Shown here: piece by piece, positions 1 to 39,442 of the stretch
Numbering within the stretch: position 1 is the stretch's first letter
How the letters are laid out: each line of letters starts with the position of its first letter
From: a virus
Reading direction: 5' to 3' (one strand)
Length of the DNA stretch: 39,442 bases
Virus record (IMG/VR): IMGVR_UViG_3300020156_000018
Span: 1-39,442 of that record
Position numbers and translations under genes: made by a program
The notes under the pieces: model-generated
Database searches by the model: none
What the model was told of the DNA's origin: nothing
The model's input: the letters and a program-made list of their open reading frames with translations, nothing else

Positions 1-127
1 CCTTCACGAATGGGGTCGGATCCTCCTCAATCTGCCGCTCCAGCTCCCCCACGGTAAATTGCCGCATGGTCTCGGTTTCGATTTGCTCTCGCTCCGCCGG
101 GGAAAACCCGAGATTCGGGAGCTCTCC
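1..127. repeat. Left copy of 127-bp terminal direct repeat
   Basis: These 127 bases are identical to 39316-39442. The open reading frame of the internal virion protein gene runs straight across the join when one copy is removed, so the repeat marks a circular contig. A length of 127 matches a common maximum k-mer of assemblers, so this is most likely an assembly overlap and not a packaged terminal repeat. Confidence 0.97.
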
Positions 128-628
128 GAGATCGCGCTCCACGCCCTCCAGATCACCCCGTGCGGCGTTTGCCTGAAGAGATGCGGCCACGCGCACCTTG
201 CCGTCCTCCACGCGCTTGAGGGCGGCCGTGGTCTCTAGCTGAATCTGGCGGCGCCCGGAGAAGTCGAGGAGTTGCGCATCGAGCACGCGCCGCCCTTCCG
301 GCGAGAGTCCCATTTCAGACGCGCGATTCCTCCATTCCGTGGCCAGCGTCTGGAACTCCCCGCCCCATTCGGTGTAATCCGAACGGGTGAGGAGCGAATT
401 GTTGAAGGCGGCAGCCTCCTGCTCGATCCCCGCGAAGAACTCGGTGCGCTTGCCCGCCTCTTCGGTCTGGCGGATGCGGGTCCCGACGTCGGCGGCCAGA
501 TCGGCCACCTCGCCGAGCGCCTCCCCGAGCGCGGCTTGCGCCCGGGCGGGAGCCATCGCGGCGTTGTTCGACGGAGTGGGTGCCTGCACTTGCCCCTGCA
601 TGAGGTAGCTGATCGGAGGGAGGTTCAT
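1..628 (-). CDS. Internal virion protein, 5' part (gene continues at the right end)
   Basis: The ATG is at 626-628, three bases after the stop of the preceding gene (632-634). The frame stays open to base 1 and continues at the right-hand end of the window to the stop at 38477-38479. The joined gene encodes about 488 residues. The N-terminal part is rich in Ala, Glu and Arg with helical, coiled-coil-like stretches and no signal peptide or membrane segment. It sits between a gp14-like protein and the giant virion protein, the slot used by T7-type podoviruses for ejected internal core proteins (gp15 position). The role is inferred from position and composition; no catalytic motif is seen. Confidence 0.8.
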   Translation of the reverse strand, partial: MNLPPISYLMQGQVQAPTPSNNAAMAPARAQAALGEALGEVADLAADVGTRIRQTEEAGKRTEFFAGIEQEAAAFNNSLLTRSDYTEWGGEFQTLATEWRNRASEMGLSPEGRRVLDAQLLDFSGRRQIQLETTAALKRVEDGKVRVAASLQANAARGDLEGVERDLGELPNLGFSPAEREQIETETMRQFTVGELERQIEEDPTPFVK

Positions 629-631
629 GAT

Positions 632-1114
632 TTAGCCGAGGTATCCGGTGACTTGCGCCCCGCTGTCGGCGGCCGAAGCGCCTCCGGAGATGGCCGCGGT
701 GATCGCTTGGCTCTGGAGCGCCGACGCCTGTTGAGCGCCTTCCCATATCGCGGTGTCGGCCCCGGCGATGAGCGCCCGGTACCGGTTCTCCGCCTGAAAA
801 CTCATGTCGAGAATCTCCCGCTCCAATTGCAAGGCCGACTCTCCGAACACCGCGAGGGGCGTCCCTTCCATCTGGAACCCGCTTTTGGCGTTGCTCGACC
901 TGATTGCCGCCAGATGGCGCATATTCTCCCGCTGTTTCCGGCGTGCATTCTCGCCGGCAACATCCATTGCCTGTTGCGCCTGGGCCCGGTTCTCCTTGGC
1001 CTCCAGGATTGCGGTTTGGTTCGCGACCTTGGCTTGCTTCTTCGACGCGCGGACCTGCATGTCCGTCGAGATCGCCGTCAGGGTCATCGTGATTCCGAAA
1101 GACCACCAGCTCAT
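632..1114 (-). CDS. Internal virion protein, T7 gp14-like
   Basis: Encodes 160 residues. The ATG at 1112-1114 overlaps the TGA of the upstream cupin-like gene in an ATGA, which decides the start over a longer in-frame ORF. A hydrophobic N-terminus (about residues 2-16) is followed by a long Ala/Gln/Arg-rich helix with repeated Ala-Glu-Asn heptads (about 25-75), then a Gly/Ser/Ala-rich tail. This layout, and the position directly after tail tubular protein B and a small gene, match the T7 gp14 type of core protein ejected into the cell to form part of the DNA channel. The assignment rests on architecture and synteny, not on a diagnostic motif. Confidence 0.7.
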   Translation of the reverse strand: MSWWSFGITMTLTAISTDMQVRASKKQAKVANQTAILEAKENRAQAQQAMDVAGENARRKQRENMRHLAAIRSSNAKSGFQMEGTPLAVFGESALQLEREILDMSFQAENRYRALIAGADTAIWEGAQQASALQSQAITAAISGGASAADSGAQVTGYLG

Positions 1115-1566
1115 GGAATTGCAGGGGTAGGGGTCGGAAGGGATTTGCGCCATTCCTCCGTCGCCCCGGCAGGGAGCAGCGGGTTCACGTGCGGCGCGAG
1201 AATGCGGGCTGCGATGGCCTCGATGTCGCGGCCGTTGTCGGGATTCGCATGGAAGGTCAGCCAAACCGTATCCTCCAGCGCCAGCAGCATCCGCCGGGTG
1301 CCCGGGACGGTGAATCCGAAGTGAGGGCCCTCGTAGATGACCGCCCCCTCCTTCTTCGAGACCACCTTGACCTTGCCGCGGGTAATCACGAAGGCGTGGG
1401 TCGTGTTGTGGATCATCGACGTTCCGAGCGTGCCCGCCTTGAAGCGGCACTCCCGGACGTAGAACCCATCGGGGAAATGGTGAACTACCTCGCATTGCAT
1501 GGGCGGCCCGCCCTGCATGGCGGCCTCCAGGCGGTCGAATTCGTCGGGCTCGATGATTTCGGTCAT
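1111..1566 (-). CDS. Cupin-like virion-associated protein
   Basis: Encodes 151 residues. The ATG (1564-1566) overlaps the stop of tail tubular protein B by ATGA, and its own stop overlaps the next start in the same way. The middle (about residues 45-105) reads as a row of short beta strands with a His-Asn-Thr-Thr-His segment, a Gly-Lys-Val turn, and a Pro-Gly-Thr-Arg-Arg followed by hydrophobic strands, as in the cupin beta barrel. The His pair could bind metal. Its place inside the tail/internal-virion block implies a structural or assembly role. The enzyme activity, if any, is unknown. Confidence 0.6.
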   Translation of the reverse strand: MTEIIEPDEFDRLEAAMQGGPPMQCEVVHHFPDGFYVRECRFKAGTLGTSMIHNTTHAFVITRGKVKVVSKKEGAVIYEGPHFGFTVPGTRRMLLALEDTVWLTFHANPDNGRDIEAIAARILAPHVNPLLPAGATEEWRKSLPTPTPAIP

Positions 1567-4040
1567 ACTGAATTCATGTCGTACCAGATGTGCAGCGAGA
1601 GCACGTTCAGGGGCAAAGGCTGGTTCTGGCGGATCATGACGAAGGCCCGGTGTTCGCTTCTACTGTCAACCCGCGGCTCCTTGTAGCCGCTGAAAAGGGG
1701 GAGAGCCTCGTCCATCAGATCGCCTTGGCTGAGGAACGGCATCTTCTCCCAGATTTCCCCATTGCTGGCAGACACCTGGCCGCCCATCGACTTCCAAAGC
1801 TCGACCGTCAGCCGCGTCACCCCCTTCACGGCGACCTTGGAGAGCGAATTGGGATCGTTCGTCTCCAGCGCCGTGGGCGTCAAAATGCACTCGTAGGGCA
1901 ACCCGGCAATCACGATGGCCGCGGCGTCATCCAGCTCGATCTCGCCGCCCGAAACCGTCTTGTCGGCGACCGGCGAGCCATCGGCGAGAACGCAGACCGA
2001 TTGCCCTTCCAGGTGGTCGAGCCCGCTGATGGTGGTAGTCGGAGCGCCGTTGTAGATGACCGACGAATCGGAGCAACAGAGGAGCGCCTGGGTGGCCTCG
2101 GAGTCGGCATCCTTGAGCAAGCGCATGTGCTCGGGCTGGAAGCGCTCGATGAAGCGCCCGCCGGCCCGGTTGACGGTGATCCAGACTTGATCCTCTTCCC
2201 CGGTGGAGCTGATGACAGCCACCGATTCGACCGCACCGTCCGTGATATACCGGAACCACCCGGCCACACCCTGATTCCGCTCGATGGCCAGCCCGAGAAG
2301 CTGGCCTCCCGAATCCACGCACCAGAGCACGGAATCCGGGTTCCGCTGGAGAGCGACTTGAACGATTTGCCCGTCCACGATGTGCTCGGCGAGGAGGGTC
2401 AGATCGGTGGCCTTGTAGCCGTCCGACTCGAAGACGAAGGAAAACTCCCACACCTTCCGGCCGTTGCGCTGGACGAAAACCACCGTGTCTTGCACCGGGA
2501 GCGCCTGAATGAAGGAGCTGCCGGTGTTGCTGAATTTGCCTGCCCGCACGCTGGAAGGAGTGATTGCCTTGGTATTGTCACGCGGGCCGATAGGGCCTTC
2601 CGCCCCGCCAGTGCCGACGAGCAGTGCTTCCTGGGAAACCATCCATTGGAAGGCGTGCGCCTTCTGTCCCGCCAGCGTCAGAGCGAGCCCCATGTCGTCA
2701 TCGCTTCCGAGTCGGAAGTTGTAGAAATCATCGATGATCGAGCCCCACAGGGTTTGCGGCTGCGCGGCATTGCCGCCGAACATCAGCCGCGATTCATGGA
2801 TGCAAACGGTTCGCGGCCATCCGCGGAAGTCGCTCCACGCGGGTTCCGCCCAGTACGTCGTGCCGCCGAGTCCGCCGAGCTCGAAAACGACCTGGGCGCC
2901 AACCGATGTCGGGCTGTTGTAGCCGGTCACCTCGAAGATCCCGTAATGGTCGGGATCGACCGCCTCCAGCGTGTAATTGCCGTGGGTCGGCGTGGAGCCT
3001 TCCTTCGAGATGAGTTTGATTCGCAGCCAACAGGGGTCGATTTCCGTTCCGGTGATGATCCCGCTCCGGTCCGCGCGGCTGGCGGGCAGCGTCCGGATGG
3101 TCTCCCACTTGATTTTATTGAAGGATCGTTCCACCACTGCGATCGCATCCCAATCCCCGGTGCCCGCGCCGCTCATCACGGTGAGCGACCATTCACCGAG
3201 GACAAAGAGGGGCGCAGAGGCGGTACCGGCGACTTCGGAAAGAGCGAGTTCGAGGAAGGGTTCCTCCCGGCGATGCTTCATCAGCCAGCGGCTCCCGACG
3301 TGACCGGGATCGAAAACGGCCAAGCTGGACGTGATCGTGGTGGTGCCGGTAACCGCAGACGCCGTGAGCGAATTGGCGGTGATATTCTCGTCGCGGAGGG
3401 CCGGAAATTCCTGAACCAGCGGGGCAATCGTCCATTCGTTGTCGGCAAACCGGGAGATGATCCTCGGCGTATGGTTCGGATGAGAGATGAAAACTAGATC
3501 GTTGAGCTGCTGGAACTGCAATTCCCTCAGCTCCGAGGCGAGGTAGGGCGTGGCACGCTTGAAGGCGGTGGTGAGCGTCCATTTGCCCGCTGCCAGATCG
3601 GCGTCGAAGGAACCGGAGGTGTGGTCCTCGTTGCAGTAGTAGATTCCCTCGTAGCCGACCGTTACCGAGCGGATCCACGTCCCCCGGGTGTATTCCTTCG
3701 CGGTGCTCCAGATGGAATCCACGCTGTCGTTGGTCATCGTGGGGATGGCCGGGGTGTCGCCAGTGGTGTAAACGGTGAATTCTCCCGCGGTGAATACCAT
3801 CGTGAACACGGTGGTCTGGCTGAACTCGAAGGACACCAGCACGGGCGGATCGTCCTGATCGGCCACGTGGTCGATAAAGATGGTGCCGGGACGCGAGAAT
3901 GCCCCGCCGTAGATGGCGGGGCGGAAGTTCTTCATCTCGCTCGCGCTGTTCCGGTACTTTGCCAGATCGATGCGCGGGTCCGTGAACGGGGAGATCTCCC
4001 CGCCGTTGAAGCTGATGCGGCGCTCAATCTGAATGCTCAC
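1563..4040 (-). CDS. Tail tubular protein B (T7 gp12-like nozzle)
   Basis: Encodes 825 residues. The start is taken as the GTG at 4038-4040, which overlaps the TGA of tail tubular protein A in a GTGA; longer in-frame ORF extension upstream would overlap that gene completely. The N-terminus, with Asn-Gly-Gly-Glu followed by Pro...Arg-Asp-Leu-Ala-Lys-Tyr and then Asn-Phe.Pro..Gly-Gly..Arg-Pro-Gly-Thr, is the hallmark of podovirus tail tubular protein B. The rest is beta-rich, as expected of the nozzle propeller. It follows gp11-type protein A as in T7. Together they form the short tail tube. Confidence 0.9.
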   Translation of the reverse strand: MSIQIERRISFNGGEISPFTDPRIDLAKYRNSASEMKNFRPAIYGGAFSRPGTIFIDHVADQDDPPVLVSFEFSQTTVFTMVFTAGEFTVYTTGDTPAIPTMTNDSVDSIWSTAKEYTRGTWIRSVTVGYEGIYYCNEDHTSGSFDADLAAGKWTLTTAFKRATPYLASELRELQFQQLNDLVFISHPNHTPRIISRFADNEWTIAPLVQEFPALRDENITANSLTASAVTGTTTITSSLAVFDPGHVGSRWLMKHRREEPFLELALSEVAGTASAPLFVLGEWSLTVMSGAGTGDWDAIAVVERSFNKIKWETIRTLPASRADRSGIITGTEIDPCWLRIKLISKEGSTPTHGNYTLEAVDPDHYGIFEVTGYNSPTSVGAQVVFELGGLGGTTYWAEPAWSDFRGWPRTVCIHESRLMFGGNAAQPQTLWGSIIDDFYNFRLGSDDDMGLALTLAGQKAHAFQWMVSQEALLVGTGGAEGPIGPRDNTKAITPSSVRAGKFSNTGSSFIQALPVQDTVVFVQRNGRKVWEFSFVFESDGYKATDLTLLAEHIVDGQIVQVALQRNPDSVLWCVDSGGQLLGLAIERNQGVAGWFRYITDGAVESVAVISSTGEEDQVWITVNRAGGRFIERFQPEHMRLLKDADSEATQALLCCSDSSVIYNGAPTTTISGLDHLEGQSVCVLADGSPVADKTVSGGEIELDDAAAIVIAGLPYECILTPTALETNDPNSLSKVAVKGVTRLTVELWKSMGGQVSASNGEIWEKMPFLSQGDLMDEALPLFSGYKEPRVDSRSEHRAFVMIRQNQPLPLNVLSLHIWYDMNSV

Positions 4041-4675
4041 GGCAGGTAATAGCGGAGGGGATCGCGGTAGCGCCGGCCGCCGAAACGCGACTGGATGAGC
4101 GGGGAATTCGCGAGGAGCCGCGCCATCGGGCGAACTTCCCGCGATCCGACTTCGATGGCATCGATTTGCTGGGCCCGCATGATGGCCCGCCGCTTCAGCA
4201 CTTCCAGTTGGGCCTGCATCTGGGTATCGCGGCTCAAGGGGATGCAGATTTCCGCGGCGAGGGCGGCCGCCACGGCTTTGGCAAGCAGCGGGTCGAACTC
4301 GCTGACACCGATCCGTTTGATGTATCGGATTTGAGCGGTGCTCCCGTAGGTCAGCAGCCGCTTGCCTTCCTCGATTTCGAAATACTCGTCCGACCCGTCG
4401 AACTGCTCGCCGTTCACTTCCAGGAGACGGAGGAAATCGGCCGGAAGCTGGAACGCATGCGAAAAGCCGAACTTCGGGGGCGTGGACAACTCCGAGAGCG
4501 TGGCGCGGGAAATGGCGCAGTTCCACCGGTGTTCCCGGAGGGTCTCGTCAATCACCGCCTGAACGAACGCATTGCAGGTCCGGGCGGCCTTGTTCTCCAC
4601 GTCATTGATGTCGGAGATCGGCATGTCCCCGATATGGGCGAGGGCGCGGTTCGCAAGATCGGTGTTCGTGGTCAT
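4037..4675 (-). CDS. Tail tubular protein A (T7 gp11-like adaptor)
   Basis: Encodes 212 residues, close to the usual 190-220 of the family. The N-terminus has the typical pattern Asn-Arg-Ala-Leu..Ile-Gly followed by Ile.Asp.Asn-Asp-Val-Glu-Asn-Lys-Ala-Ala, and a later Ala-Leu-Ala-Ala-Glu-Ile helix, as in gp11-like gatekeeper proteins that join the portal to the nozzle. It is followed by tail tubular protein B with a 4-base overlap and preceded by a hairpin terminator (4681-4725), so it may depend on read-through or on an unseen promoter. Confidence 0.9.
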   Translation of the reverse strand: MTTNTDLANRALAHIGDMPISDINDVENKAARTCNAFVQAVIDETLREHRWNCAISRATLSELSTPPKFGFSHAFQLPADFLRLLEVNGEQFDGSDEYFEIEEGKRLLTYGSTAQIRYIKRIGVSEFDPLLAKAVAAALAAEICIPLSRDTQMQAQLEVLKRRAIMRAQQIDAIEVGSREVRPMARLLANSPLIQSRFGGRRYRDPLRYYLP

Positions 4676-4680
4676 CGCCT

Positions 4681-4725
4681 GAAAAAGAGAGGAGGGCGGG
4701 GCGTGGAATCACACCGCCGCCCTCC
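4681..4725 (-). terminator. Rho-independent terminator before the tail genes
   Basis: On the minus strand a 9-bp stem (GGAGGGCGG at 4717-4725 with CCGCCCTCC at 4691-4699), whose loop can pair further (GTG/CAC), is followed by TCTCTTTTT at 4682-4690. It lies in the 68-bp gap between the capsid-proximal gene (stop 4744) and the tail tubular protein A start (4675), so it should end or attenuate the capsid transcript. Confidence 0.75.
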
Positions 4726-4743
4726 GGGGTTGAGGGTGGGCCG

Positions 4744-5232
4744 TTACAGCGCCTTCCAGGCGAGCAGCACCCGGAACGCACCGGCCTCGACGACCGCCGC
4801 GAGGGTGGCCAGCGTGAGCTTGATGACGTTCGTGGAGGTGGTCGGATCGCCGGTATCAACCACCTTGTGGCGGTTGGTGTAGCCGTCCGGCAGGGTGCCG
4901 GATATGAACTCCACGGTGCCGACCGCGGCGCAGTTGATGCCCACGGCGTACCGGTCCGGATCGAGGATGTCCCCGATATTGAAGGTGACCGCGCCGGACG
5001 ACATGTCGTCGGTAACGAACACCTTGCACTGCTCGGGGATTACTATTGCACCGGGCGGAAGCTCGATGAGGTCGATCACGTCGCCCTGGGCGTTGTCCGT
5101 GGTGGTGGCAACGTCGAGATACGAGGTTTGGACCGGACCATCGACTTGCCGGGAGTCGTCGATTGCCAGGTTGTAATTCGCTGCCGCGGCGAGAGCGGCA
5201 GCGAATTGGACGGATTGAGTGGTTTTAGCCAT
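4744..5232 (-). CDS. Capsid-proximal structural protein (decoration candidate)
   Basis: Encodes 162 residues. It starts with Met-Ala-Lys-Thr-Thr-Gln-Ser-Val-Gln-Phe and is rich in short beta-strand patterns (about residues 35-150), with no catalytic motif. It is one of the few genes here with a clear Shine-Dalgarno sequence (AAAGGAA about 9 bases before the ATG), which fits high expression. It lies 34 bp after the major capsid gene and ahead of a terminator, so capsid and this gene share a transcript. A head decoration or other abundant structural protein is the simplest reading, but the family is not recognised. Confidence 0.65.
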   Translation of the reverse strand: MAKTTQSVQFAAALAAAANYNLAIDDSRQVDGPVQTSYLDVATTTDNAQGDVIDLIELPPGAIVIPEQCKVFVTDDMSSGAVTFNIGDILDPDRYAVGINCAAVGTVEFISGTLPDGYTNRHKVVDTGDPTTSTNVIKLTLATLAAVVEAGAFRVLLAWKAL

Positions 5233-5266
5233 GATGATGATTCCTTTCAGGTTCGAGGGTTGCGGG

Positions 5267-6196
5267 TTACGCCGGGCTCTGGTCGCAAAGGATCTCGATC
5301 ACGCCGTCCGGATCGACGCGGGTAGCACCCCAGCCCCATTCCGTGCGGAGCTGGATGTCGTGCCGCTTGGTCGGCAGCACATCGACGAACGCGGACGGAT
5401 TCTCCGCCACGCCGAAGCCCACGGCTTCGCGCACGAAGGCGTAGCAAGACCTGACGTCGGTGGCCGCGTTCAGCGGAAGGAGCTCTGGCGATACCGCCTT
5501 GATCGCGAGACCGAAGGCGGACACGACCTCTCCGGTCGTAAGGCGTTGCAGCCCGTAGTCGGAGCTCGTCATCTTCTCCTCAAGGAGCAAATCCTTGATT
5601 TGGCGATGAGTGAGGACAACGCAGCCTTGATGCTGGTTCTCCACATCCTGACCGGTCACGTTGGCGAGGCCGAATCGGGTCGAGACCTCCAGCAGCTTCG
5701 CGAAGGTCATCCCGCTATTCTGCGGCGCCCCGGAATCGACGAAGTTGACAGGGATCGTATCGCTCTCGCTGGCGAACGTGAGGATCGTTCCGCCGGTGGG
5801 TCCGCTCTGGACATCACCTCGGATGCCATCGATGAGGGTCTTGTCACGGTCGCGCTCCGCGGCGGCAAGCTGCAGGCGCATGATTTGCTCCTGTGGGCCG
5901 CCGATCGCGCCAAGCTGGATTTGCTCCCGCCGGTCGAGGATATGGGCGCAGTCGGAGAAGTGAGGGAAGAGCAAGCGGTATTCGACCGGGATGTCTTCCG
6001 GGTTGGTCTCGCCGAAGCGACCGGAGATCGCCCGGGAATTCACCTTTGGAAGACGCCGGAAGCGGATGCTCTCGCCATTGATGGTATCGACGTTGACGAA
6101 TGCCTGCAAACGGCTGGCAAGCTGCTGGAACTGGATCTTCCAATCGTCGTCGTACAGAGCCGGAAATCCATCCGGGATGTTATTAGAGAAGGACAT
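5267..6196 (-). CDS. Major capsid protein
   Basis: Encodes 309 residues, a normal length for a podovirus capsid subunit with HK97-type fold. The sequence has a helical N-terminal arm (about 20-35), a Glu-Arg-Asp-Arg-Asp-Lys helix near residues 113-120 (spine-helix-like), a Thr-His-Arg-Gln-Ile-Lys-Asp-Leu-Leu segment and a C-terminal Pro.Lys-Arg-His-Asp-Ile-Gln-Leu-Arg-Thr-Glu-Trp-Gly strand, as in phage capsid proteins of the P22-coat-like/podovirus group. It directly follows the scaffold gene, the standard order. A 260-base leader with a terminator, the 14-base motif and three hairpins precedes it, suggesting its own promoter. Confidence 0.88.
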   Translation of the reverse strand: MSFSNNIPDGFPALYDDDWKIQFQQLASRLQAFVNVDTINGESIRFRRLPKVNSRAISGRFGETNPEDIPVEYRLLFPHFSDCAHILDRREQIQLGAIGGPQEQIMRLQLAAAERDRDKTLIDGIRGDVQSGPTGGTILTFASESDTIPVNFVDSGAPQNSGMTFAKLLEVSTRFGLANVTGQDVENQHQGCVVLTHRQIKDLLLEEKMTSSDYGLQRLTTGEVVSAFGLAIKAVSPELLPLNAATDVRSCYAFVREAVGFGVAENPSAFVDVLPTKRHDIQLRTEWGWGATRVDPDGVIEILCDQSPA

Positions 6197-6265
6197 GATA
6201 TGGGGTTGGTTTGAAATGCGAATGCGCCCGGCTGTTGGGGGCGCGGCTGGTCAGGCTTCGCGAGT

Positions 6266-6333
6266 GACCCGGAATCCGGGGTCGCCTCGGACCAGGGGTC
6301 CGGGCGCTCAAACCAAGGGCTCCGATGACGGAG
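6266..6333 (-). promoter_or_regulatory. Three small hairpins in the capsid mRNA leader
   Basis: Within the leader between the scaffold stop and the capsid start, three inverted repeats lie in a row: GACCCGG...CC-G-GGGTC at 6266-6283 (one bulge), GGACC-AGG-GGTCC at 6289-6301, and CTCCG-ATGA-CGGAG at 6320-6333. They would form stem-loops in the untranslated leader and could protect the transcript or shape translation. The pairing is seen directly; the role is inferred. Confidence 0.45.
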
Positions 6334-6378
6334 GTAACCTCTGAGCTGCGGTGCCATCATGCCCGACACCGCGGCGGC

Positions 6379-6392
6379 GTTCTACTGCCAGC
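6379..6392 (-). promoter_or_regulatory. Late 14-base motif, copy A (capsid leader)
   Basis: Minus-strand GCTGGCAGTAGAAC. The same 14 bases occur at 10158-10171 and 31835-31848, in the same orientation. Copies A and B share 16 bases. This copy lies just downstream of the terminator that closes the scaffold transcript and 182 bases before the capsid ATG, as expected for a promoter or regulator binding site restarting transcription. Confidence 0.5.
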
Positions 6393-6402
6393 CATGAAAC
6401 GG

Positions 6403-6433
6403 AAAAGCCCGGCCCCCTCGCAGGGGCCGGGCT
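6403..6433 (-). terminator. Rho-independent terminator after the scaffold gene
   Basis: A perfect 11-bp GC-rich stem (AGCCCGGCCCC at 6406-6416, GGGGCCGGGCT at 6423-6433, loop of 6) is followed on the minus strand by TTTTCC. It lies 24 bases after the scaffold stop and just before motif copy A, separating the portal/scaffold transcript from the capsid transcript. Confidence 0.85.
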
Positions 6434-6456
6434 CTGGCAAATGAATGTCGGGGATA

Positions 6457-7440
6457 CTATCTCCGCGTGCGCTTTTCCCTCGCGGCATCCTGCGCGTAGA
6501 GATCCTTCACGCGGGCGGCCTTCACGGGATCGCGCTTCCAATTCGGATCCTGGCGCATGATCGCCTGCGCTTGTTGCTTGGCCGACCCGCTTCCGTTGAA
6601 GACTTCCTTGTCGATCCCCGGGATCGGAGCCTCCCGGGATGCACGGCGGGCCTCGTCCACAAGCGCCACGATGTCGGGGTGAGACAGCGCGGCCTTGAGG
6701 ATCGGGTCCCCAAGGTCGAGCTTCCGGGCGGTGATGAAATCACGGTTCGCGCCAAGGAATCCCTCGTAGTCGTCACCCTTCTCCTTGCGGAAACGCTTCT
6801 CGGAGGCCGCGGCCAGTTCGTCGATCTTCGCGGCCATGCGGGTTTGGGCCTGCTGCTGCTGCTTTTGGGCAACGCCGAGGTAGAACTCGCTCGCCTCCTT
6901 CATGAACTCCGCGGGCACATGATGCTTGTGCGCGAGTTGCTGGAAAGCGGCCGCTGATTCGTCGTCCCATTCCAGACCGTCCGGCACCTTCGGGGGCTTG
7001 AACCCGTACTCTTCGGGAGCGTTCGGCGCTCCGACAAGCCGGCGGAAGTCCTGAACATCCTGATCCGCCGCGCCCTCGGTCGGCCGGGTGACCCTCTTGC
7101 CGCTGGCGTGACCGATCGCGTCATCCAGCATCCTGAAGAGCGATGCTTCGTCCTTCGCGGTCATCGCGCGGCTAGCCAGCCGCTGGAAACCGGCGTCCTC
7201 AAGGGCTTTCGACCAGCCCTCCTTGAATTTCCCCTCCGTGGCGTAGTCATCGCGGAAGAATCCCGAGGACTTGGCGGTCTGCGCTGGCGCCGGATTGGTT
7301 CCTCCGGCAGGATCGGCAAATAATCCGTTGCCGGACGGGGCCGGTGCCGGAGTCGCCGGGGCTACTGCGGGAGCGGCTGGGGCCGGCGTGGAGGGAGCGG
7401 CTGCGGGAGCCGCGGGGGTTGCTACTGCTGCTTCACTCAT
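6457..7440 (-). CDS. Capsid scaffolding protein
   Basis: Encodes 327 residues. Residues 1-37 are almost only Ala, Pro, Ser and Thr, followed by a charged, mostly helical body with a Gln-rich coiled-coil stretch (four Gln in a row, then Arg-Met-Ala-Ala-Lys-Ile-Asp-Glu-Leu) and a basic C-terminus ending Lys-Arg-Thr-Arg-Arg. This low-complexity, helical, charged make-up and the position immediately before the major capsid gene are typical of podovirus scaffold proteins, which fill the procapsid and bind coat protein through a basic tail. No protease motif is seen, so it is probably released and not cleaved by a phage enzyme. Confidence 0.82.
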   Translation of the reverse strand: MSEAAVATPAAPAAAPSTPAPAAPAVAPATPAPAPSGNGLFADPAGGTNPAPAQTAKSSGFFRDDYATEGKFKEGWSKALEDAGFQRLASRAMTAKDEASLFRMLDDAIGHASGKRVTRPTEGAADQDVQDFRRLVGAPNAPEEYGFKPPKVPDGLEWDDESAAAFQQLAHKHHVPAEFMKEASEFYLGVAQKQQQQAQTRMAAKIDELAAASEKRFRKEKGDDYEGFLGANRDFITARKLDLGDPILKAALSHPDIVALVDEARRASREAPIPGIDKEVFNGSGSAKQQAQAIMRQDPNWKRDPVKAARVKDLYAQDAAREKRTRR

Positions 7441-7482
7441 GGGTCAAAATGGAAGGTGTGGATTCAGGCGCGGGCATCGGTT

Positions 7483-7980
7483 TCACTCTTCTCCTCGGGA
7501 ATCCGCGGCCCGTGCGATGTCGGCGTCACGATCGCTGCTTTCGTACGGCTCGGGAACTTGCCTCCCGGTGATATTGGTTCCCTTGCGGCCAGCGTATTTC
7601 TCGCCGGCCTTCTTCGGGTGATATTTGAACCACCAGGCGACGACCTCGGGGGTCTTGTCACCGGCTGTCGGGTCTTCCGGCGGACAGGGGGGAATGTCTC
7701 CGGAGGAAGGATTGCCGATCGGCTGCCTCGCCATCTCGACACGAGCATGTGCACCTGCAAGTGCTTGAGCCGTCTGGCGTCCCCTGTCGGGTAGAGGCTG
7801 CTCGGGAGGGGACTCATGGCCTTCCGATCGAAGGAAAGCCTCCACGGCTTCCCTGTGCTCGGCCTGCCCTTTCGCCATGCGGAGTTCGCCGTTCTTGTCG
7901 ATCACCGCCACTTTGTGCGGGGCGATGAGCGCCGGATCGGACGAAAACAGGATGTCATTCTTAGCGCGGGAGTAGTTCAT
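7483..7980 (-). CDS. Head-module hypothetical protein
   Basis: Encodes 165 residues. It is hydrophilic, with an N-terminal part resembling a short beta-hairpin domain (Val-Ala-Val-Ile-Asp-Lys-Asn-Gly-Glu) and a Pro-rich middle (about residues 57-105), then Trp-Trp-Phe-Lys-Tyr-His-Pro-Lys-Lys and a Lys/Arg-rich C-terminus. No known family is recognised. It sits between the Bbp19-like gene and the scaffold gene, so a minor head or assembly role is likely. No clear ribosome binding site. Confidence 0.6.
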   Translation of the reverse strand: MNYSRAKNDILFSSDPALIAPHKVAVIDKNGELRMAKGQAEHREAVEAFLRSEGHESPPEQPLPDRGRQTAQALAGAHARVEMARQPIGNPSSGDIPPCPPEDPTAGDKTPEVVAWWFKYHPKKAGEKYAGRKGTNITGRQVPEPYESSDRDADIARAADSRGEE

Positions 7981-7997
7981 TGGATCTCAGGTTCGGA

Positions 7998-8282
7998 TTA
8001 GAGGGGGAAAGTGATTTGAGTCTCACCCCCTTGCTTCAGGCATTGGATGATGAAGAGCGGAATCCGGGTTTCGCCCTCGCGGATCGCTGCCTTGATCGGG
8101 TCGCTATCCGGTCCGAAGCGGGATCCCAGCACGCCCGCCTTGCGCATGAGCAACTCCAGGACGTGCTTTCCCTCCGGGGACGAGAAGTGCTTCGCGATGG
8201 CATTCATCTCGGCGACGGTCTCCGCCTTCCTCTCCTGGGCGACGGCTGCAGCGGCAGCCTGCTTGCTCCTCACGCTCTTCAT
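7998..8282 (-). CDS. Bbp19-like structural protein
   Basis: Encodes 94 residues. After an Ala-rich helical start comes the pattern Phe-Ser-Ser-Pro-Glu-Gly-Lys-His-Val-Leu..Leu, then Ala-Ile-Arg-Glu-Gly-Glu-Thr-Arg-Ile-Pro-Leu-Phe-Ile-Ile, which matches the small Bbp19 family named after Bordetella phage BPP-1. Members sit next to the portal in temperate podoviruses, as here: its ATG overlaps the portal stop by ATGA. The molecular role is not established. Confidence 0.7.
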   Translation of the reverse strand: MKSVRSKQAAAAAVAQERKAETVAEMNAIAKHFSSPEGKHVLELLMRKAGVLGSRFGPDSDPIKAAIREGETRIPLFIIQCLKQGGETQITFPL

Positions 8283-9922
8283 ACGGCTTGCTGGAATTGC
8301 TGGATCGCGCCCGGCGGCATCTCGGCGACGTTCTTAGCAACCTCGCTGCCGGTCTTGGCATTCTCGAGCTGCGCCCGCTCCTGCATCGCCTGAGCTTGAG
8401 CCGCCTCCTTGGCCTGCATCTCCTTCACCGAGGCAATCCACTTCTCCGGCTGCCCGCTATTGCGGAGCAAATCGCGAATCAGCTTCTCCGGGCGGTACGC
8501 GTTGAAGATTGTTCGGCTGAGTTCAGGGAAAGCCTGTAGGACCGGCAGCATCAGGGAGAAGAATTCGACCAACGCGCCGTTTTCCTTGGCTTGCATCGCC
8601 AGGGCGACCTTGTTCGCGTAACGAACCCTGCCGCCTTTCCCCAAGTTCACCACGGACAGCGGTGGTTCAGGGAATTTCCCGGCCCGGAAAAGGATGGAGA
8701 AGACGCGAGCCAGAATCACATCGACCATCTCGTTCATGATCCGCCCATAGACGGGCGAGAACTGGGTGAGCTTCTCCCGGGCAATCAGCGAGGCTTCGGT
8801 GGCCGTGAGCGGGCTTCGCTCCTGCGAGCGCAGCGAGAACAGCTTGAAGAGATCGACATGGAACGCATCTTGGATCGCCTTCTTCTTGTCGGAGATCCGG
8901 TCCTTGAGGATGTCGTATCGGCCGCGGTCGTGGAGTTGCTTCACGTCCGAACCCGTCTCCCCCGTAAGATAGGTAATCTCTAGCGCGCCTTGGGCGACTT
9001 CGCCCTCCAGATCCGGAGTTGCCACCAGGGGCGGGAACACTTCCTTCTCGGTGCCGAGATCGGCCAGTTCGTTGAGAAAGGAAAGCTGCATGCTGTCCCC
9101 AACCGCCAGGGAGCCGGGACCGAAGCCGTAGGGGCACTTCCCATACTTGGCGTAGCGGTGGACAGCGAAAGGGAACTCGTGGGCTCCCCCGTTCCGCACG
9201 ACTTTCAGACCATCGACGCAAACCACGATGTCGAGCCAGGGCAGTTTCTCGCTCTCCGGAGCGTCGGGATCCGGCTTTCCGCGCCGCTTGGTCACCAGGT
9301 GGACGAACTCGAAGGTTTCCGCCATCCCCTCGGGCTTGCCGACCTTGCGGGCGATTTTACCCGGAAGAACATCCTGGCCAAATTCCTCGGCGGCTTGATC
9401 GGCGGTGAGACAGATTTCCCGGACGTGGGTGTTCACGCGCCCCTTGGAATCCTCGGCGATGTAATAGGAGCCGATCGGCTGGTTCAGGAAGCAAAGTTCC
9501 CCTTGGTCGTCGAGCTCCCCGCAGTAAAGCGAGCAGGTTCCGAAGACCCCGCTGGCGAAGAGGGACTCTTGGGCCTCTTCGTAGAAATTGGACGGCTCGA
9601 TATACGAGGTGAGCGCGATTTCGCTGCACTCACGAAACCATTTGATGGCTTCATCATCCGCCTTGAGTTCGTCCGGAGGCGCGTACTCGAACCATTGCTC
9701 TTCCCGCGGGATAATGAGGGAGCATAGGCCGTTGTTGAAAATTTGGGCCGCCTGCCTGGGCGTGCTGTCGAACATCTGCTCCGCACTGATGACGTCCGCC
9801 GCCATGCTGGTGATTTGGCGGAAGGGCGTGTAAATCTCCGCCAGTTCATTGAGATGAGACTCGACCGGCGCGCGGAGAGTCCTGAGCTGGTCGCGGATCT
9901 TGATGACTTCCCTTGCGGTCAT
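8279..9922 (-). CDS. Portal protein (podovirus head-tail connector)
   Basis: Encodes 547 residues, the usual size for T7 gp8-type connectors. The N-terminal region contains the family hallmark (Leu-Ala-Glu-Ile-Tyr-Thr-Pro near residues 26-32, Phe-Asp-Ser-Thr-Pro-Arg-Gln-Ala-Ala-Gln-Ile-Phe-Asn-Asn-Gly-Leu near 51-66, and Trp-Phe in the following segment). The C-terminal third is helical and Gln/Ala-rich, as expected of the crown. Twelve copies form the portal ring at the packaging vertex and bind the terminase and tail tubular protein A. The start overlaps the preceding small gene by ATGA. Confidence 0.93.
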   Translation of the reverse strand: MTAREVIKIRDQLRTLRAPVESHLNELAEIYTPFRQITSMAADVISAEQMFDSTPRQAAQIFNNGLCSLIIPREEQWFEYAPPDELKADDEAIKWFRECSEIALTSYIEPSNFYEEAQESLFASGVFGTCSLYCGELDDQGELCFLNQPIGSYYIAEDSKGRVNTHVREICLTADQAAEEFGQDVLPGKIARKVGKPEGMAETFEFVHLVTKRRGKPDPDAPESEKLPWLDIVVCVDGLKVVRNGGAHEFPFAVHRYAKYGKCPYGFGPGSLAVGDSMQLSFLNELADLGTEKEVFPPLVATPDLEGEVAQGALEITYLTGETGSDVKQLHDRGRYDILKDRISDKKKAIQDAFHVDLFKLFSLRSQERSPLTATEASLIAREKLTQFSPVYGRIMNEMVDVILARVFSILFRAGKFPEPPLSVVNLGKGGRVRYANKVALAMQAKENGALVEFFSLMLPVLQAFPELSRTIFNAYRPEKLIRDLLRNSGQPEKWIASVKEMQAKEAAQAQAMQERAQLENAKTGSEVAKNVAEMPPGAIQQFQQAV

Positions 9923-10104
9923 CCGGCGTTGCCGAGGTAGGGGTTGCCGGGTGCAGGAGTAGCAGAAGTGGCACCGGTTTCCCCGGCGAGGTAGGAGGAG
10001 CCGGTAGAGCGCCGGCGCTTTCTCAAATCCTCTTCAAGTCGGTCTGCCCCTTCCGCCGCATCGTTAGCCCGCGGGGCGGGCGGCGGCGGGGGATTGGTCG
10101 GCAT
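9919..10104 (-). CDS. Small Pro-rich protein upstream of the portal
   Basis: Encodes 61 residues from the ATG at 10102-10104, which has a GGA about 9 bases upstream; ATGs at 10126 and 10143 are in-frame alternatives (up to 74 residues). Five Pro in a row near the start are followed by a Glu-Asp-Leu-Arg-Lys-Arg-Arg-Arg helix and a Gly/Pro/Ala tail. It overlaps the portal start by ATGA and the preceding gene by 41 bases. Motif copy B lies 53 bases upstream. Unknown function, probably head-associated. Confidence 0.6.
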   Translation of the reverse strand: MPTNPPPPPAPRANDAAEGADRLEEDLRKRRRSTGSSYLAGETGATSATPAPGNPYLGNAG

Positions 10105-10501
10105 TACTGCATCCGGGCTGTCCATCGGCGGCCACAGTCGCACGGCTCGCGGTGGCCGTTCTACTGCCAGCCGCGAGTCGGCATGCCTCGGTCCACTGGA
10201 TGCGCCTCAGTCGCCCGCGCCGGTGATAAGAGATCCACGGAAGGAACGGCAGGAGGCGGGGAAGCGAGGAGACGTCGCCCGCAGCAAGGCCGATGTGCCA
10301 GCAATCGGGATCGGTGGATACAAGGAGCGGGTCGTTCAGTTCCGCAGTGCTCCAGTCGGTGCCCACCGGCCGCACCAGGGCGAAGAGGTCCGGCGTGATG
10401 AACACCATTCCACTCTGGGCATGGGCTTCGACGAAGCGGGAGAACGGCCACCGGGTACCGGAAGCGAGCCACAATTCCGCCGCTCTGGCGAACGGAGTCA
10501 T
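10064..10501 (-). CDS. Conserved podovirus protein between terminase and portal
   Basis: Encodes 145 residues. The first 100 residues have a globular pattern (Ala-Glu-Leu-Trp-Leu-Ala-Ser-Gly-Thr, Phe-Ile-Thr-Pro-Asp-Leu-Phe-Ala-Leu-Val-Arg-Pro-Val, Asp-Cys-Trp-His-Ile, Leu-Pro-Trp-Ile) seen in small proteins found at this position in other podoviruses. The last 35 residues are Ala/Arg/Ser-rich and contain the DNA of motif copy B, so this tail may be constrained at the DNA level. The ATG overlaps the terminase stop by ATGA. Role unknown. Confidence 0.7.
   Translation of the reverse strand: MTPFARAAELWLASGTRWPFSRFVEAHAQSGMVFITPDLFALVRPVGTDWSTAELNDPLLVSTDPDCWHIGLAAGDVSSLPRLLPFLPWISYHRRGRLRRIQWTEACRLAAGSRTATASRATVAADGQPGCSNADQSPAAARPAG
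10158..10171 (-). promoter_or_regulatory. Late 14-base motif, copy B (before portal genes)
   Basis: Minus-strand GCTGGCAGTAGAAC, identical to copies A and C; with copy A the match extends to 16 bases. It lies inside the 3' end of the preceding gene, 53 bases before the start of the small gene that leads the portal gene. A promoter or regulator site for the portal/scaffold transcript is the suggested role. Confidence 0.45.
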
Positions 10502-12030
10502 TGTCGTCTGTAGCGCCCGGCTCGCGCTTTTGCCTGCCGCTGCTGGGGGGGCCGGTGGTCTCGCAGAATGCTATCCATTTCCTTGATCATTCCATTCAGC
10601 ATGGCTTCCGCCATCATGCGGGCGGTGTCCACGTCGTGGCAGAACCATCCTTGAACCACGGTATCGGTGATGTGCCCGTCCACGGTGCTCTTCTTCGTGT
10701 GGTACTGTTCCAGGGCCTCCACCATCCGCGCGCAACGTTCCGCGTGGAACTCGACGCTCGGCAGAAGTTCCATGAGCTTGTTGATACCCGGCCAGATGCC
10801 GCGGCACCGGGGTAGGATGCGAATTCCTTCGAGCCCGGCCTCTTTTAGCTGCTCTTGGACGTTCTTACCGCTGAACTCCTCCGCGGCGGCATCGTGGGGC
10901 AGGAAGTGCCCGCCGTAGGGGTAGCCCTTCGCCCTCATGTGTGCCACACGCTCGGCTGGCGTCATTTGGATACTCCCGTCGTCGTGGTCGATACACAGGA
11001 GGCGGCGCCCGATGAATTGCCAGTAGCTCACGCGGGTATTGCGCATGCTGCCGATGTCCCAAAACGTGTAAACGAGCCGCTCCCGCGACCACGGGAACCT
11101 GTAAATCCGCCCCTCCGCGCGAGCCTCGTCGATTCGGCGAGCGAAGATCGCGCCCTCTACCGGTGCCGCGAAGGCTTCATCGAGGGTGCTCGGAAACTCG
11201 CGGGACATGAAAATGCCCTGCTCGATCTTCTTCGCCGCCCACCACTTCTTTTGCTCCGGGCTGAACTTCTTTCCGCCAAGCCTCCCCGCCAGGTCGAGGA
11301 AGTAATCCTCCACCTCCGGCGTCACCTGACCATCGATCCGGACCGCCTCGGGGTCATCGTGCCAGGGGAAGAAGTAAATCACCCCCTCCGCGTTGGGGTC
11401 TTTTTCGAGGATGGGTTTGATCATGTCCCACAGGTCGCCGCCCTTCCCGCCCTTCCAGGTGGTTTCCACGACGCGCCGCCCGAGCCGTGCCGCCGGGAAG
11501 GCCCCGGAGCGGATCTCGTTTGACCGGCGGGCATCCTCGGCCGCGATAGGCCCCCACTCGGAAACGTGCAGCATCGAGCAGTCGCCGCCGCGGTGGCCGG
11601 TCAGTGCGAAGATCACGCTGTCCAGCCGCTCTTCCTCGCTACCGACCCGGATTCTCAACTCCGAATCGTTCCGCTTGTCGAAGCGGATTTGCCGATGAAT
11701 GGCGGGATCCACGGAATCCACGGCGAAGCGGATGATCTCGACCATCTTCTTTGTCGCGTCCTCCTGCTTCTGGTCGATCAAAACCCCGCGCCAGCCGGAT
11801 TCGAAGATCGCCCGGTCCGCCTGAAAAGTGCAAATGCCGGTGGAAAGCCCCAGCCGCCGGGACTTGATGATGTAGGCGGGCACCGCCGGCTTATCGATAA
11901 GATGGCGGAAGATCACCTCTTGTTCGGGCCGCGGAGTGAAGGGGATGCCGATGCCTTTCCCCTCCTGGCGGCACTCATAGAGGTTCCGTAGCCTCCAAAT
12001 CGGGTCTGATAGCTCAGTTTCCATTTCCAC
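10498..12030 (-). CDS. terL: Terminase large subunit
   Basis: Encodes 510 residues. The ATPase domain shows Walker A Lys-Ser-Arg-Arg-Leu-Gly-Leu-Ser-Thr (residues 56-64) and a Walker B-like Ser-Met-Leu-His-Val-Ser-Glu-Trp (152-159) with the catalytic Glu. The C-terminal nuclease shows Phe-Trp-Asp-Ile-Gly (323-327, Asp325), His-Asp at 379-380 and Asp residues near 451-456. It cuts concatemers and drives DNA into the procapsid through the portal. The ATG at 12028-12030 lies within the end of the small-subunit gene (stop 12014). Packaging type (cos, pac or direct repeat) cannot be read from the sequence alone. Confidence 0.93.
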   Translation of the reverse strand: MEMETELSDPIWRLRNLYECRQEGKGIGIPFTPRPEQEVIFRHLIDKPAVPAYIIKSRRLGLSTGICTFQADRAIFESGWRGVLIDQKQEDATKKMVEIIRFAVDSVDPAIHRQIRFDKRNDSELRIRVGSEEERLDSVIFALTGHRGGDCSMLHVSEWGPIAAEDARRSNEIRSGAFPAARLGRRVVETTWKGGKGGDLWDMIKPILEKDPNAEGVIYFFPWHDDPEAVRIDGQVTPEVEDYFLDLAGRLGGKKFSPEQKKWWAAKKIEQGIFMSREFPSTLDEAFAAPVEGAIFARRIDEARAEGRIYRFPWSRERLVYTFWDIGSMRNTRVSYWQFIGRRLLCIDHDDGSIQMTPAERVAHMRAKGYPYGGHFLPHDAAAEEFSGKNVQEQLKEAGLEGIRILPRCRGIWPGINKLMELLPSVEFHAERCARMVEALEQYHTKKSTVDGHITDTVVQGWFCHDVDTARMMAEAMLNGMIKEMDSILRDHRPPQQRQAKARAGRYRRQ

Positions 12031-12469
12031 GGCTCCGGATTCGTTGCATCACGAAAGCCAACTCTTCGGTTACCCCGTGCTCCACTCCTAGCTTGTCTCC
12101 GTATTGCTTGGGGGCCCACTTAGCAAGGAGCTTCAGGCGGGTCTCGACCTGAAGTCGTGCCCTCGCGATCGCCACTTCACTGGTAATCACTCCCTTCTTG
12201 GACATTACCCAATCGTGGCGCTCGTCATCGGCGATTGTGAGGCACTGCGCGGCAAGAGCATCGAATCCCTCCTCACGCGCGCGTGCGAAGGCGGCGGAAA
12301 ACTCCGGCACTGCTCTTTTCCAATCACTGACGGTGCGAACGGCAGGCATCCCTTCCCGCCGACAAATCTCGGCCAGGGGAATCCCTTCCGAGAGAGATTC
12401 GCAAATCTTGTCGGCGGTCGCCGGGCTAAAGGTCGATGGCCGCCCTTGCGTTGCTTTCTGCTTCTTCAT
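12014..12469 (-). CDS. terS: Terminase small subunit
   Basis: Encodes 151 residues. The ATG at 12467-12469 overlaps the stop of the upstream winged-helix gene by ATGA, which favours it over an in-frame start 87 bases earlier. The N-terminal half has Gly-Arg-Pro-Ser-Thr-Phe-Ser-Pro, then a HTH (about residues 20-45, Ile-Pro-Leu-Ala-Glu-Ile-Cys-Arg-Arg-Glu-Gly-Met) and Thr-Val.Asp-Trp.Arg..Pro-Glu-Phe, the pattern of phage small terminase DNA-recognition domains; the rest is helical and probably mediates ring formation. It is followed directly by the large subunit. Confidence 0.87.
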   Translation of the reverse strand: MKKQKATQGRPSTFSPATADKICESLSEGIPLAEICRREGMPAVRTVSDWKRAVPEFSAAFARAREEGFDALAAQCLTIADDERHDWVMSKKGVITSEVAIARARLQVETRLKLLAKWAPKQYGDKLGVEHGVTEELAFVMQRIRSRGNGN

Positions 12470-12786
12470 GATTCGAGGGTGAAGTTTTGGGCCGGGGGCG
12501 GCTTCACCCCCATGAGTATCGCGACTTTCAAAGCGCCCTCGTCGGTGAGTTTGCAAACCGAGCGTTTCCCGCGGGTTCCGCCGGCGGGTCTCGTCTTCAC
12601 GAGTTGGATCCAGCCTTGCTTGTGAATCGCATCGTAGGCCCGCCAGAACGTGCGATCGGGGATCTCCGACTCCTTCCGCAGTTCGTGAGGGCGACGCTCC
12701 GCCTTGCCTATCAGCAAAAGCAAGATGGCTTCGTCATCGCGGAGCAGGGCGTTCCGCTTGTTGCGCAACAACTGGGCGGGGCTCAC
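12466..12786 (-). CDS. Winged-helix DNA-binding protein
   Basis: Encodes 106 residues with a winged-helix pattern: a short helix, Leu-Leu-Leu-Leu-Ile-Gly-Lys-Ala, a helix-turn-helix (about residues 33-60, with Arg-Thr-Phe-Trp-Arg-Ala-Tyr-Asp), then two basic strands (Thr-Arg-Pro-Ala-Gly-Gly-Thr-Arg-Gly-Lys-Arg) that look like the wing. It is the first gene of the packaging operon after an AT-rich gap and overlaps the small terminase by ATGA. A regulator of late genes or a packaging-site binder are both possible. Confidence 0.7.
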   Translation of the reverse strand: MSPAQLLRNKRNALLRDDEAILLLLIGKAERRPHELRKESEIPDRTFWRAYDAIHKQGWIQLVKTRPAGGTRGKRSVCKLTDEGALKVAILMGVKPPPAQNFTLES

Positions 12787-12883
12787 GGCTTTATGGTCTC
12801 ACGTTTTGGATAACCTCACAAGCCAGGGTGCTCCTATCTCTTCCGGATATTTTAATCATTGGTGTCAAGCTTCTTGATTTGAT
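12787..12883 (-). promoter_or_regulatory. AT-rich gap upstream of the packaging genes, possible promoter
   Basis: These 97 bases separate the early operon from the packaging genes and are much more AT-rich than their surroundings. On the minus strand they hold a perfect TTGACA (12863-12868) followed by an AT-rich run (TTAAAATAT), but no -10 hexamer at the usual 16-18 base spacing, so this is only a candidate start point for late transcription. Confidence 0.3.
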
Positions 12884-13519
12884 TCACATAGCGAACACTG
12901 ACGATGGAGGCGCGAACCCCCTCGCTTTGGTGAAGGCGGCAATGGCGGTCTCCCGATCAACCAGATCGGGGAATTTCATCCGGTAGTGGTCTCCCGGGAA
13001 TTGCTCCTCCGGCATATCGCCTCGCGCGAACCACCAGCATTTGGCGAGTTCGTTCGGTGGTGGAGTAAGCAATACCGAGGACTCCCCGTCCGCGAGCGCG
13101 GCTTTGACCCGTTCGGCGAGGCATGGGCGCTCGTGCATCCAGTGCGCCTGACACATGCCGTCGTCGTCATAGACGCATTTGGAGTCGCAGCCGTTCGCGT
13201 CGCCAAGCTCTCGGAGCAGCCCCCTCAGCCTCTCGACCTCGGCACGGAGCGCGGCGGTCTCGCGTTCGAGGGTGGCCATTGCCTTCCACATCCCTACCTC
13301 CCCGCCGTGCTCAAGCGGGGTGCCGTGCTCGTCGGTCTCGATGAAGTCAGAGTGGTGATCGGTGAACCAGGTAAGCGGGATTCCGGTTGGAACCCACCGG
13401 CCATCTTGCTTGGCCTGAGTTTCCCATTTAGGGAGGCAGCGCCACATCGCGGAATTGCCTGCAACGAAATACCGCACCTTCGCGGCCTCTTCTTGGTCTT
13501 TCATCGGGTCATTGTTCAT
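12884..13519 (-). CDS. Hypothetical protein with coiled coil and Cys cluster
   Basis: Encodes 211 residues from the ATG at 13517-13519, which overlaps the preceding stop by 11 bases; an ATG at 13504 is an alternative. A Trp-rich N-terminal part (about residues 15-70) leads into a coiled coil (about 75-105, Leu-Glu-Arg-Glu-Thr-Ala-Ala-Leu-Arg-Ala-Glu-Val) and then five spaced Cys/His residues (about 108-135) that could bind zinc. It is the last gene of the early leftward operon. No family recognised. Confidence 0.6.
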   Translation of the reverse strand: MNNDPMKDQEEAAKVRYFVAGNSAMWRCLPKWETQAKQDGRWVPTGIPLTWFTDHHSDFIETDEHGTPLEHGGEVGMWKAMATLERETAALRAEVERLRGLLRELGDANGCDSKCVYDDDGMCQAHWMHERPCLAERVKAALADGESSVLLTPPPNELAKCWWFARGDMPEEQFPGDHYRMKFPDLVDRETAIAAFTKARGFAPPSSVFAM

Positions 13520-13889
13520 CGGGGGTCGGGGTGTCGCAGGCTTTGGCGAGCGCGGCATCTATGAGTTCAAATCCGCATTTACGGCAGATGGTAAGCGTTC
13601 CATTTGGCGTGGTGCCGCCACACTTCTCGCACGTCCCACAGGATCGGATGAAGTGTGGTCCAATCATATTCTTGGCGGCCCTCAGAGCCGCGAGCAGGGC
13701 GGCGTTCTCCCGCTTGAGCCTGCGGTTTTCCGTGCGCTCCTCTGCAAACGTGCGGCTCATGCTTACCAAGCCACGTTCCAGTTGCTCACGGGACATGGCG
13801 GCCACTCTCGGGCGGTCATCGAGGTCATGGTCGATTGGTCTGTTCATCATTCGTGCGCCTCCTGCGCGGGGTTCGTGTTCGGTTTTCAT
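13509..13889 (-). CDS. Small zinc-ribbon/coiled-coil protein
   Basis: Encodes 126 residues. A coiled coil (about residues 33-75) precedes a zinc ribbon with Cys84, Cys87, Cys90, Cys102 and Cys105 (Cys-x2-Cys-x2-Cys ... Cys-x2-Cys). Such small ribbon proteins in phage early operons often bind nucleic acid or RNA polymerase; the target here is unknown. Confidence 0.65.
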   Translation of the reverse strand: MKTEHEPRAGGARMMNRPIDHDLDDRPRVAAMSREQLERGLVSMSRTFAEERTENRRLKRENAALLAALRAAKNMIGPHFIRSCGTCEKCGGTTPNGTLTICRKCGFELIDAALAKACDTPTPDEQ

Positions 13890-13905
13890 AGTCGGTTAGA
13901 TTCTG

Positions 13906-14241
13906 TTATTCGTGCTTCCACCACCCGGAAAAGCCTGTCGGGTGGATGATCGGAGCTCGTAGGTTCATGAGCTCGGCGATCTTCTCCGGCCTGTGCCGGT
14001 AGGCCCTCCGTATCTTCTGGAAGGCGCTTTGCTCGATGAGGCTGATGGCCTGCTTCGTGCAGCCCGCGAAGGCGGCGATCTCGGCGAGGGTCCGGCATTG
14101 GCCGGGAGCGGTCAGGGCCCCGCAAATGGCGATGCCAAGGTCCATGTCGCGGCGCTTGTTCGTGGCGTAGCCGATGCGCTTCGGTGGCTTCGGAACGCCT
14201 AGCAGCCTCGCGCAGTTGCCTGCCCATTTGCGGTGCGTCAT
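13906..14241 (-). CDS. HTH protein, sigma-70 region 4-like
   Basis: Encodes 111 residues. Residues 51-80 read Thr-Leu-Ala-Glu-Ile-Ala-Ala-Phe-Ala-Gly-Cys-Thr-Lys-Gln-Ala-Ile, then Ile-Glu..Ala-Phe-Gln-Lys-Ile-Arg, which is the shape of a sigma-70 region 4 helix-turn-helix. It overlaps the DnaC-like gene by ATGA at its start. There is no region 2, so it is not a full sigma factor; it may act as a transcription regulator for later genes. Being near the end of the early operon, it is a candidate for the factor that recognises the late 14-base motif, but this is only inference. Confidence 0.65.
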   Translation of the reverse strand: MTHRKWAGNCARLLGVPKPPKRIGYATNKRRDMDLGIAICGALTAPGQCRTLAEIAAFAGCTKQAISLIEQSAFQKIRRAYRHRPEKIAELMNLRAPIIHPTGFSGWWKHE

Positions 14242-15038
14242 CGCTTCGCCCTCCGGTAGCTGGCCCAGGTGAATTCGATCCGCTTCCCGTTTTCGTGGAC
14301 CCGATCGACGATCGACGGCCCCAGCGATGCCCCGAGTTGGGCTTCATCCAGGTTCGCGATGATGATCGTCGGCCGCAGTGCGCCGTACCGCGCATCGATC
14401 AGATGGGTGAGCAGGCGGTCCTCGAAGGGCGTGTCCCCGCGCTCCTGCAGCTCGTCGAGGACCAACAACCCGCATTCCGTGAGCTGGTCGATCACGTCCC
14501 GTTCGGTCCCCGGGCTGTCCTTCTTGTAGGTCGCCCGGATGTCGAGGAAGAAGCGCATGGCCGTGCGGTAGAGGGCCGACTTCCGCGGCTCGGCATTTCC
14601 CTCAAGCTTCTTCCCGCGGGTCTGGTCGCAGGGAAAACGGCCGGCGCGGGCGATCTCTGCCGCCATCCGGGTTTTCCCGGGGCCCCGCTTGCCGTGCATC
14701 AGGATGATGCCGCCGCTCTCGATCACCGGGAGCGCCAAGGCGAAGCTTGCCAGCCACTCGCCGCCCGTCGGCTCCCCGAGGTCCTGGGTGAACTTCTCCG
14801 GCCATCCCTTGCTCACGTGGAGCGGATGCACGGCCTTCGGTGGGCGGGGAGCTTCCTCGATCGAGAGCTCACCTTGCTCGTGCTCGTCGGGGATTGCTTC
14901 GATGAATTGATCCAGGACCGAGAAAACGAGGCCATCCGTCTTCGGCGCGTTCGTGTCCCGCGGCGGCATGTGCTGCTGCGCTACCTTCACGAGCGCCGCC
15001 ATGTCATCGACCAGTTTTGTTTGTCCTTCCGTGCTCAT
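14238..15038 (-). CDS. DnaC-like helicase loader (AAA+ ATPase)
   Basis: Encodes 266 residues. The C-terminal AAA+ domain shows Walker A Gly-Lys-Arg-Gly-Pro-Gly-Lys-Thr (116-123), Walker B Leu-Leu-Val-Leu-Asp-Glu (191-196), sensor 1 Ile-Ile-Ile-Ala-Asn-Leu (225-230) and a likely Arg finger in Ser-Ile-Val-Asp-Arg (Arg246), the standard set of DnaC/IstB-type loaders. The N-terminal 90 residues are divergent, as usual for the helicase-binding part. It follows the replication protein with a 4-base overlap, so the pair should open the origin and load the host DnaB helicase. No phage helicase is seen. Confidence 0.88.
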   Translation of the reverse strand: MSTEGQTKLVDDMAALVKVAQQHMPPRDTNAPKTDGLVFSVLDQFIEAIPDEHEQGELSIEEAPRPPKAVHPLHVSKGWPEKFTQDLGEPTGGEWLASFALALPVIESGGIILMHGKRGPGKTRMAAEIARAGRFPCDQTRGKKLEGNAEPRKSALYRTAMRFFLDIRATYKKDSPGTERDVIDQLTECGLLVLDELQERGDTPFEDRLLTHLIDARYGALRPTIIIANLDEAQLGASLGPSIVDRVHENGKRIEFTWASYRRAKR

Positions 15039-16006
15039 AGTCCTTCAAGGCTGGTGCTGTCTCCGAGGTTGCTTTCGGGGCGCGAGCCCGCCTTACGCTT
15101 GGCCGCCCGCTCCTTTACCCAATCCACGGCGGTGGCCATGTCGGATTGCCAGGAGGTGATCTTGCGCGCGGATCCTGCTGCCGAGCTGATCGTCCATCCC
15201 GCCTTCTTCCTCGTGTGCCACCAGAATTCCGCCTCCTCAGGCGTCAGCCGTACCATCGGTGCGTAGCTCTTAGCCTGTTCCAAGGTACAGAGATCCTTAT
15301 CCTTATCCGTGTCCTTATCCTTTTCTTTTTCCTTAAGGCTACCTAGGTAGCCTTTATCACCCGCCCGAAAGGCTTCGATAGGCTTCCCGGTGGCCTTTGA
15401 AATCCTTTGAGCGACTGCCTTCCAGTCGAGTCCTGCGGCACGGCAAAACTCTTCGGCTGAGAAATCCCACTTCCTGATGTTAGCCTCCTTCGAGGCGACG
15501 ACCAGATTGTCAAGGGTCGCGGTGCCTCCCTTGGATCTAGGGTGGACGTGATCGATCGCTATTTCGTCATCCTGAAGTTCGCGGTCGAAGTAGATGCAAC
15601 GCTTACCGTCGCGCTCTATCACCTTCCTGCGAATATTGTCGTCCGCGAGTTCACGGAAGGCTTCGTTTTGAGCGACCTCATCACCTGTCATGCCATGTCT
15701 CGCCAGAGCCGCGAAAACCGGAGCATGCGGCTTACAGGCGCGCGAGAGTTTGCCGTATTGGAATTGCACAAACTTCACCACGTGGAATTTCCCGGAGGGA
15801 AGCGCCACCACCCTTGTGCCGAAATCGGAGAGCATAGCTTCATCCACATTCTCGCCTATCTGAAATGACGCCAGATCCCAATCGGGTTCGATCACTCCCG
15901 CGGCATCACACTTATCACATATCCATTGCCAAAGTAGTTTCTGTGTGGGCCCCAGCTTGCGGTACCACGTATCTTCCCACTTCTGGGTTTCGGTGAATCT
16001 TTTCAT
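15035..16006 (-). CDS. Replication protein with inserted HNH-like domain
   Basis: Encodes 323 residues. Residues 1-100 look like the winged-helix N-terminal part of phage replication initiators (Trp-Tyr-Arg-Lys-Leu-Gly...Leu-Leu-Trp.Trp-Ile-Cys-Asp-Lys-Cys-Asp-Ala-Ala-Gly). Residues 128-182 match an HNH nuclease: Glu-Arg-Asp-Gly-Lys-Arg-Cys, Ile-Asp-His-Val-His-Pro-Arg-Ser-Lys-Gly-Gly (Asp152, His153) and Asp-Asn-Leu (Asn167). Only the first of the usual zinc-binding Cys residues (Cys137) is left. A Lys/Asp/Glu-only linker (224-238) separates a C-terminal Trp-rich domain. It directly precedes the helicase loader. Confidence 0.78.
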   Translation of the reverse strand: MKRFTETQKWEDTWYRKLGPTQKLLWQWICDKCDAAGVIEPDWDLASFQIGENVDEAMLSDFGTRVVALPSGKFHVVKFVQFQYGKLSRACKPHAPVFAALARHGMTGDEVAQNEAFRELADDNIRRKVIERDGKRCIYFDRELQDDEIAIDHVHPRSKGGTATLDNLVVASKEANIRKWDFSAEEFCRAAGLDWKAVAQRISKATGKPIEAFRAGDKGYLGSLKEKEKDKDTDKDKDLCTLEQAKSYAPMVRLTPEEAEFWWHTRKKAGWTISSAAGSARKITSWQSDMATAVDWVKERAAKRKAGSRPESNLGDSTSLEGL

Positions 16007-16064
16007 GAAAGGGTTGGCGTAGCACCAAATAGGCTATTGTGGTCAAGGCTGGTGTTTTGCTCGT

Positions 16065-17210
16065 CTAGGAAAGGGCTAGGCCGGGGGTGACGTTGGTGCG
16101 GCGGCGGGCGATCTCCGCGTAAGAGGGGTTCAGCTCGAGGAGCACGCTGCGGAATCCTTCCAAGATGGCAGCTTTGCCGGTGCTTCCGGAACCAGCGAAC
16201 GGGTCGAGGATCAGTCCGTCTGGCGGGGTGACCAAGCGGCAGAGGTACCGCATCAGTTCCGTGGGCTTCACGGTTGGATGGGAATTCGTCGCGGCTCGGT
16301 TGGTACCAGCAGCCTGAAATGATCCGGGGTTTTTGGTCCCGTTGCTCCAGAGGATCGGGAGCTCAGGCAGCGCTTCCGTGCCGAAGTTCCGATCTGCCCT
16401 CGAAGCTTTCGCGCAATAGAAGAAGCGCGCCGCCCCGCCTTTGTCTCCCCGGTAGGTGGCAGTCGAATCCACCCGCTTCTTCATTCCCGAAAATTTCACT
16501 GGTCCGCTAAACCCGTTAGCCATGGGCTCGGACCCTTTAACTGGAGCAGCCGCCCCAGCCTTTTCCGGGAAGATTTGAACCACTTCCTCGCTCCCGTCGT
16601 GGATGATGTTGGCGGGCCACCGACCGAGCCCAGCCTCGCGATCCACCGCCTTGAACCCCCATTGTCCTTCCGTAGCGCCTGTATCCAGAGCCTTGCCGGA
16701 ATGGATTACCCCGCCCTGCAGCGGATCATCGATCGGCAGAGGAACACGGCACCCGTCGATATTCAAAGCACCGACACCATGCTGGGCCACGTTTTCCGCC
16801 GTCGTCCCCCGGAATGGCTTCCGAGCGACAATGATCGGTTCCATCGCAGGCTTGAGCGCCGTTCCCCATCCCTTCCACTTTCCGGTCAGGTTCTTCGATT
16901 TTGGGAAACCGCTGCCGTAGATCCATGCAATCGTATCGCGTATCTCAAACCCTGCGTCCTCGATCGCACATGCAATCCGATGAGCCGTCCTGGTGCTGCT
17001 GAAGGCAAGAAGGTGTCCGCCGGGCTTGAGCAGGCGAAAGCACTCCGCCCATGTCCCGACGTTGAATGAGACTCCGGAGCGGTCCCATTTCTTCCCCATG
17101 AAGCCGAGCTCGTAGGGCGGATCCGTGATAACGCTGTCGAAAGATTCGGCCTCAAAAGTAGGCATCAGCTCGAGGCAGTCGCCCACGTGGATGGTGCAAG
17201 TCGGGGTCAT
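16065..17210 (-). CDS. Adenine-N6/cytosine-N4 DNA methyltransferase
   Basis: Encodes 381 residues. The catalytic motif Asp-Pro-Pro-Tyr is at 30-33 and the S-adenosylmethionine-binding motif Asp-Pro-Phe-Ala-Gly-Ser-Gly is near 336-342, so motif IV precedes motif I (beta-class order). A long central part is the likely target-recognition domain. No restriction enzyme is next to it, so it is an orphan phage methyltransferase that probably protects phage DNA from host restriction or affects regulation. Target sequence unknown. Confidence 0.9.
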   Translation of the reverse strand: MTPTCTIHVGDCLELMPTFEAESFDSVITDPPYELGFMGKKWDRSGVSFNVGTWAECFRLLKPGGHLLAFSSTRTAHRIACAIEDAGFEIRDTIAWIYGSGFPKSKNLTGKWKGWGTALKPAMEPIIVARKPFRGTTAENVAQHGVGALNIDGCRVPLPIDDPLQGGVIHSGKALDTGATEGQWGFKAVDREAGLGRWPANIIHDGSEEVVQIFPEKAGAAAPVKGSEPMANGFSGPVKFSGMKKRVDSTATYRGDKGGAARFFYCAKASRADRNFGTEALPELPILWSNGTKNPGSFQAAGTNRAATNSHPTVKPTELMRYLCRLVTPPDGLILDPFAGSGSTGKAAILEGFRSVLLELNPSYAEIARRRTNVTPGLALS

Positions 17211-17219
17211 AGGGCAGCG

Positions 17220-18227
17220 TCAGACGGTCAGGGTGTCCATGTAGGCGGCGATGAATTCCGCGGCGACCTGCGGGACGATGGCATTGCCGTAACCGCGCAA
17301 TCGTCCCATGCGGGCGGGAACCCCATGAGCCAGCGGGAATGTGCCGGGTTCAACGCGCCGGGCTTTTCCGTCCCGACAGGGGATGAGGTCGAAGGCTGAC
17401 CAATGGCCAAGGTTGCCTCGCAATTCAGTGGTAGGCTGTTCCTGCGGAACTGCGACGGCCCCGCTTTGTTCGCAGCATCCTGGCAAGTTGGAGTCGCCCA
17501 TCCCGCGAGAATCCCCGCCACACTCTGTGGAGTCTGGCGGGCCCGCCTGCCTCCGTGAGTTGTCCCACGATTCTCGCTCATATTGGGTGCGTCCGTCGCT
17601 GTTGGCGTGGGCCAGCCCGCAAGAAGAGCGATCGAGTTCAGGCTTACCGTCGCTTTGCTCCCATCCGGTCGGCGTCCGGTGGGACTCGCGTCCTTTCCTG
17701 CCTGAGAACCCGTCGCGTTTCCAACCGTTGGGGTCGGCCACCCAGTAGAGGCGCTGGCGGATGTGCGGGGCGTTGACGCCCGCAGCGCACAAATCGGCGG
17801 CCCCGACTGCATATCCCAAGCCTTCCAGGTCAGCGCGTACTCCATCGAGCCAGTGGCGGCCAGCCTTGCTCGCAACCTGCTCTCCAAACGTGACTGTAAG
17901 GTCGCCGAACGTGATGATGTCGCGGAAGACCGGCCAGAGGTGGCGGGCGTCTTTCGTGCCGAGGCCCTTGCCCGCCGCGCTGAAGGGCTGGCAGGGGCAA
18001 GATCCGGTGCGGACGGGGCGGTCTGTCGGCCATCCTGCAAGCTGGAGAGCGAGGGACCATCCGCCGATGCCGGCGAAGAAGTGCTGCTGAGTGTATCGGG
18101 CGATTTCATGGGGTCGGATGTCCACAATCGAGCGCTCGTCCACGTCGCCGGGCGGAATGTGGCCTTGCGCGATGAGCTCGCGGAGCCAGGCCGCGGCCTT
18201 GGGATCGTGCTCGTTGTAGTAGTTCAC
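17220..18227 (-). CDS. DNA cytosine-C5 methyltransferase
   Basis: Encodes 335 residues. The start is the GTG at 18225-18227, overlapping the TGA of the resolvase gene in a GTGA. The C5 motifs are in order: motif I Phe-Ala-Gly-Ile-Gly-Gly (about 51-56), motif IV Pro-Cys-Gln with catalytic Cys79, motif VI as Gly-Glu-Gln-Val (115-118), motif VIII His-Ile-Arg-Gln-Arg-Leu-Tyr-Trp-Val (155-163), and motif X Gly-Tyr-Gly-Asn-Ala-Ile-Val-Pro-Gln (from about 312). The variable region between VIII and X would choose the target. A 299-residue reading frame lies inside it in another frame on the same strand. Confidence 0.9.
   Translation of the reverse strand: MNYYNEHDPKAAAWLRELIAQGHIPPGDVDERSIVDIRPHEIARYTQQHFFAGIGGWSLALQLAGWPTDRPVRTGSCPCQPFSAAGKGLGTKDARHLWPVFRDIITFGDLTVTFGEQVASKAGRHWLDGVRADLEGLGYAVGAADLCAAGVNAPHIRQRLYWVADPNGWKRDGFSGRKGRESHRTPTGWEQSDGKPELDRSSCGLAHANSDGRTQYERESWDNSRRQAGPPDSTECGGDSRGMGDSNLPGCCEQSGAVAVPQEQPTTELRGNLGHWSAFDLIPCRDGKARRVEPGTFPLAHGVPARMGRLRGYGNAIVPQVAAEFIAAYMDTLTV
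17228..18127 (-). other. Long alternative-frame ORF inside the cytosine methyltransferase gene
   Basis: This 299-codon frame starts at an ATG (18125-18127) and lies wholly inside the methyltransferase gene on the same strand in another frame. It is rich in Ser, Thr, Ala and Pro and has several repeats of Trp-Pro/Ala-Thr-Pro-Thr and, near its end, Leu-Asn-Pro-Ala-His-Ser-Arg-Trp-Leu-Met-Gly-Phe-Pro. I recall similar predicted proteins from other phage genomes, and the last motif also resembles the Leu-Asn-Pro..Trp-Leu-Met-Gly segment near motif X of true C5 methyltransferases. Whether it is translated is unknown. Confidence 0.35.
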
Positions 18228-18790
18228 AGCGGCATCGCGGCTTGGGTTTCGGTTGCCGGGGGGATGTTGAGAACGGCGCGGCGCAAGTGCTCGGCGATCA
18301 GGCAGGCGTCGACCATACCGTCGTGAGCGACCTTCGAGCGGCTCGTCGCAAGGAAATCGCGGGCGGGCCATAGCTCCCGTGCCGCCTTCATCGCCGCCGC
18401 CTTGGTGTCGAACTTGGGAGGCTTCGGCTGGCCCTTCTTTGCCCGCGGCGGAGCCGGCCAGAACGTACGCTGCCAGTCCCATGCCGTTAGGGGCCACAGC
18501 GTCCCCGGGCGGCGGCATTCAATTACCGTCCGGCATGTGGCGAAGCTATCCGCCATCGACTGCACGGCGTTCACGTCCTGAGATCCCGCCGGGCGCTCTA
18601 GCGCGATGAACAGGGCCGCGGGGTAGGTCCCGATGATCGAGGAGAAAACCCGGGCATCGACAATGTTGGCTGCCGCCCCCTTGCCCCGCGGCCCGGTGGC
18701 CCTGGGCATGGTGTAGGTCGCCACGATACCGCCGCTCTCGTCGAGAACCGCGATCCCGCCATTGAGGCCATTGTCGATCCCGATGAACAT
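18224..18790 (-). CDS. RuvC-like Holliday junction resolvase
   Basis: Encodes 188 residues from the ATG at 18788-18790, four bases after the preceding stop; a start 33 bases upstream would overlap that gene. It begins with the RNase H-fold strand Phe-Ile-Gly-Ile-Asp-Asn-Gly (Asp6), has Ile-Ala-Leu-Glu-Arg-Pro (Glu65) and ends with His-Asp-Gly-Met-Val-Asp-Ala (Asp157, Asp161), the usual acidic tetrad of RuvC-type resolvases. It should cut branched DNA formed during recombination or before packaging. It sits between the recombination genes and the methyltransferases. Confidence 0.82.
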   Translation of the reverse strand: MFIGIDNGLNGGIAVLDESGGIVATYTMPRATGPRGKGAAANIVDARVFSSIIGTYPAALFIALERPAGSQDVNAVQSMADSFATCRTVIECRRPGTLWPLTAWDWQRTFWPAPPRAKKGQPKPPKFDTKAAAMKAARELWPARDFLATSRSKVAHDGMVDACLIAEHLRRAVLNIPPATETQAAMPL

Positions 18791-18794
18791 TGCT

Positions 18795-19328
18795 TCAGGC
18801 GTTGGCGAACATGTCTCCCGCACCCACAGCCGCAGTGGCGTTCAGCGCCGCCTTGGCCTCGTCGAAGTCGAGAAGCGTCTGGCTGCGCTCGCCATCGGCG
18901 TAGCGTTCGCACTCGCGGATGGCGGCTTTCACTAGCTCGGCTTGCTCGGGCTTGATGTAGACCTCTCCGCTCTCGTCGCCCTGAGGAGGGTCGATCTTGA
19001 ACTTCGGAGTAAAGAGCGGATGCGGTTGTCCCCCGATGGTGTCGAGGCTCATCTCGTACCAAAGCTGGACGGTGCGCGTCCCCTCTTTCGTGTAGGTCAC
19101 GCCGATCTTCCGGACCACCATGTCAGCGAAGAACTTCTTCTGATGGTTGTTGATCTCGCAAACCATCGGTCGGAGCGCCGCCAGCGCCGAATCGAGTTCG
19201 GGCAGAGGAGCCTCATGGCAGATGCGGCGCTCCTCTTCCTCCGGGGCGGAGGGATTCTCGCTGCCGGGATTGATCGTCCGCGAAAAGATGATGCTTTTGC
19301 GGCCGCGCTTCAGAAATTTCAGTTCCAT
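18795..19328 (-). CDS. Conserved phage early protein of unknown function
   Basis: Encodes 177 residues. The N-terminal segment is basic with short strands (Leu-Lys-Phe-Leu-Lys-Arg-Gly-Arg-Lys), the middle has Phe-Phe-Ala-Asp-Met-Val-Val-Arg-Lys-Ile-Gly-Val-Thr-Tyr and an aromatic strand Val-Gln-Leu-Trp-Tyr-Glu-Met, and the C-terminus is helical. No family is recognised. Its place beside the RuvC-like, DUF5131 and RecT/exonuclease genes suggests DNA metabolism; a single-strand-binding role is conceivable but not shown. Confidence 0.65.
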   Translation of the reverse strand: MELKFLKRGRKSIIFSRTINPGSENPSAPEEEERRICHEAPLPELDSALAALRPMVCEINNHQKKFFADMVVRKIGVTYTKEGTRTVQLWYEMSLDTIGGQPHPLFTPKFKIDPPQGDESGEVYIKPEQAELVKAAIRECERYADGERSQTLLDFDEAKAALNATAAVGAGDMFANA

Positions 19329-19352
19329 ATATGTATTCGTTTCGTGGTTGGC

Positions 19353-19511
19353 TTACTTCAGGCAGTGGGGGGAGAAGCGGAGGCGGTGAATTCCGCGGTG
19401 GTGGTCCTCGCGGGCTTGGATCTTGCGGAGGCGCTGCTCTTCCATCTTCTGCTGGTGCAGCTTGTGGCGGAGCTGGAGCTCGGTGAGTTCGGTTTCGATG
19501 TCGCGGTCCAT
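19353..19511 (-). CDS. Small basic helical protein
   Basis: Encodes 52 residues from the ATG at 19509-19511. It is one charged helix (Glu-Leu-Thr-Glu-Leu-Gln-Leu-Arg-His-Lys-Leu..., with Gln/Lys/Glu heptads) ending in a His/Arg-rich tail. A hairpin with a conserved flank (19527-19558) lies just before it. Function unknown; the start is chosen because the longer in-frame ORF would include that hairpin and overlap the preceding gene. Confidence 0.5.
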   Translation of the reverse strand: MDRDIETELTELQLRHKLHQQKMEEQRLRKIQAREDHHRGIHRLRFSPHCLK

Positions 19512-19526
19512 GATGGTTGGTCTTTT

Positions 19527-19558
19527 CACCCCGAAGCCCCGCAGCTTTCGGTGCGGGG
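19527..19558 (-). repeat. Intergenic hairpin, copy 1
   Basis: A 7-bp stem CCCCGCA/TGCGGGG (19537-19543 and 19552-19558) is followed on the minus strand by CTTCGGGGTG. The 16 bases CACCCCGAAGCCCCGC (plus strand, 19527-19542) recur exactly at 27849-27864 with a matching hairpin, again just before a start codon. There is no U-tract, so it is not a standard terminator. Confidence 0.55.
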
Positions 19559-19581
19559 CCGGGGAGATGGGAGGGAAGCCA

Positions 19582-20451
19582 CTACCGCGGGAACTCCCGC
19601 ACGCGGAGGTCTTCGGGAAAGTCTCCAAGGTCACCGAGGTGCTTTCGGGTCCCCCCGAGTTGCTTCATGAAGAAGGGCACGCCCGAGAGGAAGCAGGCGG
19701 CATAGAGTCGCCGCGCCCACTCAAGCTGCATTGGTCGCGCCTTCGGGCCGGATTCGCCGCCGCAAATCACCCAATCAATGCACTCCGGCATCGCCATGCG
19801 GTCGCGCAGCATCGACAGGTTCAGCGGCCCGAGCAGCGGTTCACAGGAGAGGAAGCGAACCGCGGCAGGAATCGCGTCGAGTTCGGGGATCCGGCTCTCC
19901 GCTTGATCCTGATTCTCGACGGTGGTGCCGATCCAGATGTTTGGAGGAAAGACACCTCGCGCCCACCACTCCGCGAGTTCGCACGACGATTGCCAGCCCT
20001 CTGCCACAGCCTCGATCCGTGCGGCGAAGTTCTGCGGCCGCTTTGTGAGAAGCAGCCAATCAAGATTCGGCGTCTCCTTGATGAGCACCAGCAGATCCTT
20101 CAGCCACTCGATCGGCACCTCGTCATCCAGCCAGTCCGCGAGAGAGGCGCAGAATACTCGAGGCCTCTGCGGCTCCGGGGTTTGGATCACGCTTCCACGT
20201 GAAAGCAGATCGTCGCGCTCCCATGTCCATTGCTGGTGCACATGGGCGAAGGCATCGTTCCACCTTCGAGGCTGCTTCCAGTTCGCTTCCGAGGTGCGGC
20301 GGCGAGCCTGACCCGCCCCCCACTTCACGATACCGGACCGCTTGGCCCAGCCCTCGGCGTAGCAGTTCGCGCAGCCTGGGGACACTTTCGTGCAGCCGGT
20401 CCACGGGTTGAAGGTGTGGTCGGTCCACTGGATCTTGGAGTTCTCGCTCAC
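19582..20451 (-). CDS. DUF5131 (phage Gp37/Gp68) family protein
   Basis: Encodes 289 residues. The GTG at 20449-20451 overlaps the exonuclease stop in a GTGA, which decides the start. The N-terminus Trp-Thr..Thr-Phe-Asn-Pro-Trp-Thr-Gly-Cys...Cys-x2-Cys-Tyr-Ala-Glu (Cys20, Cys27, Cys30) is the signature of the Gp37/Gp68 family, and Leu-Thr-Lys-Arg-Pro plus Gly-Gly-Glu-Ser-Gly follow as in other members. The three Cys suggest an iron-sulfur cluster like that of radical-SAM-type proteins, but the reaction is not known. It lies directly after the exonuclease gene in the recombination block. Confidence 0.9.
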   Translation of the reverse strand: MSENSKIQWTDHTFNPWTGCTKVSPGCANCYAEGWAKRSGIVKWGAGQARRRTSEANWKQPRRWNDAFAHVHQQWTWERDDLLSRGSVIQTPEPQRPRVFCASLADWLDDEVPIEWLKDLLVLIKETPNLDWLLLTKRPQNFAARIEAVAEGWQSSCELAEWWARGVFPPNIWIGTTVENQDQAESRIPELDAIPAAVRFLSCEPLLGPLNLSMLRDRMAMPECIDWVICGGESGPKARPMQLEWARRLYAACFLSGVPFFMKQLGGTRKHLGDLGDFPEDLRVREFPR

Positions 20452-21266
20452 GCCGCCCTCCCTTCCCGGTGGATGGAAGCAAGGTGCATGCTCTTCAGCT
20501 CGCTGAACGCCGTCCAGTAGTCCTCCGACAGCCGCAGGAGACCATCGAGCACCCGATCCGTGGTCTCGTCCCACTTGAAGACCTCCAGCATATCAGGAAG
20601 GTCCGGGCAGTAGCCAAAGAGGTGCCACTCGCGGATGCCGGTGGAGGCCATGCTCGCGTGAACCTGCATCGCGTGCTCTTCCCGGAAGCCTCCCCGGCGG
20701 AGAAAGCGGATGTGCGTCCGCGGGATGTGGCTCTTCAGCTCCAGCCCGTTAGCGAACATCGCAGGATCCGCGTCCTCCGGTAGTTCCTTGATTGGCAACG
20801 TGAGCGCCAATCCGTCGGGGGAGCATCCGAAGTCGTTGCTGTCATGGGCCACGAAACCGACCGTTTTGACCGACAGGCGCGTCCGGTTCTCGTAGAAGAT
20901 GCGAGCGTCCTGCTCCAGTGCCTTGCCTCGCTTGGTCGCCCAGGTATCCCATTCGGGCTCTTCATCCTCTGCGATGTTCCCGAGGCGGGTCTCGATAGCG
21001 CCCTCCCACGCATCGTTCCTGCGGCCGGTGTAGGTGAGATGAGCAAGATAGATCTCATTCGGGAGCGACTCGATCAGCGCGGGACGAAGCGCCTTCTTGT
21101 CGAAGTCGATTCCTTGCGCGGTGAGATGGCTGCGGATCTCCTCGACGGTGAGAGTTAGCTTCGGTTCCTCGATCAGCCAATCCCCCAAGGTGGAGGCGGT
21201 GAAATACTTCACGCGAAGCTGCTTCCACTCCTCGCTGCCTTGCTCGATATGGGGGAAAATCTTCAT
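20448..21266 (-). CDS. YqaJ/lambda-type recombinase exonuclease
   Basis: Encodes 272 residues. The PD-(D/E)xK-type core is visible: Arg-Gly-Lys-Ala-Leu-Glu (Glu118), Cys-Ser-Pro-Asp-Gly-Leu (Asp151), Leu-Glu-Leu-Lys (Glu176, Lys178), and Gln201 in His-Ala-Met-Gln-Val-His. It should resect double-strand ends 5' to 3' and pass the strand to the RecT annealing protein encoded just upstream, whose stop overlaps this ATG by one base (TAATG). The N-terminal His-Ile-Glu-Gln-Gly-Ser-Glu-Glu-Trp is typical of the family. Confidence 0.92.
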   Translation of the reverse strand: MKIFPHIEQGSEEWKQLRVKYFTASTLGDWLIEEPKLTLTVEEIRSHLTAQGIDFDKKALRPALIESLPNEIYLAHLTYTGRRNDAWEGAIETRLGNIAEDEEPEWDTWATKRGKALEQDARIFYENRTRLSVKTVGFVAHDSNDFGCSPDGLALTLPIKELPEDADPAMFANGLELKSHIPRTHIRFLRRGGFREEHAMQVHASMASTGIREWHLFGYCPDLPDMLEVFKWDETTDRVLDGLLRLSEDYWTAFSELKSMHLASIHREGRAA

Positions 21267-22141
21267 TAGAATTCGTCCTCTCCGATGAATTCAGGTTCCG
21301 ATGATGGAGCGGGCTCCTGCGGCTCCGGCTGAAGCTCGATCGTCTCCGGCGGCTCGCTTTTCTCGGCGAATGCCGCGGAGTAGCCCCCACCGCCAGCTTG
21401 GCGCATTGTGTTCACCGCAAGGCGGTCGTCATCGTCGTGCTCGAGTGCCGTTCGGATCTCGGGTGACAGGGAGAGCCACTTCGAAGCCCGCTTGAAGACG
21501 GTCTTCTTCGCCATCTCGTCGAAGTCGGTCAGCCACGGGTGAGATTTCCGGTATTGGATCGCCGACTTGTAGCCCTGGCTCCGCTCCATGATCTCCTTCA
21601 CCTCGTGGAGGGACATCACCTCGCTCTTCTCTGCCCCGTCCTTGAAGGTGATCAGCACGTAGTAGGCGTACGCCTCACCCCGGTCCTCCTTGTAGTTGAT
21701 CCGGTGCTTGATGATTTTTCCGCGGGCGACTTCGAACTCGTCCGCATCGCACACTTTGTCGGCGTGGATGCTGGAGACCAGACCGGAGCGCATCACGAGT
21801 TCGGCGACGCCCTTGTAGTCCACCACCAACGTGCATTCCTTGCCAAAGGGGATCAGGTGAGCGCGCCGCCCGTCCGGCTCAAGGCCCATTGCCGAAAGGT
21901 CCAGGAGGCAGCGGAAGAAGCTCTCGCGGGTGCAGTCAAGGAGCTTCGGTGTGCGGGTCAGGGCGGTAATCGCCACCCGACAGAAGCGCTCGGAGGTCAT
22001 GTGCCGCGGAAGTGCGGCGGCGAATTGCGCTTGCCCGGCGGGCGACGCCAGTAGCGTCTTCAGATTGCCCGGCTGTGATGCCAGTTCGGCGGCGGTAAGC
22101 GTCCCCTTGGGCGCTTCTTTCTTCGCAAGTTCGTTGCTCAT
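21266..22141 (-). CDS. recT: RecT-family single-strand annealing protein
   Basis: Encodes 291 residues from the ATG at 22139-22141, one base after the preceding stop; a longer in-frame ORF is rejected because it overlaps that gene. The family core is clear: Gly-Leu-Glu-Pro-Asp-Gly-Arg-Arg-Ala-His-Leu-Ile-Pro-Phe (86-99), Val-Asp-Tyr-Lys-Gly (107-111), Leu-Val.Ser-Ile-His, and Ala-Lys-Lys-Thr-Val.Lys-Arg near the C-terminal part. The last 35 residues are acidic and Pro/Glu-rich, as often seen. With the exonuclease it forms a lambda Red-like pair for phage recombination and genome circularisation. Confidence 0.93.
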   Translation of the reverse strand: MSNELAKKEAPKGTLTAAELASQPGNLKTLLASPAGQAQFAAALPRHMTSERFCRVAITALTRTPKLLDCTRESFFRCLLDLSAMGLEPDGRRAHLIPFGKECTLVVDYKGVAELVMRSGLVSSIHADKVCDADEFEVARGKIIKHRINYKEDRGEAYAYYVLITFKDGAEKSEVMSLHEVKEIMERSQGYKSAIQYRKSHPWLTDFDEMAKKTVFKRASKWLSLSPEIRTALEHDDDDRLAVNTMRQAGGGGYSAAFAEKSEPPETIELQPEPQEPAPSSEPEFIGEDEF

Positions 22142-22142
22142 A

Positions 22143-22379
22143 TCAGATGCGGTTCGTGGTTTCGGGAAGGTCTGCCGCCAGCATCGCGAGGAGCTGGCCG
22201 GCGAGGGAAATGCGTCGGGTAAGAGGGGCATCGGGCATCGCGCGGCCCACAGCCGCCTCCATGCTCGGCACGCGCTGCAGGTGGCCTCCGCGGTCCTCCA
22301 GCGAGAGGAAGACCTCCCCCTCGTGGATCTCGGCCTTCACGCGCTCGGACGTGCCTTCAATCGTAAGAGTCGTGCTCAT
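22143..22379 (-). CDS. Small hypothetical protein
   Basis: Encodes 78 residues with an N-terminal beta-hairpin pattern (Thr-Leu-Thr-Ile-Glu-Gly-Thr...Val-Phe-Leu-Ser-Leu-Glu-Asp) and a C-terminal helix. It lies one base before the RecT start and one base after the stop of a 49-codon gene, so it is part of the tightly packed recombination operon. Function unknown. Confidence 0.55.
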   Translation of the reverse strand: MSTTLTIEGTSERVKAEIHEGEVFLSLEDRGGHLQRVPSMEAAVGRAMPDAPLTRRISLAGQLLAMLAADLPETTNRI

Positions 22380-22380
22380 G

Positions 22381-22530
22381 TCAGTTGTCGTGATCCCGCT
22401 CGCGCGGGCGCTCGATGCGGCCTTGCAGTTCGATGATCAGGTCGCGGGCGATGTCCTCGAACTCGTCCGGTGCCAGCCCGTTCTGCAGGTCGTCGAGCTG
22501 CTCGATGATCAGTGCGGTGGTGGCGCTCAT
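22381..22530 (-). CDS. Small acidic protein
   Basis: Encodes 49 residues, ATG 22528-22530 and TGA 22381-22383. The protein is acidic and helical (Ile-Ile-Glu-Gln-Leu-Asp-Asp-Leu, Glu-Phe-Glu-Asp-Ile-Ala-Arg-Asp-Leu) with an Arg-rich end. It fits exactly between two genes, three bases after the J-domain gene stop and one base before the next start, which supports its being real. Function unknown. Confidence 0.55.
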   Translation of the reverse strand: MSATTALIIEQLDDLQNGLAPDEFEDIARDLIIELQGRIERPRERDHDN

Positions 22531-22533
22531 GGT

Positions 22534-23151
22534 TCAGGTGATTTGTGCCAGGGCATCCGCCCGGGCGGATTGCAGGAGGTGCCACGATTCGGCGGAGCCC
22601 CCGGCGTCCGGGTGGCACTGCTTCGCCAGGGAGCGGAAAGCCTTCTCGATCGCTTCCGAGCTGCTGCGCGGGGCGATGCCCAGCACCTTCCACGCATCGG
22701 CTCCGGTGCCCTCTCCGGGCGCGGGCAGCGCTTCAAAGCCGGTGAAGGCGCGATCGAGCATCTCCTTGGAACCCCACCGCTCGATGCCGCGCATGGCCTC
22801 GATGGTCTTCGCGATGGCCCGCATGTTCTTCCAAGTGCGGTCGTACTTGTCGCAGGCGAAACAGACCTGCTTGCCGTTGCGGTCGAAGTAAACCGCGATG
22901 CCCGGATCCGCAGGTTCGGAAGCTCCGGCCCGGGGCATTCCGTCGTTCCGGAGCGGCAGGTTGGAGGAGATGATGATGGAATCCCGACGGGTCCATCCGC
23001 GGCTCACGCCGAGAAGCCGGTCGATCTCCGCGATCATCTCTTCGCGGACCATCGCGGGGCTGCCTTTGAAGGTGCCGCGCTCGCGAGCCATGAATGGGGT
23101 GCGCGGCTGTCCAAGGGGCCAACAGAGCGGATATGCGGAGTAGTCGGACAT
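22534..23151 (-). CDS. J-domain (DnaJ-like) phage protein
   Basis: Encodes 205 residues. The C-terminal 55 residues are a J domain: Trp-Lys-Val-Leu-Gly-Ile, Ile-Glu-Lys-Ala-Phe-Arg-Ser-Leu-Ala-Lys, and the HPD motif in Cys-His-Pro-Asp-Ala-Gly-Gly (180-182), which recruits and stimulates host DnaK. The N-terminal 130 residues have no recognised family. There is no zinc-finger or Gly/Phe region, so it is not a full DnaJ. In the early operon it may recruit the host chaperone to a replication or assembly complex. Confidence 0.8.
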   Translation of the reverse strand: MSDYSAYPLCWPLGQPRTPFMARERGTFKGSPAMVREEMIAEIDRLLGVSRGWTRRDSIIISSNLPLRNDGMPRAGASEPADPGIAVYFDRNGKQVCFACDKYDRTWKNMRAIAKTIEAMRGIERWGSKEMLDRAFTGFEALPAPGEGTGADAWKVLGIAPRSSSEAIEKAFRSLAKQCHPDAGGSAESWHLLQSARADALAQIT

Positions 23152-23157
23152 GGAGAG

Positions 23158-23424
23158 TTAGATTTTCGGATGAACCTTCCGCCACACGGCATCCACCGAG
23201 CGCGGGTTGTAGTCCTCGGGCGCGCGCATCGCATCGAAGGCGAAGATCGCCGCGAGGAAGGTCATGAAGGCGAAGCAGCACCCGGAGGCGATCGCCCAGC
23301 CGCCGAGGTCCTTCTGGCAGGCGAGCCAGATGGTCAGCGCGAGGAAGAACGTTGCACCGGCGATTGCAAAGGTGGTGGGGCTCATGGGTTTGAGGACGCG
23401 AAGGGTTAGGGAGAGGAAGATCAT
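23158..23424 (-). CDS. Small two-TM membrane protein
   Basis: Encodes 88 residues from the ATG at 23422-23424, which overlaps the stop of the preceding small gene by ATGA; an internal ATG at 23385 would give 75 residues. Two hydrophobic segments (in the 75-residue form about 6-23 and 30-51) flank a short Gln-Lys-Asp loop, followed by a polar C-terminus. It is probably an inner membrane protein of the early operon. Role unknown; not close to the lysis genes. Confidence 0.55.
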   Translation of the reverse strand: MIFLSLTLRVLKPMSPTTFAIAGATFFLALTIWLACQKDLGGWAIASGCCFAFMTFLAAIFAFDAMRAPEDYNPRSVDAVWRKVHPKI

Positions 23425-23597
23425 CGGGAGGGAATCAGGTCTTTGCCGCGGCGCTTGGCCGAACGGCGTTGCTGCTCTGCTTGAAGGTCGCGGAGTCGCC
23501 GGTTCTCCCACTCCTGCCGGTAGCAGCGGCCGAGCTGGGCGATCGCTCCGGCGAGCGCTTCGTCGGAAAGGCCGTGAATGAGCGGGTTCGGTTTCAT
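23421..23597 (-). CDS. Small basic protein
   Basis: Encodes 58 residues, ATG 23595-23597 and TGA 23421-23423. The N-terminal half is a short helix pair (Leu-Ser-Asp-Glu-Ala-Leu-Ala-Gly-Ala-Ile-Ala-Gln-Leu), the second half is a strongly basic helix (Glu-Trp-Glu-Asn-Arg-Arg-Leu-Arg ... Arg-Arg-Ser-Ala-Lys-Arg-Arg). It follows the terminator-like hairpin at 23605-23656. Nucleic-acid binding is plausible; function unknown. Confidence 0.5.
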   Translation of the reverse strand: MKPNPLIHGLSDEALAGAIAQLGRCYRQEWENRRLRDLQAEQQRRSAKRRGKDLIPSR

Positions 23598-23604
23598 CAG
23601 CGGG

Positions 23605-23656
23605 AAAATGTACCCGGGGCGCTGTGGTCGGGGGGATGGGTGCCACGCGCCCCGGG
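23605..23656 (-). terminator. Hairpin terminator or attenuator near the start of the early operon
   Basis: On the minus strand a 10-bp stem (CCCGGGGCGC at 23647-23656 with GCGCCCCGGG at 23613-23622), extended by GTGG/CCAC, is followed by TACATTTTCC. It lies after the second early gene. Because all early genes lie beyond it, read-through or antitermination may control the operon. Confidence 0.65.
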
Positions 23657-23680
23657 GAGCCGGGGGAAAATACTAGAAAG

Positions 23681-23962
23681 CTAGGAGGCGGCTCTCGGGC
23701 GCTTCACGTGCTTCACTTTGCGCCTCGCGATAACCGCCTCGATGTCCTTCGCCGCGTAGCGAATGACCCGGCCGTTCCCGAGGATGTCGATCTTGTCGAG
23801 ATCGAGGTCGGAAAGGCTCTTCGGCGTGAGGTCGAGAATCCCGCAAACCTGAGAAGGGGTGAAGACCCCCACCCGGGCGGAGAGTTCCTTGATGAGCGCC
23901 TTCACAACCTCTTCCCGGATCTCGTCGATGTCGCCGTCCGCGTCTTCGATGATGATTCTCAT
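23681..23962 (-). CDS. HTH protein (excisionase or regulator candidate)
   Basis: Encodes 93 residues. The centre (about residues 34-80) reads Phe-Thr-Pro-Ser-Gln-Val-Cys-Gly-Ile-Leu-Asp-Leu-Thr-Pro-Lys-Ser-Leu, then Ile-Leu-Gly-Asn-Gly-Arg-Val-Ile-Arg-Tyr and Asp-Ile-Glu-Ala-Val-Ile, the layout of MerR/excisionase-type winged helix domains; the C-terminus is basic. As the second leftward early gene after the operators it could be the excisionase or an early regulator. An imperfect stem (CCTGCCG at 23976-23982 with CGGCAGG at 24019-24025) lies in the gap before it. Confidence 0.65.
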   Translation of the reverse strand: MRIIIEDADGDIDEIREEVVKALIKELSARVGVFTPSQVCGILDLTPKSLSDLDLDKIDILGNGRVIRYAAKDIEAVIARRKVKHVKRPRAAS

Positions 23963-24034
23963 GGTGATTGGAGTGCCTGCCGCCCGTGTCCCGGGTGATG
24001 AATGACCGCAAAGGCGGACGGCAGGCGGAGAGGG

Positions 24035-24235
24035 TTAGCCGTTGGAGGATGTCGTGTCGGCGATGGCGGGCGGGGAGAAGGTGAGCGCTCCGGCCTCCAT
24101 TTTCTGGATGCCGTAAACAATCAGCATCCGGCCAAGCTCGGTTTTGCTGACTTGGATCCTCTCCGCTTGCTTCTCCACCCGAGGGAGGTTGTTACCAAGG
24201 GGGACGTTGAGGTTGCCTTTAGGATTGGATTTCAT
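24035..24235 (-). CDS. Ribbon-helix-helix-like small regulator (Cro-position)
   Basis: Encodes 66 residues. Residues 8-42 have a strand-like start (Asn-Leu-Asn-Val-Pro-Leu) then two helices (Pro-Arg-Val-Glu-Lys-Gln-Ala-Glu-Arg and Ser-Lys-Thr-Glu-Leu-Gly-Arg-Met-Leu-Ile), resembling a CopG/Arc-type fold. It is the first leftward gene and its ATG lies only 6 bases from the O1 palindrome, the position of lambda Cro, so it may bind the same operators. The fold call is moderate; no homologue was checked. Confidence 0.6.
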   Translation of the reverse strand: MKSNPKGNLNVPLGNNLPRVEKQAERIQVSKTELGRMLIVYGIQKMEAGALTFSPPAIADTTSSNG

Positions 24236-24241
24236 CGGTAG

Positions 24242-24255
24242 AGTGAAATTTCACT
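24242..24255. promoter_or_regulatory. Operator O1 (palindrome)
   Basis: Perfect 14-bp palindrome AGTGAAATTTCACT, 6 bases upstream of the ATG of the leftward RHH-like gene. A related half-site AGTGAAA stands at 24261-24267. Placed between divergent regulator genes, it is a likely repressor operator controlling the leftward early promoter. Confidence 0.75.
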
Positions 24256-24289
24256 GCCGAAGTGAAAAACCCTTTCGGTTTGACTGGCA

Positions 24290-24303
24290 AGTGAAATTTC
24301 ACC
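24290..24303. promoter_or_regulatory. Operator O2 (palindrome)
   Basis: The palindrome GTGAAATTTCAC (24291-24302) is the same 12-bp core as O1, with centres 48 bp apart. It ends 15 bases before the repressor ATG (24318). A TTGACT (24280-24285) just before it could be the -35 box of the repressor promoter, so the repressor may control its own gene. Confidence 0.75.
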
Positions 24304-24317
24304 AAAGATTCACCGCG

Positions 24318-24854
24318 ATGACAGTAACGCCTCCACTAATCGAGCGGGTCCTAGACGCGATGAAAGCAAAAGGCCTTAAAAAGAAGGACCTTGCGAAAGC
24401 CGTTAAACTCGGATCCTCCTGGGTAACAAAATTTCTTTCCGGAGGTCTGAACGAGCTTCACGAAGATCATGCAAAAGCGATTCGCGAGCTGCTGGAGATC
24501 GAGCTTCTTGATCCGGTGGAGAAAGATGCAGCCTCGCAATTTTCTCTTCAAGCGCACCAGATGGCTACTCTTATGGACAAAGATCCTATTGTAGCCGACA
24601 TCGGCAAAGGTCTTTTAAAACTAGCGGAGCAGCGGTTTAACAAGGCAGTGAGGAGATCACACATACCTGTCCTGCACCCCAAGGAATTGATAAAAGTTGG
24701 AGCCGAGATTTCTGTCATCGCCCATCGCTACGACCAATTCCAAGACCCGCACTATGCCAAGATCGCATTGGAGACTATCGAGTATCTTCGGGCCTTTCTG
24801 AGAAAACGGGAGGAGGTCGCAGAAAAGAAGGCCGCGAAGAAGGCGGCATTCTGA
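24318..24854 (+). CDS. Phage repressor, CI-like HTH protein without peptidase domain
   Basis: Encodes 178 residues. The start is the ATG after the operators, not an in-frame ATG at 24144 that lies in the RHH gene. Residues 6-60 form an XRE-type helix-turn-helix (Lys-Lys-Lys-Asp-Leu-Ala-Lys-Ala-Val-Lys-Leu-Gly-Ser-Ser-Trp-Val-Thr-Lys-Phe-Leu). The C-terminal part is helical and ends Lys/Ala-rich; no LexA-type Ser/Lys peptidase is seen, so induction is probably not by RecA-driven self-cleavage. Divergent to the early operon and next to paired operators, it is the likely lysogeny repressor. The gene is AT-richer than the structural genes (27/60 G+C in 24361-24420). Confidence 0.8.
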   Translation: MTVTPPLIERVLDAMKAKGLKKKDLAKAVKLGSSWVTKFLSGGLNELHEDHAKAIRELLEIELLDPVEKDAASQFSLQAHQMATLMDKDPIVADIGKGLLKLAEQRFNKAVRRSHIPVLHPKELIKVGAEISVIAHRYDQFQDPHYAKIALETIEYLRAFLRKREEVAEKKAAKKAAF

Positions 24855-25406
24855 TCACTCTCCGTCGCGCGATACTTTCCGCTCCTGGCTCAGGTAGGTG
24901 TAGAGCTTGCCTAAATAAAAGCTCTCACGATCGAACTTTGATTTATCCCGAACAAGTTCCCATGCTATCTGTGATACCCGACCAACTAGCTTGATTTCCG
25001 ATTCTTCCCATTTATCGAGAGCGGCAAGTGCATCAGCCTTCGCGGTTTGATCGATAGCAAATTTCATGAGATTCTTGGGCGTATCGGGGTACCCAAATCC
25101 TTCACGTGCACTTGGCGAGAAAAGCATCCAAGAGAAGCCTGCCAAAGTAGCGAATAATAAAAATGCTATATCGCCGTATCCTATCAGATACTTCCAATTC
25201 AAATTCATCATCTTTCCCAGCCAAAGAGGAAGCAAAGAAGCCGCGGCACCTGCGAAAAACATCGGCCAACGCCCATCAAAAAAATTGCGCGAGGGCAGGT
25301 CCCTAACCCTCCGAGAAGCTGACGAAACTAGCAGGCTCTTCTGTTCGATGATGTCCCATTCATCGCAAAGAGCTCGTTCTGCTGGCGTAAGGTATTGCTT
25401 CGTCAT
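24855..25406 (-). CDS. Membrane protein, lysogeny module (exclusion candidate)
   Basis: Encodes 183 residues. The ATG (25404-25406) overlaps the upstream stop by one base (TGATG). Two hydrophobic stretches (about residues 49-65 and 75-96) form a membrane hairpin between soluble helical ends. It converges on the repressor gene with no gap. The gene is strikingly AT-rich (22 of 60 bases are G/C at 25141-25200, against 40 of 60 at 33181-33240). A lysogen-expressed exclusion or conversion protein is plausible; not proven. Confidence 0.6.
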   Translation of the reverse strand: MTKQYLTPAERALCDEWDIIEQKSLLVSSASRRVRDLPSRNFFDGRWPMFFAGAAASLLPLWLGKMMNLNWKYLIGYGDIAFLLFATLAGFSWMLFSPSAREGFGYPDTPKNLMKFAIDQTAKADALAALDKWEESEIKLVGRVSQIAWELVRDKSKFDRESFYLGKLYTYLSQERKVSRDGE

Positions 25407-25558
25407 CACTTCATCAGATTTTCGCTGATCCAAAGAATGCCCTTCACGGCCCAAGCGACGGCCGCAATGACCACCGCAATCGCCAGGGGCCACTCGAGCC
25501 ACGCGAAACGCGGGGCATAAGCGCCGCGGCGGAGGTGGGTTGGAAGGGAGCGTTTCAT
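25406..25558 (-). CDS. Small single-TM protein next to the integrase
   Basis: Encodes 50 residues from the ATG at 25556-25558; in-frame ATGs at 25564 and 25603 would add 2 or 15 residues. A basic N-terminus (Lys-Arg-Ser...Arg-Arg) is followed by one hydrophobic segment (about residues 20-40) and a short polar end. It is translationally linked to the downstream membrane protein gene and divergent from the integrase. Function unknown; probably acts with its partner. Confidence 0.5.
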   Translation of the reverse strand: MKRSLPTHLRRGAYAPRFAWLEWPLAIAVVIAAVAWAVKGILWISENLMK

Positions 25559-25610
25559 CGGCATTCCGGCTTGCCCGGAGTATCTCACCGGAATATCCCG
25601 CACGTTAACA

Positions 25611-26843
25611 ATGGCAAGACCAAAGACGGACCCGCTCGCCCCCGTGATCGTGCAGGTCGGGAATGTGAGGTTGCGTGTCAGGCCGTGGAAGCATCCCTCC
25701 GGCCGGAACTACTGGCGAGCCACCTACAAGGGCAGCGACGGCCGCGAGCGGGACATCACCAGGGCCGATAGGGAGGATGCCATCCGGGCGGCAGGGGACA
25801 AGGCCCGGGAGATTCACAACGGGATCGTCGATCTCACGACCCTTCCGCAGGATAAAATCCGGATGATCCGGGCCTTCCTCGACCTTTCGCCCACCTGGGC
25901 GGATTTGGAGCGGTGGGGAGCGGAGAGGGCGAGCCACAAAATCAGCATCGCCGCCGCCATCGAGCGGTTCATTGCGCACAAACTCAGCGAGTCCGCCGAC
26001 GGGGAAACGAAGCACATCAAGCTCACGAGGTCCGATCTCCTGCTGATGGCCGAGAATGTCGGCCCGGAGACACCCCTCGCACGAGTACGGGCCTCCGCGC
26101 TGGCGGAATGGCTCGATGACCTCGAGGTCGGCCCGAAGCGCAAGAAGGACTATCGGGCGGCGTGTGTTGCACTCTGGAGGTGGGCATGGTCCCAGGACCT
26201 CATTGTTTCGACAGGGCCGAAAACCGAGCCGGAGAAGCTGCCGGTGCCGCAGGTGAGGAAAAAAGACTTCGTCCGCGTGCTGTCCGTCGAGGAATTGCGA
26301 TTCCTCTTCCTGCATGTCCGCCGGGAGTTCCTGCCCTGGCTGGCACTATCGGCATTTTCAGGGATCCGCAGCGGGGAAATCCGCATGTGGGGCAAGGCTC
26401 CGCTCGACTGGTCGATGGTCAAGCTCGACCGGCGGAAGATCGATTTACCGCCCAGCCTCTCCAAGACCGGACGGCGCAAGCTGATTCCGATCTCGGACAC
26501 GCTCGCCGAGTGGCTCAAGGAGCTCGGGCCTCCCGCGGCAGGGGAGGTGATTCCGGAGCCGGCCTTCAACGAGGAAACTTCCAGGCTCGGGTTGTTGCTG
26601 GACGCCCATTTCCAGCGGGAGGAAGGATGGCCGTCCAACTGTCTCCGGCATTCCTTCGGATCCAATCGTTTGGCTCAGAAGCCCGATATTGCCGCCTTGG
26701 CGATCGAGATGGACAACTCCCCGGCCATCATCAAGGCCCACTATTTGGAAGTGCGAAGCGAGGAGGAAGCGGCCTCGTATTTCGGTGTTCTGCCGGGAAC
26801 ATTCGGGGATAAAACCCCTAACTATTTGATTTTCAGCAAGTGA
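25611..26843 (+). CDS. int: Tyrosine integrase
   Basis: Encodes 410 residues. The C-terminal catalytic domain shows Arg253 (Ser-Gly-Ile-Arg-Ser-Gly-Glu), a Lys-rich strand (Lys285), Arg346 in Asn-Cys-Leu-Arg-His-Ser, and the nucleophile Tyr378 in Ala-His-Tyr. The first His of the usual His-x2-Arg is Asn343, and the following His/Trp is Asn369 (Met-Asp-Asn-Ser-Pro), a variant I associate with integrases of Verrucomicrobiota-like hosts. Residues 1-110 are the arm-binding part and about 110-205 the SAM-like core-binding domain. attP starts one base after its stop. It recombines attP with a host tRNA gene. Confidence 0.92.
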   Translation: MARPKTDPLAPVIVQVGNVRLRVRPWKHPSGRNYWRATYKGSDGRERDITRADREDAIRAAGDKAREIHNGIVDLTTLPQDKIRMIRAFLDLSPTWADLERWGAERASHKISIAAAIERFIAHKLSESADGETKHIKLTRSDLLLMAENVGPETPLARVRASALAEWLDDLEVGPKRKKDYRAACVALWRWAWSQDLIVSTGPKTEPEKLPVPQVRKKDFVRVLSVEELRFLFLHVRREFLPWLALSAFSGIRSGEIRMWGKAPLDWSMVKLDRRKIDLPPSLSKTGRRKLIPISDTLAEWLKELGPPAAGEVIPEPAFNEETSRLGLLLDAHFQREEGWPSNCLRHSFGSNRLAQKPDIAALAIEMDNSPAIIKAHYLEVRSEEEAASYFGVLPGTFGDKTPNYLIFSK

Positions 26844-26844
26844 A

Positions 26845-26867
26845 TGGAGCCGCTGGTCGGATTTGAA
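26845..26867 (-). other. attP core: copy of a tRNA 3' end (probably tRNA-Thr)
   Basis: Read on the minus strand these 23 bases give the T-loop TTCAAAT, the T-stem half CCGAC, the acceptor half CAGCGGC, discriminator T and CCA. The upstream bases do not pair with CCGAC, so only the 3' end of a tRNA is present, as expected for an attP core. It begins one base after the integrase stop codon. The acceptor sequence GCCGCTG/CAGCGGC with U73 suits tRNA-Thr; the isotype is an inference. Integration would restore the host tRNA gene. Confidence 0.75.
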
Positions 26868-26891
26868 TCGGGTTTGAGTAAAATCCCGGGA

Positions 26892-26980
26892 TTTCCGGAA
26901 CCCTAAAGTGACTGAATTTTCAATCGGGTAGTATCGGGGAACATCAATAAATCATGTTCCACACGGAACATTTCCGGAAC
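26892..26980. repeat. Repeats flanking attP (possible integrase arm sites)
   Basis: TTTCCGGAAC occurs at 26892-26901 and again at 26971-26980, 79 bp apart. Between them GGAACAT is found at 26938-26944 and 26965-26971 and its complement ATGTTCC at 26954-26960; the last two form a perfect 7-bp hairpin with a 4-base loop (26954-26971). Such repeated elements beside the core fit arm-type integrase or excisionase sites; the hairpin may also end the convergent int and lysis transcripts. Confidence 0.5.
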
Positions 26981-27004
26981 AACTACCGGGGCGCCGCTCC
27001 CGGA

Positions 27005-27205
27005 TCACCGGTGTTTCCACAAGCAGAGCTGCTGTCCGCAGCCCTTGGAGAGGCGGTCGATGTCGTCCTGAAGGCGCTCGATGATCTTTTCCTGAGCGGT
27101 GAGGCGGGTGGAGAGGCTCGAATAGATGATGCCGGCCAAGGTGGCGATGACGCCGCCGAGGGCGATCAGGGTGGAGAGCATCCAAGCGACGGGGATCTCG
27201 ATCAT
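27005..27205 (-). CDS. Small lysis protein with one TM and a coiled coil
   Basis: Encodes 66 residues. The ATG (27203-27205) overlaps the endolysin stop by ATGA. A hydrophobic segment at about residues 7-32 is followed by a charged amphipathic helix (Glu-Lys-Ile-Ile-Glu-Arg-Leu-Gln-Asp-Asp-Ile) and a Cys-containing tail. The layout suits a small spanin- or XhlA-like accessory or an antiholin. It is the last gene of the late transcript before attP. Confidence 0.65.
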   Translation of the reverse strand: MIEIPVAWMLSTLIALGGVIATLAGIIYSSLSTRLTAQEKIIERLQDDIDRLSKGCGQQLCLWKHR

Positions 27206-27843
27206 GGGAGGATGCGCACGACGGCACGGATTTGGCTGCGGGAGCGGGAACGGCGGAAAACGCCGCCGCCTTCGTTGTCGCCACTGCTTGGCGACGTGTT
27301 CGCGTCGATGGTGGAGACCTTCGCGCTGCCCCTGGGGGAGGGGGAATCGGCCACGGAGACGTGGGAGAACTCCCAGACGATGATGTCGCCGGGCAGGATC
27401 TCCGCGGCCATGGCGAGAATCTGGACGCCCTTCCCTGCGTTGTTCTTGGCCCACTTCTCGAAGTCGAAAGCTTTGGCCGAGGTGGGGAGAAGGAAGGGGG
27501 GCTTGGTGTCGGCGGCGGCGACCGCGGCGCGCACCCACCAGCATACGGCCGCGGCACAATACGGTTCGCGGTATTTGTATCCATTCGCGTAATTGGTCGC
27601 CTCCCAGTACTTCTCGATACCCGGACCACGGTTCTTCCCTTCGATCTCCCGGATCCAAAGATCCTCGGCAGCCAGGGCGACTAGGCGGGCGGCTACGGTG
27701 GAGCCCCCGGCCGGGGCATGCGATGCCTCCCAAGCCGAGCGCGCGGCCTTTGTTTTCGGCCCGCGAACGCCATCGAGTGGCCCGGGATCGAAGCCGAGGG
27801 ATTTCAGGCCGGCTTGTTCGAGGTAGATGTCGGGATCTTTCAT
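27202..27843 (-). CDS. Endolysin with peptidoglycan-binding and CHAP/NlpC-like domain
   Basis: Encodes 213 residues. Residues 5-42 form a PG-binding repeat (Leu.Ser-Leu-Gly-Phe-Asp-Pro-Gly-Pro-Leu-Asp-Gly). The catalytic part shows Cys96 in Glu-Pro-Tyr-Cys-Ala, Gly-Asp-Ile-Ile-Val-Trp..Ser-His-Val (His161) and Asp-Ala-Asn-Thr (Asn182), the usual Cys-His-Asn triad, followed by Gly-Gly-Val-Phe-Arg-Arg-Ser-Arg as in phage amidases/peptidases. There is no signal peptide, so export should depend on a holin. It degrades the cell wall at lysis. Confidence 0.85.
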   Translation of the reverse strand: MKDPDIYLEQAGLKSLGFDPGPLDGVRGPKTKAARSAWEASHAPAGGSTVAARLVALAAEDLWIREIEGKNRGPGIEKYWEATNYANGYKYREPYCAAAVCWWVRAAVAAADTKPPFLLPTSAKAFDFEKWAKNNAGKGVQILAMAAEILPGDIIVWEFSHVSVADSPSPRGSAKVSTIDANTSPSSGDNEGGGVFRRSRSRSQIRAVVRILP

Positions 27844-27848
27844 GCTGA

Positions 27849-27882
27849 CACCCCGAAGCCCCGCTGCCGTGAGGGAGCGGGG
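27849..27882 (-). repeat. Intergenic hairpin, copy 2
   Basis: A 7-bp stem CCCCGCT/AGCGGGG (27859-27865 and 27876-27882) is followed on the minus strand by CTTCGGGGTG, then 5 bases later the endolysin ATG. The flank is identical to the hairpin at 19527-19558 over 16 bases. It could hide or set the spacing of the endolysin start, or be a mobile hairpin element. Confidence 0.55.
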
Positions 27883-27908
27883 CGGTTATCGGAGGAGGTG
27901 AAGGATGA

Positions 27909-28484
27909 TTACTTTCCCGCGTCGGTGATCCGTCCTACCCCTGCGGCGACCATGCCCACGTCGTAGAGACCGTGGACCTTCTCCGGTGCTCCGGCCTCGG
28001 CCTGCAGGAGGTCGCTGGTGACGATCAGGACGGGTTTCCCGCCCTCGCGCTGGACGGTGGTGGCATGCGGCGGCTGGCCGGTGATGCCGGAGACGATGCC
28101 GGCACAGGAGGACAGGGAGAGTGCCGTGCCGGCCACCAGGAGCGGCAGAAGCCCGATCTTCACGGCGTGTTCCTTTGCCGCTTGGATGCCGTGGACGAGC
28201 ATGGCCGCCAGCGAGGGGACGATAGCGATGAACTTCACCGCCTTTTCGGGCAGGAAGTCACTGAGGAGCGGCAGGACGTCGGCGAGGTCGAGTCCTGCGA
28301 GGGTGGTGAGTCCGGCCATCAGGGCCGCGAGGATGTAGGCGATGGTTTTCATTCGATATGGTCGGGGTTGGGGTGGGGGAGCATTCACGGGCTCCCAAGA
28401 GCTGGCAGAGATGGGGACGAACCACATGAGTCGGCGGCGGATGCGTCGGCGGATCCTGAGAAAGATCGGCCGCGGGAGGTTCAT
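27909..28484 (-). CDS. Multi-TM membrane protein, holin candidate
   Basis: Encodes 191 residues from the ATG at 28482-28484, which overlaps the preceding stop by ATGA. An internal ATG at 28350-28352 gives a 147-residue form that begins straight with a hydrophobic segment; the longer form adds an Arg-rich, Pro-rich leader. In the shorter form hydrophobic stretches at about 4-20, 40-53 and 67-85 (the last with a lipobox-like Leu-Ser-Ser-Cys) suggest a membrane protein. Its place right before the endolysin makes it the best holin candidate. Which start is used is unsettled. Confidence 0.6.
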   Translation of the reverse strand: MNLPRPIFLRIRRRIRRRLMWFVPISASSWEPVNAPPPQPRPYRMKTIAYILAALMAGLTTLAGLDLADVLPLLSDFLPEKAVKFIAIVPSLAAMLVHGIQAAKEHAVKIGLLPLLVAGTALSLSSCAGIVSGITGQPPHATTVQREGGKPVLIVTSDLLQAEAGAPEKVHGLYDVGMVAAGVGRITDAGK

Positions 28485-28819
28485 GGCATGATGGGTGAGA
28501 CCGAGAGATAAACCACCTGCCCCTCCGTGCCGCCTGAGATGGTGGCCGCGAGGAAGCCGCTGGCGGCGGCGACGAATTCGAAGTTGCCGTAGGGCACGTT
28601 TGCCAGATCCAAGGAGATCGGCAGGCCGAGCGAGTCGCGGATTGGCTTGAAGTCCGCCGCGTCCGGAATGTCTTTCCAAGAGGTCTGGAACAAGAGCGTG
28701 CCGAGGTTGGCATCCCCGCGGAATCCCACGGCATAGCGCTGTCCGGCGAAGAGAGGACACTCGTGGGAGGTGAGCATCGTTTCGCTCGCTCCTCCGGAAT
28801 TAACGGTGAGGGTGATCAT
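28481..28819 (-). CDS. Small virion protein, tail end of the fibre operon
   Basis: Encodes 112 residues with a beta-rich pattern (Thr-Leu-Thr-Val-Asn-Ser-Gly-Gly, Tyr-Gly-Asn-Phe-Glu-Phe-Val-Ala, Gly-Gln-Val-Val-Tyr-Leu-Ser-Val) and no membrane segment. It lies 12 bases after the fibre gene and overlaps the putative holin by ATGA. Probably a tail-associated protein; no family recognised. Confidence 0.6.
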   Translation of the reverse strand: MITLTVNSGGASETMLTSHECPLFAGQRYAVGFRGDANLGTLLFQTSWKDIPDAADFKPIRDSLGLPISLDLANVPYGNFEFVAAASGFLAATISGGTEGQVVYLSVSPIMP

Positions 28820-28831
28820 GATTGTTTGGGG

Positions 28832-30484
28832 TCAGTAGTCGGGAAGGTCGCGGGTGATTTTCCGCTTGAGGGTGGGGTAAGCCAGGCGGTGGGTATTCAG
28901 CTTCGGTTGCGGGGTCACGAAGGTCAGGAGATAGTGCCAGTATTGGGTTCCCGCACTGGTCCGGTGGCCGCGGTTGATTTGCTTCACGCGGTTCTCCGTG
29001 GCACCCCCCGCGGACCATGCGCTTGCCGAGGGGATGGCGCTGGTGGCCTCCCAGTCGTTCGTGTAAGCAGCCCCGCTGATAAGCGCGCCGCTGCCAGCGG
29101 TGCCCGTGTTGGAGCTGCCGGTGGTGGAGAAGAACGACGTCGTGGCTAGGGATGGGACCGCCTTTTGATTCGCCTCGTTGAAAGCGGCGAAAAGCGCCAG
29201 ATCCCCGTCTTTGTGAAAAACCTGCCCCCAGTAGGCGAGCGTGGCCTCATCCGGAGAAGTCGTGATGGCGCCGGGATCTACGGCCGGGCCGGTGCGATCG
29301 GTGGTAACCGTGATCGTGTTCGCGTCCGGGACGGTCGCCACGGTCCAATCGCCGTTGAAGTAAGTTGCCGGGGTTGCGAGGCGGGCGGTGCCATCGCTGG
29401 CGGCTCCCGGGTTGGTCGCGTTGGTGACAGTAAAGGTGTTCGCGTCCGGAACAGTGGCCACCGTGTGGGTGCCGTTGTAACCGGCAATTGTGCAATCCTC
29501 GATGACGCATGTATCGGTCGGATTGAGACCGTGGGACGGGGCCGTCACGGTCCATGCGGATCCGTTGGCGGTGATGCCGGTGATCGCATGGCGAAGCGGC
29601 ACCGCGCCGTCGATAACCAGATCATCGGACGCCGCGAAATTGTGCGGCTCGCTGGTGGTGATGGTCATCGTGGTACCGTTCCCGGAAATGGCCGAGGTGG
29701 CGAAACGGTAGGGATAGCCCGAAATGATCTCGGAGAGCGTGACGGTGTGGGCGGTCCTGCCCGAGGCCGTGAGCTGCTGCTTGTAGGTGAGCTCGATTTG
29801 GTCGAATTCCTCAACCGCAACCGGAACCGCCAGGACGATCCGGGCGTACGTGTTGACCATGACGCTGCCGAGCGTGTAGGCCGCGGACGCTGCAGGGAAA
29901 ACGGCGGATTGGGTGACTTCCTGGGTTCCGGCGTTGAGGTCTTGAACGAGATTGGTCGTGCAGGCGACCGACTGCGCGCTACCCGCAATGGAGTTCTTGT
30001 TGGTGAAATAGACGCGGATCGTCTTCCCGGTCAGAGTCCTCGCCGGCCCGGATACCGTGAATTCGGTGTCGGACACGCGGGTCACGATGTGGCACCGCTC
30101 GCCGTCCTGCCATTTGATCTCATTGCCGATGTAGGAGGGAGAGGCCGGGACAATCCCGGCGCCCGACACGCGGGTGACCGTGTTGCCCGCTTGGCTCCAA
30201 GTGCCGTCAAGATCGATGTAGTTCGCGGACGTGTCCGCGAACGTGTAAATCGTGGTATTGATATCGTTGAGCGAGGTGGCGCGCGTGTTGATGCAGCCGT
30301 TCAAGATGAGGTTCGGCATCCACGGGCTTTCCGAGATGAGCTTGCCGCGGAGTTGGAAGCCGTTCGTCAGGGCGCGGGGCAAGCGATCGAGCTGGCGGTT
30401 CACGAAGCGCTGGAGACGGGTCGGCCGGCGCTTCTTCACTTGGAGTTTTCCCGAGAGCGAGGCGTTGACGGTGATGGGATTCAT
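28832..30484 (-). CDS. Tail fibre/receptor-binding protein with repeats
   Basis: Encodes 550 residues. The N-terminal 60 residues are basic and Arg/Leu-rich; the rest is Thr/Gly/Ala/Asn-rich and beta-like. Two copies of a 40-residue unit occur (DNA repeats 29316-29344 and 29436-29464, exactly 120 bp apart), each with Val-Ala-Thr-Val-Pro-Asp-Ala-Asn-Thr, a pattern widespread in phage fibre repeats. The ATG overlaps the preceding stop by 4 bases. It is probably the host-recognising fibre or an adhesin bound to the T7-type fibre protein encoded upstream. Confidence 0.75.
   Translation of the reverse strand: MNPITVNASLSGKLQVKKRRPTRLQRFVNRQLDRLPRALTNGFQLRGKLISESPWMPNLILNGCINTRATSLNDINTTIYTFADTSANYIDLDGTWSQAGNTVTRVSGAGIVPASPSYIGNEIKWQDGERCHIVTRVSDTEFTVSGPARTLTGKTIRVYFTNKNSIAGSAQSVACTTNLVQDLNAGTQEVTQSAVFPAASAAYTLGSVMVNTYARIVLAVPVAVEEFDQIELTYKQQLTASGRTAHTVTLSEIISGYPYRFATSAISGNGTTMTITTSEPHNFAASDDLVIDGAVPLRHAITGITANGSAWTVTAPSHGLNPTDTCVIEDCTIAGYNGTHTVATVPDANTFTVTNATNPGAASDGTARLATPATYFNGDWTVATVPDANTITVTTDRTGPAVDPGAITTSPDEATLAYWGQVFHKDGDLALFAAFNEANQKAVPSLATTSFFSTTGSSNTGTAGSGALISGAAYTNDWEATSAIPSASAWSAGGATENRVKQINRGHRTSAGTQYWHYLLTFVTPQPKLNTHRLAYPTLKRKITRDLPDY
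29316..29464 (-). repeat. Direct repeats in the fibre gene
   Basis: Two near-identical 29-base segments (29316-29344 and 29436-29464) lie 120 bp apart and encode the same nine residues Val-Ala-Thr-Val-Pro-Asp-Ala-Asn-Thr. The exact multiple of three keeps the frame, as in duplicated fibre modules that can change copy number. Confidence 0.65.
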
Positions 30485-30936
30485 GGGATGGCGTAGGTTC
30501 CTCCGGTCGGAGCCGGGAAAGTGACGGCGGCGGTGTTGGTCTCGATCAAGCCCAGGGGTATGAGGGTTTCGAGGTAGTCCCCTCCGCCCGGGGCCGGGAA
30601 GGTGACCGCCGCGGTATCAGCGGCGATGAGGCCGAGCGGCACGATGGTGCTTCGATACTGGCCGCCCGAGGGCGCGGGGAAGGTAACGGCGCCCGTGTCG
30701 GTGCCGATCGAGCCGATATCGACAAGGGTCGATCGGTACATGCCTCCGTCCGGCGGCGGGAGCGTGATGGCCGCGAACTCGAAAAAGCGGTCCACCTGAT
30801 ATTCGCCGGAATGGGGTCCGGGGAAGGTGATGGCGGCTGCTTCACGCCCGAGGACCGCGGCGGCCATGACCGCGCCGTCCAGCGGCATGAGCCATTTGCC
30901 GCGTCCGTCTTGGAGGAGTGGAATTTCATCGGCCAT
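30481..30936 (-). CDS. Repetitive tail-associated protein (27-residue repeats)
   Basis: Encodes 151 residues; the ATG overlaps the preceding stop by one base (TGATG). From about residue 33 to the end it has five copies of a unit with Ala-Ala-Val-Thr-Phe-Pro-Ala-Pro-x-Gly-Gly-x-Tyr, spaced 27 residues in the middle, the last cut short at the stop. Such regular beta repeats suggest a fibrous tail or trimer component between the T7-type fibre and the adhesin. No known family was recognised. Confidence 0.7.
   Translation of the reverse strand: MADEIPLLQDGRGKWLMPLDGAVMAAAVLGREAAAITFPGPHSGEYQVDRFFEFAAITLPPPDGGMYRSTLVDIGSIGTDTGAVTFPAPSGGQYRSTIVPLGLIAADTAAVTFPAPGGGDYLETLIPLGLIETNTAAVTFPAPTGGTYAIP
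30484..30774 (-). repeat. 81-bp tandem repeats in the tail gene
   Basis: The DNA repeats with a period of 81 bp, encoding 27 residues each (for example the units starting near residues 55, 82 and 109). The copies differ mostly at variable positions, so this is an old, degenerate array and not a recent slippage product. Confidence 0.6.
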
Positions 30937-31802
30937 CAGTAAATGTCTCCGAATACCCACCAGCGGTTGACCCCGATTAGCTGCACCACCACGGGCTTCA
31001 TCTGACTGAAGATCCGGGGAGCCGAGCCCACGGCCGACTCGATGATGACACCCACGGGTGCCACGAAATCGACCGTCCCCACGCCGAACCGCGATAGGGT
31101 GCAGAAGAACTCGCCCGAGAAATCGGCGGTCTCCGGCAACGTGACGATGACCGGGCTCGCGCTGTTGATGCGGATCGAGGAATTTACGTCCTCTTGGGTG
31201 ACCGTGAAGGATTCGGCAGCCTCGCGGGTGCGGTAGGGAAGGATCGCCTCGGCCCCGAGAATGACCATGAGCCGCTGCGCGAGCTGATCGAGCCGGAGGA
31301 TCTCGATAGCCCCGGTATCGGTGCCGAAGAAAATGATAGAATCCTTCCGGAGTGCGGGAGGCGGAAGCACGGTCGCGTCGCTCGGCGCTTCCTCTCGTGG
31401 AATTCGTATCGCCCGGGAAATGTCCCCCTCTTCCCGGCGTCTCTGGTCGATCATGGCCATCGTTTGCCAGTCGTCCACCCGCTCCAGAGTGGCGGACGGC
31501 ACCCTCCCGTTGACGGTCAGGGCGGCGGACTGAATCAGCGGGGTATTTCGCGACACCAGCAGCGTTGAAGACGCGGGAATCGCTCGCCCTCCGGTAATAA
31601 TGCTGGCGCTGGATGTTACTCCGCTGCCGCTGATCGTGTAATCTACGCCCAAAGCAAGAACGGTGATTACGTCGTCCTCGTCGATCTCCTCGACCGTCAG
31701 CCAGGAGTTGTCGTCGAACCGCAAGTCAGCCAGCGCGTACGGCGTCGAAAGCGAACCGTTGCCTACGAACGAAAGCTGGGAAACCTGCGAGCTGATGGCC
31801 AT
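30936..31802 (-). CDS. T7-type tail fibre protein
   Basis: Encodes 288 residues. The N-terminal 150 residues match the T7 gp17 virion-attachment layout: Phe.Gly-Asn-Gly...Pro-Tyr..Leu-Arg-Phe, a short beta domain ending Leu-Gly-Val-Asp-Tyr-Thr-Ile, Leu-Leu-Val-Ser-Arg-Asn-Thr-Pro, then Asp-Asp-Trp-Gln-Thr-Met-Ala-Met and Ile-Asp-Gln-Arg-Arg-Arg. The C-terminal half is a different beta-rich domain. It follows the 14-base motif by 32 bases. The body is short for a full fibre, so the two downstream proteins may add the distal parts. Confidence 0.82.
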   Translation of the reverse strand: MAISSQVSQLSFVGNGSLSTPYALADLRFDDNSWLTVEEIDEDDVITVLALGVDYTISGSGVTSSASIITGGRAIPASSTLLVSRNTPLIQSAALTVNGRVPSATLERVDDWQTMAMIDQRRREEGDISRAIRIPREEAPSDATVLPPPALRKDSIIFFGTDTGAIEILRLDQLAQRLMVILGAEAILPYRTREAAESFTVTQEDVNSSIRINSASPVIVTLPETADFSGEFFCTLSRFGVGTVDFVAPVGVIIESAVGSAPRIFSQMKPVVVQLIGVNRWWVFGDIY

Positions 31803-31834
31803 TCCCGCGCAGGGTAGGCCACGGCAGGCGTCTG

Positions 31835-31848
31835 GTTCTACTGCCAGC
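31835..31848 (-). promoter_or_regulatory. Late 14-base motif, copy C (before fibre genes)
   Basis: Minus-strand GCTGGCAGTAGAAC, identical to copies A and B. It fills part of the 49-bp gap between the giant virion gene stop (31852) and the fibre ATG (31802), leaving 32 bases to the start codon. No terminator is seen in this gap. Confidence 0.5.
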
Positions 31849-31851
31849 GGT

Positions 31852-34800
31852 TCACTCCACCAGCTTCAACACGTCTTTGGATGTGTTGATCATCTCCATG
31901 ACCTGCTTTCGCTCGGCTTCCGGCAGCGGCGTCAGGTTCGCCTTGATCCAATCGGCTTTGGCTTGGTCCTTGCGGGCTTTCACGTCCTTCTGGATTTTTC
32001 CGTCCGGCCCGGTGGTTTTCCCGAGGGTTTCGTTCAGTTCCCTCACGAAGCGATTGAACCGCCCCTTGTGGCGCTGGAGCCTTTCCTCGTCGCTCTCGAC
32101 CACGCCCTCCAGGAAGTCGGCGACATTGCCGACCTGGGCGGCGAGAGGACCTCCCGGGACAACCGGGCCGAAGCCCTGCAGGGATTTGATCGCCAGCTCA
32201 ATCCGTTCCTCGCTGGTGGCCGGATCATCGTTCATCAGCTCCTTGGCAACCGCCTCCCCCGAGCGGATGGCCTGATTGAGCGGATTCTGGCTGGCTGGAA
32301 ACGCCTTCTGGTCGAAGGCCGCGGCCATCGCCCGGTTCCATGCCTCCCCGATGAGCGGGATCCGCTCCAAATATTGAGTCATGAGCTTGTACCCCCAAGC
32401 CTTTGGATCATAGATCCGCGCCCACCACCGTTGAAGAACCTCGTCCTCCTCGTCATCCTTGGCGTTCGCCCACGCCTGATAGAACGAGCGCACCAGGTTC
32501 TCCGCCGCGGCCACCAGCACCAGCCCGACGAGCGCCTGCTGGAGCGCCATCTTCTTGCCGTAGGTCCCCTTGCCCGTTGCTAGTTCGCGGAGGGCCAGGT
32601 AAGTGATCGCCGCATTCTTGCGGGGCTCCGAAACGAAGAGCGTGAACAGGGCGGATAGCGGGCTTTCCAGCGCCATGAATTCGCCCTCGGAACGAGCGAG
32701 ACGGCTTTGCGGTTGCGCCGCCCGGAGAAGCACCAGCTCCGTCCTCCGGTCCGCGGCGGATTTCGCTTCTTCTTCGGATAGCCCGGCCCGGACTCCGGCG
32801 GCACGGGTGTATTCCCACACTGCCACCGCTCCCGCCATATTGGCGGTGGTATCCACGAAGTTGATCGGGCGTAGTCCCATCCGTGCCCAATGGTCCAGGA
32901 TTGCCAGGATAGGGCGCGTGCCGGGCCCCTTCCGCTTCGCCAGCGTCGTCTCGAAGGTGGCGCCATCGCGAAGGCGCCGCTGGATCGCCGGACTCTGCCA
33001 TGCGTCCTTGAAGGAGTCGGGACGCTTGACCACCCGTAGGGCTCCTTTCAGAAGGTCGGCGGCCGGGATTTCCCACGCGGCGTTGAGCACCGCCGTGGTG
33101 TTCACCATGAGCGTGCTCACTCGGGCCCCGAGAGTGGCGATCGCGAAGCGGCTGGTCAGCCCTTTCGTGACCTTTTCCAAATCGTTGAGGGCGGTTGCCC
33201 GGAGGCTTCCGCCGCTCTCGATCCGGCGGAAAAGGGTGGTGAGGGCCGAGTAATACTTCTCGCCCATCTTCGTGCGGACGGCATCGGCGAATCGCTCGTC
33301 GCGAATCACTCCGCCCCATTCGCGCATGAAGGCGACGTGCGAGACCCAGAAGTTCGACTGTGCCCGATGCTGGAGAAATACCGCCAGCGCGTTCACGTGC
33401 GCCGGCTCCGCCTGATTGACGACGCGCTGCTTGATGAAGCCGACCGTCCGCCCCCCTTGCTGGGGCGGCTGCCCGTCGAGCGCGAGCCCGCTGTTGTCGG
33501 CGCGGGCGACCCGGTTGCGCACCGGGAAATACTGATCGACGAGCGGCAGGCCGACGCCCTTCTCCGACCGGTGAAGCTCGTCCACGGTGTAGGCGTCCTC
33601 GCCGATCCTGTTGACCATCCACAAGCCGAGCTGCTTCAGGTCATCCGGCAGCCACGCCTCGAGCTCCCGCATGGTGCGCTCGTCATAGCCCATCCGGTCG
33701 AGCTTCGCCGCTTGGTCCGGCTGGCGCATCGTGAGCCAAAGCTGGAGACCGCCGAACTTCGACCATTTCCCGATACCGAGACGTTCACCCTTGGCGACGG
33801 TGCGATTGAAGGTGACCACCCGCTTTCCGGCCTGCTCTTCCTCGGTGAGCTCTTGGAACTCGTTCCAGGCTTCGGCGAGGGCGGCGACATCCGCCTCATC
33901 CAGTTCCTCCCGCTTGCCGTTTTCCCGTTCGAAGCCAGAGGTTTCCCCCTCGACCAGGGATTCCGCGTACCTGATCGGGACGCTGACGACTTCGGTTTTC
34001 CGGCCCTCGATGGTGGTAACCGGTGCATCCCGCGATTCGTCCGAATAGTCGTGCAGCTTTTTCGCGAGGCCGTATTGCGTCTCGGTCCCGAAGATTTCCC
34101 TCATCACCGCGGAGAGCGCGGCCTCGTCCGCCGCGTTACGATCCGATTCGGCAGCCTCGGCGCTATAAGCCTCGATCTCCATTTGCTCCGTGAGCAGCTT
34201 CACGGCGCCGCTGTCCGTCAGTTCGGAGAGTCGGCGAAGGGTCTGCGATCCGGACAAGGCCATCGCCATGATCCCCTCGTCCAGCGCCTTCAATTTCGAC
34301 GCGCTGTATCCGGCCTCGTCGTTCCGCCGGTCTCCCCTCCGGATGAATTCCGGGGCCCCCACACCACGCCGGAACGCATCCACCCGGGCGGTGCGGATTT
34401 CCTTCCGGAGCGAGAGGGTTTCAATCCATTCCTTCCGCCCCTCCTGATACGTCTCGGTGAGGAAATTGGCGGCGCGCTCCAGCCGGGCGCTATCGGCATT
34501 CGGGAAATCATAGAAGAGCTCGATGGCCGCCCGCATCGCGTCCAACTCGTCCAGTCGCTCGGGGCTCAAATCACCCACGCCTTCGATTTGGTCGGTCAGG
34601 CGCTCGATCTCGATCTCCGCCTTTTCCGCGGCGGTCAGACCGTCTTTCATGTCGGCCGGATCGCTGGTAATCAGCATCGCCTTCTTGGCCATCGCGAAGA
34701 CATCGTGACCGTGCGGGCTGATCTTGCCGCCGCGGGTTTTGGCCTCCGACACCTTGACGTCGCCTTTCTTCAGCGTTTTGCGGATTGCCTGTCGGTATAG

Positions 34801-37800
34801 ATCCTGAAGATGGCTCTCCAGGGCCTTTTCCACTCCGCCGAGAAGCCGGATCATGTAGTCCTCCCGCCCCTTCGGTGTCTTGAGCGCGGTCAGGTCGGTG
34901 AATGCGCCGACGAAGCGGCCCCGGATTTCCCTCGGGAGCGCCTTGGCCACCGCCTCCAAGGTGGCAAGGTCGCGGACTTCCGCGAAGCGTGCCTCATCGA
35001 TGCCGCCCCTTCCGAATTCCCCCTTCACGCGCTTTTCGTCGAAACGCTTTCTCGTGTCCGCCACGAGACCCATCATCCGCTTGTAAATCTTGGCCTTGGC
35101 CTCGGGGTCGCGCACCTGTGCGGCGATCGCGTCGGCGAGTGGATTTTTCCCCTTGAGGGAAATCGAGAAGGACTGATTCCCGACAGCTTCGCCGAAGCCG
35201 TACTGGCGCTTTCCGTAGTTCACCGACAGATCCAGCGAATCGAGCATCTCGCCGGGCGTCTCGAAGGAGAACCCGGACCGGTTCGCGCGTTCGCGCACGT
35301 CATCCAGGTCGGCCATTTCTCCGGGTGGAAGGAAGAATTCGTTCGCTCGGCGCCGCCCCGCGGACCTGCTCGAGCCGGATTGAACCAAGCCGTCATAGAT
35401 CCTGCGAACTTCACCGACCAGGGGGTGAGCCTCGCGGGCGAGGGTGTCGGGATGGGGGAGCCTCCCCTGCAGGGTGTCGCCGATCTCCGGCATTCCGTCG
35501 AATGCCTCCGCTTCCATCTCGGCCTCCATCTGTCGGACCAGGTTCTCCTTCTCGAAGTCCTCGTTCACGCCGGCCGACACGTCGAGCCAGTAGGTGAACT
35601 CCGGATCCATCTCGCCGCGGACCCGGAGAAAGTCGGACGCAATGCGGAGCGCGGCATGAATCACCTCCTTGAAGGCCCGGAAAAACGACTTCACGGCGGA
35701 CGGAAGGGCGCTGTCCTGAATTCTGCCGGTGGCGTTGGCTTGGGCAAGGTAGGACCATCCCTCGACAATCTCCTGGCGTTGGCCAGCTTCATCCTTGCCG
35801 GTGAAATCGTCCGCTAGGATGCGCTGGCCGGTCTTCACCTCCGCCTCGCGGAGCCATCCGATCATCTTCGCGCTCCCGACCTTGCCGGAGTCCATCAGCC
35901 ACTTCGCGATGCCCTCGGCACTCTCTTCGATCACCGTCAAAGGAGTGGCATCCTTGGCGAAACGGGTCGCAATCGTGGTGATGCCCCGGGCCGTGCGGTT
36001 CTCCGAAGTGCCGATAATCGGGATCGACGCGAGATCGACCTCATCCAGCCCCATTTCGATGCCTGCCTGCCGCGCGGCGATTTGCACCCGCGCCTTTGCT
36101 TGCCGGGACAGCGCCTCGTTCCGGCGGGCAACGTCCGCCAAGGTGCCGAGGTTTTGCCGGGTCTCGCCGCGAAACGCGGTCTCCGCGGAAGAGGAGTGGT
36201 ACTCGGTGAGGAAATCGACGTAAGAACGCACCGCCTGGGTCGCGCTCACTTCGGTGTCAGCCTCCCAGCTCCGGAGGGAATCCAGCGCCTCCTCGCTGCC
36301 AGCGACGACCTCCGCGGCCCGGTCCGGGTAATTCACCTGAATCCTGCCGTCGTCGAGCTTCTCCAGCGTAGGGAGCCCCGCCTCGCGCGCGGTGTCGGTG
36401 GCAGCCTCCGCTTCAATCTGCTCCCGGGCTGCCTCGCTGTTCGCCTTGCGCACCTCCACCGGTGTTTCCAGCGTGGCCACCTTCACCATTTCCGCCGCGG
36501 CGAGCGGATTGGCCTGCGCGGTCTGGACGATCTTGTCCACCGTCGCGGTGTCATACCCGGCCAGCAGCAACCCCGGCTTGTCGCTCAGGGCGGCTTTGAT
36601 CCGCGGTGCATCCATGTGATCGGAGATGGACGATCCGGTCGCACCGATGATCCCGAAGAGCAGTGAGACTGAAGCGATTTCGCCCAGCGCCTCCTTCTCG
36701 CGCTCCAGCACCTCTTGCCAGTCCGGGCCCTTGATGTCTTGCGTGAGAGCAGAGGCAATCTCCGTAATGGCTGGGGCGGTGAGGTCTTGGAGCACCTCTT
36801 GTCCCATCTCTGCCCCGCCAACCACCAGAGCCTTGCCCGCAAGGTCCAAAGCGGCCCCGGGTTTCCCCAATTGCAGTACCGCGGCCTTCAGTTTCGGTAA
36901 CCGCGCGCCGAGAGTGAACCACTGGAGGCGATCTATCCCGGCCTCAAGGGCTCCGGCGGTATAGCCCACGGCTTCGATCAATGAAGGATCCGCTTCGGGA
37001 TTTTCGCGGCGAAGATTCGCGATGTTCCGCTCCCCGTAAGAGCTAATGATAACCGGAATTCCCCGGCCCGCTGGCGCCGCGGCATGGAACATCAGCGGCA
37101 GGGACTCCGCAGCGAGAACCGAAGCGTCCGCGAGCCATTCCCAGCCCCTTTCCATCTCGCCATCATGATATTTCGATACGCGCACTCCGGCGGTGCGGAG
37201 ATCCTGAAGAAAAGCAGTTCGGCCTTCGATGCTGGCCACCTGTTCGGCGTCCTGCGAAGTTTCCGGCTCATCGACGAGCTTTGATAGTTGCCTGCCAACG
37301 AAGCTGTCCGCTCCTGCTGTGAGGCCCTCCATTCCAGATTGGAACGCCTTCCCCACCCGAGAGAAGTAAGCCTCCACGTCTTCACCTTCTTGGGCGGCTT
37401 GCCTGGCGATAAGCGACAAGATCTTGTCACGGTCGGCCTGAGATGCATTCCCGTAGGTCACCATCGCGCGGTCGATCGCCTCGCGTTCCTTGCCCTTCAC
37501 GGCAAAGAGCGCATCGAGACCCTCCGCTCCTGCGAATTCCGCTTCCGATGGTAGCGCCAGCCGCTCCACGTCCTTCTTCTCGATCTTCGCCACCGCCTCG
37601 AAAAGTGTCCGCCCTGCAGCGAGTTCTTCGTCCGAGTAGTCTGCAAGGACGCTGGCATAGGCGGTCCGGAAAACCGGCTCGAATTCCTTCCACCTGTCCC
37701 CGGCCAGCTTCTTGGCTTCCGCCGCGGCAGCCTCCATCGGACGAGTCTGGATCGCATTGTACTGCGCCAAGGAGCTGATTTTGTCCGCGAGGTCCGCGTC

Positions 37801-38487
37801 GGCGCGCTCACGATTCAGGGACTGCCCCGCAAGCTGATAAAATGCCTCGTCGCTGATTGTCGCGGGCGCGGTCGATTCCGCGCCGTCGCCGCCGAGCATA
37901 CGGGAAACTCCGCCCCACCCTAGTTTCTCCCTGGCGTAAAATGTGCGCTCGATCGGCCAGAGCTCTTCGTCCGGCTCCTGCCCAGTCATCGCCTGATACA
38001 GCATCTTGTTGGCGGTTTGGCGGATGTCCGCCTCGGGATTGAGCGAGCCGTCGAACATTTCTTGGATGGCCTGCCGTTCGCCTTCAGGGAAAGCCTCCGG
38101 GAACCGGGCCGGACCTGAGAACATCGTCTCGAAAACCGGCAACTGCTCGCGGAAGGTGCGGAACTCGTCGCGCCGCTGGGCGATGTCGAGGTAGGCGAAC
38201 GGGGCCTCTCCCCTCTTCCGCCGGTAGTCCCGGTACGCGCTCAGTTGCTCCCGCTTGCCGGGAACATCCTCGCCGGCCTTCAGGAGATGGGACATCCGGA
38301 CGTCGAGCCCCGTCTGGTCGAGCTCGGGCGCGTCGCCGTAGCTGAAAGGGAAGTCGGCGGCTGTCGCCCTCTCCGCGCCCCGGCGCTCCATCCGGGCGAT
38401 TTCCGGCACAAGCTGGCGGCGCTGGTCGATTTCGAGATCCGCCGGGTTCAGCCCGAATTCCGCAGGGTCGAGAGTGTCAGTTGCCAT
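31852..38487 (-). CDS. Giant polyvalent internal virion protein (LPD-type)
   Basis: Encodes 2211 residues; the ATG at 38485-38487 overlaps the preceding stop by 11 bases, which favours it over an ORF start at 38544. Long helical, Ala/Glu/Arg-rich stretches alternate with modules seen in large polyvalent proteins of podoviruses: a Glu-Met-Gly-Gln-Glu-Val-Leu-Gln-Asp segment (near 562) beside hydrophobic helices, a Phe-Phe.Ala-Phe-Lys-Glu-Val-Ile-His helix, and a C-terminal domain with one hydrophobic helix (near 1980). No catalytic site is certain. Such proteins are carried in the capsid and enter the cell with the DNA; it may replace T7 gp16. It makes up one sixth of the genome. Confidence 0.8.
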   Translation of the reverse strand: MATDTLDPAEFGLNPADLEIDQRRQLVPEIARMERRGAERATAADFPFSYGDAPELDQTGLDVRMSHLLKAGEDVPGKREQLSAYRDYRRKRGEAPFAYLDIAQRRDEFRTFREQLPVFETMFSGPARFPEAFPEGERQAIQEMFDGSLNPEADIRQTANKMLYQAMTGQEPDEELWPIERTFYAREKLGWGGVSRMLGGDGAESTAPATISDEAFYQLAGQSLNRERADADLADKISSLAQYNAIQTRPMEAAAAEAKKLAGDRWKEFEPVFRTAYASVLADYSDEELAAGRTLFEAVAKIEKKDVERLALPSEAEFAGAEGLDALFAVKGKEREAIDRAMVTYGNASQADRDKILSLIARQAAQEGEDVEAYFSRVGKAFQSGMEGLTAGADSFVGRQLSKLVDEPETSQDAEQVASIEGRTAFLQDLRTAGVRVSKYHDGEMERGWEWLADASVLAAESLPLMFHAAAPAGRGIPVIISSYGERNIANLRRENPEADPSLIEAVGYTAGALEAGIDRLQWFTLGARLPKLKAAVLQLGKPGAALDLAGKALVVGGAEMGQEVLQDLTAPAITEIASALTQDIKGPDWQEVLEREKEALGEIASVSLLFGIIGATGSSISDHMDAPRIKAALSDKPGLLLAGYDTATVDKIVQTAQANPLAAAEMVKVATLETPVEVRKANSEAAREQIEAEAATDTAREAGLPTLEKLDDGRIQVNYPDRAAEVVAGSEEALDSLRSWEADTEVSATQAVRSYVDFLTEYHSSSAETAFRGETRQNLGTLADVARRNEALSRQAKARVQIAARQAGIEMGLDEVDLASIPIIGTSENRTARGITTIATRFAKDATPLTVIEESAEGIAKWLMDSGKVGSAKMIGWLREAEVKTGQRILADDFTGKDEAGQRQEIVEGWSYLAQANATGRIQDSALPSAVKSFFRAFKEVIHAALRIASDFLRVRGEMDPEFTYWLDVSAGVNEDFEKENLVRQMEAEMEAEAFDGMPEIGDTLQGRLPHPDTLAREAHPLVGEVRRIYDGLVQSGSSRSAGRRRANEFFLPPGEMADLDDVRERANRSGFSFETPGEMLDSLDLSVNYGKRQYGFGEAVGNQSFSISLKGKNPLADAIAAQVRDPEAKAKIYKRMMGLVADTRKRFDEKRVKGEFGRGGIDEARFAEVRDLATLEAVAKALPREIRGRFVGAFTDLTALKTPKGREDYMIRLLGGVEKALESHLQDLYRQAIRKTLKKGDVKVSEAKTRGGKISPHGHDVFAMAKKAMLITSDPADMKDGLTAAEKAEIEIERLTDQIEGVGDLSPERLDELDAMRAAIELFYDFPNADSARLERAANFLTETYQEGRKEWIETLSLRKEIRTARVDAFRRGVGAPEFIRRGDRRNDEAGYSASKLKALDEGIMAMALSGSQTLRRLSELTDSGAVKLLTEQMEIEAYSAEAAESDRNAADEAALSAVMREIFGTETQYGLAKKLHDYSDESRDAPVTTIEGRKTEVVSVPIRYAESLVEGETSGFERENGKREELDEADVAALAEAWNEFQELTEEEQAGKRVVTFNRTVAKGERLGIGKWSKFGGLQLWLTMRQPDQAAKLDRMGYDERTMRELEAWLPDDLKQLGLWMVNRIGEDAYTVDELHRSEKGVGLPLVDQYFPVRNRVARADNSGLALDGQPPQQGGRTVGFIKQRVVNQAEPAHVNALAVFLQHRAQSNFWVSHVAFMREWGGVIRDERFADAVRTKMGEKYYSALTTLFRRIESGGSLRATALNDLEKVTKGLTSRFAIATLGARVSTLMVNTTAVLNAAWEIPAADLLKGALRVVKRPDSFKDAWQSPAIQRRLRDGATFETTLAKRKGPGTRPILAILDHWARMGLRPINFVDTTANMAGAVAVWEYTRAAGVRAGLSEEEAKSAADRRTELVLLRAAQPQSRLARSEGEFMALESPLSALFTLFVSEPRKNAAITYLALRELATGKGTYGKKMALQQALVGLVLVAAAENLVRSFYQAWANAKDDEEDEVLQRWWARIYDPKAWGYKLMTQYLERIPLIGEAWNRAMAAAFDQKAFPASQNPLNQAIRSGEAVAKELMNDDPATSEERIELAIKSLQGFGPVVPGGPLAAQVGNVADFLEGVVESDEERLQRHKGRFNRFVRELNETLGKTTGPDGKIQKDVKARKDQAKADWIKANLTPLPEAERKQVMEMINTSKDVLKLVE

Positions 38488-39442
38488 CGAGGTATTTGTC
38501 GAGTTCCAGGGCTTCGGGCTTGGGCGGGAGCACCATCGTGTCATCCACGGGAGGAAGTTGCCCGAACGGAACGGCCGATCGGCCAGTCAGTCCCGCGCCC
38601 ATGCCCGGGATTTTCGGAAGCAGCGTCTTGGCGGCGGTGGTGGTCTTGCCGCCGGAAATCATCGAATCGACGAAGGAACGCACCTCGCCGGGGAGCATCT
38701 CCTTCTTGGTTCCGATGTAGCGCTTCGCCTCGATCCGCAGATCCTCGGCCCGCCGATAGGCTGCCTCCTTTTCCTGCGGCGTTGCATCCTCACCGACTTT
38801 CCCGAAAACGGCGGCGTCGAGCGCGCGGTTGATTTGCCCCCGGGCCAGCGCGTTGAGATCTTCCGGGGTGATCGCCGATTGATCCCGCGGCGCGGAAGGA
38901 TCGCGACCGGCAGGCGACAAATAACCGAGCTCCTTTTTCAGGTCGCCCTGATAATTCGGGGGAATCGACCCGATGACTTTCGCGCGGGTTTCATTGAAAA
39001 GCTCGCGGTATTGCTCCTGCGAAATGGACGGATCCTGCCGGGCCTCCCGGAGGTTGTCGGTGAGACGCCATGCCGAGAGGAAAACTTCCTTCTTGGGCGG
39101 GGTGGTGTTATCGATTCCTCTGCGGAATTCCGCCCGATCCTTGTCGGTGAGGTAGCGCGCGGAATCGATGTTGTTTTCCTCAAGGGTGCCTTCCAACAAC
39201 ATTGCCTCCAGTGCCGAGAACTCGCCCTCCCGGTATTCCTGCACCTGATTCTTGGCGAGGGATTCCAACCGGCGGCGATCGGCGTTGCTCAGGTCGGGAT
39301 ACTGTTCGGGCAGCACCTTCACGAATGGGGTCGGATCCTCCTCAATCTGCCGCTCCAGCTCCCCCACGGTAAATTGCCGCATGGTCTCGGTTTCGATTTG
39401 CTCTCGCTCCGCCGGGGAAAACCCGAGATTCGGGAGCTCTCC
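38477..39442 (-). CDS. Internal virion protein, 3' part (gene begins at the left end)
   Basis: This is the second piece of the gene whose ATG is at 626-628. The apparent ATG at 39380-39382 is internal and lies inside the duplicated end. The piece encodes helical, charged segments, then a Pro/Thr/Leu-rich C-terminus ending Leu-Glu-Leu-Asp-Lys-Tyr-Leu-Asp-Gly-Asn, and its stop overlaps the giant protein start by 11 bases. Bases 39316-39442 repeat 1-127, so the two entries share that coding stretch. Confidence 0.8.
   Translation of the reverse strand, partial: GELPNLGFSPAEREQIETETMRQFTVGELERQIEEDPTPFVKVLPEQYPDLSNADRRRLESLAKNQVQEYREGEFSALEAMLLEGTLEENNIDSARYLTDKDRAEFRRGIDNTTPPKKEVFLSAWRLTDNLREARQDPSISQEQYRELFNETRAKVIGSIPPNYQGDLKKELGYLSPAGRDPSAPRDQSAITPEDLNALARGQINRALDAAVFGKVGEDATPQEKEAAYRRAEDLRIEAKRYIGTKKEMLPGEVRSFVDSMISGGKTTTAAKTLLPKIPGMGAGLTGRSAVPFGQLPPVDDTMVLPPKPEALELDKYLDGN
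39316..39442. repeat. Right copy of 127-bp terminal direct repeat
   Basis: Exact copy of bases 1-127. Removing it gives a circle of 39,315 bp. The duplicated stretch lies inside the internal virion protein gene, so it duplicates coding sequence and not an intergenic site. Confidence 0.97.

Follow-up and report, generated by a model that had tools for sequence, protein, structure and literature searches.

A 14-base element, GCTGGCAGTAGAAC, that recurs in the DNA of an uncultivated T7-like phage very probably forms the upstream half of promoters driving its late genes, and such late promoters are strongly supported by comparison with the sequences of related phages. The DNA analysed, here called the window, comprises positions 1 to 39,442 of IMG/VR record IMGVR_UViG_3300020156_000018. 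We think it likely that the element is read by a phage winged-helix activator acting together with host σ70-type RNA polymerase. Five features taken from the sequence underlie this reading: the three sites themselves, a -10-like hexamer at a set spacing, the spacing of the downstream ATG, the conservation of the sites' positions in relatives, and the conservation of a winged-helix gene; from these we infer the activator role of the winged-helix protein, the host polymerase as reader and the transcription start points.

A direct repeat of 127 bases at the two ends of the window (1-127 and 39316-39442) suggests a complete contig, and the record is probably complete and circularly closed. The phage is T7-like: its minus strand, on which the window features given below with coordinates also lie, encodes first the terminase and portal, then the scaffold and capsid, and finally the tail tubes, the internal virion proteins and the fibre. 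A giant protein of 2230 amino acids, very divergent in relatives, occupies the internal-virion-protein position (31852-38544); sequence searches against Pfam, PHROGs and PDB gave no match for it. The early region (15035-18518) encodes an HNH protein, an N6/N4 methylase and a cytosine-methyltransferase-like ORF.

The repeated element and the genes it precedes

The 14-mer is present in the window as exactly three exact copies, at 6379-6392, 10158-10171 and 31835-31848, all on the minus strand and in the coding direction, as the original prediction had stated. It is the sole 14-mer with three occurrences on one strand, and any same-strand triple of this length arose in 1 of 200 fourth-order Markov simulations, which bears out the earlier view that the repetition is not expected by chance. 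No additional site was found in the window at one or two mismatches; three were found at three mismatches, where chance predicts 2.3 matches at three or fewer. Because the sequences flanking the three copies are unrelated to each other, the 14-mer is not a dispersed repeat. Matches to PHROG families confirm that each copy lies before late genes, namely those for the major capsid protein (phrog_3437), a small proline-rich ORF with the portal (phrog_332), and the tail fibre (phrog_1640).

The first copy (TAGAAC at 6384-6379) is assigned to the activator-site half and -35 region of the capsid promoter. It sits between a strong terminator, a GC-rich hairpin followed by a T-run at 6403-6433 that ends the upstream scaffold unit, and a conserved leader RNA; relatives have terminator-like hairpins at the equivalent place. 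The -10-like hexamer CATGAT (6356-6361) follows TAGAAC by 17 nt, and the capsid gene (5267-6196) is preceded by a stretch (6197-6349) predicted to be the 5' leader of its mRNA, with a conserved hairpin core. The second copy (TAGAAC at 10163-10158), assigned to the portal-operon promoter, falls within ORF 10064-10501, in its variable 3' tail, and begins 46 nt 5' of the small proline-rich ORF (MDSPDAVMPTNPPPPP..., 9919-10125), which overlaps the start of the portal (head-tail adaptor) gene at 8279-9922. Its hexamer, GACTGT (10134-10139), lies 18 nt after TAGAAC, and the ATG of the small ORF, a predicted leaderless start, lies 38 nt after the T of the motif. The small protein itself is conserved in relatives as M-G-S-x-P-K-x-P-P-P-P-P, between ORF 10064-10501 and the portal. 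At the third copy (TAGAAC at 31840-31835), assigned to the tail-fibre promoter, the hexamer TACCCT (31811-31816) again follows by 18 nt, and the ATG (31802) of the tail-fibre gene (30936-31802), also a predicted leaderless start, again by 38 nt. A possible weak fourth promoter at 1657-1670, with three mismatches and a CATGAT -10 at the right spacing, lies close to the 3' end of a tail gene and 5' of ORF 1111-1566; in two relatives, G003 and G010, a full element is found in roughly this position.

Positional conservation and promoter anatomy

Relatives were collected by means of the capsid protein as 12 and later 25 IMG/VR loci, and whole contigs were read. The window phage is labelled W or G000 and the contigs of relatives bear other G numbers; G008/G009 and G015-G017 are near-duplicates. 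By capsid and portal the nearest named phages are HTVC010P-type pelagiphages, which have T7-like structural genes as the window phage does, and others, but all are distant, with only 24-28% identity. A search of bacterial genomes by capsid and portal found no prophage relative.

The exact 14-mer, whose presence in related phages the original prediction had proposed as a check, was absent from the first set of relatives, and a collection-wide scan with it gave at least 118 single matches, as chance predicts for 14 bases, with none among the capsid-found relatives. The wording of the motif is not conserved, but its site, spacing and gene neighbours are. In 15 of the 17 relatives compared, a phage-specific element of about 20 nt, often TTTCCC-N4-GGGAAA-TAGAC, is common to the slot at the capsid leader and the one before portal or fibre, though only weakly so in two of the 15. 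This element, worded differently from the window 14-mer, lies between the upstream gene's terminator and the capsid leader, and it is repeated on that strand roughly 225-265 nt 5' of the portal start and about 50 nt 5' of the fibre start. Scored against random placements within the same contig, slot matches were clear in W, G001, G002, G004, G006, G007, G009 (fibre), G012, G013, G014, G016, G017, G019 and G021, and weak in G008, G015 and the portal site of G009. The element was not recognised when the slots of G005 and G018 were compared, both of which carry the winged-helix gene; the match scored in G018 proved to be a hairpin inside the leader and was rejected.

In G003, a contig without a portal, the capsid element recurs 5' of a short-tail-fibre gene, and at this fourth location the close pair G003/G010 differs in the spacer while the element, the -10 and the spacer length are kept. 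Whole-contig scans with each phage's own element returned essentially only the known sites, all on the coding strand, together with three unlisted ones (G019 21620, G015 26667 and G017 26988). Each of these lies 36-37 nt 5' of the ATG of a fibre-like gene, and the three genes, which share LxYNERL, were recognised as fibre-like only after the scan. We found no description of this promoter family in the literature.

For an alignment, 32 sites gathered by within-phage similarity were anchored on a single base, the T of the window TAGAAC (position 0); the alignment was built after the sites had been seen. Positions -16 to -1 hold TTTCCC-N4-GGGAAA or a relic of it, and positions 0 to 5 hold T(A/G)G followed by A/C-rich bases. 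A -10-like hexamer of the form xAxxxT is found at +23/24 to +28/29 in 24 of the 32 sites, against a chance mean of 2.4 and a maximum of 8 in 2000 draws, and all three window sites carry its A at position 2 and T at position 6. Before the portal-operon small gene and the fibre gene, an ATG stands at +35 to +39 in 16 of 17 sites (chance mean 1.3), at +38 in both applicable window sites; the exception is the portal site of G013, with its ATG at 56.

The original prediction held that the motif does not fit σ70. The alignment does not support this: TAGAAC occupies the -35 position, 17-18 nt before the -10-like hexamer, and the motif consists of a poor -35 with a site upstream of it. TAGAAC matches TTGACA at three of six bases and the relatives at up to four (TAGACG, TGGACG), so that neither has a -35 close to TTGACA, and a consensus promoter scan missed these promoters because it demands a better -35 and -10. 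Since the -10 ends 6-9 nt before the ATG, a transcription start at or adjoining the ATG is implied, relative to which the element spans about -52 to -31. The mRNAs are accordingly predicted to be nearly leaderless at the portal-operon small gene and the fibre, and to begin with a structured 5' leader at the capsid. Shine-Dalgarno sequences are missing at most genes here and do not single out the leaderless candidates; the spacing is therefore the sole basis of the leaderless prediction.

Perfect 6/6 dyads, each at p <= 0.01, are present in G007, G014, G015, G017 and one G009 site; they are centred at about -45, where the site of a dimer would be expected. G006 has a 5/6 dyad. No dyad was found in the three window sites, in G012 or in G001-G003; a symmetric dimer site is therefore not general, and the reader in the window lineage may bind asymmetrically or via one half.

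The candidate activator and other readings

The original prediction had named two helix-turn-helix proteins and a phage-encoded activator. One of the two, the winged-helix (MarR-like) protein whose gene (12466-12786) immediately precedes that of the terminase small subunit, is the best candidate and the likely activator; the other, at 13906-14241, has no detectable counterpart in relatives. The analysis bears out a late-transcription signal whose reader is probably a phage-encoded activator, and the candidate gene is conserved: a winged-helix protein of about 90-125 amino acids is encoded directly 5' of the terminase genes in the window and in all 12 relatives whose contigs cover the region (G001, G004, G005, G006, G008, G009, G012, G014, G015, G017, G018 and G019). 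A profile built from the other members brought in the divergent ones in the window, G012 and G001 (E 7e-6, 8e-5 and 8e-3, respectively). In AlphaFold models (pLDDT 92-93), 12466-12786 and its relatives have a winged-helix fold with a recognition helix and a beta wing, and the best Foldseek matches are mostly MarR proteins. The Pfam MarR profile gave E values of 3e-4 to 0.007 for three relatives, below the cut-off, and no match for the window protein, in which Pfam found no Mor match either. Upstream of the winged-helix gene, an AT-rich stretch (12790-12890) containing TTGACA is a possible promoter of the candidate activator; TTGACA is also present upstream of the G014 homologue.

Across nine phages, and with capsid distance allowed for, phages that differ more in the recognition helix also tend to differ more in the element (partial r 0.5, p 0.006). 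Along the winged-helix protein this correlation peaks at the recognition helix, with another part giving p 0.009, and the control proteins portal and scaffold give nominal p values of 0.04-0.05. The correlation is modest and no more than suggestive of recognition helix and element changing together.

In the mechanism that we propose, 12466-12786 would bind the element just upstream of the -35 region and touching it, and would there recruit host σ70-type RNA polymerase to the weak -35 (TAGAAC) and, 17-18 nt downstream, the degenerate -10 (xAxxxT). The portal-operon small gene and the fibre gene would be transcribed from the ATG or from within a few bases of it, yielding the nearly leaderless mRNAs, and the capsid transcript would start at about 6348, its mRNA beginning with the conserved structured leader.

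The late promoters could have a different reader, such as the σ-region-4-like protein 13906-14241, a small protein encoded just after a DnaC-like loader gene, which would replace or retarget σ at the -35; we regard this as unlikely. The protein matches Sigma70_r4 (PF04545, E 3.6e-4) and the motif's 3' end occupies the -35 position, but a large part of the element is 5' of the -35, and the protein has no counterpart in 16 relatives (several contigs being partial), most of which have the same promoter layout. Most MarR proteins are repressors, and it is no likelier that the element is an operator through which the winged-helix protein represses the late promoters until late infection. The MarR-type fold, the overlap of the site with the -35 and the presence of a -10-like hexamer would agree with repression; the poor -35 and -10, however, better fit a promoter that needs help, and the winged-helix gene leads the late packaging genes, presumably a usual place of a late activator.

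We consider it very improbable that the sites are promoters for a phage RNA polymerase of the single-subunit or virion type (T7- or N4-like). Such a reading would draw on the T7-like gene order and the placing of sites before capsid and fibre, on the hairpin-like dyads of some relatives and on the 2230-residue virion protein without a recognised fold. Against it, T7-type RNA polymerase (PF00940) was absent from the window, G004, G012 and G019 in a search that detected the T7 control at E 1e-109, in agreement with the earlier statement that no phage RNA polymerase is present; the giant protein has no polymerase-family match at the sequence level in the searches described above; and the conserved -10-like hexamer 18 nt downstream would not be expected. 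Hairpin promoters of the N4 type were dropped as a candidate, the window copies having no dyad and no polymerase family being matched.

The original prediction also allowed that an RNA element may act. One does exist, but solely at copy 1 and 3' of the motif: the capsid leader, a feature separate from the promoter element. About 150 nt long, the leader has conserved blocks, small hairpins and some compensatory changes, with a hairpin core AGGAYACY...GAGGCGAYCC...GACTCGCGAA and blocks AGGAYACY...GAGGCGAYCCGC...GACTCGCGAA at the same place in 14 relatives; an Rfam search of the window and the leader matched no family. The structured leader could regulate capsid translation. Still less credible than phage-polymerase promoters is a role of the 14-mer as an RNA-level signal, a site of processing or translation within the 5' region of late transcripts: its fixed distance to the ATG and the hairpin potential in some relatives would suit one, but the window copies have no hairpin-like dyad, the capsid-gene element lies about 190 nt upstream, before the separate leader, and the conserved -10-like hexamer points to DNA. 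Chance repetition, for which the one simulated triple leaves a little room, is scarcely believable, being contradicted by the positional conservation in relatives and by the -10 and ATG spacing.

Known promoter systems and implications

The predicted arrangement is like that of Mu Mor and C, read by an unrelated fold. Mor and C activate the middle and late promoters of Mu from an activator dimer site just upstream of the -35 and overlapping it (PMC4287176, PMC4461284), and the Mor dyad spans -51 to -36, centred at -43.5 (PMC4287176). Shared with Mu are the proposed use of host RNA polymerase, a -10 with a poor or no -35, a small number of promoters each placed before a late unit, and the position of the site, about -52 to -37 here where a dyad exists. 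Unlike Mor and C, the candidate activator is a MarR-like winged helix, the predicted starts are leaderless, the wording of the element varies between relatives and the window copies have no dyad. In the phiEco32-like phages and 7-11, late promoters are read by a phage sigma factor (PMC8948821). There too the places of the promoters are conserved between relatives and their sequences are not, but that reader is a complete sigma factor that has an element of its own, whereas the promoters described here have a σ70-like -10 and the relatives have no sigma factor in common, the region-4-like protein being found only in the window phage (several contigs being partial).

The class III promoters of T7-type phages stand before capsid and fibre and are read by a phage-encoded single-subunit RNA polymerase. 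The window phage resembles them in its virion gene order and in having promoters before capsid and fibre, but it has no T7-like RNA polymerase and its promoters differ in anatomy. The late promoters of P2 depend on the activator Ogr/delta, a zinc-finger protein in the case of Ogr, with an upstream dyad and host σ70. The promoters predicted here are alike in their proposed activator dependence and use of host σ70 and in an upstream dyad where one exists, and unlike in that Ogr is a zinc-finger protein whose site lies further upstream.

The sites would be a variant of activator-dependent phage late promoters. Tentatively, and with some doubt, we suggest that a clade of T7-like phages without an RNA polymerase uses two to four promoters of the leaderless type, with a MarR-fold activator heading the packaging operon, recognition helix and element changing together, and each lineage keeping a private code at fixed genome positions. 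A mode of late-gene control is thereby proposed for uncultivated T7-like phages in which no phage-encoded RNA polymerase is detectable. Such paired variants of activator and promoter would form a natural series in which the evolution of DNA-binding specificity may be followed, and they may be of use in building mutually independent gene switches.
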